From positions 992,001 to 1,056,000 of the forward strand of contig NZ_CP075185.1 of NCBI RefSeq assembly GCF_020510685.1: 64,000 bases of DNA, read 5' to 3'. The notes beneath the pieces are model-generated. The model ran no database searches. It was given only the letters and a program-made list of their open reading frames with translations, and was not told the DNA's origin. The position numbers were made by a program, and so were the translations under genes. This stretch comes from Dechloromonas denitrificans (GTDB lineage Bacteria > Pseudomonadota > Gammaproteobacteria > Burkholderiales > Rhodocyclaceae). Positions 1 to 64,000 of the stretch are shown one piece after another (positions within the stretch are counted from its first letter, which is position 1; every line of letters begins with the position of its first letter).

Positions 1-777
1 ATGATGGTTGTAAAACGATGCCAACTCGGCAAACTGGTGATTGAGCACGTAAGGCCCGATCACTTCCATCATGTTATCCGCAGCCTTGAACGAGTCGTTA
101 GCCAGATGCAGGCGGTGCAGCAGCAGTGGATCCTTGATGTAGACAATCGGATACTCGCAGCACATGTTGAAGTCCATCATGCGCGTACCGTACCAGCGTG
201 CGGCCAGTCCGCCGATCACCGTTTTCCCGGTCGTGAAGGTCTTGCGATACATGATTTGCGACACCGCCGGGTTGACTGCCGCCATCATGTAAACGGCGGC
301 CTGGCTGGGGCCGGGGATTTTGCATGTCTGATTGTAAAAAGGAGCTTCCGCCACGCGTTCGCCGTATTCATCGAGGATGGCGCGGTGAACGATGGTGAAG
401 CCAACCGCCAGATCATTTTCCATTGCCTCGACGCAGCGCCGTGTGAAGTCGGGCAGTAATGCGTCGTCGGAGCAGAGTTCGACAAAGTATTTACCGCGGG
501 CGTTGACCCAGCAGTTTCGGAAGTTGGCATCGGTCCCGAAGTTCTGGCGGTTCCTGGCGACGAAAAAGATATCCGGGAACCGCTGCTGGTATTCAAGCGC
601 GATTGCCCAGGAATCGTCGGTCGAGGCGTTGTCGGAGAAGCAGATTTCGATGTTGTCGTAAGTTTGCGCCAGGATGCTGTCGAAACACTCCCGTAAATAT
701 CGACCATAGTTGTAGTTGAACACCGTGATGCTGACGAGCGGTGTCTTGGGATCGTTGAGTCGCGGATTCAGGGCCAT
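1..777 (-). CDS. Family 2 glycosyltransferase (3' end outside window)
   Basis: Probably transfers a sugar from a nucleotide donor during assembly of a surface glycan. The reading frame is open from an ATG at 777 to the window edge (259 codons, no stop), so the C-terminus is missing. The N-terminus has the GT-A pattern: VSITVFNYNYGRYL near residues 15-29, a CFSDNAST segment near 46-53 and the acidic CSDDALLPDF motif near 102-111, which in this family binds the metal and nucleotide sugar. It lies 22 bases after the ThDP enzyme, on the same strand, as the last visible gene of the rfb operon. The family is clear; donor and acceptor cannot be told. Confidence 0.85.
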   Translation of the reverse strand, partial: MALNPRLNDPKTPLVSITVFNYNYGRYLRECFDSILAQTYDNIEICFSDNASTDDSWAIALEYQQRFPDIFFVARNRQNFGTDANFRNCWVNARGKYFVELCSDDALLPDFTRRCVEAMENDLAVGFTIVHRAILDEYGERVAEAPFYNQTCKIPGPSQAAVYMMAAVNPAVSQIMYRKTFTTGKTVIGGLAARWYGTRMMDFNMCCEYPIVYIKDPLLLHRLHLANDSFKAADNMMEVIGPYVLNHQFAELASFYNHH

Positions 778-799
778 TGGTTTTCGGAGGTTGGGTGAT

Positions 800-2620
800 T
801 CAGGAGCGGTCGCTGCGACGAGCCCGCATCGATGCATCGGAAAGCGGGATGAGCATTTCGTTCTGCAGATTTTCCAGCGTCAGCAGCGGCGACATGTCTT
901 CCTGCGGCATCGACAGCATCGATCCATCCGGCTGCGGCAGCGCCGCGACCTTGGGCGCCAGGATTTCGTTCGGGATCAGGCACACTTCGATCAGCTTCGG
1001 CCCCGGCGTTGCCAGCCCGATGCGAAGGCCTTCATCCAGGTCGGCGGCATCCGCGATGCGCTTGAAGGGCAGGCCGTAGGTGTGCGCCACTTTCTCCAGA
1101 TCCGGCAGCATCAGTCCGGCTTCCGGCCCGGTCCCGATGTAACGCTCAGAAAAATAGTTGCGCTGTGTGTTGCGGATCGATGCATAGCCGCCGTTGTTCA
1201 TGATGATCAAGGTGATCGGCAGGTTTTGGGCGACCAGCGTCGCCAGTTCCTGCAGGTTGAGTTGCAGGCTGCCGTCGCTCTCGACCGCGACCATCGGCTT
1301 GCCGCCGTTGGCCAGGCAGGCGCCGATGGCGGCGGGCAGACCATAGCCCATCGAGCCGAGTCCGGAGGTCAGGAAGACGCGCTGTCCAGGCTTGTTCCGG
1401 AATACCGTGTAGAACACTTCCACCGCCAGCCCGGAGCTGCCGGTGCTGACCAGCGTATCGGGCGGAATGGCGTCCGACAATGCGGAAACGAAATGGTAAT
1501 GATTGATCGGTCCGTTGCCTGGAAAGGCGGCGCCATCGTTCACCGGGTAGCGCCGCTTCCAGTCGACGCACCGGGCGATCCACGGCTTGGTGTCCGGGGT
1601 ATTGGCCGGCAGCGGCTGACCGGCCAGGGTCTCGATCAGGATCTTGGCGTCGGCGACGATGGACAGGCTGATGTCCATGTCCAGCTTGGCGATTTCGTTG
1701 GCGTCGACGTCGCAGACCACTTTCTTCGCCGCGCGGGCAAAGCCGCGCGGATTGTAGGCGGTAATGATGTTGTCGAGGCGGCAGCCGATGCTGATCAGCA
1801 GGTCGCAGTTCTGTACCGCGAAGTTGGCGCCGCGCAACGCCACCACGCCGGGGCGGCCAACGCACAGCGGGTGATCCCAAGGCAGCAGGTCAAGCGCATT
1901 CCAGGTTGTTGCGACGGGAATCTGCAGGCGCTCCGCCAGTCCGGCGAAGTCCTGCGCCGCGCCGGCCAGGCGAACGCCGTGGCCGGCCAGCAGCAGCGGA
2001 CGTTCGGCCTGGGCGATGAGTGCCAGCAACTGACGGCAGGCCGCGTCGAAATCAGCAGCCGGTAAGGGTTCCGGTGTGAAACCCGGCAGCTCGGCCGGGT
2101 CGATCGTGGCGGCCTGGACATCGAGTGGAATGTCCAGCCAGACCGGCCCGTTGCGGCCGTCCTTCATCTCGAACAGGGCACGCTCGAGGTGGTAGCGAAT
2201 CTGCTTCGGGTCGTCGATGGTGACGGCGTATTTGGTGACCGATTTGACCATCGGCACGATATCGACTTCCTGCACGCCGCCCTGGCGCAGCGGCCGGCCG
2301 GCCAGCAGGTCGGGGCGTTTGACCTGGCCGGAAATGACGAGCAGCGGCGTCGATTCGATCCAGGCGCCGGCCACCGGCGTGATGGCATTGGTCGCCCCGG
2401 GACCGGTGGTGACCATGCACACGCCGAAGCTTTCGCGTACCCGGCCCCAGGCTTCGGCGGCGATGCCGCAGGCCTGTTCGTGATGGCAGGGCACCGGGAT
2501 CAGCCGCTTTTCGCAAACCAGGGCATCGTTGAGATACATCGCGCCGCCGCCGGGCAGCAAGAAAACGTGTTCGGCGCCGGCATCGGCCAGCCGGCTCATC
2601 AGGTAGTCAGCAACGCGCAT
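800..2620 (-). CDS. Thiamine-diphosphate enzyme of the acetolactate synthase family
   Basis: A 606-residue ThDP-dependent enzyme with the three-domain acetohydroxyacid synthase layout. The catalytic glutamate is in the HHEQA motif (E48). The ThDP/Mg motif is SDGS at 448-451 followed about 25 residues later by NN (475-476). It is not in an ilv context: it follows the NeuB/cupin gene by 2 bases in a CDP-sugar operon. From knowledge of the family, YerE of Yersinia uses such a fold to add a two-carbon unit from pyruvate to a CDP-3,6-dideoxyhexulose, giving a branched sugar. A similar role is an inference from context; a pyruvate or sugar-acid decarboxylase is the alternative. The ATG start leaves no useful upstream extension. 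Confidence 0.85.
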   Translation of the reverse strand: MRVADYLMSRLADAGAEHVFLLPGGGAMYLNDALVCEKRLIPVPCHHEQACGIAAEAWGRVRESFGVCMVTTGPGATNAITPVAGAWIESTPLLVISGQVKRPDLLAGRPLRQGGVQEVDIVPMVKSVTKYAVTIDDPKQIRYHLERALFEMKDGRNGPVWLDIPLDVQAATIDPAELPGFTPEPLPAADFDAACRQLLALIAQAERPLLLAGHGVRLAGAAQDFAGLAERLQIPVATTWNALDLLPWDHPLCVGRPGVVALRGANFAVQNCDLLISIGCRLDNIITAYNPRGFARAAKKVVCDVDANEIAKLDMDISLSIVADAKILIETLAGQPLPANTPDTKPWIARCVDWKRRYPVNDGAAFPGNGPINHYHFVSALSDAIPPDTLVSTGSSGLAVEVFYTVFRNKPGQRVFLTSGLGSMGYGLPAAIGACLANGGKPMVAVESDGSLQLNLQELATLVAQNLPITLIIMNNGGYASIRNTQRNYFSERYIGTGPEAGLMLPDLEKVAHTYGLPFKRIADAADLDEGLRIGLATPGPKLIEVCLIPNEILAPKVAALPQPDGSMLSMPQEDMSPLLTLENLQNEMLIPLSDASMRARRSDRS

Positions 2621-2622
2621 GG

Positions 2623-4110
2623 TCAGAGCCAGTGGGTAAGCAGGGTTTTGCGATGGGTGTTGGCGGTGATTGCCGGATCGGTATAGATCGAGTCGTCGCT
2701 AAAGTGGGTCGAGGATATTTCCTCGAAAACCACGCCGCCAGCCGAGAAGAATTTGTGTTTGACACCGCGATGGACGGTGATCACATCGCCCGGTTCGGCC
2801 GCGTGCTCGACGCCGTCGAGCCACAGCGTCAGCTTGCCGTGCAGGACCACGAAGGTTTCCTCTTTTTTATGGTGCAACTGCTCCGGGTGCGTCTGGCCGG
2901 GGAGCATGGCGATCAGCTTCTTGCAGTATTCGCGATTGACCACCGTGACCATGATCAGCCCGAATTCGCCGAAACGCTCCATGCCGTAGTGGTGGGATAT
3001 TTCCAGGTCGGACTTGCCGGGCACGACGATGTTGCCGTCTTTCAGCAGTTTGCGGACGGCGGTCACGGCGGCATGAATCTGTTCGCGTTCGTGATGTATT
3101 TCGACCTCGCAGCCGAGCAACGGACGGCCGGTGGTCAGCGGCTGGGCAGCGATATGGTGGCTGTATTTCGACCATTGATTGGCGGTGATCTGACCCGGGA
3201 TAGCCGGGAAGGCAAAACAGACCGCACTGCCGTCGACCGCTTCGCCGGTCGCAACCTGGCGCGTCAGGTAAACGCCGCGGCGCAGGCTGTGCAGGCTTTC
3301 CGCCTCGGCCTTGGTGGCGGCGGGCCAAGCCTCACTGCCGCAAAGAACTTGGGCGCGCTGGGCAGCGGCCAGCCATTGCCGAACCTGCGCCGGGTTGGCC
3401 GAATAAGCATTGAGCGCATAGCGCTCGGTGGGCAGGCCGACATGTTTTTCAAACACCCGGGCACCCTTGGCCAGCGCCAGCATCACCGGTTCGGTCTTTT
3501 CCGGTGACTCATGCGTCGAATAGCCGATGCGAACCTCGGGATAGCGGGTGCGCAGCGCTTCAATGCGGGCGATGTGCAGGTTTTCGTCAGGCGTCGGGTA
3601 CTCGGCGACGCAGTGCATCAGGGTCAGTTGCTTGCTGCGATGCAGAAAGAAACTGACGACGTTGTCGACGTCTTCCGGCGTGGCGCCGGCCGTCGAGGCG
3701 ACGATCGGCTTGTCGGTACGGGCGATGCGTTCGAGCAGCGGCCAGTCGGTCAGCGAGCAGCTGGCAATCTTGATGACTTCGATGCCCTGCGCCTCGATGA
3801 GGTCCACCGAGGCTTCATCGAAGGGCGTGCACACCGTCTTGAAACCGCAGTCGCGCATGGCGGCGAGCAGGGTGGCGAATTGCTCGCTGGCCAGCCGGGT
3901 TTCCTCGAAGCGCTTGACGTATTTGACATCGTCGCGGCCTTTGAAACTGGGATGGATAAAACTGTCGAGATCGCGATATTGCAGCTTGAAGGCAAAGTCG
4001 AAATCGAAATCCTGGCAGGCTTCGTGAATCGCCCGGATGATGGCCACGCCATGGGCGGTATCGCCCATGTGGTTGTTGGCCATCTCGAAAATGAATAGTG
4101 GTTTGGTCAT
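2623..4110 (-). CDS. NeuB-family synthase fused to a C-terminal cupin domain
   Basis: A 495-residue protein. Residues 1 to about 260 match the TIM-barrel sialic acid synthase (NeuB) family, which condenses phosphoenolpyruvate with an aldose (FEMANNHMGD start, KLQYRD, IKIASCS, STAGAT, GYSTHE, FEKHVGL). A middle part resembles the SAF/antifreeze-like domain. The last ~90 residues are a cupin with HPEQLHHKKEE and PGDVITVHRG metal-ligand motifs. The start at 4110 was chosen because MTKPLFIFEMANNHMGD is the usual N-terminus; a longer frame to 4203 runs into rfbH. It starts 10 bases after rfbH. The cupin fusion suggests one polypeptide both makes and isomerises or modifies a sugar acid, but the substrate is unknown. 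Confidence 0.85.
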   Translation of the reverse strand: MTKPLFIFEMANNHMGDTAHGVAIIRAIHEACQDFDFDFAFKLQYRDLDSFIHPSFKGRDDVKYVKRFEETRLASEQFATLLAAMRDCGFKTVCTPFDEASVDLIEAQGIEVIKIASCSLTDWPLLERIARTDKPIVASTAGATPEDVDNVVSFFLHRSKQLTLMHCVAEYPTPDENLHIARIEALRTRYPEVRIGYSTHESPEKTEPVMLALAKGARVFEKHVGLPTERYALNAYSANPAQVRQWLAAAQRAQVLCGSEAWPAATKAEAESLHSLRRGVYLTRQVATGEAVDGSAVCFAFPAIPGQITANQWSKYSHHIAAQPLTTGRPLLGCEVEIHHEREQIHAAVTAVRKLLKDGNIVVPGKSDLEISHHYGMERFGEFGLIMVTVVNREYCKKLIAMLPGQTHPEQLHHKKEETFVVLHGKLTLWLDGVEHAAEPGDVITVHRGVKHKFFSAGGVVFEEISSTHFSDDSIYTDPAITANTHRKTLLTHWL

Positions 4111-4120
4111 CGATATACGC

Positions 4121-5434
4121 TCAGAAATTCGTTCCACAGAAGTCGCCGAGCGACTGCGCCATGTAGCGCAATTGCGCTTCGCCCAGGCCCGGCCAGAGGC
4201 CAAGCCAGAAGGTGCGTTGCATGATGGTATCGGCGTTGTCGAGGTGACCGCTGATGCGGTAAGGGCGGTCGAGGAAATACGGTTGGCGCGTCAGGTTGCC
4301 GGCAAAAAGCAGGCGCGAGCCGATTTTGCGCTGGTCGAGAAAGCGCAGCAGGTCTACCCGGGCGAACGGGGCAGCTTCGCGCAGGGTCAGCGGAAAGCCG
4401 AACCATGATGGGGCGCTGTCGGGACTCGCCTCGGGCAGAATGAAAAACTCGGCGAGGGGTTGTAGCAGCTCGCTCAACAGCGCAAAGTTTTGTCGCCTGG
4501 CGGCCACGAAGCCGTCGATCCGGGCTAGTTGCGCCAGCCCGATGGCGGCCTGCATGTCGGTGATCTTGAGGTTGTAGCCGGCGTGGGAGTACACGTACTT
4601 GTGGTCGTAGCCGGCCGGCAATTCGCCGAGCTGCCAGTCGAAGCGTTTGCCGCAGGTATTGTCGCAACCCGGATTGCACCAGCAGTCGCGGCCCCAGTCG
4701 CGGAACGATTCGAGGATGCGCTTGAGCTGCGGGTCGGACGTGAAGACGGCGCCGCCTTCGCCCATGGTGATATGGTGGGCCGGATAGAACGACAGGGTGG
4801 CGATGTCGCCCCAGGTGCCGACCTTGCGGCCGCCATGTTCCGAACCCAGCGCGTCGCAGCAGTCTTCGATCAGCCACAGTCCGTGCCGGTCGGCGATGGC
4901 CTTCAGTGCGGCTATCTCCAGTGGATTGCCCAGGGTGTGGGCGAGCATGATCGCCTTGGTGCGCGGCGTGACGGCGGCGGCTATGGTTTCCGGCAAGGGG
5001 TTGTAGCTCGGGATGTGCGAGTCGACAAAGACCGGCACCAAGCCGTTTTGCAGGATCGGATTGACGGTGGTCGGAAAGCCGGCCGCCGCCGTGATCACCT
5101 CGTCACCCGGCTGGAGTGCCCGGGCGCCGAGCTGTGGCGAGGTGAGGGCCGACAGGGCGAGCAGGTTGGCACTGGAGCCCGAGTTGCAGGTGAGGACGTG
5201 CGCGACGCCGAGATAGCTGGCGAGTTTAAGTTCGAACTCGGCGTTGAAGCGGCCGGTGGTCAGCCATCCGTCCAGCGCGGCGTCGACCAGATGAACGAAT
5301 TCCTCCGGCCCCAATACCTTCCCGGACGGCGGAATCGCCTGCTGGCCGGGAACGAATTCCGGCTGCCGTTGGGTTTGGGTCGCGTAGGCGCGTACCTGGT
5401 CGAGAATGTCTTGGCGTTGCTTATCTGGGCTCAT
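4121..5434 (-). CDS. rfbH: CDP-4-dehydro-6-deoxyglucose 3-dehydratase
   Basis: Removes the C3 hydroxyl of CDP-4-keto-6-deoxy-D-glucose using PMP and a [2Fe-2S] cluster (the E1 enzyme of 3,6-dideoxyhexose synthesis). The protein is 437 residues, the family's usual length. The PLP-anchoring lysine of aminotransferases is replaced by histidine at 220 ([13 protein letters not shown]), the hallmark of this dehydratase. Cysteines at 193, 251, 253 and 261 fit the C-X57-C-X1-C-X7-C cluster pattern. The start at 5434 gives the standard N-terminus ([10 protein letters not shown]). It overlaps rfbG by 14 bases. The partner reductase (RfbI/AscD, E3) is not in the window. Confidence 0.96.
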
Positions 5435-6500
5435 CGGGTGAATTGGGTGTCCGCACGTACTGATTGATCTGGTCACGACTGAAAGACTGCATGTCATGTC
5501 CGCTCAGCCAGGCGCGATGCCAGGCTACGGTGTGTCGGACTGCCTCGTTCAACGGCCATTTGGGGCGCCACTTTAGCATTTGTCTGGCGGCGTCCGTATT
5601 CAGGCGCAACAACTTTGCCTCGTGCGGGAACGACGTCGCCTCACTTTCCCAGCCTGCCGCTTCCGTCCAGTGGCGGCTGACAAGATCGGCAAGGGCGGCG
5701 GTGGTGACGCAATCGGACAGCGCGGGGCCGAAATTCCAGGCACCGGCAAAAATCACATCCTCGGTCAATCGCTCGGCCAGCATCAGGTAGCCGGCCAAGG
5801 GCTCCAGCGCATGCTGCCAGGGGCGAATGGCGTCCGGGAAGCGGAGTTTTGCCCGGCGCCCTTCGGCAAAGGCGCAGAGCAGGTCGGGAACCAGGCGATT
5901 GGCTGCCCAGTCACCGCCGCCGATGACATTCCCGGCGCGGGCTGTCGCCAGGCGGGCAGCATCCGGACCGTCAAAAAACGAACGGCGATAGGCGGCGACA
6001 ACCAGTTCGGCGCAGGCCTTGCTGCTGCTGTACGGATCGCTGCCGCCCATCGGGTCCGATTCACGATAGTCATGCAGGGTTTCCCGGTTGTCATAGCACT
6101 TGTCGGTCGTGACGACCACTATGGACTCGAGGCCAGGCGCGCGACGGGCGGCTTCGAGTACGTTGACCGTGCCGATGACGTTGGTCGTGTAGGTGCCGAC
6201 CGGGTCGCTGTAGCCTTCGCTGACCAGCGGCTGGGCGGCCAGGTGCAGCATGGTTTGCGGGGACGATTCATGGATGGCCCGACTGAGACGTTCCGCGTCG
6301 CGAATGTCGCCGATGATCGAGTCCAGCGTTTCACCGACCCGCGCCGCCGTGAACAGGTTGGGCCCGGCCGGCGGCGCCAGCGCGTAGCCGGTGACCTGGG
6401 CGCCGAGTTCGCTCAGCCAGAGGGCCAGCCAGCTTCCCTTGAAGCCCGTATGTCCGGTCAGGAAAACCCTGCGGCCACGCCAATATTCGGGATTCACCAT
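5421..6500 (-). CDS. rfbG: CDP-glucose 4,6-dehydratase
   Basis: NAD-dependent extended short-chain dehydrogenase that converts CDP-D-glucose to CDP-4-keto-6-deoxy-D-glucose. The nucleotide-binding motif GHTGFKGSW lies near residue 15 and the catalytic YSSSK in the middle of the protein. The start at 6500 ([13 protein letters not shown]) gives 359 residues, matching known homologs, and overlaps the end of rfbF by 7 bases; ATGs at 6509 and 6530 are possible alternatives. It sits between rfbF and rfbH in pathway order. Confidence 0.96.
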
Positions 6501-7264
6501 ATTTTCCATGGGGCATTTCCGGACTGCCATAGATCTTCGAGCAGCATTTTGTCGCGCAGCGTATCCATCGGCTGCCAGAATCCTTCGTGCTTCCAGGCTC
6601 CCAGTTGCCCACGGCTGGCCAGTTCGTGCAGCGGCTTGCCCTCCCAGGATTGCTGGTCGTTGTCGATCAGGTCGAGGACCTCGGGTTGCAGGACAAAAAA
6701 TCCACCGTTGATCGTGCCGCCCTCGCCATGCGGCTTTTCCTGAAAACGCGAGACGCGATTGTCGGCAATATCCAGTGCCCCGAACCGTCCGGGCGGGGTT
6801 ACCGCGCAGACCGTCGCGGCGAGGCCTTGCTGGCGATGAAACTCGATTTGCCGGGTGATGTCGATGTCCGCCACGCCATCGCCGTAGGTGAAGCAGAACG
6901 GCTCGTCGGCATCGATGAATTGGCGGACGCGCCTCAGGCGGCCGCCGGTCATCGTCTGTTCGCCGGTGTCGACGAGGGTGACCCGCCAGGATTCCGCGTG
7001 CCGTTCGTGCACCTCCATCCGGTTGTTGACCATGTCGAAGGTCACATCGGAAGTGTGCAGGAAATAGTTGGCGAAATACTCTTTGACGACGTACCCCTTG
7101 TAGCCGAGGCAGATGATGAAATCGTTGATGCCGTGCGCCGAGTAGATCTTCAGGATGTGCCAGATGATCGGCTTGCCGCCGATCTCGATCATCGGCTTCG
7201 GTTTCAGATGCGATTCTTCGCTGATGCGGGTGCCCAATCCCCCGGCCAGAATGACTGCCTTCAT
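6494..7264 (-). CDS. rfbF: Glucose-1-phosphate cytidylyltransferase
   Basis: Forms CDP-glucose from CTP and glucose-1-phosphate, the first step of the CDP-dideoxysugar pathway. The 256-residue protein has the nucleotidyltransferase signature [20 protein letters not shown] at residues 6-25, a YGDGVADID metal site and the conserved GGFFVL and EGFWQPMDT blocks. Its ATG overlaps the stop codon of the upstream diguanylate cyclase (ATGA), implying coupled translation. The phosphoglucomutase at 15509-17143 would supply its substrate. Confidence 0.97.
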
Positions 7265-9018
7265 GCTGTGACCACCCTGTTTTTTCCTGCCCCTTTTGCT
7301 TCGTACATCGCGTCGTCGGCTCTTTTGATCACCGTGGCCTGCGTGTCCTCCGCCTGCATTTGCGTAACCCCCGCGCTGAAGGTGATCAGCACTTTGTCGT
7401 TGCCGTTGAGGAAGAATTTCCTGGTCAGCTCGCGCTGCAGGCGGGTCAGCACAACCGTCGCGTCGTCGAGGGCGGTTTCCGGCAGCAGGATGATGAACTC
7501 CTCGCCGCCGTAGCGTGCCACCGTATCCTGCGGCCGCAGGGTTTCGCGGCAGACGGTGGCGAGGTGGATGAGCGCCTGGTCGCCGACGTCGTGGCCCAGC
7601 GAGTCGTTCAGTTTCTTGAAATTGTCGATGTCGAGCAGGCCGACACAGAGCAGGGTGTCGTGTCGTATTGAGCGGCCGATTTCCTTGGTGAAAATCTCTT
7701 CCAGGCCGCGCCGGTTGAGAACGCCGGTGAGCTGGTCGTGCCGAACGAGGTCGCTGGTCGCTTCGAGTTCGCCTTCCAGTTCGCGAATCCGCGTCTCCGA
7801 CTCGCGGACTTTCTGCTGGGTCAAGCGCAGCTCATCGCGCGACCGCTGGGCGTTGATCTGGATGGTGCGCGTTTCCTTGATCACTTCGCCAAGAACCGTC
7901 CCCAACTCGGAGATGTCGTTGGCGGCGCTGATCTTCTCGACACAGGCTTCGATTTTGTCGTGGTAGTCGGAAGTCGCTTCGGCAAAGTCGGCGAGATGGT
8001 CGACAAAGCCGGCCAGCATGTGCTTGATGGCCTCCCGGGCTTCGAAGAGGCTGGCCTTCAACAGACTCTGCTTGTACAGAACCTCTTTCAGGCGCCGCTC
8101 CGCATCGTCGAGGGCGCGTTGGGAGAGCGGCTTGTCGATAATGCCGCGGACGACATCGACCTGACCATGAATCCAGCGGTCGTCGAGGACCAGTTCGGTG
8201 ATGTTTTCGACGAGCAGGCGCAGCAGGTTGAGCAGGCTGTGGCGAAGTTCGGCCTGGTCTTCGGCGAGCAATTCGAGCTTGAAGGCGAAGCGTTTCAGGC
8301 GGGTGAGAAACTCCCGCATCTGCGCGACGCTGGAGGCGGTGCGAATGTCATTGGCCAGCGTTTTGGCATCGCTCGATAGCTGCGGGCTTTCAATCAGCTG
8401 GCTGGCGATGGCGGTTTCCAGCGTGAAGGCGAATAGCTGGCGGAACTCCGGCAGCAAGTCTTCCGCTGCGGCGCTGGTTGCCGCGGCCTCGGGCGGTCGC
8501 GTCGGTGCGACTTCGCTGCCGCTCCCGGCCTCTTGCTCGCGGCCTTGTCCCCATGAGCGGAGCAGGTTTTGCAGACGATTGAACAGGGTTTCCGGATTCG
8601 CCCCGCTGCTGGTCAGCACATGCTCAAGCGACTCGCGTTTGCGCGCCACGGTGAGGCCGAAATGCTTTGCGTCCCATTGCCGCAGGAGGTCGGAAATCAG
8701 TTCCGACCAGGCGAGTTTCTGCGTTTCGGCGAGCGCCGTGACAAATTCGGCCAAATGGCTTTTGTAGTCATCCCAATTGGCGGCCTTGACCGCTTCGTCA
8801 AGCTGCCTGGCCAGGCGCAGCTGCTCCGGTGTGGCTTTGGGCAGGGCGGCGGCGAGAGAGCGGAGCTGCTTCTCCGGGAAAGCTTCGGCGGCCGGCTTGG
8901 TGCCGGCGATTTCCTGGTAGAGCGTCTGATAATTGTCCGGTGTTGGTGGGATGCGGCGGGCCGCAAGCAGGCGTAGCGCCTCGCGGGCAATTTCGAATGG
9001 ATTGGTCAGTGTGGTCAT
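7261..9018 (-). CDS. Diguanylate cyclase (GGDEF) heading the rfb operon
   Basis: A 585-residue cytoplasmic protein with no membrane segment. The N-terminal two thirds are a helical sensor region with likely coiled coils, starting with a [15 protein letters not shown] motif common in betaproteobacterial GGDEF proteins. The C-terminal ~170 residues form a GGDEF domain with an active GGEEF site. An RPQD inhibitory I-site lies five residues before it, so product inhibition is expected. It is the first gene of the minus-strand glycan operon and its stop overlaps the rfbF start. It therefore probably makes c-di-GMP alongside the glycan enzymes. The signal it senses is unknown. Confidence 0.93.
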
Positions 9019-9019
9019 G

Positions 9020-9046
9020 TTGTAAGTCAGCCGATCAGGCTATAAT
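9020..9046 (+). promoter_or_regulatory. Promoter of tRNA-Thr
   Basis: A perfect -10 box TATAAT at 9041-9046, with TTGTAA at 9020-9025 as a weak -35 at 15 bases spacing. The tRNA starts 18 bases downstream. Confidence 0.7.
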
Positions 9047-9063
9047 CTGCCGCCGCGTTACGG

Positions 9064-9137
9064 GCCCCCGTAGCATGAAGGTCGTGCAGTTGATTTGTAA
9101 TCATCAGGTAGCGGTTCGATTCCGTTCGGGGGCACCA
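9064..9137 (+). tRNA. tRNA-Thr (anticodon TGT)
   Basis: A cloverleaf of 74 bases can be drawn: acceptor GCCCCCG/CGGGGGC, D-stem GCAT/GTGC, anticodon loop TTTGTAA, T-loop TTCGATT and an encoded CCA at the 3' end. The anticodon stem GTTGA/TCATC has one T-T mismatch at the second pair. The D-arm region is compact. Confidence 0.9.
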
Positions 9138-9154
9138 GTAAAACAATGAGTCAG

Positions 9155-9178
9155 GCCATTCTCCGGAGTGGCTTTTTT
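9155..9178 (+). terminator. Rho-independent terminator after tRNA-Thr
   Basis: Hairpin GCCATTC/GAGTGGC around TCCG, followed by six T residues. Confidence 0.8.
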
Positions 9179-9378
9179 GTTTTCCGGGTTTCGTTGCTGC
9201 GCTGTTGCTCCCGTCGCCATCAATGCTCCAATGCGTGAATCCGAGTCGGTCCGTGATGATAACCGGGGGCGAGGTGGCAGAAAATGCTATTTACACAGGC
9301 GCCCGGTTTTTTGCCCCGGGTTCCGGGTAACGCTTTCTATTGAAGCCTGATCGCTGGCCCTTTATTATTCCGCTCACC

Positions 9379-9579
9379 ATGCCTACCTGGATCCCAACCC
9401 CCGGCAACATCGCGGCCTATATCGGCAGGACCGGCAGCTCGCGGCGCAACATGCTGGTGGTCGCCGAAGCGGTCGGCGGTCGCTTCGTGGTCGAGGCGAT
9501 TGGCCGCAAGGGCATCGTTGTTCGCCTTACCGTCAAGCGCGATAGCCTGAAAGAGCCGCAGCCGGACCTGTTTGCCTGA
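9379..9579 (+). CDS. Small hypothetical protein
   Basis: A 66-residue product starting MPTWIPTPGNIAAYIG. It contains a run that looks beta-rich and basic (RFVVEAIGRKGIVVRLTVKR) and ends PDLFA. An in-frame upstream ATG at 9340 would add 13 residues, but the internal start gives a more natural N-terminus. No strong ribosome-binding site is visible for either start. No family was recognised. It stands alone between tRNA-Thr and the ABC1-kinase operon. Base composition fits a real gene, but support is moderate. Confidence 0.55.
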   Translation: MPTWIPTPGNIAAYIGRTGSSRRNMLVVAEAVGGRFVVEAIGRKGIVVRLTVKRDSLKEPQPDLFA

Positions 9580-9641
9580 TATTCGCCGGGCCGCTCGCTC
9601 CGGATGCCGGGGCAGCCCCAAATGACGCAATAGGTATTCGT

Positions 9642-9659
9642 ATTCCAAAAATATGGAAT
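9642..9659. repeat. Inverted repeat upstream of the ABC1-kinase operon
   Basis: ATTCCA and TGGAAT arms separated by six bases, about 75 bases before the first gene of the operon. It could be an operator; there is no direct support beyond the symmetry. Confidence 0.35.
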
Positions 9660-9732
9660 CGCCGGCGTGCCGTCATATTATTCACCTGCGCTTCACCCAA
9701 CCGTCTTGTCACCACTGCAGGAGGATTCCATT

Positions 9733-10434
9733 ATGCAAAGCAAATCGGGCAACGCTACTGGCCGCACCAGCGATACCGCGGCATTTGAGGCTGACGTGCG
9801 CCGTGCCGTCGAGTCGGGTCATGATGTGCAGGAAATGGTGCGCCAGCTCACCGTGCAAATGATCAGCAAGCACTCGCTTGATATCGAGTCGGTGCGGCAG
9901 ATTGCGAGTGCCGCACTGCACGGCGCGCGGGAAGGGACCGAAAAGGCGTTCAGCCAGTCGGCGGCCCAGCTCGACGCAACTCGGGCCCGTCTCGGGCAGG
10001 CCGTCGCCGGGTTGGATGCTGCGCTGGCGCAAGTGGCGGAAGCGTCCAAACTGGCGTTGCAGGAAGTGGTCGGGCGGGCGCAGACCTTTTCCCGCGAGGA
10101 TCTGACAAGGGCGCGTGCCGACCTCGAAAGCCTCGAGGCGATGTTCGTGGAAACGCTGCAGAACTCGGCCGCGGGCGCCAAGGATGCGGCAGGAAAAATC
10201 CTCGCCGATCTGGCCGAACACAGCCGCATCCATGGTTCCGCGGTCGGCCGGCAGTTGCAGGAAACCCTCGGCGATCTGACGCAGCAAATTGGCCAGGTCG
10301 GGCGCTCGCAGCTTGAGGCCGGCCTGCATCTGGCGCAGGCCGGCACCGACCTGTTCCGGCAAATCGCCGCCGGTGCGCTCGGCGGCCTGGCCGATCGCGT
10401 CAAGCCCGAGCCTCCCCAGGACAAGGACAGCTGA
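9733..10434 (+). CDS. Helical hypothetical protein preceding an ABC1 kinase
   Basis: A 233-residue Ala/Gln-rich soluble protein, predicted almost wholly helical, with heptad-like patterns (QSAAQLDATRARLGQAV). It looks like a coiled-coil or phasin-like protein; I recall a DUF6781 family of this kind but cannot confirm it. The start at 9733 has a strong AGGAGG site 8 bases upstream; the longer frame from 9667 lacks one. Its stop overlaps the start of the ABC1-kinase gene (TGATG), so the two are translationally coupled. Function unknown; a link to membrane lipid or quinone work is inferred only from the neighbours. Confidence 0.8.
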   Translation: MQSKSGNATGRTSDTAAFEADVRRAVESGHDVQEMVRQLTVQMISKHSLDIESVRQIASAALHGAREGTEKAFSQSAAQLDATRARLGQAVAGLDAALAQVAEASKLALQEVVGRAQTFSREDLTRARADLESLEAMFVETLQNSAAGAKDAAGKILADLAEHSRIHGSAVGRQLQETLGDLTQQIGQVGRSQLEAGLHLAQAGTDLFRQIAAGALGGLADRVKPEPPQDKDS

Positions 10435-12167
10435 TGTTCTGGCAGGCATTGACGGCGGTGCGTGACCTCGGGCGCCTGCACGACATTGCCGCAATCCTGG
10501 TCCGCTACGGTTTCGGCGACATGGTGCGGCGCATGGGGCTGGCTAACGCCCTGGAGCGCGCCGGGCGCATGCTGCACTGGAACAATGCCGAAGAGTTCGC
10601 CCACATGCCGCCGCCGGAGCGGGTACGGCGGGCCCTGGAAGAGATGGGGCCGACCTTCGTCAAGCTCGGCCAGGTTCTGGCTACCCGGATCGACCTGTTC
10701 GAGCCGGAGTGGATCGCCGAATTCGGCAAACTGCAGGACAGCGCTCCCGCTGCGCCCTGGGCCGACATCCGCCAGCAACTCACCGAGGATCTCGGCGCGC
10801 CGCCCGAGACGATCTTCGCCGCTTTCGAGCCGGAGCCATTGGCGGCGGCCTCGATTGCCCAGGTGCACCGTGCCCGCTTGGAAGATGGCAGCAGCGTCGT
10901 GGTCAAGGTGCGCCGGCCGGGCATTCGGCCGATCATCGAAGCTGACCTGCGGTGGTTGATGCGACTGGCCGAACTCGCCGAGGCCGAAAGCACTGAGTTG
11001 CGTGCCTTCCACCCGCAAGAGGTAGCGCGCCATTTTGGTCAGTCGTTGCGGCGCGAACTCGATTTCGCCGGCGAGTGCCGCAATGCCGAACGGATCGCCG
11101 GGAATTTCGCCGGCTATATCGACGCAGATTCACCAGAGACCGGGCAAAACGGCGAAGCGCCGGCGATCATCGTCATTCCGCGCGTTCATTGGCAATGGAC
11201 CGGGGAACGGGTCTGCGTTCAGGAATTCATCGACGGCATCTCCGGTCGCAACCTGCCGGCCGTCGAACGGGCCGGACTGGACCGCAAGATACTGGCGCGC
11301 CGCGGGGCGCATGCCGTGTTGAAGATGATCCTCGAGGACGGTTTCTTTCACGCCGACCCGCATCCCGGCAATGTGTTCTACCTGGCCGGCAATCGCATCG
11401 CATTCATCGATTTCGGCATGGTCGGCCGTCTCACCGAGGCGCGCCGCGGCCAGTTGATCAACCTGTTGCTCGGGCTGGTCAAGCATCAGCCGCAGCGCGT
11501 CGCCGACGTGATGTTCGAATGGACCGACGACGTCGCTCTCGACGAGGCCGGGCTGACGCTGGAAATCCAGACTTTCGTCGATCAGTACCATGGCGTGGCG
11601 CTGAGCCAATTGAGGCTGGGCGCCATGCTGTCCGATCTGGTGGATATCCTGCGCCAGCACCGCTTGGCCCTGCCGGCCGATCTCTCGCTGCTGGTCAAGG
11701 CCTTCATCACCCTCGAAGGGATGGGGCGCGAACTCGACCCGGAGTTCGACATGGCCGGCGAAGCACTTTTCTTGCTGGAACAGGCGATGCGTGCCCGTTA
11801 CACGCCGGCCGCCATCGCCAAGCGCGGTTGGCAGGCGGCGAGCGAAGCGCTCGCCCTGGTTGCCGGCCTGCCGCAGGATGTTTCCCGCCTGCTGCGCGCC
11901 GCCCGGCGGGGGCGGCTGGAAATTCACATCGACGTTACGCACCTGAAGCGCGTCGGCAACCAACTCGATAGCGCCGCCAACCGCCTGGTGATCGGCATCG
12001 TCGTCGCCGCATTGATCATCGGTTCCTCGATTGTCATGACCGTGCCCGGTGGGCCGACCCTGCTCGGACTGCCGGTATTTGGCCTGCTCGGTTTTTGCGG
12101 CGCAGTGGTCGGCGGCATCTGGCTGCTGCTGTCGATCTGGAAAACTAACAGGGCGGACCGGGAGTGA
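10434..12167 (+). CDS. ABC1/AarF (UbiB-type) atypical kinase
   Basis: A 577-residue member of the ABC1 kinase-like family, whose members support ubiquinone synthesis or lipid homeostasis through ATPase activity. The family's special motifs are present: KLGQVLATR near residue 77 (KxGQ), the Ala-rich loop AAASIAQVH, HADPHPGN of the catalytic loop and DFG soon after. Two hydrophobic helices at the C-terminus (about 520-570) should anchor it in the inner membrane. It lies second in an operon between a helical protein and a patatin-like phospholipase. It may be UbiB itself or a paralog; no other ubi gene is near, so no symbol is given. Confidence 0.93.
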   Translation: MFWQALTAVRDLGRLHDIAAILVRYGFGDMVRRMGLANALERAGRMLHWNNAEEFAHMPPPERVRRALEEMGPTFVKLGQVLATRIDLFEPEWIAEFGKLQDSAPAAPWADIRQQLTEDLGAPPETIFAAFEPEPLAAASIAQVHRARLEDGSSVVVKVRRPGIRPIIEADLRWLMRLAELAEAESTELRAFHPQEVARHFGQSLRRELDFAGECRNAERIAGNFAGYIDADSPETGQNGEAPAIIVIPRVHWQWTGERVCVQEFIDGISGRNLPAVERAGLDRKILARRGAHAVLKMILEDGFFHADPHPGNVFYLAGNRIAFIDFGMVGRLTEARRGQLINLLLGLVKHQPQRVADVMFEWTDDVALDEAGLTLEIQTFVDQYHGVALSQLRLGAMLSDLVDILRQHRLALPADLSLLVKAFITLEGMGRELDPEFDMAGEALFLLEQAMRARYTPAAIAKRGWQAASEALALVAGLPQDVSRLLRAARRGRLEIHIDVTHLKRVGNQLDSAANRLVIGIVVAALIIGSSIVMTVPGGPTLLGLPVFGLLGFCGAVVGGIWLLLSIWKTNRADRE

Positions 12168-12172
12168 GTGAA

Positions 12173-13171
12173 ATGAAACGGAAGGTAGGCGACAGCAATC
12201 CGGATCGTCGGCCAAAAGTCGGTCTCGTGCTCGGCAGCGGCTCGGCCCGCGGACTCGCGCATCTCGGCGTCATCCGGGCTGTCGAAGCGGCCGGCATTGA
12301 AGTGGACTTCGTTGTCGGCAGCAGCATGGGGGCGCTGATCGGCGCGATCTACGCGGCGGGCAAGTTGGATGAGCTGGAGGCCACCTTCAAGACTTTCGAC
12401 TGGAAAAAGACGCTTTCCTTCTTTGACGTCATCCTGCCCAAGTCTGGCCTGCTCGACGGCGCCAAGGTCAGCGAACTGGTGCGTGCCCATATCCACGCCG
12501 ACACCATCGAAGCGCTGGGCAAGTCCTTTGCCGCGGTGGCGACCGATATCGTCAGTGGCGAGGAGATCGTCATCCGCAGTGGTGACGTCATCGAAGCGGT
12601 GCGCGCCAGTATTTCGGTGCCCGGCATCTTCACGCCGGTGCGTAGCAACGGCCGGGTGCTGGTCGACGGTGGCCTGACCAACCCGGTGCCGGTCAGTGTT
12701 GCCCGGGCCATGGGCGCCGATATCGTGATCGCGGTCGATCTGAACCACGAGATCGTTGCCGGCAAAAACCTGAAGCCGCTACTCAACGTGCCGAATGGCT
12801 CCGATCAAGGTGCGGTCGGCATGTTCTCGCGCTGGGTGGACGGCTATCGCCAGTCGATGCAGGATCTCAAGGGCCGGCTGCTGGCGCTGGATGCGCCGGG
12901 TGCTGCGCAGTTCGCGCGCTGGGCATCGAACGAGGAAACGCTGCCGAGCATCTTCGAAGTGCTGCTGGCCTCGATCAACATCATGGAAACCCGCATCACG
13001 CAAACCCGTCTTGAACTCGATCGGCCGGATATCCTGATCCAGCCGCCGCTCGGCCATATCCGTTTTCTCGAATTCGGCCGTGCCGAGGAAATCATCGGAC
13101 TTGGCTACCGCAAGGCGCAGGAAAAACTGGCCCTGGCGTCACTTCGGAAGGCCATCGGCGAGATGGCCTGA
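12173..13171 (+). CDS. Patatin-like phospholipase (RssA type)
   Basis: A serine acyl hydrolase of about 332 residues. It has the oxyanion motif GSGSARG, the nucleophile elbow GSSMG near residue 45 and the DGG catalytic aspartate motif (VDGGLTNPVP). This is the Ser-Asp dyad of the patatin/NTE family, cytoplasmic or membrane-associated. The ATG at 12173 is preferred because GGAG at 12161-12164 sits 8 bases before it; a GTG at 12164 is the alternative and would overlap the kinase stop. The downstream patatin helps suggest that this operon acts on membrane lipids. Confidence 0.92.
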   Translation: MKRKVGDSNPDRRPKVGLVLGSGSARGLAHLGVIRAVEAAGIEVDFVVGSSMGALIGAIYAAGKLDELEATFKTFDWKKTLSFFDVILPKSGLLDGAKVSELVRAHIHADTIEALGKSFAAVATDIVSGEEIVIRSGDVIEAVRASISVPGIFTPVRSNGRVLVDGGLTNPVPVSVARAMGADIVIAVDLNHEIVAGKNLKPLLNVPNGSDQGAVGMFSRWVDGYRQSMQDLKGRLLALDAPGAAQFARWASNEETLPSIFEVLLASINIMETRITQTRLELDRPDILIQPPLGHIRFLEFGRAEEIIGLGYRKAQEKLALASLRKAIGEMA

Positions 13172-13242
13172 TGGTCGAATGGTTTCGGTCCTTGTAATAT
13201 TTCCGCCAAGCAGCCCGTTGATATCGAAAATGGATTTCGCCA

Positions 13243-13653
13243 ATGAACGACTCGCTTCGCGTGCCGTGGTTTGAATTACCCAACGCCCCGGCGACGGGGA
13301 CGCGCTTGTGCGCGCTCGATGATGTCCCCGAGGTGGGCGCCAAGATGCTTGTCATCGAAGCGGAATCCGATAAAGAAGGAGATGCCTGCCAAGCCCCTTT
13401 TCGCCTGGTCATTCTCCGAAGCGCCAGCGGCATCAAGGCCTACGTCAATCGATGCGCGCACTTTGGTGTCCCGCTCTCGGAAAAGACTGAGCACCTGATC
13501 TTCACCCCCGAGGTTAGCATCAGTTGCAACGTCCATTACGCCCGCTATCGCTGGAGCGATGGCCATTGTCTGGATGGCGAATGCAAGGGGGAAGCGCTGA
13601 TTGCCGTTCCGGTCGCGATCGATGCCGCAGGTCAGATCATCGTGGCAGCATGA
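13243..13653 (+). CDS. Rieske-type [2Fe-2S] protein
   Basis: A 136-residue soluble protein with a Rieske cluster signature: CAHFGV (Cys-x-His) and CNVHYARY (Cys-x-x-His), separated by about 24 residues. No membrane segment or signal peptide is present, so it is a cytoplasmic ferredoxin-like carrier or the isolated cluster domain of an oxygenase system. No oxygenase is adjacent. It follows the patatin gene by 71 bases on the same strand. The electron partner is unknown. Confidence 0.85.
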   Translation: MNDSLRVPWFELPNAPATGTRLCALDDVPEVGAKMLVIEAESDKEGDACQAPFRLVILRSASGIKAYVNRCAHFGVPLSEKTEHLIFTPEVSISCNVHYARYRWSDGHCLDGECKGEALIAVPVAIDAAGQIIVAA

Positions 13654-13716
13654 GCTTTTATCGCCAGGGCGGCATATGCCGCCTTCGCTGCGGCCGATCT
13701 ACATAGCGGTACACAC

Positions 13717-13761
13717 TGTTGCAATCCGTTACTTGAGCGCTTGGGAGCGTACCGGTATCTT
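13717..13761 (+). promoter_or_regulatory. Promoter and upstream element of candidate sRNA copy 1
   Basis: Contains TTGAGC (13733-13738), a 17-base spacer and TATCTT (13756-13761). Directly upstream lies a direct repeat GTTGC/GTTAC with a 10-base period (13718-13732). The element is conserved at the second copy (28351-28395) although the spacer sequence differs, which marks the boxes as functional. Confidence 0.75.
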
Positions 13762-13767
13762 TAGCCC

Positions 13768-13867
13768 ATGCGCTGAACCCCAACAGCCTAGGCGGCCACC
13801 TCTCCCCCTCCCTGAATGGGCCGTCTTGAAAGCCTCGTATCCCCCCGGTACGAGGCTTTCTCCTTTT
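13768..13867 (+). ncRNA. Candidate small RNA, sibling copy 1 (C-rich loops)
   Basis: A transcript of about 100 bases is predicted from the promoter spacing. Three hairpins: GCTG/CAGC with loop AACCCCAA (13772-13787); GGCGGCC/GGCCGTC with a C-rich loop containing CCTCTCCCCCTCCC (13791-13825); and a terminator stem GAAAGCCTCGTA/TACGAGGCTTTC with a C6 loop (13828-13860). A second copy is at 28250-28344 on the other strand. Between the copies the terminator stem changes on both sides yet still pairs and keeps its C6 loop. C-rich loops are typical of sRNAs that pair with Shine-Dalgarno sites. No known family was recognised. The rest of the gap up to the tRNAs (13868-14026) shows nothing. Confidence 0.78.
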
Positions 13868-14026
13868 CGGACTTCGGGAAAGCCTTGAATGCCGGAAATG
13901 ACGATCGACGTATCGAAGCGGGTCGTCCGAAGTAAAAAAGCCAGCTACTCGGGAGCCAAGATCTGTTCGTGTATGGCCTCTCGATAGTCAGAGCAAAAAT
14001 AATTCATGTTTTGGTGCCTGGGGCTA

Positions 14027-14054
14027 TTGCCAAGGCCGTTCTGGCATTTATAAT
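14027..14054 (+). promoter_or_regulatory. Promoter of the tRNA-Asn/tRNA-Gly unit
   Basis: TTGCCA at 14027-14032, 16-base spacer and TATAAT at 14049-14054, 11 bases before tRNA-Asn. Confidence 0.75.
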
Positions 14055-14065
14055 GCGCGCCCTGT

Positions 14066-14141
14066 TCCTCGATAGCTCAGTTGGTAGAGCGCCGGACTGT
14101 TAATCCGTAGGTCCCTGGTTCGAGCCCAGGTCGGGGAGCCA
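14066..14141 (+). tRNA. tRNA-Asn (anticodon GTT)
   Basis: 76-base cloverleaf with acceptor TCCTCGA/TCGGGGA, D-arm AGCTCAGTTGGTAGAGC, anticodon loop CTGTTAA and encoded CCA. Confidence 0.97.
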
Positions 14142-14161
14142 GATATAGATGTTCTGAAAGG

Positions 14162-14237
14162 GCGGCAGTAGCTCAGTTGGTAGAGCGCAACCTTGCCAAG
14201 GTTGAGGTCGAGAGTTCGAGACTCTTCTGCCGCTCCA
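14162..14237 (+). tRNA. tRNA-Gly (anticodon GCC)
   Basis: 76-base cloverleaf with acceptor GCGGCAG/CTGCCGC, anticodon loop TTGCCAA in the stem CAACC/GGTTG and encoded CCA. It lies 20 bases after tRNA-Asn, probably in the same transcript. A short GC hairpin follows at 14250-14265. Confidence 0.97.
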
Positions 14238-14279
14238 GTTTTCAGATGACGTGCCGCCCGGCACGAATCCTTCGCGTTA

Positions 14280-14492
14280 CTACGCCATTCCCGCCAGCGC
14301 ATTGCGCAGTTCGCTGCCATCGTCTTCGCCGGCCGACCCCTTCATGTGCTGGCTTTCCACCTCGGTGTGATAACCGCAGTCGCGGAGTATTTCAGCCCAG
14401 TTTTCCGCATCATCGCGCGAAACATGCCACGGGCCTTTTTCGACAATCCGGGTGTCGCGACGATCAAAGCGCTTTATTACTACCCGATACAT
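14280..14492 (-). CDS. Small hypothetical protein
   Basis: A 70-residue charged soluble protein (MYRVVIKRFDRRDTRIVEKG...). A short GAAG precedes the ATG. The N-terminal half looks like an alpha/beta SPOR-like or DUF-type minidomain, with an aromatic/acidic patch (DDAENWAEILRDCGYHTEVES). No family was recognised with confidence. It lies between tRNA-Gly and the phasin gene, convergent with the tRNAs. Confidence 0.65.
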   Translation of the reverse strand: MYRVVIKRFDRRDTRIVEKGPWHVSRDDAENWAEILRDCGYHTEVESQHMKGSAGEDDGSELRNALAGMA

Positions 14493-14615
14493 CTTCAGCC
14501 TTTGCCATCGATACGAGTTGGTAGTTTAAAGCACGCCCCGACCATCCAACTTTCTTTCGGCAGAAAAATACGCAGATCGACCGGAAAACCGCGTCGGCAA
14601 TCGCGTCAAAACAAA

Positions 14616-14656
14616 ATTGTTGCGGTGCACCATTTTGTAAATGGTTCGGTTATACT
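14616..14656 (+). promoter_or_regulatory. Phasin promoter region with a GTTGCGGTGCAC motif
   Basis: ATTGTTGCGGTGCACCAT at 14616-14633 lies upstream of a TATACT -10 box (14651-14656). A nearly identical motif (17 of 18 bases) recurs at 15393-15410. In PHA-storing bacteria phasin genes are repressed by PhaR, which binds TGC-rich dyads at such promoters. This motif is a plausible PhaR operator, though that is an inference. Confidence 0.55.
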
Positions 14657-14700
14657 CGGCTCCGCACACAACTTGCCGATACACCTTTCCGGAGACTGAC

Positions 14701-15237
14701 ATGTCCATCAATACCGAACAATTCGCCGCTGCCAACAAAGCTACCGTTGATTCACTGTTGTCTGTTGCCAATACCGCACTGGCATCGGCCGAGCGTATCG
14801 CCGCTCTGAGCCTGAATACCGCTCGCGCTGCCCTGGAAGATTCCGTTTCCGGCGTCAAGGCCGTGATGAGCGCCAAGGATCCGAAGGAAGCGCTGGCCGC
14901 CCAGTCAGCCCTGGCCAAGCCGGCAGTTGAAAAAGCTGTCGATTACACGCGTTCCGTCTATGAAATTTCGGCGCAGACCCAACAGGAACTGGCCAAGATG
15001 GTCGAAGCCCAGTTCGGCGGTTTTCAGAAGACCGTTGCCGGCCTGTTCGAGCAAGCTGCCAAGTCCGCCCCGGCCGGTTCCGAAGGTGCTGTGACGGCCA
15101 TTCGTAGCGCAATTGCTGCGGCCAATTCGGCTTTCGGCAACATGAGCAGCACCGCCAAGCAATTCTCTGACGCCGCCCAGGCCAATGTTGCTGCGGCGAC
15201 CAAGGCCGCGACTGCCGCGACCAAGAAGAGCAAGTAA
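14701..15237 (+). CDS. phaP: Phasin family protein (PHA granule coat)
   Basis: A 178-residue Ala-rich helical protein of the phasin family, which coats polyhydroxyalkanoate granules and controls their size and number. The N-terminus (MSINTEQFAAANKATVDSLL) is typical, followed by long amphipathic helices and a lysine-rich end (AATAATKKSK). The start at 14701 is used because the preceding codons of the longer frame cover the promoter. It is a single-gene unit with its own terminator, and its upstream motif suggests PhaR-type control. Confidence 0.93.
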   Translation: MSINTEQFAAANKATVDSLLSVANTALASAERIAALSLNTARAALEDSVSGVKAVMSAKDPKEALAAQSALAKPAVEKAVDYTRSVYEISAQTQQELAKMVEAQFGGFQKTVAGLFEQAAKSAPAGSEGAVTAIRSAIAAANSAFGNMSSTAKQFSDAAQANVAAATKAATAATKKSK

Positions 15238-15265
15238 GTATTTTTCGGCCGCAGGCCGAAGCGAG

Positions 15266-15291
15266 GCCCCGCCTGTTGCGCGGGGCTTTTT
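15266..15291 (+). terminator. Terminator of the phasin gene
   Basis: GCCCCGC/GCGGGGC hairpin followed by five T residues. Confidence 0.9.
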
Positions 15292-15392
15292 GCTTTCCGG
15301 GGCCGCTGATTTGAGGCTAAGCATCAAGCGGATCGACTGACGCGTGGTGCAAAACCAACATTTGGCAAAGATCGTGTATCTGAAACAGAATA

Positions 15393-15425
15393 ATTGTTGC
15401 GGTGCACAATCGTTTCGGGCATACT
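15393..15425 (+). promoter_or_regulatory. Second phasin-type promoter driving a short transcript
   Basis: The motif ATTGTTGCGGTGCACAAT (15393-15410) repeats the phasin upstream element. It contains TTGCGG (15397-15402), which sits 17 bases before CATACT (15420-15425), a usable -35/-10 pair. A regulator bound here would cover the -35 box. Confidence 0.55.
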
Positions 15426-15431
15426 GAATCT

Positions 15432-15489
15432 GTCTCCTCCATCTCCTCCAAGAAATGGATTTAAGCCCGCCTAGTGCGGGCTTTTTTTT
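15432..15489 (+). ncRNA. Candidate short CU-rich RNA downstream of the phasin gene
   Basis: Between the promoter at 15393-15425 and a strong terminator there is no reading frame. The predicted RNA is about 58 bases. Its 5' part carries two tandem TCTCCTCC units that are complementary to Shine-Dalgarno sequences. Its 3' part is the terminator AAGCCCGC/GCGGGCTT (15463-15483) with eight T residues to 15489. It may be a PHA-responsive regulatory RNA, or the decayed leader of a lost second phasin gene. Confidence 0.5.
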
Positions 15490-15508
15490 GCGCCGCAGTC
15501 CGCTGGCT

Positions 15509-17143
15509 TCAAGACAGGGCGCTATCCAGCATGTGCTGCGCTTCGCTGACGATCGTTTGCAGGTGCTCGGTGCTGACGAAGCTTTCGGCGTAGAGCTTGT
15601 AGATATCCTCGGTGCCGGAAGGGCGTGCGGCGAACCAGCCGTTGGCCGTGCTGACTTTGAGGCCGCCGATCGGGGCATCGTTGCCCGGGGCGCGGGTCAG
15701 TTTTGCGACGATGGGATCGCCGGCAAGGGTTGGCGTGGTGATGCGCTCGCCGGTCAGTCGCTTGAAGGCTGCTTTCTGCGCGCTGCTGGCCGGCGCATCG
15801 ATCCGCACGTAGTACGGTGTACCGTGTCGGGCAGCCAGATCCTGGTAGTAGCGTCCGGGATCCTTGCCGCAGACGGCGGTGATTTCCGCCGCGAGCAGGC
15901 CGAGGATGATGCCATCCTTGTCGGTCGTCCAGGTCGTGCCGTCGCGCCGCAGGAAGCTGGCGCCGGCGCTTTCCTCGCCGCCAAAACAAAGACTGCCATC
16001 GAGCAGGCCGCCGGCAAACCATTTGAAACCGACCGGCACTTCCAGCATGCGGCGGCCGAGGCTCGCCACCACCCGGTCGATCAGGCCGCTCGACACCAGC
16101 GTCTTGCCGACCGCCGCGCGGGCCGACCATTCGGGGCGGTGGCCGAGCAAATAATGAATGGCCACGGCGAGGTAATGATTGGGGTTGAGCAAGCCGGTCG
16201 ATGGCGTGACGATACCGTGCCGATCAACGTCCGCATCGTTGCCCCAGGCGATATCGAACCGATCCTTGAGACTGACCAGGCCGGCCATGGCGTAGGGGCT
16301 GGAGCAGTCCATGCGGATCTTGCCGTCGTGGTCGAGCGTCATGAAGGCAAAGGTCGGGTCGACCTGCGGATTGACGATTTCGATATCCAGCCCGTAGCGC
16401 TCGGCAATCGGTTGCCAGTAGGCGACGGCTGCGCCGCCCAGCGGATCGACGCCGATTTTCAGGCCGGCCCGGCGGATCGCTTCCATGTCGATGACCTTGC
16501 CCAGGTCTTCGACATAGGGCGTCACGAAATCTTCGCGGATGCTGTGGCCGGCGGCCGCCGCTTCGGCATGGGGCAGCCGCTTTACGTCGCGGTTGCCGTC
16601 GGCCATCAAGGCATTGGCTCGGTGCTCGATCCAGCCGGTGACGTCGGTGTCGGCCGGGCCGCCATTCGGCGGGTTGTACTTGATGCCGCCATCGCGCGGC
16701 GGGTTGTGGGACGGCGTGATGACGATCCCGTCGGCAATGTCGCCGGGCTGGCTGGCGTTGTGGACGAGAATCGCCCGGGAGATCACCGGGGTCGGCGTAA
16801 AGCCATCGTCGGCCTGCCAGCGGGTCTGCACGCCATTGGCGGCCAGTACCTCAAGTGCATTGCGCTGGGCGGGGGCCGACAGGGCATGGGTATCCTTGCC
16901 GAGGAACAGCGGGCCGCGGATACCATGCCGGGCGCGGTAGTCGCATACCGCCTGGGTAATCGCCAGGATGTGTGCCTCGTTGAAGCTGCCATTCAGCGCG
17001 CTGCCGCGGTGCCCGCTGGTGCCGAAAGCCACCCGTTGACCGGCGTCGGCAAGGTCCGGAGCCTGGTGGTAAGCGGCCAGCAGCGCCGGGACGTCGATCA
17101 GAAAATCGGCGGGGGGCCGCTGGCCGGCCAGAGGATGCGTCAT
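15509..17143 (-). CDS. pgm: Phosphoglucomutase
   Basis: Interconverts glucose-6-phosphate and glucose-1-phosphate. The 544-residue protein matches the alpha-D-glucose-specific Pgm of E. coli in length. The phosphoserine loop is [11 protein letters not shown] near residue 145, metal binding is [14 protein letters not shown] ([11 protein letters not shown]), and GEESAGASF supplies the sugar loop. It is monocistronic, convergent with the short phasin-linked RNA. It links central carbon to the CDP-sugar operon at 0.8-9 kb and to glycogen. Confidence 0.96.
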
Positions 17144-17243
17144 TGTTATGCTCCCTGAGTCGCGAAAATTGCAGCTGCAATGTTACTGCGCAACCCTCGC
17201 GGCGTCAGGGTTCAAACAATGGATGAGGGCTGTTCGCCGGCCG

Positions 17244-18038
17244 TCAAACCTTGTTGAAGCCCAGGCGGTGCGACAAGTCCAGGGCGGCGGATCGCATTGC
17301 TTTGGCAAGCGGGCCATCCCATTCCGCATCGAACTCGCCCATCGAGCCGAGCGCGGTTATCGCCGCCACCATGCTTCCGGTATGGTCATAGACGGGGGCG
17401 CTGAAGCCGTTGATGCCCGGGGTGAGGCTGCCGGTGGCGCGTGAAATGCCCTGTTCGCGGATTTCGGTCAGGGTTTTTTCCAGTTGGCGGCGCACCGTCG
17501 TTACCGCTGTCTGGCTGGACTCGGCCGTTTGGCGCAGCTCTTCGTCAAGCATCTTCTTCAGGAACGGCGAGCGGAAAAAGGCCGAGAAGGCCCGTCCGGT
17601 GGCGGAGTTGCTCAGGGATAGTACAGTTCCCGGGCGCAGCGTGATGGTTACCGGGGATCCGGAGTCGACGATCCGCACGATGGTTGCACCGTGCGTTCCC
17701 CAGACAGCCAAGGCAACCGTTTCCTGAATTTCTTCGCACAGCGCTTCGAGGATCGGACCGGACAGGCGTACCGGATCGAGTCGCCCCAATCCGGACAGCC
17801 CGAGTTCCAGCGCGTAGGCGCCAAGATCATAGCGGCCGCTGCCGGCATCCTGTTCGACGATGCCGATCCGCATGAAGCTGACCATGTAGCGATGCGCCTT
17901 GGCGGCCGGCATGGCGGCGCCTTTGGCGATGTCGCGCAACATCATCGGGCGGTTGGTTGTGGCCAGGACATGCAACAGACGAAAACCGACTTCGATGGAC
18001 TGAATGCCTTGCCGATCACTTGCGACTTTGGTAACCAT
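17244..18038 (-). CDS. IclR-family transcriptional regulator
   Basis: A 264-residue regulator with an N-terminal winged helix (GFRLLHVLATTNRPMMLRDIAKGAAMPAAKAHRYMVSF is the region of helices 1-3, about residues 18-55) and a C-terminal IclR effector domain with ATGRAFSAF and a late SAPVYDHTG segment. The ATG at 18038 gives the usual short N-terminus; the longer open frame to 18266 is not supported. It is divergent from the ParA gene 95 bases away. No catabolic operon is next to it, so its target is unknown. Confidence 0.92.
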   Translation of the reverse strand: MVTKVASDRQGIQSIEVGFRLLHVLATTNRPMMLRDIAKGAAMPAAKAHRYMVSFMRIGIVEQDAGSGRYDLGAYALELGLSGLGRLDPVRLSGPILEALCEEIQETVALAVWGTHGATIVRIVDSGSPVTITLRPGTVLSLSNSATGRAFSAFFRSPFLKKMLDEELRQTAESSQTAVTTVRRQLEKTLTEIREQGISRATGSLTPGINGFSAPVYDHTGSMVAAITALGSMGEFDAEWDGPLAKAMRSAALDLSHRLGFNKV

Positions 18039-18133
18039 GATGAACAGTGCGAATGAAAGCCGACATTCTATGCATCTATGACGCGGTTGAGCGCGCCGAA
18101 TATAATGCGGCAGCAAATATATAGGGAGGTGGT

Positions 18134-18754
18134 ATGCGTGCAGTCCTAGTGGCGAATCCAAAAGGCGGGGCGGGCAAGACGACGCTGGCAACAAATTTGT
18201 CCGGTTATTTTGCCAATCAGGGCAAGAAAACCACCTTGTGCGATCTCGATCGCCAGCAGTCGGCAATTCGCTGGATGGCCTTTCGCGATCAGGCTCTGCC
18301 GCCGGTCACCGGCTACTTTGCCGGCAACCAGCTTGGCCTGAATTTGCCCAGGGAGGCCGACTGGGTGGTCGTCGATGCGCCGGCCGGGCTGCAAGGTTAC
18401 AAGCTGAGCGATTATTTGCGCAGCGTCGACAAGGTCGTGATTCCCCTGGTGCCCTCGGTGTTCGACATGGCGGCCACCGAGGATTTTCTCAACTCGATCC
18501 GCAATGAAATTCGCGGCCAACGCACCAAGGTGGGCATCGTCGCCATGCGCGTCGATCCGCGGACCAAGGCGGCCGGCATGCTCGAGGAGTTCCTGACGCA
18601 CTTCGATATTCCGATTGTTGCCTACCTTCGCAACACCCAGAACTACGTCAATGTCGCCGCCGCCGGGGCAACCGTGTTCGATCCGCCGCGCGCCAAACAC
18701 CGGCGCGATGTCGAGCAATGGGCATCGCTGACCGAGTGGCTGGAAACTGAATAG
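18134..18754 (+). CDS. Orphan ParA/MinD-type ATPase
   Basis: A 206-residue P-loop ATPase of the ParA family with deviant Walker A KGGAGKTT at residues 10-17, the DLDRQQSA switch region and a DAPAGLQG Walker B-like segment. Such small ParA proteins position plasmids, chromosomes or protein clusters on the nucleoid. No ParB or parS neighbour is visible, so it is an orphan whose cargo is unknown. A TATAAT at 18101-18106 and a GGGAGGTGG ribosome-binding site support the start. It ends 20 bases before the fMet promoter. Confidence 0.92.
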   Translation: MRAVLVANPKGGAGKTTLATNLSGYFANQGKKTTLCDLDRQQSAIRWMAFRDQALPPVTGYFAGNQLGLNLPREADWVVVDAPAGLQGYKLSDYLRSVDKVVIPLVPSVFDMAATEDFLNSIRNEIRGQRTKVGIVAMRVDPRTKAAGMLEEFLTHFDIPIVAYLRNTQNYVNVAAAGATVFDPPRAKHRRDVEQWASLTEWLETE

Positions 18755-18773
18755 CTGTTTTCGCCGATTGTTC

Positions 18774-18802
18774 TTGACAGGCCAGGGCCAGGTCCGGATA
18801 AT
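18774..18802 (+). promoter_or_regulatory. Strong promoter of initiator tRNA
   Basis: Perfect TTGACA (18774-18779), 17-base spacer and GATAAT (18797-18802). Confidence 0.9.
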
Positions 18803-18818
18803 CCGCCCCTCTGACGGA

Positions 18819-18894
18819 CGCGGGGTGGAGCAGTTGGCAGCTCGTCGGGCTCATAACCCGAAGGTCGCAGGTTCAAGTCCTGCCCCCGCAACCA
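18819..18894 (+). tRNA. Initiator tRNA-fMet (anticodon CAT)
   Basis: 76-base cloverleaf. The first base C opposes A at the end of the acceptor (unpaired 1-72), and the anticodon stem TCGGG/CCCGA has three G-C pairs next to the loop CTCATAA. Both are hallmarks of bacterial initiator tRNA. CCA is encoded. Its 3' end is the left copy of a 22-base imperfect direct repeat. Confidence 0.97.
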
Positions 18895-18902
18895 AGCATA
18901 TT

Positions 18903-18932
18903 AAGGGCTTAGCAAATTGCTAGGCCCTTTTG
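18903..18932 (+). terminator. Terminator after tRNA-fMet
   Basis: Long hairpin AAGGGCTTAGCA/TGCTAGGCCCTT with an AAT loop and trailing T residues. Confidence 0.85.
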
Positions 18933-18949
18933 CTTTTCAGGCTGCGCAG

Positions 18950-20446
18950 CTATTTCGTTATGGCACTCGCGAGGCGTTGCATGGCGGTTTCAATTTCATG
19001 ATCCGTTAAGGATGCGTAGCCCAGCAACCAGCCGAACTGTTTTTCCGGCCCCAGATATAACCGACTCAATCCGGCAAATTGCACACCTACGTCGGCTGCT
19101 TGCCGAATGGTTTTCGCTTCTGACCATCCCTGCTTCAAAAAACACGGTATCTGCATGCCGCCGGCTGGGCGCAGCGGAGTGACTATCCCGCCAAGATAGC
19201 GGTCGATGGCTTTCAGCATTACCTCCCGGCGACTGGCGTATAGCTTGCGCATGGCGCGAACATGAGAGCTGTAGTGCCCATCATCCATGAAGCGCGCCAA
19301 CGTCAATTGGAGAATCTGCGGTGTGTGCCCATCGAGGATGCTTCGTGCGCAGGTAAATGCGCTTACGAGCTGATGGGGTAGCGCCATGTATCCCATACGC
19401 AGGCCTGGATAGAGGGTCTTGCCGAAGGTGCCGACATAGAGCGTTCTTTGGTATTTGTCCAAGCCTTGAACGCATGCCGTTGGCGGGCCGTCGTAATGGA
19501 ATTCGCTGTCGTAGTCGTCTTCGAGAATCCACTTGCCGGTTTCAGCCGCCCAGTTGATCAAGTCAAGTCTGCGTTCCAGCGACAGGGTGGCTCCGGTGGG
19601 ATATTGGTGCGAAGGCGTCACGTAGACGCAATTGGCGCCGCTGCGATCCGCCCGTAGCAGATCCGTGCGTATGCCTTGCCCATCGACGTCGATGGGGACG
19701 ACCTTGGCTTCGGCGGATTCAAATGCCTTCTTTGCCCCAAAGTAGCCGGGGTTCTCCAGCATGATCGGCTTGCCGGCATCGACGAGCAACTGGGCGCACA
19801 GGAACAACGCTTGCCTGGTGCTGCTCAGCACCAATATCTGTTCGGCGGAAACCTTGGCGCCACGTTCGAGATTCAAGTAGGCGGCAATCTCCTCGCGCAG
19901 TGGCTCGGCTCCTTGAGGGTCTCCGTGCAGAAGCACCTGGCCGCGAAAGTCTTTCAATGCCTGGCGCTGCAGGCGCTCCCAGACATCGGTGGGAAAGGTG
20001 CGGGTTTCCGGCAAGCCCGTGGCAAAGGCTCGGCTGACCTTCTGATCGAACACTCCGCCGCTTTCGAGGATCATCCGGCCGCGCCGGCTCAGGCCGGCTC
20101 CCGGCTCTGTCACTTTGTGGTTTGGCTCTCGAAGCCTCAGGCGCCGACGCTCGATACCGCGCAACTCGGTGCCCATCGTCTCAGGTACATAGCTACCAGA
20201 ACCTTTCCGTCGGATGACGAAGCCGTCGCGCTGCAATTGCACATAGGCGTTTTCGACGGTGTCGCGGGCAACACCCAGCGATTTGGCGAGCGCACGTGTG
20301 GCAGGTAGCTTGACGCCCGGTCCCAGTGTGCCATCGAGTATCAGGGCGCGCAAGGCACGCTGGATACGTTGGTGCAGATCCAAACGCTGAAGGTCGGCGT
20401 CATTCAACCGGATTTTCAGCGTTTCAAGCTCAAGTGCGCTCTTCAT
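18950..20446 (-). CDS. MocR/PdxR-type regulator (GntR domain fused to aminotransferase)
   Basis: A 498-residue transcription factor: winged-helix GntR domain at about residues 20-90 (LPATRALAKSLGVARDTVENAY), then a fold-type I aminotransferase domain that senses PLP or an amino-acid adduct. The PLP lysine lies in GTFGKTLYPGLRMGY. The ATG at 20446 was chosen over a longer frame because upstream codons cover the operator region. It is divergent from the benE-like operon, which MocR proteins typically control. TGGTCTG boxes lie in the intergenic region, one next to its own start, which suggests autoregulation. Confidence 0.93.
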   Translation of the reverse strand: MKSALELETLKIRLNDADLQRLDLHQRIQRALRALILDGTLGPGVKLPATRALAKSLGVARDTVENAYVQLQRDGFVIRRKGSGSYVPETMGTELRGIERRRLRLREPNHKVTEPGAGLSRRGRMILESGGVFDQKVSRAFATGLPETRTFPTDVWERLQRQALKDFRGQVLLHGDPQGAEPLREEIAAYLNLERGAKVSAEQILVLSSTRQALFLCAQLLVDAGKPIMLENPGYFGAKKAFESAEAKVVPIDVDGQGIRTDLLRADRSGANCVYVTPSHQYPTGATLSLERRLDLINWAAETGKWILEDDYDSEFHYDGPPTACVQGLDKYQRTLYVGTFGKTLYPGLRMGYMALPHQLVSAFTCARSILDGHTPQILQLTLARFMDDGHYSSHVRAMRKLYASRREVMLKAIDRYLGGIVTPLRPAGGMQIPCFLKQGWSEAKTIRQAADVGVQFAGLSRLYLGPEKQFGWLLGYASLTDHEIETAMQRLASAITK

Positions 20447-20447
20447 G

Positions 20448-20607
20448 TGGTCTGTTTTTGTTGTTGATATTTGAATCAAATTGCAGACCATTTTAACTCC
20501 GGGCTCCACCCGTTTGCAGCATTCGTGGCTGACGAAACCGGGTGTTGCTTTTCGTGTCAGCCGGCTCAGAGCAATGCATGGTCAGGGCATCAATCAAAAG
20601 TGGTCTG
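20448..20607. promoter_or_regulatory. Three TGGTCTG boxes between MocR gene and its operon
   Basis: TGGTCTG at 20448-20454 (+), its reverse complement CAGACCA at 20484-20490 and TGGTCTG at 20601-20607 (+). The last is preceded by AAAAG, making AAAAGTGGTCTG. Known PdxR-type MocR sites have the form AAAGTGGWCTA, so these boxes are good candidates for the MocR operators in this divergent promoter region. Confidence 0.65.
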
Positions 20608-20707
20608 CCAAATGCAAACAAAGTGTCATAGCAAGGCAGTCCATTGCGGCGGTATAAAACGACTTTCGCTGCTCGGCAGTTCGTCCTTCAGAGGGAATCA
20701 TCAAGTC

Positions 20708-21958
20708 ATGTCTACTTCAATCTCTCCGCCATCCATTCACCTTCGCGATCTCACCCATCCGATCATGGCCGGCCTCATCTCGGTCATCGTCAACTACGGC
20801 GGTACCTTCATCCTGGTTTTTCAAGCCGCCAAAGTGGCAGGCCTTGGCCCGGAGCTGACGGCTTCATGGATCTGGTCGATTTCGATTGGCGTCGGGGTGA
20901 CGGGACTTTTTCTCAGCTGGATTACGCGCGAGCCGATCATCACGGCCTGGTCCACGCCGGCGGCGGCCTTCCTGGTCACGGCGCTGGCCGCCACGCCCTA
21001 TGCCGAGGCGGTGGGCGCCTACCTGATCTCGGCCGCCGCCTTCGTGGTCTTGGGGGCGTCGGGCTACTTCGAGAAGCTCATCCGACTGATTCCCCCTGGT
21101 GTGGCCGCCGGGCTGCTGGCGGGGATTCTGTTGCAGTTTGGTATCGGCGCTTTCGGCGGGGTGAACATCGAGCCGCTACTGGCGGGTTTGCTCATCGTCG
21201 CCTATGTCGTGCTCAAGCGGTTCAGCGCACGCTATGCCGTGGTGGGCATTCTTTTACTGGGCCTGGCGTTTCTCCTCTCCCAGGGACGCATCGATCTGTC
21301 GGGCCTGCGATTGCAGCTTGCCGCTCCGCTCTTCACGATGCCGGTGTTTTCGCTCAACGCCTTGCTCAGCGTGGCGTTGCCGCTGTTCCTGATAACCCTG
21401 AGCGGGCAATACATGCCCGGCATGCTGGTGCTGCGCAACGACGGGTTCAGGACCAGCGCCAATCCGATCGTCACCGTCACCGGGCTGGGCTCGCTGCTGA
21501 TGGCGCCGTTCGGCTCTCACGCCTTCAACATCGCCGCGATCACGGCGGCTATCTGCACCGGCAAGGAGGCGCACGAAGACCCGGCCAAGCGCTGGGTCGC
21601 CGGCATCGCGGCAGGCATCTTCTACATCCTCGTCGGCGTCTTTGGCGTGACGCTCGTCGCGGTCTTCATGGCCTTCCCGGCGACCTTCATCAGCACGCTG
21701 GCCGGCCTCGCCCTCTTGGGCACGATCGGCGGCAGCCTGGCCAGCGCCATGGCTGACCCGAAATCCCGCGAAGCAGCCCTGATCACTTTCCTGGCGGCCG
21801 CTGCCAACATCAAGCTGTTCGGTATTGGCGGAGCCTTCTGGGGGCTGTTGATCGGCCTCGTCGCTTACGCCGTGCTCAATGGCCGTCTGCCGCGCGCTCC
21901 CAAGGAGGCCATCAATACCCTCTGTGCACCGGCGATCAACAAGGGGGCGGCCAACTGA
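20708..21958 (+). CDS. BenE-family inner-membrane transporter
   Basis: A 416-residue, very hydrophobic protein with about 12 transmembrane segments, of the BenE (benzoate/H+ symporter-like) family within the nucleobase-transporter superfamily. Signature stretches include NYGGTFILVFQAAKVAGLG and PFGSHAFNIAAITAAIC. The start at 20708 (MSTSISPPS) follows a promoter region with MocR-type boxes; longer frames upstream are not credible. No benzoate genes are near. Being first in a PLP-enzyme operon, it more likely imports the amino acid, vitamer or inhibitor to which that operon responds. Confidence 0.88.
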   Translation: MSTSISPPSIHLRDLTHPIMAGLISVIVNYGGTFILVFQAAKVAGLGPELTASWIWSISIGVGVTGLFLSWITREPIITAWSTPAAAFLVTALAATPYAEAVGAYLISAAAFVVLGASGYFEKLIRLIPPGVAAGLLAGILLQFGIGAFGGVNIEPLLAGLLIVAYVVLKRFSARYAVVGILLLGLAFLLSQGRIDLSGLRLQLAAPLFTMPVFSLNALLSVALPLFLITLSGQYMPGMLVLRNDGFRTSANPIVTVTGLGSLLMAPFGSHAFNIAAITAAICTGKEAHEDPAKRWVAGIAAGIFYILVGVFGVTLVAVFMAFPATFISTLAGLALLGTIGGSLASAMADPKSREAALITFLAAAANIKLFGIGGAFWGLLIGLVAYAVLNGRLPRAPKEAINTLCAPAINKGAAN

Positions 21959-22803
21959 TGCGAAAAGGATCCGACGATGGCGAAACACGGCCGGTTTCAT
22001 CATCCGGCACGCCGCCCCGCCAAGATGAGCTTGGCCGCTATCCCAGGCCTTCCTCGCTCGAAGACTTCCGGCGCAACCTGGCCGCCGTCCGGGCCCGCAT
22101 CGACGCCGCTTGCCGGCGCGTCGGGCGCGACCCGGCCAGCGTGCGTTTGTTGCCGGTAAGCAAGACCGTGGACGAAGGGCAAATCCGCCTCTCTTATGCC
22201 GCCGGATGTCGGTTGCTCGGAGAAAATAAGGTCCAGGAAGCCCATCGCAAGTGGCAAGCGATGGCCGACTTGATTGACCTCCGCTGGTCGGTGATCGGGC
22301 ACCTGCAAACCAACAAGGCCAAGTGGGTCGCACGCTTTGCCGCTGAGTTCCAGGCACTCGACAGCTTGCGCGTCGCCGAGGCGCTGGAGCGCCGCCTGCA
22401 GATCGAGGGGCGCTCGCTGGATGTGTTCGTGCAAGTCAATACCTCCGGTGAGGCCAGCAAATACGGTCTGCCGCCTGCTGACGTACAAGCTTTCCTGCAG
22501 GCGCTACCGGGTTTTCCGGCGCTGCGTGTGCGCGGGCTGATGACGCTGGCGTTGCTCTCCGGCGAGGCCGAGCGGGTACGCCAGTGCTTCATCCGGCTGC
22601 GCACCCTGCGTGATCAGCTGCGCCAAAGCGCCCCCGTCGGTACCTGCCTGGACGAACTGTCCATGGGCATGTCTGGCGATTTCGAGATTGCCATCGAGGA
22701 AGGAGCCACCGTGGTGCGCGTCGGCCAGGCCATATACGGCGCCCGCGCTTTACCGAACAGCCATTTCTGGCCCAGCGAAACCAATACCCGGGAGTCCCCT
22801 TGA
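21958..22803 (+). CDS. YggS/PROSC-type PLP-binding protein
   Basis: A 281-residue member of the PLP homeostasis protein family (alanine racemase-like barrel without catalysis). The PLP lysine is in LLPVSKTV near residue 68. The phosphate-binding SMGMSGDFEIAIEEGAT and RVGQAIYG motifs are at the C-terminus. It carries about 30 extra N-terminal residues compared with E. coli YggS; a later start is possible. Its ATG overlaps the benE stop (TGATG). The family buffers free PLP and affects amino-acid pools, which fits an operon of PLP enzymes. Confidence 0.92.
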   Translation: MRKGSDDGETRPVSSSGTPPRQDELGRYPRPSSLEDFRRNLAAVRARIDAACRRVGRDPASVRLLPVSKTVDEGQIRLSYAAGCRLLGENKVQEAHRKWQAMADLIDLRWSVIGHLQTNKAKWVARFAAEFQALDSLRVAEALERRLQIEGRSLDVFVQVNTSGEASKYGLPPADVQAFLQALPGFPALRVRGLMTLALLSGEAERVRQCFIRLRTLRDQLRQSAPVGTCLDELSMGMSGDFEIAIEEGATVVRVGQAIYGARALPNSHFWPSETNTRESP

Positions 22804-23522
22804 TGAAAACCGCCATTGCCATCCGCCACCTGCATTTTGAAGACCTCGGCACGCTCGAGCCGCTACTCAAAGCGCGTGGCTACGATGTGCAGTATGTCGA
22901 TGCCACGCAGGACGATCTGACCGCCCTCGACGTGCAGGCCGCCGACCTGTTGGTAGTGCTGGGCGGACCCATCGGAGCCTTCGATGACGATGTCTATCCC
23001 TTTCTCATCGACGAACTGGCACTGGTCTGCCGTCGCCTGGAGAGTCGGCGCCCCCTGCTGGGTATCTGCTTGGGGGCACAACTGATCGCCCGGGCGCTGG
23101 GGGCCAGGGTTTATGCCTTGGGCGTCAAGGAAATCGGTTTTGGCCGACTGGCGCTGACCCCGGAAGGCGAGAGCTCCCCGCTGGTCGCGCTGGGCGACAC
23201 CCCGGTTATGCACTGGCACGGCGATCAGTTCGATATCCCGCCTGGCGCCGTCCGGCTGGCCGGTACGGCGATCGGCGTCAATCAGGCATTTGCGCGAGGC
23301 AGCCAGGTGCTCGGTCTGCAATTTCATCTCGAGGCGGACACGCGGCAAATCGAGCGCTGGCTGGTCGGCCATGCCAGCGAACTGGCCCAAGTGGGTATCG
23401 ATCCGCGCACCTTGCGGGCCGAGGCGCGGCACCTGGGCACCAGCTTGTCCTCAGCGGCCCGTGCAGTGTTCAGCCGTTGGCTCGATGGACTCGACACGAT
23501 ATTGCCAGGGAGTCGGTCGTGA
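22803..23522 (+). CDS. Class I glutamine amidotransferase
   Basis: A 239-residue stand-alone glutaminase/amidotransferase. The nucleophile is in GICLGAQL near residue 90, and the catalytic His-Glu pair is in LGLQFHLE near 175. It resembles GuaA-type amidotransferase proteins of unknown substrate rather than PdxT, which is shorter. Its start overlaps the yggS-like stop (TGATG). It would supply or hydrolyse an amide or gamma-glutamyl bond in the operon's pathway. Confidence 0.9.
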   Translation: MKTAIAIRHLHFEDLGTLEPLLKARGYDVQYVDATQDDLTALDVQAADLLVVLGGPIGAFDDDVYPFLIDELALVCRRLESRRPLLGICLGAQLIARALGARVYALGVKEIGFGRLALTPEGESSPLVALGDTPVMHWHGDQFDIPPGAVRLAGTAIGVNQAFARGSQVLGLQFHLEADTRQIERWLVGHASELAQVGIDPRTLRAEARHLGTSLSSAARAVFSRWLDGLDTILPGSRS

Positions 23523-23627
23523 CAGCGCCGTTCTCGCTCGCTGGACCGATATGACTCTGGCTAAACGCCCTGAGCTGCGGCTAGCCATCGCCCCCGGTAT
23601 CAACCCCACTTGAGGATACACACACCC

Positions 23628-24848
23628 ATGCCCCATCCCCCATCCCACCTGATGCAGGCCTATGCCCGCCAGCCGGTTTCTTTTGTTCGCGGACGTGGCG
23701 CACGTCTGTGGGACGCCCAAGGTATCGAGTACCTCGATGCCATCGCCGGCGTGGCGGTGACCAATCTTGGCCATGCCCATCCCGAGATTGCCGCCGCCAT
23801 CGCCGAACAGGCCGGGCTGCTCCTGCACACCTCCAATATGTTCGGCATCGCCTGGCAGGAACGCTTGGGCGAGCGGCTGTGTTCGCTGTCCGGTATGCAA
23901 AGAGCTTTCTTCTGCAATTCAGGCGCGGAGGCCAACGAAACCGCGCTCAAACTGGCACGCCTGCACGGCAACCGCAAACAGGTGGCGCAGCCCCAGGTGC
24001 TGGTGATGGAAAACAGCTTCCACGGACGCACTCTGGCGACACTCGCCGCCACCGGCAATCCGGCCGTGCAGCGCGGTTTTGAGCCGCTGATGCCGGGTTT
24101 CCTGCGGGTGCCTTACGACAACATGGCGGCGGTCCGCCAGGCTGCCGAGCAGACGCCCGGCATCGTCGCCGTGTTGGTCGAGCCGGTGCAGGGCGAAGGC
24201 GGCGTGCGGGTCGCCTCCACCGACTATTTGCGCGAGCTGCGGACGCTGTGCGACCAGTTCGACTGGCTGTTGATGATCGACGAAGTGCAGACCGGCATGG
24301 GGCGTACCGGCACCTGGTTCGGCTACCAGCATGCCGGCGTGATGCCGGACGTCATCACGCTGGCAAAGGGGCTGGGCAATGGCTTTCCCATCGGTGCCTG
24401 TCTGGCACGCGGACCGGCGGCAGAACTGTTTTCGCCCGGCCGCCACGGGTCAACCTTTGGCGGTAATCCGCTGGCCTGCCGGGTTGGCTGCACCGTGCTC
24501 GACATCATGGAGAGCGACGCTATCCCGGCCCGTGCTGCCACATTGGGCCGCCGACTGCTGGCCGGTCTTCAGGATGCGCTGAGCGGCCATCCCAACGTGA
24601 TTGCCGTCCGCGGTCTGGGCCTGATGGCCGGAATCGAGCTGGATCGGGGCTGCGGGGAGTTGGTTGGGCGCGCCTTGAACGAACAGCAGCTGTTAATCAC
24701 CGTGACCCGCGAGACCACCATCCGACTACTGCCGCCGCTGGTGTGCAGCGAAGCGCAGATCGACGACATCGTGGCGCGGGTGGCGCGTCTTTTGTCTCCA
24801 ACACAGTTAAACCACAGGACCACATCATCATGTACGCCACTTCAGTGA
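23628..24848 (+). CDS. Class III aminotransferase, acetylornithine aminotransferase-like
   Basis: A 406-residue fold-type I PLP enzyme similar to ArgD. The glycine-rich cofactor loop is [16 protein letters not shown], the aspartate is in [14 protein letters not shown] and the PLP lysine is in [14 protein letters not shown]. Substrate may be acetylornithine or another omega-amino acid. The ATG at 23628 is used; a GAGGA lies 12 bases upstream. Its last 19 bases overlap the glyA start. The operon setting with no other arg gene argues for a specialised, non-arginine role. Confidence 0.88.
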
Positions 24849-26095
24849 ACCTTGCCGAATTCGACGCCGAGCTGTCCGAGGCTGTCCAGAATGAAGAGCG
24901 CCGCCAAGAAGACCACGCCGAGCTGATCGCCTCCGAGAATTATGTCAGCCCGCTGGTCATGTCGATCCAGAACTCGGTCTTTACCAACAAGTATGCCGAG
25001 GGCTATCCGGGCAAACGCTACTACAGCGGCTGCGAGTATGTTGATGTTGCCGAGCGCCTGGCGATCGAGCGTGTCAAGAGGCTGTTCGACTGCGACTACG
25101 CCAATGTCCAGCCCCATGCCGGAGCTCAGGCCAATGCCGCCGTCTTTCTGGCGCTGGTCAAGCCCGGCGACACCGTGATGGGAATGAACTTGGCTCAGGG
25201 AGGCCATCTGACTCATGGCAATCCGTCCAACTTCTCCGGCCGGCACTACCGGATTGTTCCCTATGGCCTCGACCCCGAGACCGGCTTGATAGACTACGAC
25301 GAGATGGAGCGCATCGCGCTGGAGACCCGGCCCAAAATGCTCATCGGCGGTTTCTCCGCCTACTCCCGGCGCAAAGACTGGGCACGCATGCGTGCCATCG
25401 CTGACAAGGTGGGGGCCATCTTTTGGGTGGACATGGCCCACGTCGCTGGCCTGGTGGCCGCCGGCGAGTATCCGAATCCGTTGCCGCATGCCCATGTGGT
25501 GACCAGCACTACTCACAAGACGCTGCGTGGGCCACGTGGCGGCATCATTCTGTCCAAGGGCCAAGGCGAAGAATTCCACAAGCAGCTCAACTCAGCGGTC
25601 TTCCCCGGTGTCCAGGGCGGTCCGCTGATGCACGTCATCGCTGCCAAGGCGCTTGCCTTCAAGGAGGCGCTGGTGCCCGAATTCAAGAGCTACCAGCGGC
25701 AGGTGGTGATCAATGCGCGTGCCATGGCCGCCGTGCTCCAGCAACGCGGCTACAAAATCGTCTCCGGGGGGACCGACAACCACATGATGCTGATCGACCT
25801 CTCCGACAAGCCTTACACCGGCAAGGACGCGGATGCCGCCCTGAGCGACGCCTGCATTACCGCGAACAAGAATTCGGTACCCAACGATCGGCGCTCGCCC
25901 TTCGTGACCTCTGGGCTGCGCATCGGCACTCCGGCCGTCACAACCCGTGGTTTCGGCGCGGCGGAATGCGAGCAGTTGGCGGCTTGTTTGTGCGATGTGC
26001 TGGATGCGTTGGAGGCCGGAACCAGTAGTCGGGTGATATGCCGAGTTCGGGAACAGGTGGTGGCTTTGTGCCGCCGCCATCCGGTGTATCGATAA
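24830..26095 (+). CDS. glyA: Serine hydroxymethyltransferase
   Basis: Transfers the serine hydroxymethyl group to tetrahydrofolate, making glycine. The 421-residue protein shows the SHMT landmarks: [37 protein letters not shown], the PLP lysine in [14 protein letters not shown] and the folate-side [14 protein letters not shown]. It is the last gene of the operon and overlaps the aminotransferase. It sits in an island-like setting away from housekeeping folate genes, so it may be a second copy dedicated to the operon's pathway or resistant to an inhibitor. Confidence 0.95.
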
Positions 26096-26227
26096 GCCGG
26101 TTGATCTGGTGAGGCGTGGCCAGGCCGAGGCCGATATGACGCGGCGTGGTGGGCTGGCAGTGTTTTTCAATACGGCCTATCGGGAGCGTCTGAATGGAAA
26201 TCGGTATAGGACACGTAAATTTAATGC

Positions 26228-26249
26228 CAAGTCCTGCCCCTCCAACCAA
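26228..26249 (+). repeat. Imperfect copy of the tRNA-fMet 3' end (candidate attR)
   Basis: CAAGTCCTGCCCC, two differing bases, then CAACCAA; it matches 18874-18895 at 20 of 22 positions. The stretch 26096-26408 holds this repeat and no convincing gene; a 38-codon open frame runs through it (26136-26252). Confidence 0.6.
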
Positions 26250-26408
26250 TAGCATCAACGAACGATCAACTGCTTGGCGGCATTGGTCCATTTTTGTTTT
26301 TGGGCGGGAAATGTGCTGCGACATATTTTGTCCACGAGCGTGGCCTTCGGTCGACTGCCCATCCTCGGTCTACAATGCGGAAAACTCCTTTACCGAGGGC
26401 TTATCCGA

Positions 26409-26789
26409 ATGACCCATTATTTGTGGCCGGTGATCGTCGCCTCTTCCCTGGTCTTGTCAGCCTGCGGAACGGTGCCCAACGGCGAATCCAAAACACCGTC
26501 GTCGTCCCGCACTGGCCAGCTCGAACTGGCGCTGGCCAGCGGCACCTACCGCTGCGAGCAGAATGTGCGCATCCAGGTTCGGCGCGAACTTCTTGCCGGG
26601 GTGAATAGCCGGATCGATATCGACTGGAACGGCAACAGCCACCGCCTCGAGCGCGACCCCTCGTACTCCGGCCTGCCCCGTTTCGCCGACGCCGCCAGCG
26701 GCCTGGTGTGGATCGACTTGCCCTGGAAGAGCTTGTTGCTCGATGGAAAAACCAACAAGCCGCTGGTGAACGAGTGCCGACCGACATGA
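26409..26789 (+). CDS. Small lipoprotein of unknown function
   Basis: A 126-residue protein with a type II signal peptide whose lipobox LSAC puts the lipidated cysteine at about residue 19. The mature part contains RCEQNVRIQVRRE and a second cysteine near the C-terminus (NECRPT), which may pair with the first in the mature domain. This looks like the small MliC-like beta domain of lipoprotein lysozyme inhibitors, but the match is weak. It is monocistronic with its own terminator. Confidence 0.8.
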   Translation: MTHYLWPVIVASSLVLSACGTVPNGESKTPSSSRTGQLELALASGTYRCEQNVRIQVRRELLAGVNSRIDIDWNGNSHRLERDPSYSGLPRFADAASGLVWIDLPWKSLLLDGKTNKPLVNECRPT

Positions 26790-26790
26790 A

Positions 26791-26818
26791 GAAAGGGCCA
26801 GCATTCGCTGGCCCTTTC
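26791..26818. terminator. Terminator after the lipoprotein gene
   Basis: GAAAGGGCCAGC/GCTGGCCCTTTC hairpin with loop ATTC. It could serve both strands, as it lies between convergent genes. Confidence 0.85.
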
Positions 26819-26893
26819 CGCTCTGCTTTTGCCTATCCGGAAAAGCCGCCGACCATCTTGGCCGGAGCAGCCTGACCGGCTGGCGCGAGGCGC

Positions 26894-27238
26894 TTACTTC
26901 GTGGTCGGCGTCGGGGTTGCGGCCGGCTTGGCTTCCGTCTTCACTTCAGCGGCGGCCTCGTGCTTTTCAGCTTTGTGGCTCTTTGCCTTGGCTTTCGCAT
27001 GCTTCTCGACCGGCTTGGCGGCCTCGGCCTTCGGGGCTTCGCTCTTGGTCACTTCGCTCTTGGCCGGTTCGGCAGCCTTGGCGGCTTCTACCTTTTTCTC
27101 GCTGGCGGCCGGGGCCGGTGCAGCCAGCTTGGCGGTCGGTGCGGCTTGCGGGGCCGGCGCTGCGATGCCCTGGGCGAAGGAGGCAGAAGCGAAACCGGCG
27201 GCAACGGTCAGAGCGACGATAATTTTGGAAACTTGCAT
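26894..27238 (-). CDS. Secreted Ala/Lys/Pro/Glu-rich low-complexity protein
   Basis: A 114-residue protein with a clear Sec signal peptide (cut after ASFAQ or ASA near residue 22). The rest is almost only A, P, K, E and T with KAEA/PAKSE-like repeats, so it should be extended and unstructured in the periplasm. An AGGAG site precedes the ATG at 27238. Such proteins are common in betaproteobacteria, and function is unknown; a cell-wall binding or envelope-spacing role is a guess. Confidence 0.8.
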   Translation of the reverse strand: MQVSKIIVALTVAAGFASASFAQGIAAPAPQAAPTAKLAAPAPAASEKKVEAAKAAEPAKSEVTKSEAPKAEAAKPVEKHAKAKAKSHKAEKHEAAAEVKTEAKPAATPTPTTK

Positions 27239-27398
27239 TTTGAATCTCCTGAATGGGTAGGTTGTTTGTTCGGTCTTCGGTGCTGACAACTATTTGCAGC
27301 GCCTTGTAGCGAATAACGCAAGGGCTTACCCAGGGGATGTCAGTTCACATGTAATGCTGTGTATCGCTTGGTGACCGAATTGTTTCCAATTCTCGACA

Positions 27399-28193
27399 TC
27401 AGGCTTGATGCCCGCCGGCAAAATCGCGGGCCGCGTCGAGAAAGTCGAGCAGGATTGGATTGCAATCGAGCAGAAGCGGGCAGCGGGTTTGGTGAAACTC
27501 CGGGTGCCATTGCAGTCCGAGCACGTAGGAGCTGCCCTCCAGCCGGATGGCCTCGATCACGCCGTCGCCGGCGCTTTGCGCCTCGATGCTCAGGCCTTTG
27601 CCGAGAACCCGGATGGCCTGGTGATGGACGGAAACCACCCGGCCACCGCTCTGTTCCGGATAGAGCCTGGCCAAACGGCTGTCCTTGTTCCATTCGACGG
27701 CATGGGCGAACTTGTCAAAGGCGGCGTGGACATGCGGGCCGGGATGGTCGCACTGCGTTTCGATGTCCTGGTACAGGGAGCCGCCAAGCGCCACGTTGAT
27801 TAGCTGGGCGCCTCGGCAGATGCCGAGGACCGGCTTGCCGGCCGCCATGAACGCATTGAGCAGTGCCATCTGGTAGGTGTCGTGCAGGTAATCGCCTGAC
27901 CAGTCGGGGCATCGTGGCTCCTCGCCGTAGCATTCCGGGCTGATGTCGGCGCCGCCCTGCAACACCAGACCATCCAGGTAGTCGGAATAATCGGAGAGCC
28001 GGATGCGGTCGCGGAAATCGCTGCCATCGACCCCGACCGACGGAATGATGAAAACCGTCGCCTGGTGTGACATCACCCAATGGGCCAGGGATTGTTCGAG
28101 GTATTGCAGCGATTTCGAATGCAGCCCGGTGGCCCCGGGCAGGGGGTGGTAAATGTTGGCCGACAGGCCAATGCGCAAGGGGCGAGGACTCAT
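27399..28193 (-). CDS. Gamma-glutamyl-GABA hydrolase-like amidotransferase (peptidase C26)
   Basis: A 264-residue class I glutamine amidotransferase-fold hydrolase of the PuuD/C26 family. The nucleophile elbow is GICRGAQLINV near residue 125, and the His-Glu pair is in LGLQWHPEF near 225. An LQGGADISPE motif precedes them. PuuD cleaves gamma-glutamyl-GABA in putrescine breakdown; here no puu gene is adjacent, so the substrate is open. It follows on the minus strand after the second small RNA copy. Confidence 0.9.
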   Translation of the reverse strand: MSPRPLRIGLSANIYHPLPGATGLHSKSLQYLEQSLAHWVMSHQATVFIIPSVGVDGSDFRDRIRLSDYSDYLDGLVLQGGADISPECYGEEPRCPDWSGDYLHDTYQMALLNAFMAAGKPVLGICRGAQLINVALGGSLYQDIETQCDHPGPHVHAAFDKFAHAVEWNKDSRLARLYPEQSGGRVVSVHHQAIRVLGKGLSIEAQSAGDGVIEAIRLEGSSYVLGLQWHPEFHQTRCPLLLDCNPILLDFLDAARDFAGGHQA

Positions 28194-28249
28194 GGTGACT
28201 GTACGGTGTGCTGCTGTTCAGTGGCAGAGGCCTGAATGGTAGCGTGAAC

Positions 28250-28344
28250 AGGAGAAAGCCCCGCTAGGGGGGAGCGGGGCTTTCAAGACGGCCGATTCAG
28301 GGAGGGGGAGAGGTGGCCGCCTAGGCTGTTGGGGTTCAGCGCAT
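28250..28344 (-). ncRNA. Candidate small RNA, sibling copy 2 (C-rich loops)
   Basis: An inverted copy of the element at 13768-13867. The first 60 bases are nearly identical (5' hairpin with loop AACCCCAA and second hairpin GGCGGCC/GGCCGTC with the CCTCTCCCCCTCCC loop). The terminator stem differs: GAAAGCCCCGCT pairs with AGCGGGGCTTTC around CCCCCC. Both sides have changed together and the C6 loop is kept. The T-tract is weaker here (CTTTCTCCTG). It fills the gap between the Crp-GGDEF gene and the C26 amidotransferase gene. Confidence 0.78.
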
Positions 28345-28350
28345 GTGTCC

Positions 28351-28395
28351 AAGATACGGCCAGCCGGCCGCTATCTCAAGTAACGGATTGCAACA
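28351..28395 (-). promoter_or_regulatory. Promoter and upstream element of sRNA copy 2
   Basis: On the minus strand: the same GTTGC/GTTAC direct repeat, TTGAGA (28379-28374), 17-base spacer of different sequence and TATCTT (28356-28351). This matches the promoter at 13717-13761 box for box. Confidence 0.75.
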
Positions 28396-28457
28396 GCGCG
28401 TATCGGTTTGTTCGTTGCCGTGCGTTGGGCCGGCGACGGTTGGCGGCCCTGGCGTAT

Positions 28458-31091
28458 TCACGGCGCCGGGTAGTGACGGCGCTCGAGCCGATATCGCCGC
28501 GCCTGGTAGATCTTGCGCGCCGCGCCGTGGACCGGGTCTTCGGCCCATTGATGGAATTGGTCGTCGGAAAGCTCGGTCGGCAGTTCGTCATCCACCGCAG
28601 CCTGCGTCTTGCTCAGTTCTATCCGGTTGCGCCCCAGGGTCTTGGCCCGATGGAGGGCTTCGTCGGCGCGCTGCAACACTTGATTGGGGCGCGTGTCATC
28701 GGCCTGCATCACGGCAATGCCGATACTGACGGTGAGCGGAATGCGCCGTTGGTCGACCATGATCGACGTCTTGGCCACTTTTTGGCGCAGCCGCTCGGCG
28801 AAGGTCGCGGCGGCCGCGAGGTCTGCCTCGGGGAGCAAAATGGCGAACTCCTCGCCGCCCAGCCGCCCAGCGAGATCGACCTGGCGCAGCTCGCCGCCCA
28901 GCAGCTTTGAAAAGCTCCTGAGCACTGCAGCCCCGGCTTCCTGGCCGAATCTGTCGTTGATCTCCGTGAAATGATCGAGATCCAGCATCAGTACGCCAAT
29001 CGCGTGGTCGATGCCGCGTTTCAGCCGGGAAAGCGCCTCTTCCTGACGAAGCAGGAAATAGCGCCGGTTGGCCAGTTCGGTCAGTGAGTCGGCCGTGGCC
29101 TGGCTGCGCAGTTCCGTTTCGAGAGCCTTGCGCTGGGTCACATTCTCGATCACGCCGAGCACCGCGAGCCTTCCTTCCCATTCAATTTGGCTGGCCTTGA
29201 GTTGGCAGTCGATCGTTTTGCCCTGCCGCGTAACGACGCGTATCGGGTATTCCATTGCCGATTTCTTGTCGCCATCTTGGGGCACCAAAGCCGCATTGAG
29301 ACTGGCGTGATCAGCTTGGTGAACGAATTGCCGGAAGGGCAGGCCAACCGATGCCTCGGCCGAATAGCCGAGCAGCTCGGCGCCTTGGGCATTGACGTAT
29401 TGGACGACGCCATCCTGGGCAATGACCACGCTGAGCGGCAATTTGTCGATCAAGCTGCGGCAACGCATTTCGGATGCCTGCGCGGCCAGCAAGCGATCCT
29501 GATGTTCGGTGATATCCCGGGCAAAACCGACGGTCGCGCGGCGCTTGTCATCGAGGGTGATGGCTGACTTGCTGGTGTCGAACCACAGCTTTTTGCCGCC
29601 GCTTTCCAGCGGTGCCACGGCGTCTATCCTTTTGCCGCGCTTCCCGGCCAAGCGGTCATCCCGCCACGCCGGCTCGGCCCATTCGCCGGGGGCCACTTCA
29701 AGCATGGTCTTGCCGAGCAGGGTTTCCGTCGAAGGCCAGCCGAAATTGGCGGCGAATGGCGTGTTAACCGCCAGGAATCGACCCTGCTCATCGGTCAGCC
29801 AGGCCATGAACGGCGAATTGTCGAGCAGGGTGCGCTGATAGCGTTCGCGCTTGCGCAGATGTTTTTCGGCGATGCTTTCAAGCGATTGGTCGATAACCAC
29901 GATTCGGCACTCGCGCCCGTTTTCGTCCGGCACGGCTTCTATTCTTACCTTGGTTTCGGGACGCTGAGCCGTTTTGACAAGAACCGTTTCACACGTCTTT
30001 TTCTGATTCGTACTGAGCACTTCTTCGACAAACTGGCTGAAGGCCGGCTGGTAGGCGGGCTTTACGTGGGCCGGGAAGTGCTGTCGTTTTTTCTCGGAGC
30101 GCTTGATGCCAAGCAGAATGGCGCCCGCCAGATTCAGTTCGCGGATGCCCCCCGTCGGATCGAGGGTGAAATGGCCGACCGGGGCGAAGTCGTAGATGTC
30201 GGCGTATCGGCTGCGCAGTGCCTCGGCTTCGGCACAGGCGGTTTGCAGGTCACGGTTCTGCTTTTCCAGTTCAAGCTGATGAGCCTGAAGCTGACGCAGC
30301 AATTTGTCGGGTTCGGGAAGGGCTGACTGGCCAGGCACAGAGGAAGTTGCTTCGGCGCGCCCATCCTCGCCGGTCGGGAGCAGGCTGAACAACCGGGTGT
30401 ATTCCGAACGGACGACGCGGTAGCACTCGCAAGCCCTGGCTTCCAGTCCCGGGCGATCGGTGATGGAAATATGGCCGCGTCGATACTGGATCAATCCGGC
30501 GGCCTGCAATTTTACGGCGGCCTCGGTGACAGCCTCGCGCCGGACGCCCAGCATGTTGGCAATCAGCTCCTGAGTCATGTTGAGCAGATTTTCCGGCTGT
30601 TGGTCAAAGCTCACCAGCAGCCAGCGGCACAACTGTTGTTCCACGGTATGGTGTCGATTGCAGACGACGCTCTGCGCCATCTGGGTCATCAGCGCCTGGG
30701 CGTAGTGCAGGCAGAGACGCTGCAAGTGGCGACACTCGGCGAGCTCGCGCGTCATCTGCTCGGCCCGCAGCCGGTAGGCCTGACCTGCGCACTGCACCAC
30801 CATTTGGTGGGTTGTGCTGGTTCCGCCGAGGACCAGCGGGATGCCGACCAGGCCATCGCTGCCGGTCATGGCCAGCTCGGCGGTCGAGCCATCTGCCGTG
30901 GCAAAAATCAGGGAAACGATGCTGGTCGTCGGAAAGTAGACGAACTCCGGCGTGCCGCCAGCCGCGTAGAGAACCTGGCCGAGCGCCAGGTCGACCTGCT
31001 CCAGGTTGCCGTCCAGCCGCTCGTATTCAGCCGTTGGCAGGGCAGCGAGAATGCGGTTTTGCCTGGGGGCATGTGGAAATGTAGATGGCAT
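28458..31091 (-). CDS. Crp/Fnr-type DNA-binding protein fused to PAS domains and a GGDEF cyclase
   Basis: An 877-residue single open frame. Residues 1-150 are a cNMP-binding-like jelly roll (LGQVLYAAGG, VYFPTTSIVSLI), and 150-230 a Crp winged helix (TQELIANMLGVRREAVTEAAVKLQ split across helices). Then comes a coiled linker (LLRQLQAHQLELEKQNRDL), three PAS domains at about 290-400, 420-540 and 550-670, and a C-terminal GGDEF domain with active GGEEF and an RQVD I-site. Stand-alone Crp proteins of this subfamily are common; a fusion to a sensor cyclase is unusual. It could bind DNA and make c-di-GMP in response to redox or ligand signals. No frame break is seen at the junction. Confidence 0.92.
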   Translation of the reverse strand: MPSTFPHAPRQNRILAALPTAEYERLDGNLEQVDLALGQVLYAAGGTPEFVYFPTTSIVSLIFATADGSTAELAMTGSDGLVGIPLVLGGTSTTHQMVVQCAGQAYRLRAEQMTRELAECRHLQRLCLHYAQALMTQMAQSVVCNRHHTVEQQLCRWLLVSFDQQPENLLNMTQELIANMLGVRREAVTEAAVKLQAAGLIQYRRGHISITDRPGLEARACECYRVVRSEYTRLFSLLPTGEDGRAEATSSVPGQSALPEPDKLLRQLQAHQLELEKQNRDLQTACAEAEALRSRYADIYDFAPVGHFTLDPTGGIRELNLAGAILLGIKRSEKKRQHFPAHVKPAYQPAFSQFVEEVLSTNQKKTCETVLVKTAQRPETKVRIEAVPDENGRECRIVVIDQSLESIAEKHLRKRERYQRTLLDNSPFMAWLTDEQGRFLAVNTPFAANFGWPSTETLLGKTMLEVAPGEWAEPAWRDDRLAGKRGKRIDAVAPLESGGKKLWFDTSKSAITLDDKRRATVGFARDITEHQDRLLAAQASEMRCRSLIDKLPLSVVIAQDGVVQYVNAQGAELLGYSAEASVGLPFRQFVHQADHASLNAALVPQDGDKKSAMEYPIRVVTRQGKTIDCQLKASQIEWEGRLAVLGVIENVTQRKALETELRSQATADSLTELANRRYFLLRQEEALSRLKRGIDHAIGVLMLDLDHFTEINDRFGQEAGAAVLRSFSKLLGGELRQVDLAGRLGGEEFAILLPEADLAAAATFAERLRQKVAKTSIMVDQRRIPLTVSIGIAVMQADDTRPNQVLQRADEALHRAKTLGRNRIELSKTQAAVDDELPTELSDDQFHQWAEDPVHGAARKIYQARRYRLERRHYPAP

Positions 31092-31225
31092 GGCACTTCC
31101 TCATGGTGGGTGGCTGGTGTCCGGCAGCTATCGCTCCCGACCATTGGCGATCAGATATATTTTGAGTTGGTCTGTTTTTTGCACCCGTAGTTCAATTGTT
31201 TGACATATTTATGGGGGCTTGCTGA

Positions 31226-31504
31226 CTATTGGCGCGAAATGTTCGCTTCGCTCGTCCGGTCGGCGGCGGCATGACCGCAGCGTCCGAGCATCTTTTCCAT
31301 GTCAGCCTGCGATTGGATGAGCATCTGGTCGGTGATCGAGGCGTAGCCGCGGTTGTGAATCAATCGACTCATCAAGTGATTGAACACGGCGCGCTCGATG
31401 CGCGACCAGGACTTGGCGCGCTCCGGCGGAAATACCGCACTGGCTCGCCGAACAAACTGATCATGTGTTTCTTCCGAGTGAATATTGCTCTTCTCGTCGA
31501 ACAT
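31226..31504 (-). CDS. Small hypothetical protein
   Basis: A 92-residue soluble, helical protein (MFDEKSNIHSEETHDQFVRR...). A strong GGAGGAG site lies about 9 bases before the ATG, which supports expression. It contains an AERAKSWSRIERAVFNHL-like helix (ERAKSWSRIERAVFNHLMSR) and two cysteine/histidine residues near the end (RCGH). No family recognised. It lies upstream of the Crp-GGDEF gene on the same strand, 134 bases away, so may share regulation. Confidence 0.75.
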   Translation of the reverse strand: MFDEKSNIHSEETHDQFVRRASAVFPPERAKSWSRIERAVFNHLMSRLIHNRGYASITDQMLIQSQADMEKMLGRCGHAAADRTSEANISRQ

Positions 31505-31730
31505 TCTTGATGTCTCCTCCAGATGGCTGTCCTGTGTATCGTCTGGCGGTCAGCCGGTTCTCGATTGATGCTTGATGTTCTCTATCGGGGTTGGGGCGCG
31601 CCGGTCCTGTTGTTGCCAAAAACCGGGTGCTTCTGGTCTGTGCCGCCAGTTTTTCCGCAAAACGCCAAAGCGACAATTTATTGCCTTGGGTTAGGAAACT
31701 AGAGTCTAACCAGTCGAAAAAAATGTCATA

Positions 31731-32579
31731 TCAGTTGAACCTGCTTGCCATGTCGGCAATCAGATCGATCTGTGTAGGCATTGCCTGACAGGGCAGGCCC
31801 ATCTGACACCCGGGCGACAACTGGCGTCCGGCAAGGCGCCGCAGGAGAAACGATTCCTCGCTCGGCGACAGGAGGTGCCGATGCAATCCGCCCGCCGGGC
31901 TGGCGCTTCGTTCATCGTCGTTGCCTTGCAGGTGTCGCGCCAGTTGTTCCTGGATACCCCCGATTTGGGCATGCATGAGTACGGCTGGCGCCGCTACCCG
32001 CTGGCAGATCCGCAATCCGCCGATTGTCTTGAATCCGGCAAGGCGGCTGTAGCAACGGGCGTGGCGCGGATGCACCTCGATCACGGCGTCGGTCACGACG
32101 CGCGCCTGGCGGGCAATCAGGCAAAGTAAATGGAACAGTGTGGCCAGCACCTTCCTGGCCTTCTCGCCCGGCGCCACGGCCAGCCGGGTAATTTCGCAAA
32201 GATGTGCGCCGCGCCGGCGAAGCTTGTCGATCTCGGCGGCGTAGAGTTCCTCGGCCAACAGACTACCGGTCGATTCGTTTCTCAGCGTCAGCGTTCCAAC
32301 CGGCATTCCGGCATGCCAGGCAGCCAAGGGGAGGTGTGTTAGGCAGGATGAACTGTCCGGGTGGGGCGGCGGCTGGATGCCGCGTCTGGCATACATCCGG
32401 CAGACCAGGGCGTGAATGGCATCCTGCTGAAAACGATCCGGAATGCCGAAGATCACGCCATCGCGGGTGATCAGGGAAGAACCACCGCCGGCGGCCGAAC
32501 AGATCAGCCACTGACAGGCCCGATTTTCCCGGGCAAGCTGGCTGGCGCTACGGCAAACCAATTTGTTATGCGTTTGCAT
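31731..32579 (-). CDS. FeeM-type N-acyl amino acid synthase (GNAT fold)
   Basis: A 282-residue acyltransferase-like protein related to the long-chain N-acyl amino acid synthase FeeM and the PEP-CTERM/exosortase-associated acyltransferases. Core blocks are AAWHAGMPVGTLTLRNES, CEITRLAVAPGEKARKVLA and IEVHPRHARCYSRLAGFK, typical of the GNAT beta-strands and acceptor site. It likely joins a fatty acyl group from acyl-ACP to an amino acid, giving a signal or surfactant lipid. The ATG at 32579 is used. It follows the phasin-like gene on the minus strand by 60 bases. Confidence 0.75.
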   Translation of the reverse strand: MQTHNKLVCRSASQLARENRACQWLICSAAGGGSSLITRDGVIFGIPDRFQQDAIHALVCRMYARRGIQPPPHPDSSSCLTHLPLAAWHAGMPVGTLTLRNESTGSLLAEELYAAEIDKLRRRGAHLCEITRLAVAPGEKARKVLATLFHLLCLIARQARVVTDAVIEVHPRHARCYSRLAGFKTIGGLRICQRVAAPAVLMHAQIGGIQEQLARHLQGNDDERSASPAGGLHRHLLSPSEESFLLRRLAGRQLSPGCQMGLPCQAMPTQIDLIADMASRFN

Positions 32580-32639
32580 GTTCTCTTTCGCTGTCTTGCC
32601 GTTAACTTCCCCTGTCTTCGTTGGCAATCCCTGCCCGAT

Positions 32640-33047
32640 TCACGCCGCCAGTTTTGTCACCGTGCGCTGGTCGTTGATCAACTGGTCGGCGCCAGTCGCC
32701 CCGAACTCCTTCAGCGAATTCGAATAGAACCGTTGTGCTTCGGCAGCATGCTTATGGGCCAGGCGCCTGAGTTCGAGGTTGTGGGCAGAGATCGCCTCGA
32801 GCGTTTCGTGCGTCATTTCGCCCGCACACTGGAGTACCTCTTGCGTCGCCTGTGCCCACTCATCCAGGCTGGAGACCGCCCCTTGTCTGGCCAACAGGTC
32901 CTGCAAAGCAAGGCAATTGCGGATGAACAATTGCCCGGACATATCCAGTTGCCGTTCGATCAGTTCGCCATAATTGCTGACGGTCTGCATGCCAAAACGG
33001 CGAAGGAGTTCGGCGTTTTTGGAAATGGAAATTGGTGGCGGAAACAT
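32640..33047 (-). CDS. Phasin-like protein
   Basis: A 135-residue helical protein of the phasin_2 type. The start at 33047 (MFPPPISISKNAELLRRFG) has a GAGG nearby; the longer open frame is spurious. Features are a helix with WAQATQEVLQCAGEMTHE and a C-terminal helix with KHAAEAQRFYSNSLKEF, as in granule-associated or apolipoprotein-like proteins. It is next to the FeeM-type gene, so it could bind a lipid product rather than PHA. Confidence 0.75.
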   Translation of the reverse strand: MFPPPISISKNAELLRRFGMQTVSNYGELIERQLDMSGQLFIRNCLALQDLLARQGAVSSLDEWAQATQEVLQCAGEMTHETLEAISAHNLELRRLAHKHAAEAQRFYSNSLKEFGATGADQLINDQRTVTKLAA

Positions 33048-33276
33048 GCTTTTACCTCGCGTTGGTTGGATTGCTTGCCGCATGACATGGCAATGACGCA
33101 TGCGGTGCCTTCCCCAGTCTATGACCCAAGAGCGCAATTCCAATCGGTTGCTTTCGTGCCTGACGTCAGCGATTGGCGGGAGATGCGTAGGTCTTCGACT
33201 ACCCCTCCGAATGGGGTTTTTCCTACTGTAACTCGGCCCCGTTGACGCTGATCCCAGCATTGGCTGGACAAAAGCG

Positions 33277-33334
33277 CTGTTGCGCGTGACGGCGCGGAAA
33301 TAGCTGACTCGGCCGTGTATCGGTTGCGCAACAG
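33277..33334. promoter_or_regulatory. Inverted CTGTTGCGC pair upstream of the Fap-like operon
   Basis: CTGTTGCGC at 33277-33285 and its reverse complement GCGCAACAG at 33326-33334, which is part of the palindrome GTTGCGCAAC. They lie about 180-240 bases before the sigma-54 promoter, a usual distance for enhancer sites of sigma-54 activators. Direct proof is lacking. The remaining intergenic DNA from 33048 shows no gene. Confidence 0.4.
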
Positions 33335-33512
33335 CGGCCGAAAACCCCGGCAAACACAGAAACTTTGGCCATTTTTTCCGACTTCACCATGCCATCGGGA
33401 AGTCGTTGGCGTTTCGGTAGATTTACACAAATTAACATCTTGCGTCCGGGGCGGCTCTCGCCACCTGTCAACTAATTCAATTAAAACAATCGCTTGTGTT
33501 TATTTGTAGCCA

Positions 33513-33529
33513 TTGGCATAGGCGTTGCT
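33513..33529 (+). promoter_or_regulatory. Sigma-54 promoter of the Fap-like operon
   Basis: TTGGCATAGGCGTTGCT matches the sigma-54 consensus (TTGGCAC-N5-TTGCT), with GG at -24 and GC at -12 separated by ten bases. Transcription would start near 33540, about 60 bases before the first gene. A sigma-54 activator gene lies at 40762-42138. Confidence 0.85.
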
Positions 33530-33599
33530 GATAGGCGGTCCGGAGGACGTGGCATGGTGCTGCGGTCAACCACACATAGTCAGAACAGGAGATCCGAAA

Positions 33600-35690
33600 A
33601 TGAATAAGACTCTTTTGGCGACCGCAATCGCGTTAGCCTACAGCGTAGTTCCGGCATGGGCGAATCCGTCCAATACGACCAATGGTGGCGTCACGGTAAG
33701 CTCGCCGGCTGGAACCACCGAATCGACCCCCGGGGGGAGCGCCGATTTCAAGCAAGTGGCGATCGCCAAGTCCACGCAGGGCGGCGCCCAAAGCCCGCAG
33801 GCCAATGAAAACTCCCAGGCCAACAACAATACCGTTAACGACAACGACACCAAGACCACGACGATTACCAAGACCGATACCGATACGAAGAACGTGAGCG
33901 TCACCAAGTCGGGTAATTTCGACAACACCGGCGTTGCCAAGGCCAAGGATCAGGCCGCCGCCGCCAACAATGGCGGCAGTGCGACGACCAACAACAGCGA
34001 TCAGGAAAACGACAAGCGGGCCGGCAACAACCTCGGCGACAACGGTCGCGTCAAGGCCGAGGACTATGGCACGGCAGCCAACAACGGCAACGCCACGTCG
34101 AATTTCACCAATGCCTTCAACACCAACAAGGCTATCGCCAAGATCGACCTGGAAGGCAAAGTGACCGGCAACAAGGTTCACGACATTGGCAACAATGCCT
34201 ACAACACCGGTAGCGCCAACGGCGCGATGGGTGGCAAAGGCGGCACCGGTATCGGTGGCAAAGGCGGTAGCGCTTGGGGCGGTACCGGCGGAAATGGCGG
34301 CAATGGCGGTTCCGGCGGCAGCGGTGGCAACGCCGGCGCTGGCGGGGCTGGCGGTTCGGGCGGTTCCGGCGGTTACGGCGGTTCGGCGACGGCCGAAAAC
34401 GGCTCGGCGACGGCTGGCGATTCCACCAACGGCAGTGCCACGGCCGGCAATGGCGGCGACGGCGGCAACGCCAGGAATGCCAGAGGCGCCAATGGCGGCG
34501 ATGCAACGGCCTCGACCGGCAACGCCAAGGCTTCCGACGCGGTCCTGGTCGGCGGCGCGGATGCGACCAGCGTAGCCAAGGGCGGGGCCGCCAAGTCGGT
34601 CGATGTCGCCAAGACCGGTTCGGCTGGCGCCGCTTCCAAGGGTAGCGGTGGCGATTCGGCAGCCATCGATGCCACCAAGGGCGGTTCATCCAGCGCGGTC
34701 GATGTCGCCAAGGGCGGTTCTTCAAAATCTTACGACTCAGCCCTCGGAGGGCTGTCCAGTTCGGCCCAGAAGGGCTATACCGGCAAGGCTGACTCGATCT
34801 CCGGCGCCAAGACCGGTGGCGTAGATGCGATCAGCAAGGCCTCGGCGCCTGGCGGTGCGGCCAGTGCCGAACAGGCCGGCGGCGCCGGTGGTACGGCAAA
34901 CGCCGGCTACTCAAGCGGGACCGGTGGAACGTCGGGCAGCACGAGTGGCTCCGCCGCCAGCGGTTCGGTTACGCCGACGGCGACCAATACCGGTGGGGCG
35001 GCCTCGGGTACGGCCACGTCGACAGCCGGCAACGCCACCGGAACGGCGACCTCGACGGCTGGCAACGGCACGGGTACGGCAACCTCGACGGGCGGCGCCG
35101 GTACGGGCGGCGCGGCGACGGCGAGCAGCGGCACGGCGACCGGTACGGCCACCTCGACGGGTGGCGCCGGCAGCAATGGCACGACGACCGCCAGTGGCGG
35201 TACGGGTACCAGCACGGCCAGCGCCGCCTCCGGCGCGAGCACGTCGACCGGCGGTAACGGCGGTACGGCCGCCAATAACGGCGGTACCGGTGGTGCCGGC
35301 GGTGCGGCGACCAACGGCAGCGCCTCAACGACGGCCAGTAATGGCAGCGCGACGGCAACGGCCGGTAACGGTGCAACCGGGGCGAGCGGTGCCACAGGCG
35401 GTTCGAGCAGTGGTGGCTCGGGTGCCGTCGGTGCCGTCGGCGGCAACGGTGCAGTTGGCGAAGGCGGCCTCGGCGGCGCCGGTGGTGTCGGTAACGGCGC
35501 ACTTGGCGGGGCCGGCGGCAATGGCGGAACCAACTCGGTTTCGGCCGGTGTCTTCGACATGTCCAACAACATGACCAGCGTCGGGCAATCTGCTGCCGGT
35601 TTGATGACGGCGGTTCAGAACAGCGGCATCAATTCGCTGGTGCAAACCGCGGTCAACGTCCAGTCCAATCTGGCCGTCGGTCGGCAGTAA
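33600..35690 (+). CDS. Large Gly/Ala/Ser/Thr/Asn-rich secreted protein, likely Fap-like fibre subunit
   Basis: A 696-residue protein with a Sec signal peptide cut after PAWA (residue 21). Residues ~60-210 are Asn/Asp/Lys/Thr-rich, ~225-320 a Gly-Gly-x run, and ~320-640 Ala/Thr/Ser/Gly repeats, with 11-residue units around GTATSTAGNAT. The last ~45 residues return to a Q/N and hydrophobic segment (VQNSGINSLVQTAVNVQSNL). There is only one Met-rich spot and no cysteine in the repeats. A GGAG site supports the ATG at 33600. Its place before a C39 protease and an outer-membrane barrel matches the fibre gene of Fap operons, but its sequence is far more glycine-rich than Pseudomonas FapC. Fibre formation is inferred. 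Confidence 0.85.
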   Translation: MNKTLLATAIALAYSVVPAWANPSNTTNGGVTVSSPAGTTESTPGGSADFKQVAIAKSTQGGAQSPQANENSQANNNTVNDNDTKTTTITKTDTDTKNVSVTKSGNFDNTGVAKAKDQAAAANNGGSATTNNSDQENDKRAGNNLGDNGRVKAEDYGTAANNGNATSNFTNAFNTNKAIAKIDLEGKVTGNKVHDIGNNAYNTGSANGAMGGKGGTGIGGKGGSAWGGTGGNGGNGGSGGSGGNAGAGGAGGSGGSGGYGGSATAENGSATAGDSTNGSATAGNGGDGGNARNARGANGGDATASTGNAKASDAVLVGGADATSVAKGGAAKSVDVAKTGSAGAASKGSGGDSAAIDATKGGSSSAVDVAKGGSSKSYDSALGGLSSSAQKGYTGKADSISGAKTGGVDAISKASAPGGAASAEQAGGAGGTANAGYSSGTGGTSGSTSGSAASGSVTPTATNTGGAASGTATSTAGNATGTATSTAGNGTGTATSTGGAGTGGAATASSGTATGTATSTGGAGSNGTTTASGGTGTSTASAASGASTSTGGNGGTAANNGGTGGAGGAATNGSASTTASNGSATATAGNGATGASGATGGSSSGGSGAVGAVGGNGAVGEGGLGGAGGVGNGALGGAGGNGGTNSVSAGVFDMSNNMTSVGQSAAGLMTAVQNSGINSLVQTAVNVQSNLAVGRQ
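35007..35105 (+). repeat. 33-base tandem repeat in the Gly-rich gene
   Basis: Three adjacent units begin at 35007, 35040 and 35073, each encoding G-T-A-T-S-T-x-G-x-x-T. A fourth related unit follows after a 36-base insert. Such repeats let fibre or adhesin proteins vary in length. Confidence 0.75.
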
Positions 35691-35699
35691 GCTCAGGAA

Positions 35700-35730
35700 G
35701 ACTCCGGGGTCATTGGCCCCGGGGTCTTTT
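35700..35730 (+). terminator. Internal terminator after the Gly-rich gene
   Basis: GACTCCGGGG/CCCCGGGGTC hairpin with a TTTT tail, between the first and second genes of the Fap-like operon. It would reduce read-through, so the major subunit is made in excess of the downstream proteins. Confidence 0.75.
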
Positions 35731-35756
35731 CCGGCATCTTGTGAAAGGAAAACAAC

Positions 35757-36125
35757 GTGAAAGCAATTACGCATTTCCGTTGGTTGATATTCGGTGCCAT
35801 GTGGGTCAGCGCTGCTTACTGGCCACTGCAGGCCGGTGCGGAGGAAACGGTTCCGTCGCCAACTGGCCCGGTCGACATCTTTGGCAGCCCAGCCGTACTC
35901 GCAGAATCCCTGGAGAACTTCCGCGGCGGTGCCGATCTCTATCTTAACGATATCAAGAGCGATGGCATCGTTCGCGATAACCAGGCGTCGAACCTGACCA
36001 CTGGGGGTAACTGGGTCAGCGAGGGGTCGTTTACCGGCGCTTCGGGCTTTCCGACGGTGATCCAGAACTCCGGCAACAACGTCCTGATCCAGAACGCCAC
36101 CATCATCAACCTGCAGGTTCAATGA
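35757..36125 (+). CDS. Small secreted protein of the Fap-like operon
   Basis: A 122-residue protein with a signal peptide cut near QAGA (residue 28). The mature part is about 94 residues and ends in the segment PTVIQNSGNNVLIQNATIIN, similar to the C-termini of the Gly-rich protein and of the 301-residue protein in the same operon. It could be a minor subunit or nucleator (FapB- or FapE-like) of the amyloid. Its stop overlaps the C39 protease start (ATGA). Function is inferred from context. Confidence 0.8.
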   Translation: MKAITHFRWLIFGAMWVSAAYWPLQAGAEETVPSPTGPVDIFGSPAVLAESLENFRGGADLYLNDIKSDGIVRDNQASNLTTGGNWVSEGSFTGASGFPTVIQNSGNNVLIQNATIINLQVQ

Positions 36126-36820
36126 TGTTTTACGCAATGCTCCGGCTTCTCTGCCTGCTCCCCTTGCTGGGCGGCCCGTTGGCCGCTTCGGCCGGGGGCG
36201 GACGGGCAGAGATTCCGCTGCAGGCGGGCGGGGCTTTCTCCGTGCCGCTGGTCAGCATGAAGGAAATGCGCTTCCAGAAGACCATCCATCAGCAATTCGA
36301 TTTCAGCTGTGGGTCGGCGGCGCTGGCTACCTTGCTGACCTATCACTACGATTTTCCGGTCACCGAGCAGGAGGTTTTCCGCGAGATGTTCGAACGCGGC
36401 GACCAGGCGAAAATCAAGAAAGAAGGATTTTCGCTGCTCGACATCAAAAACTATCTCGCCGCCCACGGCTTTCAGTCGGATGGCTACATCGTCGATGTCG
36501 AAAAACTCGCTGTCGCCGGCGTGCCCGCCATTACGCTGATCAAGGAGCGCGGCTATCACCATTTCGTCGTCGTCAAAGGCTTGCGCGACGAGCGGGTTTT
36601 GGTCGGCGATCCGTCCGCCGGCACGCGCGCCATCCCGCAGGAAAAGTTCAAGGAGATGTGGGTCAACAACATCCTGTTCGTGATCAAGAACAGGCAGGAG
36701 AAGGCCCGCTTCAATCTCGCCGCCGACTGGCACGCGACCCCCCGGGGACCGGTCGGTGACGGCATCTATCGAGGCGGCGCCGAGCTTGGTTTTGCCAAGC
36801 GTGGTCCGGCCGATTTTTGA
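36122..36820 (+). CDS. C39-family cysteine peptidase (FapD-like)
   Basis: A 232-residue secreted or periplasmic peptidase with an N-terminal signal peptide. The C39 fold is shown by QQFDFSCGSAALATLLTYHY (catalytic Cys near residue 62), YHHFVVVKG (His) and VGDPSAGTR (Asp). Known C39 domains cleave double-glycine leaders; FapD of the Pseudomonas amyloid operon is such a protein. Here it lies in the matching place between the fibre genes and the FapE/FapF-like genes. It overlaps both neighbours by a few bases (ATGA and TGATG). Confidence 0.9.
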   Translation: MMFYAMLRLLCLLPLLGGPLAASAGGGRAEIPLQAGGAFSVPLVSMKEMRFQKTIHQQFDFSCGSAALATLLTYHYDFPVTEQEVFREMFERGDQAKIKKEGFSLLDIKNYLAAHGFQSDGYIVDVEKLAVAGVPAITLIKERGYHHFVVVKGLRDERVLVGDPSAGTRAIPQEKFKEMWVNNILFVIKNRQEKARFNLAADWHATPRGPVGDGIYRGGAELGFAKRGPADF

Positions 36821-37725
36821 TGCGTCCGCCGATGACCTCCCGTCCGCGACTTTCCCGCTTGCTGCTGATGGCTGGCGTCGGCCTGTCGCTGCAACTGCTG
36901 TCGAGCGCGCCGGAGTTCAGCGCCGGCCGGTGGGTCCGGACCGTCATTGCCGAAGGCGAGGATGGGCAGCCGGGCTTCGATGGTGCGAGCAAGGTGAATG
37001 TCGTGCTGGTCGATCACGGCAGTCCGCAATGCGAAGCGGCAAAGCGCCGGGCCATCGAAGTGGCGCCGGAATTGCTGGCCCTTGCCGACTGGCCGCTGGA
37101 CGCCAATGCGCCAACCGAATGCATGACTGTCCGCTATGAAACCCTGGCGGTCGTTGACGACATGCTGCCGGTCCCCGAGGTCATCGCCGATATTCCGGCC
37201 GTGGTGACGGTCAGCGTCGGCGAGTTGGCCAAGGCTGCCCCGCTCGTCTCGGCCCATGCCCGGCCTCCGTTGCTGGATGAGCATCAGAATCCCCTGGGCC
37301 AGCAGATCGCCGCCATCGATGCGGCCACCCTCGACGAAGTGCGCGGCGGTTTCGAACTGGCCGGAAGCAATCTCAAGTTGTCCTTTGGCATCGAGCGGGC
37401 GGTCTATATCAATGGCGAACTGGTCGCCTCAACCGTCCTCAACGTCAAGGATCTCAAGCTGATGGCCGGGGCCGGAGGCGCACCGCTGACCTTGCCGGCC
37501 GGCTCGAACGGGGCTCTCGGCATCATTCAGAGCGGGGTCGGCAACAACGTAACGACCCAGCTCAGCCCCAATCTGGCCGGGACTGTCATCCAGAACACCT
37601 TGAATGGGCAAACGATTCAGAACGTCACCACCATCAACGCATCGGTCAACAGCATTCAAGTGATGCGCTCGATGTCCGTGCAGTCGGCCATCCAGAACGG
37701 CATCGTCAATTCCTTGCGACGTTGA
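36820..37725 (+). CDS. Secreted protein with amyloid-like C-terminus (FapE-like position)
   Basis: A 301-residue protein with an N-terminal hydrophobic signal (LLLMAGVGLSLQLLSS). The middle is a compact domain with two cysteines (SPQCEAAKRR and PTECMTVRY). The C-terminal third is Q/N/T/V-rich (VIQNTLNGQTIQNVTTIN, SVQSAIQNGIVNSL), resembling the C-termini of the two other secreted proteins of the operon. This places it as a minor or capping component like FapE. ATG at 36820 overlaps the peptidase stop; the ORF is followed by a terminator. Confidence 0.8.
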   Translation: MRPPMTSRPRLSRLLLMAGVGLSLQLLSSAPEFSAGRWVRTVIAEGEDGQPGFDGASKVNVVLVDHGSPQCEAAKRRAIEVAPELLALADWPLDANAPTECMTVRYETLAVVDDMLPVPEVIADIPAVVTVSVGELAKAAPLVSAHARPPLLDEHQNPLGQQIAAIDAATLDEVRGGFELAGSNLKLSFGIERAVYINGELVASTVLNVKDLKLMAGAGGAPLTLPAGSNGALGIIQSGVGNNVTTQLSPNLAGTVIQNTLNGQTIQNVTTINASVNSIQVMRSMSVQSAIQNGIVNSLRR

Positions 37726-37738
37726 GGGCGATCGATTT

Positions 37739-37774
37739 AAAGAGGATGGGCCGCGCAAGCGACCCATCCTCTTT
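37739..37774. terminator. Bidirectional terminator between Fap-like operon and FapF-like gene
   Basis: AAAGAGGATGGG/CCCATCCTCTTT hairpin, with T-rich tails on both strands, between convergent genes. Confidence 0.88.
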
Positions 37775-37795
37775 GCTGTCGGCGGGCCGCCGATC

Positions 37796-39106
37796 TCAGA
37801 AGGACATCGGCAAGCGGACCGACAGTGTGATGTCCGGCGTATCCCGGGTTACCCCCGCGCCGACCGAGACATTCAGCGAACGGGTGCTGTCGAGGCGCTG
37901 GGAGTAGCCGAGCAGCAGCGTCCCCAGCTGGGTGCGTACCGAGTTGAGGGCGGTTGTCCCGTTGATCTTGGTCCGGCCGACCGAGGCGTGATCGTAGCCA
38001 ATACTGAATGACGAGCGTTCGTTAAGCGCCAGTCCCATGCCGAAGTTGAAGCCGATGACGGCGCCCGGCTCGATGTCGCCCAGCGATACCGGCCCCTGCG
38101 TCGTATTCATCGTCACGCCCGAGCGCTTGAAGTTGTACTGATAGTTCAGGCTGCCGAAGAACACGGCGGGGTCAGTCGGATAGAGCATGGTCAAGCCCGG
38201 CTGCAGGGTGTAGAAGCCCGAGCCGGTTGGCAGTTCCTTCTGGATCTCGTTGGAGATCACATTGGGTGACGAGGAGGTGTCGGTCAGCACTTCGAAGGGG
38301 TCCTTGCCGGTCCGGCTCTTGAAGCGCAGCGTGCCAATGTAATACGGCTTGTCGATGCCACCGTCGTTGAACTGGTAACGCCCGGTTACCTCGACGTCAC
38401 CGATGCCATTGCCGGTACTCGAGAACAGCTCGTCCCGGCCCGAACCGGAGTTGATGGGGCGCGCCAGGACATCATCCGAGCGATAGACATAAGGCAGCTT
38501 GGCTTCGATTTCGAAGCGGTTGGTAATCCCCCAGCGACCGGTCAGGCTGCCGGTGAAGGTATTGCGCTTGACTTCGCGGACGTCGATCAGGCCGATCGTC
38601 AATGCCGGAATGATGGTGTAGCCGACAATCGAAACCCGGCTGCTCGACGAATAGCTGTATTGCAAGCCCGGTTCCAGCACGAATTTGCCGCGCGGCGTCA
38701 GCACCCCCGGTTGTTCGAAAATCTGCGCGACCTGCTGGGGGCGGGATTCGGCGGGTTGCGTCGGTTCCCGGCGGAGCGCCTCGGTCTGCGTCGATGAAGG
38801 CGCCTGGGCCAGTTCGAATGACTGCGGGTCCTTGATCGTCGCGCTGTTCCCCGTGCCGCCCCGCGTCGAGCGCAGCGTTTCTATTCCCAACACCTTCCTG
38901 ATTTCCGCCAGTTTGGCATCCGCTTCGACCATTTGCTGGTGGAGTGCCTCGAGGCGTTTGGTTTGCTCGTTGATCTGTGAGCGCAGTTCCTTCTCCTGCT
39001 CAAAGGACAGGTCCGCCCCTTGCGCCAAACCGCTGCAAAGCATGACCAGCACACCGGTGAGCGTGCTTCTTCCGGTTGTATTCCGATATCGCGATTTGCC
39101 GTGCAT
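37796..39106 (-). CDS. Outer-membrane beta-barrel with N-terminal coiled coil (FapF-like)
   Basis: A 436-residue outer-membrane protein. A signal peptide ends near AQGA (residue 31). Residues ~33-75 form a coiled coil (EKELRSQINEQTKRLEALHQ), then a linker and, from ~135 on, a beta-barrel of alternating hydrophobic strands ending in SVRLPMSF with a C-terminal Phe, as in barrel proteins. FapF has the same plan: a trimeric coiled coil plugs a 12-stranded pore that exports amyloid subunits. A GGAGG site precedes the ATG. It is convergent with the Fap-like operon and downstream of the unknown membrane protein and the activator. Confidence 0.88.
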   Translation of the reverse strand: MHGKSRYRNTTGRSTLTGVLVMLCSGLAQGADLSFEQEKELRSQINEQTKRLEALHQQMVEADAKLAEIRKVLGIETLRSTRGGTGNSATIKDPQSFELAQAPSSTQTEALRREPTQPAESRPQQVAQIFEQPGVLTPRGKFVLEPGLQYSYSSSSRVSIVGYTIIPALTIGLIDVREVKRNTFTGSLTGRWGITNRFEIEAKLPYVYRSDDVLARPINSGSGRDELFSSTGNGIGDVEVTGRYQFNDGGIDKPYYIGTLRFKSRTGKDPFEVLTDTSSSPNVISNEIQKELPTGSGFYTLQPGLTMLYPTDPAVFFGSLNYQYNFKRSGVTMNTTQGPVSLGDIEPGAVIGFNFGMGLALNERSSFSIGYDHASVGRTKINGTTALNSVRTQLGTLLLGYSQRLDSTRSLNVSVGAGVTRDTPDITLSVRLPMSF

Positions 39107-39164
39107 TACTCTGACCTCCCCAAGAATTGAACATCATCAAATGTGAAACAGCTATTTCAAGGCG

Positions 39165-40697
39165 CTACGAGACGGTGCTCTCCGGGCTCCTGCCCGCCCG
39201 GTGCGATTTGAGCAAGGACGCGACGTACTCCAGGCTCTTCATGTTGCCCGGGGCGAAGGTCCGGTCATGGTCTTCCAGCTTGTCGATGGCTTCCGGCTGC
39301 ATCAGTACCCGGTCGATGATGCCGAGTTGCGCCAGGACATGTTTCCGGAGTTTTTCGGCTTCTGCCTGCTCGGCACTTGCCTTTTGTTCTCGGCGGCGCA
39401 GCAATTCGCGTTCCTTGGCCAGCGCATCGAACCGCTCGATCAGATTGGCGATTGCCTGGAACTCGGTTTTCGGCATCCAGTCCGGCCGCCCGGCCGCGAC
39501 AAAGACCCGGAGTTCCGCCACGTCCCAGGTCCGCGGCATCTTGCGCATCCGGCAGAGCTGGTCGACATGCTGGCTAAGCCGGCTGGCCTGGTCGGCGGTC
39601 AGCAGGTCGAGGCGGGCGTTCTGCAAGACCGCTTGCGGATCTCCCCAGGTGTCGCTGGCCTGTTCGAGCAAATGGCGGAAATACTGGATCTGGGCCGTAT
39701 CGCGAATTTCCGATGCCATCGCTTCCGGAATGTCGCGGAGGACCGCGCGACTCGGAATCAGCAGGTTTTCAAAATCCACTTCCGACTTGTACACCGGCAG
39801 AAAGAGCGCATACAGCCGCTCAAAAATCGCATCCTGGAAGCGCTCCCAGATCGGCCAGGGCAGATCCTCGGGTTTTTTCAGCTTGGTCAGATCCTTCAGT
39901 TTGTTTTTGTTCGAACACCTTGAAATGGCCCGCGAGAACTCGGCCTCGAGTATTTCCGCGGCCAGCGTTTTCAGCGCCTCCCAATCTTCGTCGCGCATCA
40001 GTTTCGGCGCTGGCCGGTTGAGCAAGCGGTAGGCGAGACTCTTTTCCAGGGACGGCGTCCGGCTTCGCTGCAGCGCGCGTTCGATGGCCTCGCCCTGGAT
40101 CTTTGACCACTCGCCAGGCGAAGCAAACCAGGGCCGGGTGTCGGAAAACGTGTCTTCCTCGTCAGCCGCCTGGACGAACGTATCCCGCTGTCGCCGGCGG
40201 ACATCGAGCAAATAGGCGATCAGGAAACCGCTCCAGAAAATGCCCAACAGGAACAGCGGGCTGACTGGATAAAGCTGCTTTTCGAGGAGTTGGGCGTTGC
40301 CGGCCGAATGTGCGACGGATATCCATTCCTTGGTCAGGGGGCTGCCGTCGTAGCGGACAGTAAGGGAGATCCGCTGGTCGGCCGGGAGCTTCGGATAGAC
40401 CATTTCAAAACTGTTGGTTGCCGGAATGGCTGCTTCCTTGACCAGATTCGAATGCTTTCTCAACTGGTAGGACGAGACAGCGTGCGGCACCTTGATCGAT
40501 ATCGACTCGGCGGCGCTGCGCCCGTCGTTCACAACGGCTATCTCTTGGGCGTATTCGGTTCTTCCCGGGGCCAGCGTGATCTCGATGGGCTCGGAGACAA
40601 AATAGCTCAGCCTGGCGGTGTTCTCGAAATGGTCCTTGGCGAACCAGACAACGGCCGTGATCAGGATGGTCAGGAGCAGCCCCTTGGGCACGGTCAT
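39165..40697 (-). CDS. Unknown two-helix membrane protein between activator and FapF-like gene
   Basis: A 510-residue protein. A first membrane helix is near residues 6-20. A ~125-residue periplasmic domain follows with an Ig-like pattern (SYFVSEPIEITLAPG, VSSYQLRKH), and a second helix lies near 147-167. About 340 cytoplasmic residues, helical and charged, come last (RRREQKASAEQAEAEKLRK). No enzyme motif or known family is seen. It lies between the sigma-54 activator (64 bases) and the barrel gene (58 bases), all on the minus strand. It may sense the amyloid or envelope state and act on the activator, but this is only an inference from position. Confidence 0.85.
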   Translation of the reverse strand: MTVPKGLLLTILITAVVWFAKDHFENTARLSYFVSEPIEITLAPGRTEYAQEIAVVNDGRSAAESISIKVPHAVSSYQLRKHSNLVKEAAIPATNSFEMVYPKLPADQRISLTVRYDGSPLTKEWISVAHSAGNAQLLEKQLYPVSPLFLLGIFWSGFLIAYLLDVRRRQRDTFVQAADEEDTFSDTRPWFASPGEWSKIQGEAIERALQRSRTPSLEKSLAYRLLNRPAPKLMRDEDWEALKTLAAEILEAEFSRAISRCSNKNKLKDLTKLKKPEDLPWPIWERFQDAIFERLYALFLPVYKSEVDFENLLIPSRAVLRDIPEAMASEIRDTAQIQYFRHLLEQASDTWGDPQAVLQNARLDLLTADQASRLSQHVDQLCRMRKMPRTWDVAELRVFVAAGRPDWMPKTEFQAIANLIERFDALAKERELLRRREQKASAEQAEAEKLRKHVLAQLGIIDRVLMQPEAIDKLEDHDRTFAPGNMKSLEYVASLLKSHRAGRSPESTVS

Positions 40698-40761
40698 GAG
40701 GGCACCTGTCGTGCGCCGTTGGCCGCTGCCAACCTTCGGGCAAATCGTCGAGAACGCCTCG

Positions 40762-42138
40762 TCACGCGCCGGCGTCCAGCTTCCAGGCGGCTTTTTCGGC
40801 GCCGGTCGCTATGTTGAGCCGGCTCATGATCCGGTAAAGCGTCACCCGGGAAACGCCCAGCTGCTGGGCGGCCTTGGTGACGTTGTTGTCGTTGGAACGC
40901 AGGCTCGATTCGACGATGTCGCGCTCAAAGGAGGCGCGGGCAGCCTCGAGGGTGACGCTGGGAGGGTCCAGGGCCAGGGTTTCCAGTCCGAGGTCAGTGG
41001 CGCTGACCAGGCGGCTGTCGCTCATGATGATGGCGCGATGCACCCGGTTGATCAGCTCGCGCACGTTGCCCGGCCAGTCGTAGGCGTTCATGGCCCGAAT
41101 CGCCACGGAACTGAAAGCGCTAACCTGGCATTTCGGATTACTGGCGGTGTAGTTCCGGAGGACGTTTTCGGCCAGTAGGCGGACGTCGCCCCGCCGCTCG
41201 CGCAACGGCGGCAACTGCAACTGGATGACATTGAGGCGGTAGTAGAGGTCTTCGCGAAAGCGTCCGAGCCGGATGGCTTCCTGCAAATCGACGTGGGTCG
41301 CCGCAACCAGCCGGAAATCGACGGCAACGCCCTGACTCCCGCCGACCCGCGTGATGGTGTGCTCCTGCAAGACACGCAGCAGATTGGCCTGGAGGCTCAG
41401 CGGCAGATCGCCGATTTCGTCGAGAAACAGGACGCCGCCGTTGGCGGCCTCGATTTTTCCTGTCGTGCGTTGCACGGCGCCGGTGAAGGCGCCTTTTTCA
41501 TGGCCGAACAGCTCGGACTGGATCAACTGGCTGGGGATGGCCCCGCAATTGACCACGATGAAAGGTTTTGCCGAGCGGGCCGAATAATCGTGAATGGCAC
41601 GTGCCACCAGTTCCTTGCCGGTGCCCGATTCGCCATTGATGAGGACCGGCAAATCCGCGTCGAGTATTTTCTCCATCTGGCTGAAGAAACTGACCATGAC
41701 CGGACTGGCGCCGCAGAGGCCGAAACGGCCGGAGTCTTCGCTTCCTTCGGCGAGCGCAAGGCGCAGACGGGCTTTGCCGCAGGCGTGGCCGATGCTCATC
41801 GCGAGGCGTCGCGGGTCGATGGGCAGCGTGTGATAGTCGTGAAAGGCATTCAGGATGAAGGCCTGAAACGCCTTGGAATTGAGGGCTTTGGTTGAAACAA
41901 CGGCAATCCATTCGGTGGTCGGTGCGCAGGCGATCATTCGCTCGACTTCGTCCTGGTTGAGGACGGCTGGCGAATCGAAAACGACCAGGCCAACACTGCA
42001 TGAATTTTGGGCCAGGATTTTTTTTGCTGCCGCGACCGATGCAACGCAGTGGAATACCTGATCTTCGGCACAGACCTGGCTCAACTCGTCGCATAAATTG
42101 CCGTGCGGGTCGAGTGCGAGCATATTCCGTTGTTTCAT
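40762..42138 (-). CDS. Sigma-54-dependent activator (VpsR/NtrC type)
   Basis: A 458-residue enhancer-binding protein. The N-terminal ~120 residues form a receiver-like domain without the usual acidic cluster. The central AAA+ domain has GESGTGKE (Walker A), the sigma-54 loop GAFTGA and FLDEIGDLP (Walker B). The C-terminus is a FIS-type HTH (VTKAAQQLGVSRVTLYRIMSRL). In VpsR such degenerate receivers bind c-di-GMP. It is the best candidate to drive the sigma-54 promoters at 33513 and 53188. No partner kinase gene is fused or overlapping; a kinase/regulator pair follows upstream at 42.4-45.7 kb. Confidence 0.93.
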   Translation of the reverse strand: MKQRNMLALDPHGNLCDELSQVCAEDQVFHCVASVAAAKKILAQNSCSVGLVVFDSPAVLNQDEVERMIACAPTTEWIAVVSTKALNSKAFQAFILNAFHDYHTLPIDPRRLAMSIGHACGKARLRLALAEGSEDSGRFGLCGASPVMVSFFSQMEKILDADLPVLINGESGTGKELVARAIHDYSARSAKPFIVVNCGAIPSQLIQSELFGHEKGAFTGAVQRTTGKIEAANGGVLFLDEIGDLPLSLQANLLRVLQEHTITRVGGSQGVAVDFRLVAATHVDLQEAIRLGRFREDLYYRLNVIQLQLPPLRERRGDVRLLAENVLRNYTASNPKCQVSAFSSVAIRAMNAYDWPGNVRELINRVHRAIIMSDSRLVSATDLGLETLALDPPSVTLEAARASFERDIVESSLRSNDNNVTKAAQQLGVSRVTLYRIMSRLNIATGAEKAAWKLDAGA

Positions 42139-42311
42139 TGCATTTCCCTATCCCACCCGATGCCATTATTCTTGATCGTCATTGATCATCGATTCGAGAT
42201 GATCCCCCGGCCGCATTCTCTGTAGTTGAATGTGCTATTTCCTTGCGGAAAATCCTAGCGGTAGCAGTCGCGAAGGCTGTCAGCGATTGCCGGGTTGGCT
42301 GTAGGGTTTAT

Positions 42312-42348
42312 CTGACATTCTGGCGTAATCACGCCAGGCGGATGTCAG
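42312..42348. repeat. Nested inverted repeat between response regulator and activator genes
   Basis: CTGACAT/ATGTCAG outer arms (42312-42318 and 42342-42348) surround CTGGCGT/ACGCCAG inner arms with AATC loop. No T-tract follows. It could be an RNA hairpin or an operator between the activator start (42138) and the end of the regulator gene (42399). Confidence 0.45.
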
Positions 42349-42398
42349 GCGTTCGCGGGGGGGGCCGCTAACCGGGAGATGCTGGATCCAGCGCCGGT

Positions 42399-43046
42399 CT
42401 AAATGCTTTCTTGCAAATGATCCAGTTTGTGCTTGAGCACGTAACGGGTGATCTCGGTATTGTGTTTGAGTTCGAGTTTTTCGAGAACCCGGGTGCGGTA
42501 GGTGCTGATGGTCTTGGGGCTGAGGTGGAGATATTCGGCAATATCGGTCAGCGGTACGCCGCGGCTGAGCATCATCATGACGTCGAACTCGCGGCGGGAA
42601 AGCCGCTCATGCGGCAGTTTTCGACCGTTGGATAGCGATCCGCTCAAGAGTTTTTCCGAAAGTTCCGGACTCAGGTAGCGGCCGCCGCCGCTGGCCCGGC
42701 GAATCGCCGCGAGCACTTCGTCGGGGGCGCTGTCTTTCGGCAGGTAGCCGGCCGACCCCGCATCGAGAGCGGCTACCGCGTATTCGTCTTCGGAATACAT
42801 GCTGAAGATCAGGACGGGCAGATCCGGCTGGTCGCGCTTGATGCGCTTGAGGACCTCGATGCCATCGAGATCCGGCAAACCAATGTCGAGCAGCAACAAG
42901 TCCCAGTGCTGGGCACGGGCCATGTCCAAGGCCTGTTGTCCGGTTCGCGCCTCGCCGGCGATTTCGAAACCGCCGACGTCCGAGAGAAACTGCTTGAGTC
43001 CGCCACCGACCACCGCGTGATCATCGGCAATGAGGATCCTGATCAT
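42399..43046 (-). CDS. LuxR/NarL-type response regulator
   Basis: A 215-residue two-component regulator: REC domain (DDHAVV near 8-13, phosphorylation Asp in LLLLDIGLPD) followed by a LuxR-type HTH (LSRREFDVMMMLSRGVPLTDIAEYLHLSPKTISTYRTRVLEKL region). The ATG at 43046 overlaps the stop of the kinase gene (ATGA), so the two form a pair. Targets are unknown; being 260 bases from the activator gene it may act on matrix genes. Confidence 0.94.
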   Translation of the reverse strand: MIRILIADDHAVVGGGLKQFLSDVGGFEIAGEARTGQQALDMARAQHWDLLLLDIGLPDLDGIEVLKRIKRDQPDLPVLIFSMYSEDEYAVAALDAGSAGYLPKDSAPDEVLAAIRRASGGGRYLSPELSEKLLSGSLSNGRKLPHERLSRREFDVMMMLSRGVPLTDIAEYLHLSPKTISTYRTRVLEKLELKHNTEITRYVLKHKLDHLQESI

Positions 43047-45730
43047 CTTGAGCCATCCCCCATCGCATTTTCGGAATATTCGGGCTTTCCATTGCCCGGC
43101 GGGCGTGACAGTGTGATTATTTTGCCGAGATTGCGCAGGTCTGACAATCGCCGTTCCCGGCGAATGGGGCCGAGCGGCACGCGCAGGGTGGCCACCGTTC
43201 CGACATCGATCAGGCTTTCGATGTCCAAGCAGCCTCCCAGCATCTCCAGTCGGCGCCGAATGTTCGACAGGCCCGTGCCATCGTGCCACTCCTCCGTGAC
43301 GAAGCCGACACCATGGTCGGCCACGACCACCTGCAACATGTCGTCGTTCTCCCGGGTCAGCGTCAGGTCAACGCAGTCGCTGTTGGCATGTTTGACGACA
43401 TTCAGCAGAAGTTCCCGAATGGCATTGAAGCACAACAGGCGGACGGAAAGATCCGTCGGTTCGATGCCGGGGGCGCTGTTCAGGGAAATATCGAGGTCAT
43501 AGGTCGTGTGCATCCAGTTGCGCAGGGATTCCAGTGCCGGAACCAGTCCGCGCTCCATGATCAGCGGCGGGTTGAGCTGGGTGCCGAGGTTGCGCGCCGC
43601 CTGAATGACCTCGGTGATCTGTTCCCGTACCGTGCCGACGATCTTCAATAGTTTTTCCGGCGGCGTCCGCTCGCTGAGCCCGCTCAGCTCGAAGCGCATG
43701 GCGACCAGCAGTGGCTGGACGTGATCGTGCAATAGTTCGTAAAGTCGATCGCGTTCGCGCTGTTCGGCCCGGGTCAGTTCGCCGGACAGTTCGCGCAGGT
43801 GGGCGGCCTGTTCGGTTGTGATCGTCGAGAGCTGTTCGTTGGCGGCCTTGATCTGGCATTCGCCCTGCCGTTGTTCGGTGATGTCGAGGGCCATGCCGCC
43901 GACCAGAAGACGATCATCGGCGAGGTGGACGGGAAATCTGATCTTGAGAAAATCGCCGGGGGTGCCATCGGATTTCAGGCAGGACTCGATCAATTCGATC
44001 GGATGGTCGGTGGCGATGACGTCTCCGATGGCGCGCATGACGCTGTTCGCCTCATCCTTGGGAAATACGTCGGCGATCACCTTGCCGGTCAAATCCTCGA
44101 CCGCGACATTGAACATCGTGTAGTAGCGCGGGTTGACGTACTGATAGCGGCCATCCGCATCGACGATCCACGATGCCACCGGACTATGGCTCATGAATGA
44201 GCTGAAACGATTGTCGCTTTCGAGCAGCGCCTCGCGTACCTGTTTGATATCGGTGATGTCCTGGGTGATGCCGAAGCCGCCGAGCAGATTGCCCGCGGCA
44301 TCCAATTCCAGCTCGGCTTTTTCCTTTACCCAGCGCACGGCGCCCGCCACGACGAGTCGGTGGGTGATTTCGTAAGGCGTCGTGTTGGTGGCGGCATCGC
44401 GCACGGCGGCCTGCCACTCCCGGTCGACCATCGCCCGATCGTCCGGATGGACACAGGCGAGAAAGCTCTCATAGCTCTGAGGCGTGCCTTCGGGCAGACC
44501 GAAAATCCGGTAGTTCTCTTTCGACCAGGTCAATTCATTGCGCCGTACGTCGAGCCGCCAGCTGCCGATCCGCCCGACGGCCTGGGCCCGGTTCAGGTCC
44601 TCTTCGCTGAGACGCAGCGCCGATTCGATCTGTTTGGTCGACGTGATGTCTTCGGTGGAAATGATCAGGCCGGCAATCTCGTCATTTTCGTCGCGCCACG
44701 GGATGACCGACCAGCGCAGCCAGCATCGTTGTCCGTTGGCCAGAACCCACAGGTCCTCGTCGTTATGTGCGGGTATGCCAGCCAGCCCGTCGCGGTGAAT
44801 CTGCCGCCAGCGCTCCGGTATGTCCGGATAAACCTCGTAGTGGTTGCGCCCGCTCAGGTCGCTATGACTGCTGGCATGATTGCTTGGCCAGCGCCGACTG
44901 TGGGCGATGTAGTTCATCCCGCGGTCGAACATGGCAATGCTGATCGGGGCTTCCCTGATGAAAATTTCCAGTTGTCGCCGGCTTTTCACCAGGGCATCCT
45001 CGACTTCGCGCCGTTTGGTGATGTCCCGCAGGACTATGGTCGTAATCACTTCCCCGGCCACGGCGCTTTTCGAGACGGAGGCTTCCATCGGAAACTCGTT
45101 GCCAGTCTTGTGCACGCCGATCAGTTCTGTCCGTGACGCCGAGCCATTGCCGGAGACGGCGCCAGCGTGGAAGAAAGCGAAATGCTCCGCGTGCTTTTCC
45201 TGATAGAGGCACGGGATCAGCCGCTCCAGGCCGCTGCCGAGAACCTCGGCCTTGGTATAGCCAAAAAGCTGTTCGGCGGCCGGGTTGAAAATGATCACCC
45301 GCTGCGCGGCATTTACCGAAATGATCGCGTCCAGCGTCGAGTCGATAATTCCAGCCAGCCGAATACGGGTGTCGGCCAGCTCGTCCTTGACTCCCTTGTG
45401 GTTGGCCGCTTCGTGCTCGAGCAGGCTGACCCGCCGGATGGTGCGTTTCTGAAAGAAGGCGACCGTGAACACAATACCGAGCGACGAGATGACGAACGGA
45501 ACCGCGCTCTGGACGGTGCTTGAGAGATCCTTGAATGTCCAGTACGGGGAATGAAAAATGAAGTCGGCGATCAGCGCATCGAGGACAATGACCAGAATCC
45601 CCGGCCCGATGCCGCAGAGGAATACAGTGATGGCGACTCCGGGATAAAAAGCCAGGTAAGCCAGTTCGTTACTGATCGGCAGAAAGGCCATCCGGATCAG
45701 CAGCATCAGCGCCGATATGCCGATTGCCAT
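43043..45730 (-). CDS. Hybrid-free sensor histidine kinase with membrane domain and PAS repeats
   Basis: An 895-residue kinase of the NarX/DegS class. The N-terminal ~100 residues are a DUF4118-like four-helix membrane domain (AYLAFYPGVAITVFLCGIGPG). Four PAS/PAC domains follow between ~130 and 640 (repeat FGYTKAEVLG, ITKRREVEDAL, QDITDIKQ, ITEQRQGE junctions). Next is the HisKA_3 phosphoacceptor with LLHDHVQPLLVAMRFEL and an ATPase domain with NVVKHANSD and TGLSNIRRR. The start at 45730 keeps the membrane domain; a TTG at 45817 is possible. It phosphorylates the response regulator encoded by the overlapping gene. Confidence 0.94.
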   Translation of the reverse strand: MAIGISALMLLIRMAFLPISNELAYLAFYPGVAITVFLCGIGPGILVIVLDALIADFIFHSPYWTFKDLSSTVQSAVPFVISSLGIVFTVAFFQKRTIRRVSLLEHEAANHKGVKDELADTRIRLAGIIDSTLDAIISVNAAQRVIIFNPAAEQLFGYTKAEVLGSGLERLIPCLYQEKHAEHFAFFHAGAVSGNGSASRTELIGVHKTGNEFPMEASVSKSAVAGEVITTIVLRDITKRREVEDALVKSRRQLEIFIREAPISIAMFDRGMNYIAHSRRWPSNHASSHSDLSGRNHYEVYPDIPERWRQIHRDGLAGIPAHNDEDLWVLANGQRCWLRWSVIPWRDENDEIAGLIISTEDITSTKQIESALRLSEEDLNRAQAVGRIGSWRLDVRRNELTWSKENYRIFGLPEGTPQSYESFLACVHPDDRAMVDREWQAAVRDAATNTTPYEITHRLVVAGAVRWVKEKAELELDAAGNLLGGFGITQDITDIKQVREALLESDNRFSSFMSHSPVASWIVDADGRYQYVNPRYYTMFNVAVEDLTGKVIADVFPKDEANSVMRAIGDVIATDHPIELIESCLKSDGTPGDFLKIRFPVHLADDRLLVGGMALDITEQRQGECQIKAANEQLSTITTEQAAHLRELSGELTRAEQRERDRLYELLHDHVQPLLVAMRFELSGLSERTPPEKLLKIVGTVREQITEVIQAARNLGTQLNPPLIMERGLVPALESLRNWMHTTYDLDISLNSAPGIEPTDLSVRLLCFNAIRELLLNVVKHANSDCVDLTLTRENDDMLQVVVADHGVGFVTEEWHDGTGLSNIRRRLEMLGGCLDIESLIDVGTVATLRVPLGPIRRERRLSDLRNLGKIITLSRPPGNGKPEYSENAMGDGSR

Positions 45731-45953
45731 GGTGTATCTCTCGACCGCCGGACGATGCTGGCAGGAGAGGGCGTTTGCGTCAATCAAGCGAAAGGGGCGG
45801 GGGGCGATCGCGGGCAAAGACGGGAGCTTTCGAGGAGGGATTTAAAAGGCGTAATAGCGGACCACCCTACCAGAACGCGAAAACCTCCGGAATCAGGTTT
45901 CCCTTACATCCGCTTCAACGTTCGTGGACATCCGTATTGCCGGGTAAATAAGA

Positions 45954-46160
45954 TCAATGATGCCAGTCGGTGGCACGGCAACGCTCGGGATGCAGCAGAA
46001 CCCGGGTCGCGATACTCAGGGGGACTCCTTCGACGTCCATCGCCAACGCACCGGCCGACAGACCATTCAACAACGCCACGGCCAGGCCTCGCTCGACGGC
46101 GGCGGCAAGATCCTTGTCGGCCCGCACGTGCATGTCTTGGTCGTTCGGATTGTCACTCAT
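45954..46160 (-). CDS. Small hypothetical protein
   Basis: A 68-residue soluble protein (MSDNPNDQDMHVRADKDL...). An AAAGGAG ribosome-binding site lies before the ATG, a good sign of translation. The middle is hydrophobic (VALLNGLSAGALAMDVEGVPLS) and it ends in ATDWHH. No family was recognised. It lies upstream of the PAS kinase. Confidence 0.72.
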   Translation of the reverse strand: MSDNPNDQDMHVRADKDLAAAVERGLAVALLNGLSAGALAMDVEGVPLSIATRVLLHPERCRATDWHH

Positions 46161-46479
46161 CGGACTGCTCCTTTCACTTTTGATCTACCGATATATGACA
46201 TGCCAAAGCTCATTTGGTTCGGCGGCCATGCCCAAGTCCGCCCCTCGCTGTCTTGCTGGCGACGCTCGACGGGCACACGCCGGAGCTGGCTTGAACGCCA
46301 TTCCAGGCCGCCGGCCTTAACTGTGCGATAGCGCACAGACTTTTACCGCAGGCCGGGGGCATGCTGTCAACGAAATTGCCGATCGACGAACACTGCGGTA
46401 ATGCCGTATGGCGAGCCAACCGACTGGCTTGCGCGGTTTGCGGCTTGCCTCCCCGGTGAGCGCCTTTAAGGGAATAGCC
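46161..46479. other. Intergenic stretch with a palindrome
   Basis: No gene seen. It holds a perfect inverted repeat CTGTGCG-ATAG-CGCACAG at 46321-46338, which may be an operator for one of the flanking genes. Confidence 0.4.
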
Positions 46480-47181
46480 ATGAAACCGAAAATCCTGTTG
46501 CTGCCTGGTCTGCTCAACGATGCCAGCCTTTTTACCGAGCAGATGGTCGCCCTCTCCGCGCTGGGTTCGGTGCAGGTTGGCGACCTGACGCGTTCAGATA
46601 GCATCGGCGAGCTCGCCGCCGACGTCCTCGCCGGGGCGCCCGACGGTCGCCTGGTGCTGGTCGGCCTGTCGATGGGCGGCTATGTCGCCTTCGAAATCAT
46701 GCGCACGGCGCCGCAGCGGGTCGCCGCCTTGGTCCTGATGGATACCACGGCGCGGCCCGATACGCCTGAAGCCAGCGCGTTGCGCGAGGAACTGATCAAG
46801 CTCGCCGAGACCGACCTCGAGGCGGTCACCGAGCGTTTGCTGGCGCGCCTCTCGCATCCAGATCTGATGAATCAGCCGGCCGTGCGCGGCGTCATCCAGT
46901 CGATGGCCAGCGGCCTCGGCAAGGAAGTCTTCATCCGCCAGCAGCGGGCCATCATGAGTCGGCCGGACAGCCGGCCGACGCTGGCCGGCATCGCCTGTCC
47001 GACGCTGGTGATCTGCGGCCGCGAAGATCAGATCACGCCGCCGGAAATGGCTGAGGAAATCGCCGCCGGGATCAAGCACGCCGAGTTGAAGATCATCGAG
47101 CAATGCGGCCACCTGTCTACGCTCGATCAGCCGGAGCAGGTCAGCAATCTGCTGCTCGAGTGGATCAAGGCACTGAAGTAA
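46480..47181 (+). CDS. Alpha/beta hydrolase
   Basis: A 233-residue alpha/beta-fold hydrolase with the nucleophile elbow GLSMGGY near residue 65, a late acidic residue in ICGREDQITPPE and a catalytic His in CGHLSTLDQP near the C-terminus. Homologs are annotated as esterases or carboxymethyl-esterase-like enzymes; the substrate is not clear. The ATG at 46480 was chosen because the upstream open frame is low in coding quality. It is followed after 42 bases by the OsmC gene. Confidence 0.9.
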   Translation: MKPKILLLPGLLNDASLFTEQMVALSALGSVQVGDLTRSDSIGELAADVLAGAPDGRLVLVGLSMGGYVAFEIMRTAPQRVAALVLMDTTARPDTPEASALREELIKLAETDLEAVTERLLARLSHPDLMNQPAVRGVIQSMASGLGKEVFIRQQRAIMSRPDSRPTLAGIACPTLVICGREDQITPPEMAEEIAAGIKHAELKIIEQCGHLSTLDQPEQVSNLLLEWIKALK

Positions 47182-47223
47182 TGCGGCGTTCTGGATAAGC
47201 ATTTCTGATTGGAGAGGCCCGGC

Positions 47224-47691
47224 ATGAAACGTACAGCATCAGCCGTCTGGAGCGGTCGGCTCAGGGATGGCCAAGGCAAGATAACGACCCAGAGCACCAT
47301 CCTGATCAACACGCCGTACAACTTCGGCACCTGTCTGGAAAACGAACCCGGCACCAATCCGGAAGAGTTGATTGCGGCCGCCCATGCCGTCTGCTACAAC
47401 ATGGCCCTTGCCGCACAGTTGGGCGAGTGGGGCCTGACGCCGGAGCGCATCGAGACGAGCGCTGCGGTCACCCTGAACCGGCTCAAGGACGGGTTCTCGA
47501 TTACCGAGGTCCATCTCGATCTGGTGGCCAGCGTCCCGGGCGCGGATCGGACGACTTTTGCGGCGCTGGCCAACAAGGCCATGACGGATTGTCCGGTTTC
47601 CAGGCTGTTGAATACCAAGCTCACGCTGGATGCCCGACTGGATACCTCGCGCCCCAAAGCGTCGCCGGCGGCATCGTGGCTCGCGCCGTGA
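47224..47691 (+). CDS. OsmC-family peroxiredoxin
   Basis: A 155-residue OsmC/Ohr-like protein that reduces organic hydroperoxides by two conserved cysteines: AAAHAVCYNMALA and ALANKAMTDCPVSRLL. This spacing fits the OsmC group. A GGAGAGG site precedes the ATG at 47224. It lies with the alpha/beta hydrolase in a possible stress-response pair. Confidence 0.94.
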   Translation: MKRTASAVWSGRLRDGQGKITTQSTILINTPYNFGTCLENEPGTNPEELIAAAHAVCYNMALAAQLGEWGLTPERIETSAAVTLNRLKDGFSITEVHLDLVASVPGADRTTFAALANKAMTDCPVSRLLNTKLTLDARLDTSRPKASPAASWLAP

Positions 47692-47712
47692 GACTGCGGT
47701 GACGGGCGAAAC

Positions 47713-48777
47713 TCAGCCGAGCCGGATGCTTTCCCCGTAACCGGTCATCTCCAGGTAGCCGCGGCCGGCGTCACGGCCATCTTCCAGTAACCGGACAGCG
47801 CCCTCCCAGTAAATGGCGCCGGTCGACGGCCGGCTGTCCAGTTCCTGATCGTCGATCAGAGCCTGCAGCAGAAAATTCCGCCGGCCGACGCGAATCCGCC
47901 ATTCCACCGGGTAAGTAATGGCGGTGCGCGGCGATTGCCAGTGGCGCACGGCCTCAAAGCTCACGGCGTGCGGCGGGAATGTGTGCGTTGCGCCGCCGGC
48001 CGGCCGGAAACTGGCTGCCGACCACTGCGCCGATTGAGCCCGGTCGCGCAGCCGGAAGGCCATCAGCGCGCTACCGTCGGCCAGATTGATGCCGATCCAG
48101 TCCCAGCCTTGCGCGCCTTCCGGCAGCAAGGCGCTCGACCACTCATGATCGAGCCAGGCGTGACCGGTGGCGCGGCTGGTCCGTCCGGCCAGCGTGACCG
48201 TGCCGGCGACCTTGAGTTGCGGGCGGCTGTAGTAATAGCTGGCGTGGCGCTGATCGGCCGCCTTGCGGCTGAAGCCGGCCAGGCCGTTGAGCATCGGCGG
48301 ACCGCTCGGGGCGAGGCTCAGGGCATAGGCAAAGTCGGTGCCCTGGACGGTGGCGCGATAGCCGTCGGGGGATTGCTCGAAACGCCAGTCGCCGATCCAG
48401 ACATTGGTCCGGTCGGTGGCATAGCCGGCGCGGCCAAAGCCGACCCGGGCCGCGCGTTGATCATGGCGCAGGCGACCGAGACCGGGATCGGCGATGGCGG
48501 CATGGGCAAGGATCAACTGGCGAGGCGCGAAGGCACTGGCGCTGGCTTCGCCGATGCCGGTGCGTACGCGGAAAAAGGTTGTCTGAAAGCCGAGCGGGCT
48601 GCCGTCCGGCAGGCTCAGCCAGCCGGTGGCATACCACCATTCGGTACGAAAATCCGGATGGGCGCCGTGATCGGCCGGGAAGACAAGCGGCCGGCCGGGG
48701 CGGACCGGCGCGAACTCGACTGCCGCGGCCGGGGTCGCCAGTGCGGCCAGCGCCAGGAGAAAGTCGCGCCGCTGCAT
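47713..48777 (-). CDS. AttH-like lipocalin-fold protein, ABC exporter partner
   Basis: A 354-residue exported protein of the AttH/CrtC-like lipocalin-fold family. It begins MQRRDFLLALAALATPAAA, with an RR pair that resembles a Tat or Sec signal. Landmarks are HPDFRTEWWYATGWL, GRTSRATGHAWLDHEWSS and WDWIGINLADGSALMAF. In AttEFGH operons this protein works with the LolCDE-like transporter. Its start overlaps the permease stop (TGATG). Its cargo is unknown. A much longer open frame that extends upstream in the same reading frame into the permease gene is not a real start. Confidence 0.9.
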   Translation of the reverse strand: MQRRDFLLALAALATPAAAVEFAPVRPGRPLVFPADHGAHPDFRTEWWYATGWLSLPDGSPLGFQTTFFRVRTGIGEASASAFAPRQLILAHAAIADPGLGRLRHDQRAARVGFGRAGYATDRTNVWIGDWRFEQSPDGYRATVQGTDFAYALSLAPSGPPMLNGLAGFSRKAADQRHASYYYSRPQLKVAGTVTLAGRTSRATGHAWLDHEWSSALLPEGAQGWDWIGINLADGSALMAFRLRDRAQSAQWSAASFRPAGGATHTFPPHAVSFEAVRHWQSPRTAITYPVEWRIRVGRRNFLLQALIDDQELDSRPSTGAIYWEGAVRLLEDGRDAGRGYLEMTGYGESIRLG

Positions 48778-51266
48778 CACCAGTCCTCGCGCACCGCCAG
48801 AACGGCATCCTGGCGCATCGCCTGCCGTCCGGCGAGGACCGCCGCCAGAGCGGCCAGGGCGATCAGTCCGCTGGCGAAGACGGCCAGCGAGCCCCAGGGA
48901 ACGCGGAGATCCATGCTCCAGTGGAAGCTTTGCCGATTGATCACTTCGATCAGCACCAGGCCGATCGCCCCGCCCGCCAGCAGCCCGGCGATGACGCCGA
49001 CGCCGGCCGCCAGGGCGCCTTCCTGGGCGAGCATCCAGCCGATCTGGCGGCGGCTGAGGCCGAGGTGGCGGAGCATGCCGAACTCGCGCCGGCGGGCTGC
49101 CGCCAGCGCGGCGAAACTGGCGGCGACGCCGGCCAGACCGATGGCGACGGCAACCGCCTCGAGCAGGTAGGTGACGGCGAAGGTGCGGTCGAAAATGCCT
49201 AGGCTGATCGCCCGGATCTCGCCCGGCCGGGCGACTTCCAGCCCGCCGGGGCCAGCCAGCGCGCCCAGCGCGGCGGCCACCTGGCCGGCATCGGCACCCG
49301 GCGCCAGGTAGATTGCCGCATCGTTGATCAGCCGGTCGCCGCTCAGGCGCTGGTAATCGGCCAGATCGATCATCACCGCCCCGGTCTGCCGCGCATAGTC
49401 GCGCCAGACGCCCGCCACATGCAGATTGACCTGGCGTCCGGCGAGCGGCAGGGCGACCTGCTGCCCGACGCGCCAGCCGTAAATGTCCTGCATCGCTTCG
49501 GAAATCCAGATCGCCGGGCCGCCATCGGGCCGGCTGGTGCCGACCAGCGGCAATTCCTTGCCGTCGCGCGACAGCGGCCGGGCGATCAAGGCGACCGGCG
49601 CTTGCCCGTCGGCCAGCCGCAGGCTGTCGTGGCGGGTGAAGTTGCTGCGCTCGATGCCCTTTACCGCCCGAATTTCGGCTTGCAGTGTGTCGTCGAGATA
49701 GTTGCTGCCTTGGGCCTTGCCGGCCCGCAGATAGAGATCGGCCGGCAGAATCTGGTTCAGCCACTGATCGACCGAATCGCGGAACGAAGCGACCATTATG
49801 GCCATCGCCGCTGCCAGGGCGACGCTGGTCAGTACGCCGGCCGCCGCGACCACGGCATGGCCGGGCGCCGCGCCGAGACGGGCCGCCGCCAGCCGGGCCG
49901 ATACCGGGCCGCGCGCCGGCAGCAGGCGGGCGATCCCGGCGGCCAGGCGCGGCAACAACATGACGCTGCCGGCCAGCAGGCAGGCGACCGCCAGATAGCC
50001 GCCGACCGGCAGCCCGGCGAGCGGCGGAATGGCGCAGGCGGCCAGGCTGGCGCCGAGCAGGCCGAGGCCCAGCCATGGATGCCCGTGGCCGCCGGGCAGC
50101 GCGCCTTCATCGCCGGCCTTCAGCGCCTGGGCCGGCGCTACCGTTGCCGCTTCGCGGGCCGGCAACCAGGCGCCGGCGATGCCGGCCAGCAGGCCAAGGG
50201 CGACATAGGCCGCGGTGACGTCCGGCTGAAATTGCAGGGTCGGCGTCAGCCCGGAAAAATAACCGGCTCCGAGATCGCCGCCGAGCGCGGCCAGTGCCGC
50301 CCAGGCCAGTCCGTGCCCGAGGATGACACCGAGCACCCCGCCGATCAGGCCGACTACGGCCCCTTCGCCGAGCAGCCAGGCGAACAGGCTGCGCCGCGCC
50401 AGGCCGAGGGCGCGCAGAAAGGCGAACTCGGTCCGCCGCCGGACGACCGACAGGGCCTGGGCGGAGAAGACGAGAAAGCCGCCGGTGAGCAGCGCAATCG
50501 TCGCCAGCAGCGTCAGATTGACCCGATAGGCCCGCGACAGATTGCCGGCCTGATCGGCCGCGGCCTGTGGTGCTTCAATCAGCACGCCGGGCGGCAGCAA
50601 CACTTGCAGGGTTCGGCGGGCCGTATCCGGGGGCACGCCATCGGCCAGCCGGAGATCGAGGCGGCTGATCCGCCCAAGCATGGCGAAGTGGGTCTGTACG
50701 GCAGCGATATCCATCACGGCCAGCCGGCGGTTCTCGGCGGCGCCCGGAATGTCGCCGGCAATCCGGAAGCTGGTGCGCTGCGTCCCCGTCTGCAACGCGA
50801 TGTGCTCGCCGGGCTGGAGGCCGAGGGCAGTTTGCGTATCGCGGCTGAGAAAGATGGCGTCCTCGGCCAGCGTCGCCAGACGATCGGCCGGCTCGTTGGG
50901 CCGCGGCAGCAGGGCCGGCGTCACCCGGGCCAGCGCGAAGACATCGATTCCGAGCAATTGCAGGGTTTCTTCGCTTGCCGCCCGTTTGACTTCCAGTTCG
51001 ATGACCGGGCTCGCCTCGGCGACCTCGGGTCGGCTGGCGAGCACGGCATAGAGATTTTCGTCAAAGCCGCGCCGTGGCCCGACGATCTGCAGGTCGGCCT
51101 GACCGGCCAGCGTGCGCAGGCCGCGGCCGAATTCGCTCAGGGCCGCCTGATGGACGGCCTGGACCGCCATGCCGAGGGCCACCCCGAGAACGATGGCGAG
51201 CAGCGAGAACAGCGTCGCCATCCGGCGCCGGGCCAGCGAACCGAGAAAGACCGGCGCCAGTCTCAT
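48777..51266 (-). CDS. FtsX/LolC-type ABC permease (AttFG-like fusion)
   Basis: An 829-residue permease formed by two FtsX-type halves: N-terminal helix, a periplasmic MacB-like domain of ~200 residues, three helices; then four central helices and a second half of the same plan. FtsX motifs such as RRRTEFAFLRALGLARR and RRREFGMLRHLGLSRRQIGW appear once per half. It overlaps its ATPase by 4 bases and its AttH-like partner by 1. Members export or extract lipoproteins or other hydrophobic ligands. Confidence 0.93.
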   Translation of the reverse strand: MRLAPVFLGSLARRRMATLFSLLAIVLGVALGMAVQAVHQAALSEFGRGLRTLAGQADLQIVGPRRGFDENLYAVLASRPEVAEASPVIELEVKRAASEETLQLLGIDVFALARVTPALLPRPNEPADRLATLAEDAIFLSRDTQTALGLQPGEHIALQTGTQRTSFRIAGDIPGAAENRRLAVMDIAAVQTHFAMLGRISRLDLRLADGVPPDTARRTLQVLLPPGVLIEAPQAAADQAGNLSRAYRVNLTLLATIALLTGGFLVFSAQALSVVRRRTEFAFLRALGLARRSLFAWLLGEGAVVGLIGGVLGVILGHGLAWAALAALGGDLGAGYFSGLTPTLQFQPDVTAAYVALGLLAGIAGAWLPAREAATVAPAQALKAGDEGALPGGHGHPWLGLGLLGASLAACAIPPLAGLPVGGYLAVACLLAGSVMLLPRLAAGIARLLPARGPVSARLAAARLGAAPGHAVVAAAGVLTSVALAAAMAIMVASFRDSVDQWLNQILPADLYLRAGKAQGSNYLDDTLQAEIRAVKGIERSNFTRHDSLRLADGQAPVALIARPLSRDGKELPLVGTSRPDGGPAIWISEAMQDIYGWRVGQQVALPLAGRQVNLHVAGVWRDYARQTGAVMIDLADYQRLSGDRLINDAAIYLAPGADAGQVAAALGALAGPGGLEVARPGEIRAISLGIFDRTFAVTYLLEAVAVAIGLAGVAASFAALAAARRREFGMLRHLGLSRRQIGWMLAQEGALAAGVGVIAGLLAGGAIGLVLIEVINRQSFHWSMDLRVPWGSLAVFASGLIALAALAAVLAGRQAMRQDAVLAVREDW

Positions 51267-51916
51267 GCGTCCAGGCCGTTTGCCGTCAGGTGCAGCACGC
51301 GATCCGCGGTGGCCGCGGCGGCCGGCGAATGGGTTACCAGAATGCCGATGGCGCCCGATTGACGGATGCGCTCGGCGAGCAGGGCCAGCACCTTGGCGCC
51401 GTTCGCCGGATCGAGGTTGCCGGTCGGCTCGTCGGCCAGCAGCAGGCGCGGCCGGTGCACCAGCGCCCGGGCAATGGCGACCCGCTGCATTTCCCCGCCG
51501 GACAGCTCGCGCGGCCAGCTGGCGGCCCGCTCGCCGAGACCGACCGCTTCGAGCAGCGCTTGCGCCGGTACGTCGGCCGTGGCGCCGGCCAGCCCCTGCA
51601 GCCAGAGCGGCAGCGCCACATTCTGGCGGACGGTCAGATGCGGCAACACGTGAAAGGCCTGGAAGACGAAACCGAGCTTGTCGCGCCGCAGGCGGGTCAG
51701 GCTGTCCTCATCCTGCCGCGAGTAATCGACCCCGTCGAGGATGAGCCGGCCGGCATCGGGCCGATCCAGTCCGGCAATCAGGTTGAGCAGCGTGGACTTG
51801 CCGACCCCCGACTCGCCGACGATGGCCACGTACTCGCCGGGCTGCAAACGCAGCGATACGGCGCGCAGCACGCTGCGGCCATTGAAACTGCGGGCCAGAC
51901 CGGCGATTTCAAGCAT
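51263..51916 (-). CDS. ABC transporter ATPase (LolD/AttE-like)
   Basis: A 217-residue ATPase with Walker A GESGVGKST, Q-loop FQAFHVLPHLT, signature LSGGEMQRVAIARAL and Walker B LLLADEPTGNLD. This is the LolD/MacB branch that energises FtsX-type permeases. It is the first gene of the minus-strand operon with the permease and AttH-like protein. Confidence 0.95.
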   Translation of the reverse strand: MLEIAGLARSFNGRSVLRAVSLRLQPGEYVAIVGESGVGKSTLLNLIAGLDRPDAGRLILDGVDYSRQDEDSLTRLRRDKLGFVFQAFHVLPHLTVRQNVALPLWLQGLAGATADVPAQALLEAVGLGERAASWPRELSGGEMQRVAIARALVHRPRLLLADEPTGNLDPANGAKVLALLAERIRQSGAIGILVTHSPAAAATADRVLHLTANGLDA

Positions 51917-52218
51917 TGCCGTTCCTGCGCATTAAGGCTTTATCCGCCATTCGACCACCTCCGGAAAATGCCTGGTCAGCATAGGGGATTTACCCTGTCT
52001 CAACACGCTTGTGCGTCAATGATGCCGCGCCAGCCGCCGGTTGGCAGGCCGGGGCAATTGGGCTGATGAAATTCAGGAAATTGTGTCGGTGATGGATGGG
52101 TTGGTGCTTGAGTGGCGGGGATCCTGACTCGCTAAAAATAAAAAAGATCTCGCCCGCGAGAGCAGTGGTCGATCAAAAGCTGCTTCTCTCGTCAAGTTTG
52201 AGACACCTCGAGACTATC
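51917..52218. other. Intergenic stretch, no gene seen
   Basis: It contains an A-rich segment (near 52131-52146) and the upstream region of the ABC operon. No ORF, RNA or promoter could be supported. Confidence 0.4.
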
Positions 52219-52250
52219 GAAAAAAAACCGCGCGACATCGTCGCGCGGCT
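52219..52250 (-). terminator. Terminator of the PEP-CTERM gene
   Basis: On the minus strand CCGCGCGA/TCGCGCGG hairpin followed by a run of eight T residues. Confidence 0.92.
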
Positions 52251-52279
52251 TCCTCGAAATCTACGGCTGGGAAAAATGC

Positions 52280-53116
52280 TTAAACAGCCTTACGTTTGCG
52301 GGAGGTGAATCCCATGCCGACCAGACCCAAGCCCAGCAAGGCAATGGCCGACGGTTCCGGGACGGCAAAGTAAGCATTGCCTTGTCCACCGGTCTGGGCG
52401 ACAGTGCCGCCCGGATTGAAAGCGCCGGCAACGCCATCAACATCGGAATTGATATCCAGTACCATGTGGAAAGGATTTGGCGCCGGCCACAAAGCCAGAC
52501 CAAACGGATTGGCGCGAGTGAAATCACCCCAGATCACTTCAAAGCTGCCGTTTGCCGCGTCGTTGTTACCGAGATTGGTCAACACTGCACCACCGGAAAG
52601 GAGGGCCGAAGCGCTTCCCAGTGCAGCATCAGCGGTGAGTTGGGATAAACTATTACCAATGGGTGAAAAGTCGGCAAAGGCGTTAAACGAACCATTGGCC
52701 ACGGCGACACTCAACTGATTTCCGTTAATCGTTGCTGTGCCGGTTATCGAGAAAGTAGCCCACAGGCTGTATGCCTGACCAAGAGCGGAAGATACTTGCG
52801 TCCCTTGCGTGACGCCTCCGGGAACGTAGCCGGTGTAGTAGTTGCTTAACTGGACACGGCCGGTTTCGGTAAAGCTTGCCACGCCATTCTGATTGAAGGC
52901 GCCTTGCGTAATGGTGGCTTCGTACACCAAAGACATGTTGTTGGCTGAGAATGTCGTCGGGCGATTCAACGCAGCAGCCAGCACTGCAACGGTATTGTTG
53001 CCAGAGGCAGCGTCGACGGCCAGTTCGTTTACAGTCCACGGCAGCGCCGGTGCGGCCATTGCAGGCATAGAGCCGATGCCTGCAAGAAGCGCGACTGCCA
53101 ATAGTTTTTTATTCAT
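52280..53116 (-). CDS. PEP-CTERM sorted secreted protein, PepA-like
   Basis: A 278-residue exported protein. A signal peptide ends after AMAA (residue ~22). The C-terminal sorting tag is VPEPSAIALLGLGLVGMGF followed by the basic end SRKRKAV. Exosortase (not in the window) would cleave the tag and attach the protein to exopolysaccharide. The body is Thr/Ser/Asn/Gly-rich and resembles the flocculation-associated protein PepA of Zoogloea, but this assignment is tentative. Its sigma-54 promoter lies about 60 bases upstream. Confidence 0.9.
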   Translation of the reverse strand: MNKKLLAVALLAGIGSMPAMAAPALPWTVNELAVDAASGNNTVAVLAAALNRPTTFSANNMSLVYEATITQGAFNQNGVASFTETGRVQLSNYYTGYVPGGVTQGTQVSSALGQAYSLWATFSITGTATINGNQLSVAVANGSFNAFADFSPIGNSLSQLTADAALGSASALLSGGAVLTNLGNNDAANGSFEVIWGDFTRANPFGLALWPAPNPFHMVLDINSDVDGVAGAFNPGGTVAQTGGQGNAYFAVPEPSAIALLGLGLVGMGFTSRKRKAV

Positions 53117-53187
53117 GATTTTCTCCGAGTCTTAAAAATTGAGGGGACTAATTACCTATCTGATGCGGCCAGTTGCGGGATTCATTG

Positions 53188-53203
53188 AGCATGACGCGTG
53201 CCA
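53188..53203 (-). promoter_or_regulatory. Sigma-54 promoter of the PEP-CTERM gene
   Basis: On the minus strand TGGCACGCGTCATGCT, with GG (53202-53201) and GC (53190-53189) separated by ten bases. Predicted start near 53177, about 60 bases before the ATG. The stretch 53117-53598 holds only this promoter and, on the other side, the sufB leader. Confidence 0.85.
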
Positions 53204-53598
53204 GCCACGGTGCGCTGAATAAATTCTTATATTTATCAATTGTTTGATGTTTTTTTGTGGGTGCCTTGTTGTGCGTGCCATACCCGTTTTGAATGAACTC
53301 GTATCAGATGTGAAACGATCGGCCACGACCGCGGCAGCTTGATCGGGAATTCGCCACCGGTTTATGGAGTGGCGGCGCTATTCCGCTCCTCGCCATATTT
53401 TCGGAATGACCATTTCATGCGGGTTGGCGCCGATTTTCTGGGGCGGTGGCGAGGATTTTTGCCAGTGTAAGATTTTCCGACACTTGGCCTTGTCGGGGGT
53501 GATCGGCGCGGCAGGCGGTGCTTCGCTTCGATTTGTCGCCGGCCGGAACAATGGTGTCGTCAGTCGGTCCTAAGTAAGACCCCGGAAGGAGGCGACTG

Positions 53599-55047
53599 AT
53601 GGCCACCGAAACGACGAAACTCGACGAACTGATCAGCGGCGATTATCCGCATGGTTTTTTCACCGCTCTGGAGACGGACAGCCTGCCGGTCGGGCTGGAT
53701 GAAGCGGTCATCCGGCTGATCTCGGCCAAGAAGAACGAGCCGGCGTTCATGCTCGAATGGCGCCTGCAGGCCTATCGCCACTGGCTGACGATGAGCGAGC
53801 CGCAATGGTCCACCATTCACCATCCGCCGATCGACTATCAGGGCATCAGCTATTACTCGGCGCCCAGTTCCGGCAAGGATGGCCCGCGCAGTCTGGCCGA
53901 CGTCGATCCCGAATTGCTGCGGACCTATGAAAAACTCGGCGTGCCGTTGCAGGAGCGGGCGATTCTCGCCGGGGTGGCGGTCGATGCGGTATTCGACAGC
54001 ATTTCCGTGGCGACTACCTTCAAGGAGCAGTTGGCCGGGCTCGGCATCATTTTCTGTTCCTTCTCCGATGCCGTCCGGGAACATCCCGATCTGGTCCGCC
54101 AATATCTCGGTTCGGTCGTGCCCTACACCGACAACTATTTCGCTGCGCTCAATTCGGCGGTGTTTTCCGACGGTTCCTTCTGCTACATCCCGCCCGGCGT
54201 GCATTGCCCGATGGAGCTATCGACCTATTTCCGCATCAACGCCATCAACACCGGGCAGTTCGAGCGCACGCTGATCATTGCCGACCGGGGCAGCGAAGTC
54301 AGTTATCTCGAAGGTTGCACCGCGCCGATGCGCGACGAAAATCAGCTGCATGCGGCGGTCGTCGAACTGATCGCGCTGGAAGGTGCCGAGATCCGCTATG
54401 CCACGGTGCAGAACTGGTACCCCGGCGACAAGCAGGGCAAAGGCGGCATCTACAACTTCGTCACCAAGCGCGGCGAATGCCGCGAGGCCAATTCGCGGAT
54501 TTCCTGGACCCAGGTCGAAACCGGCTCGGCGATCACCTGGAAGTACCCGAGCGTGATCCTGCGCGGCGACAACTCGCAGGGCGAATTCCATTCGGTGGCG
54601 CTGACCAACCATTACCAGCAGGCCGATACCGGGACCAAGATGATCCATCTCGGCAAGAACACGCGCAGCAACATCCTCTCGAAAGGCATTTCGGCCGGCC
54701 ACGGCCAGAATGCCTACCGTGGCCTGGTGCGCATGGCGAAAAGCGCCGTCGGCGCGCGCAATTACAGCCAGTGCGACTCGCTGCTGCTGGGCGACAAATG
54801 CGCCGCCCACACTTTTCCCTACATCGAGGTCAAGCATCCCTCGGCGCGCGTCGAACACGAGGCCACCACCTCGCGCATCGGCGAAGAGCAGCTTTTCTAC
54901 TGCCAGAGCCGCGGCCTGTCGCCCGAGGATGCGGTGTCGATCATCGTCAATGGCTTCTGCAAGGAAGTTTTCCAGAAACTCCCGATGGAATTCGCCGTCG
55001 AAGCGCAAAAGCTGTTGGGCGTCAGTCTGGAAGGCAGCATCGGTTAA
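53599..55047 (+). CDS. sufB: SUF Fe-S cluster scaffold subunit SufB
   Basis: The 482-residue SufB subunit of the SufBC2D scaffold that assembles Fe-S clusters. Landmarks: [21 protein letters not shown], the [23 protein letters not shown] region and the C-terminal [20 protein letters not shown] lies before the ATG at 53599. It starts a seven-gene operon (sufB-C-D-S-U-T, Rieske). No iscR or sufR regulator was found nearby. Confidence 0.97.
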
Positions 55048-55062
55048 AGGAGAACAGGCATC

Positions 55063-55830
55063 ATGCTGGACATCCGCAACTTGCACGTCAGTGTCGATGG
55101 CAAGCCCATTCTCAAGGGCCTCGACCTCAGCATCAAGGCCGGCGAAGTGCATGCCGTGATGGGCCCCAACGGCTCCGGGAAAAGCACGCTGGCCCATGTT
55201 CTGGCCGGCCGCGAGGGCTATCAGGTGAGTGCCGGCGAAGTCATTTATCAAGGCCGCAACCTGCTTGAACTGGCGCCGGAGGAAAGGGCCAGGGAGGGGG
55301 TCTTTCTCGCCTTCCAGTATCCGGTCGAAATTCCCGGCGTCGCCAATGTCTATTTTCTCAAGGCGGCGCTCAATGCCATGCGCCGGCACCGGGGCCAGCC
55401 GGAACTCGACGCCATCGATTTCCTGACGCTGATCCGGGCCAAACTGAAACTCCTCGAGATGGATGAAAAGCTGCTCTATCGCCCGGTTAACGAAGGCTTT
55501 TCCGGCGGCGAAAAGAAGCGCAACGAAATCCTCCAGATGACGCTGCTCGAACCGACGCTGGCCCTGCTCGACGAAAGCGATTCCGGCCTCGACATCGACG
55601 CCCTCAAGGTCGTCGCCTGCGGCATCAACAACTGGCGGAGCGCGCAGCGGGCGGCGCTGCTGGTGACCCATTACCAACGCCTGCTCGACTACGTCAAGCC
55701 GGACCGGGTGCATGTTCTGGCCGATGGGCGGATTGCCCGCTCCGGCGGCCCGGAGCTGGCGACTGAACTCGAACGCACCGGCTACGGCCGGCCGGCCGAC
55801 CTGCCGGATCGGGTGGCGGCGCGGCCATGA
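55063..55830 (+). CDS. sufC: SUF ATPase SufC
   Basis: The 255-residue ATPase of the SufBCD complex, with Walker A GPNGSGKST, the signature FSGGEKKRNEILQM and Walker B LALLDESDSGLDID. It starts 15 bases after sufB and overlaps sufD by 4 bases. Confidence 0.97.
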   Translation: MLDIRNLHVSVDGKPILKGLDLSIKAGEVHAVMGPNGSGKSTLAHVLAGREGYQVSAGEVIYQGRNLLELAPEERAREGVFLAFQYPVEIPGVANVYFLKAALNAMRRHRGQPELDAIDFLTLIRAKLKLLEMDEKLLYRPVNEGFSGGEKKRNEILQMTLLEPTLALLDESDSGLDIDALKVVACGINNWRSAQRAALLVTHYQRLLDYVKPDRVHVLADGRIARSGGPELATELERTGYGRPADLPDRVAARP

Positions 55831-57134
55831 ACGCCCCGTTGTCGGTTGCCGCCGATCGTTATCTCGACGCCTACAGCCGCATCGCCGCCACCTTGCCCGG
55901 CCACGGCGCCAGCTGGCTGGACCGGGCCCGCCAGTCGGCCATCGAGCGCTTTGCCCGGCGTGGCTTTCCGACGCGGCGCGACGAGGACTGGAAATACACC
56001 AGTGTGGCGGCCATCGAAAAAGGCGAGTTCGACCTGTTGCCGCCCCCGATCGGCACCAGTCTGGCCGCCCAGGTCAGCCGCCTGGCGCTGCCCGGCAGTC
56101 ACTTGCTGGTTTTCGTCAATGGTCGCCTGGAGACCGGCTTGAGCCACCTCGGCCGGCTGCCGGCGGGCATCGTGCTGGGCAGCCTGGCCTACAGCCTTGA
56201 CCAGCATCCTGGCGAACTGGAAAAAGAGCTGCCCGCCACCGACGGCGCATCCGCCTTCAGCGACCTGAATCTCGCCTTGATGGCCGACGGCGCCTATATT
56301 CGCCTGCCGCCCGGAGCGCACGTCAAGGGGCCGATCCAGTTGCTCTTCCTGACCAGCGAGGCCAATCTCGCCATCCACTTGCGCAATCTGGTGCTGGCCG
56401 GGGCCGGCAGTTCGGCCAGCATCATCGAGCACCATGCCGCGATCGGCGCGCCGAGCTATTTCACCAATACGGTGACCGACATCGTCTTGGCGCCGGGGGC
56501 CGGCATCGAACACTACAAGCTGCAGCAGGAAAGCCCGGCGGCGTTCCACATTGCCGCGGTCAATGTCGCCCAGGAGGCCGACAGCCGCTTCGTCTCTGGT
56601 TCCTTTTCCCTTGGCGCGCAACTGGCCCGCGTCGATATTACGGTCGGGCTGCAAGGGGCGGGTGCCGCCTGCGATCTGGACGGCCTTTATGTGGTCGATG
56701 GCCCGCAGCATGTCGATCACCATACCTGCATCGATCACCGGCAACCCGGCTGCACCAGCCGGGAGTTCTACAAAGGTGTGCTCAACGGGGCGGCGCACGG
56801 CGTTTTCAACGGTCGCGTCGTCGTTTATCGCGATGCCCAGGGCAGCGATGCCGTGCAATCGAACCGCAATCTGTTGCTGTCCGACAACGCCGAGATCGAT
56901 ACCAAGCCGCAACTGGAAATCTGGGCCGACGATGTCAAATGCAGCCACGGCGCGACGGTTGGCCAGCTCGACCCGGCCCAGATCTTCTACCTGCGCTCCC
57001 GCGGCATCGGCGAAGCCGCCGCCCGGAGCCTGCTGACTCGGGCCTTTGCCATGGAAGTCATCGACCGCGTCCGCATCCTGCTGCTGCAGGAAAGGCTGGA
57101 CGACCTGCTGCAGCACAAGCTGCCGCGCTCGTGA
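55827..57134 (+). CDS. sufD: SUF scaffold subunit SufD
   Basis: A 435-residue SufD with the conserved RRDEDWKYTSVAAIEKGEF N-terminal block, the H360-type core (EIWADDVKCSHGATVGQ) and a beta-helix middle part. It pairs with SufB to form the scaffold and helps iron entry. It overlaps sufC (ATGA) and is followed by sufS after 11 bases. Confidence 0.96.
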   Translation: MNAPLSVAADRYLDAYSRIAATLPGHGASWLDRARQSAIERFARRGFPTRRDEDWKYTSVAAIEKGEFDLLPPPIGTSLAAQVSRLALPGSHLLVFVNGRLETGLSHLGRLPAGIVLGSLAYSLDQHPGELEKELPATDGASAFSDLNLALMADGAYIRLPPGAHVKGPIQLLFLTSEANLAIHLRNLVLAGAGSSASIIEHHAAIGAPSYFTNTVTDIVLAPGAGIEHYKLQQESPAAFHIAAVNVAQEADSRFVSGSFSLGAQLARVDITVGLQGAGAACDLDGLYVVDGPQHVDHHTCIDHRQPGCTSREFYKGVLNGAAHGVFNGRVVVYRDAQGSDAVQSNRNLLLSDNAEIDTKPQLEIWADDVKCSHGATVGQLDPAQIFYLRSRGIGEAAARSLLTRAFAMEVIDRVRILLLQERLDDLLQHKLPRS

Positions 57135-57145
57135 AGGAAAACGCC

Positions 57146-58396
57146 ATGCCGGCCGCCGTGAGCGAACTGCAAGCCGTAGCGCAACTCGATGTGGCCCGGT
57201 TGCGTCAGGATTTTCCGATCCTTGAGCGGTGGGTCGACGGGCATCCGCTGGTCTACCTCGACAATGCCGCCACCACCCAGAAACCGTGGTCGGTGATCGA
57301 GGCCGAGCGCCACTACTACGCGCATTACAACGCCAATATCCACCGTGGTGTGCACCGTCTGAGCCAGGAAGCGACCGAGGCCTACGAAGGGGCGCGCGAC
57401 AAGGTGCGGGCTTTCATCCAGGCGCCAGCCCGCGAGGAAATCGTCTTCACCCGCGGCACCACCGAGTCGATCAACCTGGTGGCGAACAGCTATGGCAACG
57501 GCTTGCGGGCCGGCGACGAAATCCTCGTCAGCGAAATGGAGCATCACTCCAACATCGTGCCGTGGCAACTGCTCTGCCAGCGCATCGGCGCCGTGCTGCG
57601 GGTGGCGCCGATCGACGAGGCCGGCCAGCTCGATCTGGAACAGTTCGAAAAGCTGCTCAATCCGCGCACCCGGCTGCTGGCGATCACCCATATGTCGAAT
57701 GCGCTGGGCACCATCAACCCGGTCAAGCAACTGGTCGCCATGGCCCACCGCGTCGGCGCCGTGGTGCTGGTCGATGGGGCGCAGGCGGTCGCTCACCTGC
57801 CGGTCGATGTGAACGATCTCGGCTGCGACTTCTATGCTTTCTCCGGGCACAAGCTCTACGGCCCGACCGGCACCGGCGTGCTCTATGGCCGGGCCGCCCT
57901 GCTCGACGCCATGCCGCCCTGGCAGGGCGGTGGCGACATGATCCGCCAGGTCAGTTTCGCCGGTTCGAGCTGGAACGACCTGCCTTACAAATTCGAGGCC
58001 GGCACCCCGAATATCGCCGGCGGCATCGCCCTCGGCGTCGCCATCGACTATCTGCAGGCCGCCGATCGGCCGGCCATCGCGGCGCATGAGGCCGATTTGC
58101 TGGACTATGCGACCGGGCAGGCGCAGCGTTGCGACGGCCTGCGGCTGATCGGCACGGCCGGCGACAAGGGGGCGATTCTTTCCTTCACGCTGGCCGGCAT
58201 CCATCCGCACGATATCGGCACCATCCTCGACGCCCAGGGCGTCGCCGTGCGGACCGGCCATCATTGCGCCATGCCGGTGATGGAACGCTACCGGGTGCCG
58301 GCCACCGTGCGGGCCTCCTTTGCCCTCTACAACACGCGGAGCGAGGTCGATGCGCTGTTTGGCGGCCTGCGCAAGGTACGGGAGATGTTCGCATGA
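57146..58396 (+). CDS. sufS: Cysteine desulfurase SufS
   Basis: A 416-residue PLP desulfurase. It has the LDNAATTQKP N-terminus, the PLP lysine in AFSGHKLYGPTG and the active-site Cys loop VRTGHHCAMPVMERY. It supplies sulfur from L-cysteine to SufU. The ATG at 57146 was chosen over the earlier in-frame start that overlaps sufD. It overlaps sufU by 4 bases (ATGA). Confidence 0.97.
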   Translation: MPAAVSELQAVAQLDVARLRQDFPILERWVDGHPLVYLDNAATTQKPWSVIEAERHYYAHYNANIHRGVHRLSQEATEAYEGARDKVRAFIQAPAREEIVFTRGTTESINLVANSYGNGLRAGDEILVSEMEHHSNIVPWQLLCQRIGAVLRVAPIDEAGQLDLEQFEKLLNPRTRLLAITHMSNALGTINPVKQLVAMAHRVGAVVLVDGAQAVAHLPVDVNDLGCDFYAFSGHKLYGPTGTGVLYGRAALLDAMPPWQGGGDMIRQVSFAGSSWNDLPYKFEAGTPNIAGGIALGVAIDYLQAADRPAIAAHEADLLDYATGQAQRCDGLRLIGTAGDKGAILSFTLAGIHPHDIGTILDAQGVAVRTGHHCAMPVMERYRVPATVRASFALYNTRSEVDALFGGLRKVREMFA

Positions 58397-58842
58397 TCGC
58401 CGACCTGCACGATCTGTATCAGGAAGTGATCGTCGACCACGGCCGGCGGCCGCGCAATTTCGGTTCGTTGCCCGAGGCCAGCCACCGGGCCGAAGGCTTC
58501 AATCCGCTGTGCGGCGACCACCTCAACCTACAGCTCAAGGTGGTCGACGGCATCATCCAGGACGTCCGTTTCGACGGTGTCGGCTGCGCCATTTCGACCG
58601 CCTCCGCCTCGCTGATGAGCGAGGCCCTGAAAGGCTGCAGCGTCGCCGAGGCCGAAACCCTGTTCGACAGTTTTCACGCCATGCTCACCGGCGACCAGCC
58701 GGAAAGTCCCCCCGATCTCGGCAAACTGGCCGTGCTGGCCGGCGTGCGGAAGTTTCCGGCCCGTGTCAAATGCGCCACGCTGGCCTGGCATACGTTGCTC
58801 GCCGCGCTGCATCAGGCGCAGCAGCCGGTGACGACGGAGTAG
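58393..58842 (+). CDS. sufU: Sulfur-transfer protein SufU
   Basis: A 149-residue SufU-type IscU-like protein that accepts sulfur from SufS. Three cysteines typical of the Zn/S site: GFNPLCGDH, DGVGCAIS and FPARVKCATLAW, with a ~18-residue insert between the last two, which marks SufU rather than IscU. SufU is better known from Gram-positive bacteria; SufE is absent here. Confidence 0.95.
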   Translation: MIADLHDLYQEVIVDHGRRPRNFGSLPEASHRAEGFNPLCGDHLNLQLKVVDGIIQDVRFDGVGCAISTASASLMSEALKGCSVAEAETLFDSFHAMLTGDQPESPPDLGKLAVLAGVRKFPARVKCATLAWHTLLAALHQAQQPVTTE

Positions 58843-58846
58843 ATCG

Positions 58847-59167
58847 ATGGCCGCGTCGACCAGCGAACTGGAACAAGCGGTCATCGCCCGCTTGCGGACC
58901 ATTTTCGATCCGGAAATCCCGGTCAATATCTACGACCTCGGCCTGATCTACGAACTGACCATGGCGCCCGACAGCGGCGCCGTGCATATCCGGATGCCCC
59001 TGACGGCGCCCGGCTGTCCGGTCGCCCAGACTTTTCCGGCGTTGGTCGCGGAGGCGGTCGGCGAGGTGCCCGGCGTTGAGGACGTGCAGGTCGAGCTGGT
59101 CTGGCAGCCGCGCTGGGACAAGACGATGATGAGCGAGGCCGCCCGGCTGGAGCTTGGGTTGTTGTGA
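58847..59167 (+). CDS. sufT: Fe-S assembly factor SufT (DUF59/MIP18)
   Basis: A 106-residue MIP18-type protein with the DPEIPVNIYDLGLIYE motif and the conserved cysteine in TAPGCPVAQTFP. SufT-like proteins aid maturation or transfer of Fe-S clusters. It follows sufU by 4 bases. Confidence 0.93.
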   Translation: MAASTSELEQAVIARLRTIFDPEIPVNIYDLGLIYELTMAPDSGAVHIRMPLTAPGCPVAQTFPALVAEAVGEVPGVEDVQVELVWQPRWDKTMMSEAARLELGLL

Positions 59168-59182
59168 GCGAGGAGACGGAAA

Positions 59183-59503
59183 GTGGATGAGTGGACCGAT
59201 GTCGCCGCGGCGGCGGATTTTCTCCCGGGCAGTTTTCGCCGGCTCGACCTGAATGGCGTCGCGGTCGCGGTATTCAATATCGACGGCCATTATTATGCGA
59301 TCGAGGACGTCTGCAGCCACGAGGCCGAAACCCTCTCCGGCGGCCCGCTGAACGGTCTGGAAATAAGCTGCCCGCGCCACGCCGCGCGCTTTTCGCTGCG
59401 CACCGGCGAAGCGCTGTCGCTGCCGGCCTGCGAACCGATCACCATCTTTCCGGTGCGCCTCGATCAGGGTCGGGTGCAGATTCGTGACCATCGCTTCGAC
59501 TGA
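59183..59503 (+). CDS. Rieske [2Fe-2S] ferredoxin of the SUF operon
   Basis: A 106-residue Rieske protein with EDVCSHEAE (Cys-x-His) and ISCPRHAARF (Cys-x-x-His), close to the ferredoxin components of dioxygenases. A GTG start at 59183 is supported by AGGAG 7 bases upstream. Being last in the suf operon, it may be an electron donor for cluster assembly or an early client. It is not adjacent to any oxygenase. Confidence 0.92.
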   Translation: MDEWTDVAAAADFLPGSFRRLDLNGVAVAVFNIDGHYYAIEDVCSHEAETLSGGPLNGLEISCPRHAARFSLRTGEALSLPACEPITIFPVRLDQGRVQIRDHRFD

Positions 59504-59701
59504 GCCGCCGTGCATCGCGCGCTTGTGTTCGATAGCGTACGGACCGGGCCCGGTCAACGTAGTAGCTTCCAGCATGGACGCACGAGTGGCCCATGGTTCC
59601 GGTCAGGGTTTCCTCCACCCGTCGCTGCTGAATCCATCGGTCCTCGTGCGTTCAATCCCCTTCACTCAGCATTTTCCCCGCGTTAACTGGAAAGGCCAGT
59701 C

Positions 59702-60160
59702 ATGAAGCTTGTTCGCATCTCCCGTCCCGCCGTAGCGGGCCTGCTCGTCGCCGTCAGCCTGGGGCTGGCCGCTTTTTCAGCGATTGCCACGGCCCAGGAG
59801 CTGAAATTCAAACTCTCCGGCGCGGCGGAAGTGCCTCCGGTAGCGACCACGGCATCCGGTAACGGCGCCATCACGGTGGGCAAGGACATGACCGTCAGTG
59901 GTACGCTGATGACTTCCGGGATCAAGGCAAGCATGGCGCACATTCATCACGGCAAGGTCGGGACCAACGGTCCGGTGATCGTTACGCTGACGAGCAGCAG
60001 CGACGACGTTTGGCGGGTGCCGGACGGCAGCAAGCTGAACGAAGCCGAGTACCGGGCTTATCTGGCCGGCGAGCTGTACGTCAATGTGCACAGCGAAAAA
60101 TACAAGGGCGGCGAGCTGCGCGGGCAATTGCTGCCGGGCAAGCCGAGCAATGGCAAATAG
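59702..60160 (+). CDS. CHRD-domain secreted protein
   Basis: A 152-residue exported protein. A signal peptide ends near ATAQ (residue 31), followed by a CHRD domain (LSGAAEVPPVATTASGNGAI, MAHIHHGKVGTNGPVIVTL, LYVNVHSEKYKGGELRGQL). The His-containing AHIHHG and NVHSEKY segments are the conserved core. CHRD domains are found in chordin and in many bacterial secreted proteins; function is unknown. It is monocistronic. Confidence 0.92.
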   Translation: MKLVRISRPAVAGLLVAVSLGLAAFSAIATAQELKFKLSGAAEVPPVATTASGNGAITVGKDMTVSGTLMTSGIKASMAHIHHGKVGTNGPVIVTLTSSSDDVWRVPDGSKLNEAEYRAYLAGELYVNVHSEKYKGGELRGQLLPGKPSNGK

Positions 60161-60212
60161 GCCGCCGACGCGCCGGCGCTGACCGGTGCATCGCTAGACC
60201 CATGGAGAATCG

Positions 60213-60419
60213 ATGAGTTTTCCGGTAGTCATCCAGCGAATCGCCGATGCCCCCTGGGTTTTCGTCACCGTGGTGGTCGGCCTCGTGCTGCTGAATCTGG
60301 CCGCCGCCATTCGCCTGCGCCACGACCGCAAGCTGAAAAGCCGCGCTCATGTCGATCGCCGCCGCCAGCCGCGGGGCGAGGCGGATCGCCGGTGGAGCGC
60401 CAAGCGACTGGTCAAATGA
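60213..60419 (+). CDS. Small single-pass membrane protein
   Basis: A 68-residue protein with one membrane helix at about residues 13-33 (WVFVTVVVGLVLLNLAAAI) and a very basic C-terminal tail of Arg/Lys. A GGAGA site lies before the ATG. Its 3' end overlaps the convergent REC-GGDEF-EAL gene by 8 bases. Function unknown. Confidence 0.72.
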   Translation: MSFPVVIQRIADAPWVFVTVVVGLVLLNLAAAIRLRHDRKLKSRAHVDRRRQPRGEADRRWSAKRLVK

Positions 60420-62862
60420 CAGTCGGGCTGGGCGGGGCGGCGCCGAGCAGCGGGAGCAGATCCTCACGGGCGACCGGCCGGCTGAACAGAAAGCCCTGAC
60501 CGCCGTTGCACCCCATTTCCTTCAGAATCGCCGCCTGCGCCGGGTATTCGATGCCTTCGGCAATGATCTCCATGCGCAACGAGCCGGCCAGCGCGATGAT
60601 CGCTTCGACGAAGGCGATGCCCTCGCTGTTGTCCGGCAGCTGAAGGATGAACGAGCGGTCGATCTTGATCCGGTCGATCGGCAGGTCGCGCAGCACGCTG
60701 AGCGAGGAATAGCCGGTCCCGAAATCGTCGATGCTGACGGTGATGCCGAAACTGTGCAGCTTGCCGAGGATTTCGACGCTGCGTTCGAGGACCTGCAAGG
60801 TGCTTTCGGTGATCTCCAGTTCCAGTGCGCTGGCCGGAAAACCGGTCCGCGCCAGCGTGTCGAGGACGGCGTCGATGAAGTCGTCACGCATGAACTCGCG
60901 CGCCGAGACATTGACCGCCAGACGCAGCTGCTGGCCGTCGTCGGCGGATAGTCCGGCCATTTCGCTGCAGGCCCGTTCGAGCACCCAGTGCCCGAGGCTG
61001 TCGATGACGCCGCTTTCCTCGGCCACCGGGATGAAGCGGATCGGGGGAATCATCCCCAGTTCCGGGTGCATCCAGCGGACCAGTGCCTCGACCCCGAAGG
61101 TCCGCCCGTCGGCCAGCGTGATCTGCGGCTGGTAATAGACGACCAGTTGATCTTCCTCGATGGCTCGCCGCAAGCCCTGCTCGAGTGTCATCCGTTCGGC
61201 GCTGCGGTCGGCCATTTCCTGTGAGTAGAAGCGATAGCGGTTGCGCCCGGCCTCCTTGGCCGAATACATGGCGATATCGGCCGCGCGCATCAGCAGGTGG
61301 CGATCGCTGCCGTTGTCGGGATAGACAGCGATGCCGATGCTGCCGGACACGGTAATGCTGTCGCCGGCCAGGTTGACTGGCGCGCGCACCGTATTGAGGA
61401 CCTTCTGGGCCAGTTCGGCGGCATAGGCGGCGCTGCTGTCGCCGGCCAGGATGACGAATTCGTCGCCGCCCAGCCGGGCGATCGTATCGGTGCTGCGCAG
61501 CGCGGCGCGCAGGCGGCTGGCCATGATGCGCAGCAGTTCGTCGCCGACGCTGTGGCCGAGGGTGTCGTTCACCACCTTGAAACTGTCGAGATCGAGGAAC
61601 AGCACCAGGCAGTGCTGCCTGTCGCGGTGCGCCAGTTCGATCGCATGATCGAGGCGGTCGTCGAAGAGCAGGCGGTTGGGCAGGCCGGTCAGCGGGTCGT
61701 GGTGGGCCAGGTGATGGAATTTTTCTTCGGCGACATGCATGCCGCTGACGTCGGAGAAGGCCATCACGAAATTGCTCAGCCGCCCCTTGGTGTCGCGGAC
61801 CACGCTCAAACTCTGCCAGGCCGGAAAGATCGCGCCACCGAGGCGCTGGCAATTGACCTCGCCTTGCCAGTAGCCTTCCTCGCTGGCCGCGATTTCGGCG
61901 AAAAAGCTCGCGCTGTCCACGGCGTCGCGTTGCGTGCGGAGCAGCACGTCGATATCGAAGCCGACGGCATCGGCCTCGCGGTAGCCGGTAATCCGCGTAA
62001 AAGCCGCATTGATCGCCCCGACGCGGCGCTCGGTATCGACGATCACGATGCCCTCGGCCGAGGTATGGAACACGACGCTGGACTGGCGAAGCCGTTCGTC
62101 GGTCAGGTGGCGTTCGGTGACGTCCTGCAGGACGCCGACGATGCGCCGGTCGACGTTGGCGCCGGGGTAGGCCTTGACGTTGGCTTCGAGGAAATGCGGT
62201 CGGCCGTTGGGCACCGTGCAGAACTCGATGCATACCGGCAAGCCGCTGGCCAGCGCCGTATCGAGGCTGGCCGCGACGCGGGCCCGGTCATCGTCGCTGA
62301 CGCGGCTGAGGAAAGACGCCCAGGATTCGTCTAGCGGCATCTGGCGGTCGCCAAACAGGGCGCCGAGGTGGCCGTCGCCATGCAGGCGGCCGGAGAGCGG
62401 CAGCCATTCGATCACGCCGAGCGAGGCAGCATCCATCGCCAGTTTCAGGCGCAGCTCGCTACTCTCGACGGCGATCTCGACTTCCCGCCGGGCCAGCGCC
62501 ATCTGGATCGAGGCGTGCAATTCGCGAATGTCCCAAGGTTTGACCAGATAGCCGAAGGGCCGGCTGGCCAGGGCGCGGTGCAGGGTATCGTCCTCGGCGA
62601 AGGCGGTCAGGTAGATGATCGGGGTCTGGTGCTCCTCCTGAATCTTGATTGCCGCCTGCACGCCGTCCATGGCGCCTTCCAGGTGGATATCCATCAACAC
62701 CAGGTCGGGGGCGATTTGGCCGATGCACTGCACGGCCTGCTCGCCGCTGCCGACCATCGCACCGACCCGGTAGCCGAGTGCCTGCAACTGGTTCTTCAGA
62801 TCGAAGGCGACGACGCGTTCGTCTTCGACCAGCATCAGGTTGATTTGTTTGTCTGTATTCAT
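60412..62862 (-). CDS. Response regulator with PAS, GGDEF and EAL domains
   Basis: An 816-residue c-di-GMP enzyme. Order: REC domain (1-125; acidic pair EDE, phospho-Asp in VLMDIHLEG), PAS (~140-260), PAS (~265-385), GGDEF (~395-560) with an intact RLGGDEF and an RSTD I-site, and EAL (~570-810) with FGVEALVRW and DDFGTGYSS. Both catalytic motifs look intact, so it may both make and break c-di-GMP. Its start overlaps the stop of the kinase gene at 62859 (ATGA), making a two-component pair. Confidence 0.96.
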   Translation of the reverse strand: MNTDKQINLMLVEDERVVAFDLKNQLQALGYRVGAMVGSGEQAVQCIGQIAPDLVLMDIHLEGAMDGVQAAIKIQEEHQTPIIYLTAFAEDDTLHRALASRPFGYLVKPWDIRELHASIQMALARREVEIAVESSELRLKLAMDAASLGVIEWLPLSGRLHGDGHLGALFGDRQMPLDESWASFLSRVSDDDRARVAASLDTALASGLPVCIEFCTVPNGRPHFLEANVKAYPGANVDRRIVGVLQDVTERHLTDERLRQSSVVFHTSAEGIVIVDTERRVGAINAAFTRITGYREADAVGFDIDVLLRTQRDAVDSASFFAEIAASEEGYWQGEVNCQRLGGAIFPAWQSLSVVRDTKGRLSNFVMAFSDVSGMHVAEEKFHHLAHHDPLTGLPNRLLFDDRLDHAIELAHRDRQHCLVLFLDLDSFKVVNDTLGHSVGDELLRIMASRLRAALRSTDTIARLGGDEFVILAGDSSAAYAAELAQKVLNTVRAPVNLAGDSITVSGSIGIAVYPDNGSDRHLLMRAADIAMYSAKEAGRNRYRFYSQEMADRSAERMTLEQGLRRAIEEDQLVVYYQPQITLADGRTFGVEALVRWMHPELGMIPPIRFIPVAEESGVIDSLGHWVLERACSEMAGLSADDGQQLRLAVNVSAREFMRDDFIDAVLDTLARTGFPASALELEITESTLQVLERSVEILGKLHSFGITVSIDDFGTGYSSLSVLRDLPIDRIKIDRSFILQLPDNSEGIAFVEAIIALAGSLRMEIIAEGIEYPAQAAILKEMGCNGGQGFLFSRPVAREDLLPLLGAAPPSPTVI

Positions 62863-64000
62863 GATGCTCTCCGCCCGGTGGGGTTGCTCGGGAAGCGCAA
62901 CGAAAAGCGCGGTCCCTGGTGGTCATGCACGGTAAAACTGCCGCCGAGCTGATCGGCGAGCAGGGGAACGAGTTGCAGACCCAGCGATTTCAGGTTCGTC
63001 AGGTCGAAGCTTGCCGGCAGACCGACGCCGTTGTCGGCGACGACCAGTTCGAGCTCGTCGCCCACGGCGAGCAGTTCGATGCGGACTTCGCCGGAGCGCC
63101 CGGCGGGGAAAGCGTGTTTGAAGGCGTTGGTCACCAGTTCGTTGATGATCAGCCCGCACGGAATCGCCCGCTCGAAATCGAGGAACAGCGGGGTTTCCGG
63201 CAGTATCCGGCGCAGCGTGATACGTGCCCCGTCCTCGCGGTAGCTACCGATCAGCAACTGGGCCAGGCGCTCCAGGTATTCGCCGAGATCGATCCGCGAG
63301 TAGTCCTTGCGCTCGTAGAGCAGTTGATGGGTCAGGGCCATCGCCCGGACGCGGCTCTGGCTCTCGGCCAGGATGGCGCGCAGGCGGGGATCGCTGGCAT
63401 GGGTCGCCTGCAGGTTGAGCAGGCTGGAAATGACCTGGAGGTTGTTCTTCACCCGGTGATGCACCTCGTTGAGCAACACCGTTTTTTCCTGCAGCGCATT
63501 TTCCAGTTTCTGCTGGGCCCGCTGGCGTTCGGTGATGTCGACGATGGAGGCGAGCACCATCGCCCCTTCCTCGGTTTCGATCGGGTTGAGGCCGATTTCA
63601 ACCGGAAACTCGGTGCCGTCGGCGCGGCGGGCGAAGAGGTCGCGGCCGGCGCCCATCGGGCGGGCCTTGGGGACCTCGAGAAAGGAGCCGCGGAAGTGCA
63701 CATGTTCGCCGCGCAGCCGTTCCGGCACCAGCATCTCGACCAGTTCGCCGATCAAGGCGCTGCGCGGGTAGCCGAAAAGCTGCTCGGTCTGGGCGTTGAC
63801 CAGAACCATGCGGCCGCTGCGCTCGATCATCACCATCGCGCTGGGGGCGTATTCGACGACCCGGCGAAAGCGCTCTTCGAGCCGCTTGCGCTCGGTGATG
63901 TCGACAATCGCCGCGAGGACCATCGGGCCGTTGTCGGAATCGATCGGGGTCAGGCCGATTTCGACCGGGAATTCGCTGCCGTCGCGACGCCGCGCATAAA
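62859..64000 (-). CDS. Sensor histidine kinase with tandem PAS domains (5' end outside window)
   Basis: The open frame runs to the right edge, so the N-terminus is missing. The visible part starts inside a first PAS domain ending MVLAAIVDITERKRLEERF. A second PAS follows whose end MVLASIVDITERQRAQQ is nearly the same (likely a recent duplication). Then comes a HisKA_2 phosphoacceptor with LLNEVHHRVKNNLQVISSLL and an ATPase domain with LIINELVTNAFKHAF and LVVADNGVGLP. This is the HWE/HisKA_2 class. It should phosphorylate the REC domain of the overlapping GGDEF-EAL protein. Confidence 0.93.
   Translation of the reverse strand, partial: YARRRDGSEFPVEIGLTPIDSDNGPMVLAAIVDITERKRLEERFRRVVEYAPSAMVMIERSGRMVLVNAQTEQLFGYPRSALIGELVEMLVPERLRGEHVHFRGSFLEVPKARPMGAGRDLFARRADGTEFPVEIGLNPIETEEGAMVLASIVDITERQRAQQKLENALQEKTVLLNEVHHRVKNNLQVISSLLNLQATHASDPRLRAILAESQSRVRAMALTHQLLYERKDYSRIDLGEYLERLAQLLIGSYREDGARITLRRILPETPLFLDFERAIPCGLIINELVTNAFKHAFPAGRSGEVRIELLAVGDELELVVADNGVGLPASFDLTNLKSLGLQLVPLLADQLGGSFTVHDHQGPRFSLRFPSNPTGRRAS

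Follow-up and report, generated by a model that had tools for sequence, protein, structure and literature searches.

A small RNA family of Dechloromonas and Azonexus with C-rich loops and a conserved promoter, proposed to act on Shine-Dalgarno sites

Introduction

What is encoded by two near-identical units of ~100 nt that lie in opposite orientation within a 64,000-nucleotide stretch of the Dechloromonas denitrificans genome (the window), and how would they act? Rhodocyclales such as Dechloromonas matter for denitrification and perchlorate reduction, and we found very little literature on small RNAs of either the order or the genus. A sequence-only reading of the window had proposed a pair of sibling small RNAs (sRNAs) that pair with Shine-Dalgarno sites. 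Here we computed how the units fold and covary, how far promoter and operator are conserved, what the loops are composed of and whether loop 2 prefers gene starts.

Results

Two inverted units with the same three hairpins

The two units, at 13768-13868 (+) and 28246-28344 (-), are 90% identical across 91 nt. A repeat finder pairs 13755-13845 with 28267-28357 as inverted arms (91 nt, 90% complementary) and joins the promoter arms 13701-13737 and 28375-28411 as a second pair (86%). Repeat finder, sequence and folds agree on the proposed layout of inverted units with promoter, three hairpins and terminator, which comprises the following features.

13708..13737, + strand: operator of copy 1, GGTAC-N5-GTTGC-N5-GTTAC, pentamers 10 bp apart and running into the -35 (sequence)
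13733..13761, + strand: promoter of copy 1, TTGAGC, 17 bp, TATCTT (sequence)
13768..13868, + strand: candidate sRNA copy 1 (model R1, 101.1 bits, copy 1 being a model seed; fold)
13772..13787, + strand: hairpin 1 of copy 1, loop AACCCCAA (fold)
13790..13826, + strand: hairpin 2 of copy 1, loop CCTCTCCCCCTCCC, candidate anti-Shine-Dalgarno seed (fold, start-region preference)
13828..13860, + strand: hairpin 3 of copy 1, terminator with C-rich loop (fold)
28373..28404, - strand: operator of copy 2, GATAC-N5-GTTGC-N5-GTTAC (sequence, genome matches)
28351..28379, - strand: promoter of copy 2, TTGAGA, 17 bp, TATCTT (promoter scan)
28246..28344, - strand: candidate sRNA copy 2 (model R1, 94.8 bits, copy 2 being a model seed; fold)
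28325..28340, - strand: hairpin 1 of copy 2 (fold)
28286..28322, - strand: hairpin 2 of copy 2, C-rich loop identical to that of hairpin 2 in copy 1 (fold)
28254..28284, - strand: hairpin 3 of copy 2, terminator with C-rich loop (fold)

The start of copy 1 at 13768 is predicted from its distance to the promoter and from the shared 5' end AUGCGCUGA; the RNA model places the end of copy 2 at 28246, which refines an earlier 28250. Both units fold into the same three hairpins, with energies of -41.7 and -40.7 kcal/mol and z-scores of -6.17 and -5.73, and none of 200 shuffles per unit was equally stable. As had been noticed from the sequence, the terminator stems differ yet both pair (CTCGTA/TACGAG versus CCCGCT/AGCGGG). 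The terminator of copy 1 is followed by a weak, interrupted U-tract (UCUCCUUUUC), and such tails are the commonest type among the homologues.

The RNA is conserved and its stems covary

Matches were found in 65 of 76 Dechloromonas/Azonexus genomes at E<=0.01, 63 of them strong. A single copy is carried by 47 of these 63 genomes and two to five copies by the other 16, so that the sibling pair does not extend to the family as a trait. Two-sided changes occur in 15 of 25 stem pairs, with 97.3% of cells paired; 0 of 500 shuffles equalled this on any measure, and slid controls reached at most 46.9% paired. Alignment A4 gave a like result, and a MAFFT alignment of eight sequences that was not fitted to the model already held two-sided changes in seven of the 25 pairs.

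Loop 2 varies in sequence across the homologues and keeps its composition (66% C, 4.7% G). CTCC, TCCC or CCCC occurs in loop 2 of 69, in loop 3 of 70 and in loop 1 of 17 among 70 distinct homologues. The covariation search suggested by the sequence-only reading therefore came out in its favour, with covarying stems and loops 2 and 3 that stay C-rich. Its statement that all loops are C-rich describes the window copies (AACCCCAA, CCTCTCCCCCTCCC and six C) but does not carry over to loop 1 of the family.

Promoter and RNA find each other independently

The promoter spacers of the two copies differ in sequence but keep their length of 17 bp; a simple consensus scan accepts the promoter of copy 2 but not that of copy 1. 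The RNA model holds no promoter. Of the 40 non-seed copies that this model detected by itself, 36 have the operator core GTTGC/GTTAC upstream and 33 a similar -10 where one is expected. The third half-site is weaker: 21 of the 36 operator-bearing copies show TAC there. Conversely, a pattern of operator plus 5' end, free of stems and of loop 2, found 54 sites, and all 54 match the RNA model. RNA and promoter thus find each other independently.

In the D. denitrificans genome, the only close matches to the operator lie upstream of the two copies; because it is nearly unique, the search for its regulator is direct. OmpR-type regulators bind half-sites in direct-repeat form. This form, conserved upstream of the copies and compared here with response-regulator control of the LhrC type, is the one feature from which we infer a putative OmpR-family response regulator.

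Loop 2 prefers the start regions of genes

Tested against 335 gene calls, loop 2 favours the regions of start codons over the interiors of genes (P = 3e-4); none of 40 shuffled loops and none of 60 random 20-mers from the genome was as extreme, so that base composition alone does not account for the preference. At -1.0 kcal/mol, the preference of the window loop resembles that of the 9-nt 16S anti-Shine-Dalgarno sequence (-0.84); the homologues average -0.58. Of 58 distinct homologous loops, 57 favour starts and 54 beat the mean of their own shuffles; these loops lack phylogenetic independence, and all were run on the starts of the D. denitrificans genome with simple gene calls. In contrast, loops 1 and 3 of the window copy had no start-region preference over the 335 gene calls. 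The proposed pairing with Shine-Dalgarno sites is favoured, by computation only, for loop 2 and its homologues but not for the other two loops of the window copy.

A first run on the 48 starts of the window did not distinguish loop 2 from its shuffles. Near-perfect complements of loop 2 (up to two mismatches) were not enriched genome-wide, with 17 matches versus 31 for the reversed control; two of the 17 are the sRNA genes themselves.

Reach beyond the genus

In an order-wide draw, 13 of 399 genomes gave matches at E<=0.001: six in the genus, one in the family (G187) and six in other families. The latter six (L161-L166) were rejected, since they consist of a terminator hairpin and unrelated sequence and lack both the operator and a C-rich loop 2. 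Operator, promoter and fold are all present outside the genus in Ca. Propionivibrio aalborgensis (L094) and in genome G228 (L035). Within the family, ten matches (L038-L047, at 38-48 bits) and a further one, L160 at 37.8 bits, combine a C-rich hairpin with a terminator. A micro-ORF precedes 10 of these 11, and the operator core was absent from all 10 tested; we regard the group as separate and perhaps convergent.

Comparison with known RNA families

At the Rfam gathering thresholds neither unit matches any family. The description of a structured noncoding RNA that matches no named family therefore holds at this threshold, and covariation and a promoter of its own go with it. Sub-threshold rows for copy 1 include 6C, ar14, anti-hemB and CcsR1. 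CcsR1 (RF02791) was rejected at 10.6 bits for copy 1 against a gathering score of 65.3; CcsR RNAs, which sit after DUF1127 genes, are alike in a CCUCCUCCC-type motif, as judged from the family name.

6C (RF01066) was rejected as well: copy 1 scored 31.1 bits against a gathering threshold of 47, and of 17 loci searched, L032 (44.2 bits) and L036 (42.3 bits) alone gave a 6C row at E<=0.1, both below 47. According to one report, two C-rich loops of 6C RNA, the mycobacterial B11, pair with G-rich 5' UTRs (PMC10470900). Loops 2 and 3 supply two such hairpins here, but hairpin 1 has no equivalent in the matched part.

RF02278 (Betaproteobacteria toxic small RNA, Btsr1; threshold 50 bits) was also discarded, as neither unit reaches gathering and copy 1 gave no match at E<=10; the window holds a true RF02278 match separate from both units.

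15431-15489: RF02278 match (Rfam model)

This group contains the Burkholderia double-hairpin RNAs ncS03/05/27/62 and Bordetella S17. Two reports describe unpaired CU-rich segments that mask ribosome-binding sites, a prediction in Burkholderia and tested on one target for S17; each Burkholderia genome has three to five homologues, and a common motif lies upstream of three of the four RNAs (PMC5688073, PMC11722255). Like the Dechloromonas sRNA they are betaproteobacterial and CU-rich, but they have two hairpins rather than three.

Listeria LhrC1-5 comprise five copies of 111-114 nt with three redundant CU-rich sites, one of them in the loop of the terminator, and depend on the two-component system LisRK (PMC4132741). 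Several CU-rich loops including that of the terminator are likewise present here (loop 2 in 69/70, loop 3 in 70/70). Compared by description, LhrC differs in belonging to another phylum and in having known targets and a known regulator, and hairpin 1 of the Dechloromonas sRNA is mostly not C-rich. A further report describes Neisseria NmsRA/NmsRB as siblings that share 70% identity and carry two anti-Shine-Dalgarno motifs; they are arranged in tandem and tied to RelA (PMC5362039). By description, the Dechloromonas copies resemble them as siblings with candidate anti-Shine-Dalgarno motifs, whereas the tandem arrangement and the tie to RelA are features of the Neisseria pair.

Discussion

We consider it likely, with a probability of roughly 70%, that both units are genes for a trans-acting sRNA of ~100 nt that covers Shine-Dalgarno sites under a regulator of its own. 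In the following scheme we infer transcription, regulator, targets and repression. A regulator would bind the tandem half-sites, 10 bp apart and overlapping the -35, and so switch a σ70-type promoter; the RNA would end at the third hairpin. Its exposed CU-rich loop 2 would pair with the G-rich Shine-Dalgarno sites of several mRNAs, with the terminator loop perhaps making a second contact, and this pairing would block ribosome entry. Hfq, whose gene is present in the genome, may help pairing; the weak U-tract argues against a strong Hfq 3' site. Since loops 1 and 2 are identical between the two copies and their operators are alike, the two probably act additively on the same targets.

That the hairpins serve as a decoy, binding a protein instead of pairing with mRNA, is unlikely. 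The window copies do have several hairpins with like loops, and loop 2 varies in sequence at constant composition, as a decoy might. However, loop 1 is mostly unlike loops 2 and 3 across the family, the start preference of loop 2 stems from base order and not from composition alone, and we know of no protein in the group that reads C-rich loops in the way of a decoy. Even less credible, and in our view extremely improbable, is chance folding of a short mobile or repetitive DNA element: the gene neighbourhoods of the copies differ and genomes hold up to five, but copies are few, promoter spacing is constant and stem changes are compensatory. Moreover, phage records gave no match to copy 2, and plasmid records none to the copy 1 RNA; the two plasmid matches fell on the tRNA end of the query.

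A gene for an RNase H-like protein lies within 1 kb downstream of a copy, on the same strand, in 36 of 51 gene-bearing genomes of the genus, with gaps of at most 83 nt in 35 of the 36. This arrangement would suit a cis-acting leader that attenuates the gene, with orphan copies as relics, a reading we find distinctly unlikely. Against it, the gene of the window's own genome (G000:C1:1850829) is >800 kb from both copies, which retain promoter and fold; 15 of the 51 genomes show no such neighbour (at least 45 bits); and by eye some intergenic stretches seem to have a -10-like box just before the ATG, which would be the gene's own promoter. It is very unlikely, in our estimate, that sRNA and RNase H-like protein form one regulatory cassette in Dechloromonas/Azonexus, with orphan sRNAs working with the enzyme in trans; if they did, the enzyme would act with, or under the control of, the sRNA. 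The protein itself is variable and basic-tailed, and D, E, D, H and D positions are invariant in seven sequences.

The trans-acting sRNA would match in principle LhrC, 6C/B11, NmsR and the Burkholderia double-hairpin RNAs. The family, absent from Rfam and conserved across Dechloromonas/Azonexus, would thus be a new member of a kind of regulator already known. The Rhodocyclales gain a well-supported sRNA family, which suggests a separate emergence of CU-rich, Shine-Dalgarno-directed sRNAs in different lineages.

Genomic neighbourhood

Grouping the sites by their neighbours gave 21 groups, a number inflated by mechanical ORFs and spurious frames. Matches of the GGDEF type to 28458-31091 (27-40% identity) occur at L087, L091, L135 and others, and may reflect just the common domain. 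Relatives of other window genes also lie near homologous copies: that of the phasin gene (14641-15237) near L080, that of the 577-aa ORF at 10434-12167 upstream of L076, and that of the ORF at 18950-20509 near L139.

Two probable sibling sRNAs and their conserved fold

The window carries two predicted anti-Shine-Dalgarno sRNAs:

13768-13868, + strand: sRNA copy 1, ~100-nt unit with three hairpins
28246-28344, - strand: sRNA copy 2, ~100-nt unit with three hairpins

A repeat finder joined them as an inverted repeat with a 91-nt arm (90% identity) and, over the promoters, a 37-nt arm (86%). Each copy folds into three hairpins, with z-scores of -6.17 (copy 1) and -5.73 (copy 2), and for neither copy was any of 200 shuffles as stable as the native fold. 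Copy 1 has tRNA-Asn on one side and a Rieske-domain gene on the other, and copy 2 comes after a gene that encodes GGDEF and Crp-type domains. The window's genome (4.62 Mb, one contig) holds two copies both by BLAST and by R1, our covariance model of the RNA, the third BLAST row being only a 20-base match (E 0.115). Over promoter and RNA, copy 2 is slightly closer to a copy from another species, L130 (83.9%), than to copy 1 (82.6%), so that the duplication was probably not recent.

In an alignment of 71 distinct sRNA sequences, which was fitted to R1 and is thereby biased towards the structure, 97.3% of the pairing cells were paired and 15 of 25 base pairs showed two-sided changes. Helix 2 covaried at 7/8 pairs and helix 3 at 8/13; helix 1 was nearly invariant in this alignment and is neither supported nor contradicted by covariation. 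None of 500 shuffles reached any of these measures, and pairing fell to ≤ 46.9% when partners were slid. An unfitted MAFFT alignment of eight sequences already contained 7 pairs with two-sided changes. Loop 2 lengths take consecutive values among homologues (e.g. 15 to 24), which argues against coding.

Distribution of the family

BLAST-type searches found relatives in the window's genus (Dechloromonas/Azonexus; Rhodocyclales, Azonexaceae in the NCBI lineage) and one in another genus (G228). R1 and its alignment A3, made from eight sequences including both window copies, extended this to 65 of 76 genus genomes at E ≤ 0.01, the window's own counted (44/51 of those of good quality). R1 also matched 52 of 395 genomes in a family draw, 20 of these 52 in the window's genus, and 13 of 399 in an order draw at E ≤ 0.001, stricter search filters losing some weak matches. 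Counting only matches of at least 45 bits, which leaves out 18 weaker rows, 47 of 63 genomes have one copy, 14 have two, and one each has three and five. The second copy in genome G587 (L069:1501-1596, 45 bits), which is without the operator and usual promoter, is probably a decaying paralogue.

A shared putative operator at the promoter

R1 comprises the RNA only, with no promoter inside the model. Leaving aside the distant group and the sites of the pattern scan described below, R1 found 48 distinct copies, of which 44 have the operator core GTYGCA-N4-GTTACTTG upstream; without the seeds the count is 36/40, and 33 of these 40 have a -10-like box at the expected place. Of the four non-seed copies without a core match, L073 and L084 look like near-misses, and L069 and L077 have no core. 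Half-sites GTTGC and GTTAC are spaced by 10 bp and extend into the -35 region, and a third, GATAC-like half-site is weaker (TAC in 21/36). Tandem 10-bp repeats suit OmpR-family regulators.

Conversely, a scan of an 84,980-species collection with the operator and 5′ end alone returned 53 stretches with 54 sites, and R1 matched all 54. The named records belonged to Dechloromonas, Azonexus, Rhodocyclaceae, Rhodocyclales, Azonexaceae and Ca. Propionivibrio aalborgensis; bins with broad labels only were assigned to Betaproteobacteria or Proteobacteria, and one to Gammaproteobacteria. In the window's genome, a search allowing ≤ 2 mismatches matched only the two sRNA copies (one exactly, the other with 1 mismatch), against three chance matches for the reversed operator; a slightly different pattern added one two-mismatch site against two in its control. 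Thus, there is no other close operator in this genome, a statement that holds for close sites and not for looser ones.

C-rich loops and predicted pairing at translation starts

Cytosine makes up 66% of loop 2 and 71% of loop 3 across 70 distinct homologues, and G makes up 4.7% of loop 2. One of the motifs CTCC, TCCC and CCCC is present in loop 2 of 69 homologues and in loop 3 of all 70. Loop 1 has such a motif in only 17, its commonest form being ACCAGACAT (n = 27), so that the sequence-only reading that all loops are C-rich is true of the window copies and not of the family.

Start-region pairing was computed with 335 simple gene calls from 464 kb of sequence, made up of the window and 20 further stretches of its genome, each of 20 kb. 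In this computation, loop 2 bound the 22 nt before start codons more strongly than gene interiors (mean -6.32 versus -5.34 kcal/mol, p = 3e-4), and no control was as extreme (0/40 shuffled loops, 0/60 random genomic 20-mers). The window's loops 1 (p = 0.56) and 3 (p = 1) showed no start preference over the same 335 calls, and in a smaller first run (window only, 48 starts) loop 2 was not separable from its shuffles. Among homologous loop 2 sequences, 57 of 58 distinct ones favoured starts, and 54 did so more strongly than the average of eight shuffles of the same loop; for loop 3, 23 of 26 distinct sequences favoured starts and 18 exceeded their own-shuffle mean. The preference was -1.0 kcal/mol for the window's loop 2 and averaged -0.58 for its homologues, compared with -0.84 for a 9-nt form of the 16S anti-Shine-Dalgarno and -0.35 for a 14-nt 16S tail. 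Near-perfect complements of loop 2 were not enriched genome-wide (17 matches versus 31 in the control). Together, the start preference and this lack of enrichment support short Shine-Dalgarno pairing rather than a few long duplexes. Hfq is present in the window's genome.

No Rfam model reached its threshold at copy 1 or 2. A mechanism like that proposed here is described for LhrC (PMC4132741), 6C/B11 (PMC10470900), NmsR (PMC5362039), and the Burkholderia double-hairpin RNAs and S17 (PMC5688073; PMC11722255). The Dechloromonas sRNA is therefore a new RNA family whose proposed way of working is already known from other sRNAs. Among the papers searched, no title concerned this RNA.

An RNase H-like gene and other elements nearby

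Downstream of the sRNA, 35 of 70 site sequences carry a gene for an RNase H-like protein in the same orientation; the 70 include one truncated duplicate and some that lie too close to a contig end to judge:

L136:5271-5783 and 34 further sites, - strand (L136): variable RNase H-like protein, adjoining the sRNA

Three examples exceeded the PF00075 cut-off, and D, E, D, H and D are invariant across seven aligned sequences, at positions that we take to be those of RNase HI. The protein at the sRNA sites is otherwise variable, with a mostly basic, RRRKKK-like start. The gene occurs in 51 of 76 genus genomes (E ≤ 1e-10), in 36 of these ≤ 1 kb after a strong sRNA copy, and in 35 of the 36 the distance is at most 83 nt. 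The window's genome has it at G000:C1:1850829, on its own and not beside an sRNA copy. On a plain reading, gene and sRNA are neighbours by descent from one old locus; a bolder reading would link them functionally.

About 1.6 kb from copy 1, window positions 15431-15489 (+) match RF02278 (Betaproteobacteria toxic sRNA/double-hairpin RNA/S17; 56.9 bits). The 17-mer TTGTTGCGGTGCACNAT occurs exactly at 14617-14633 and 15394-15410 (+), preceding a phasin gene and the RF02278 sRNA respectively; a third match has 3 mismatches, which is chance level. It is possibly a regulator site common to both, similar to those of the PHA regulator PhaR. In other genera of the family, 10 of 11 loci (L038-L045, L047, L160) have a micro-ORF with a KFLxDSxRYL-like core at its end, directly 5′ of a C-rich-loop hairpin and terminator, an arrangement that resembles a small mRNA carrying a C-rich sRNA at its 3′ end.
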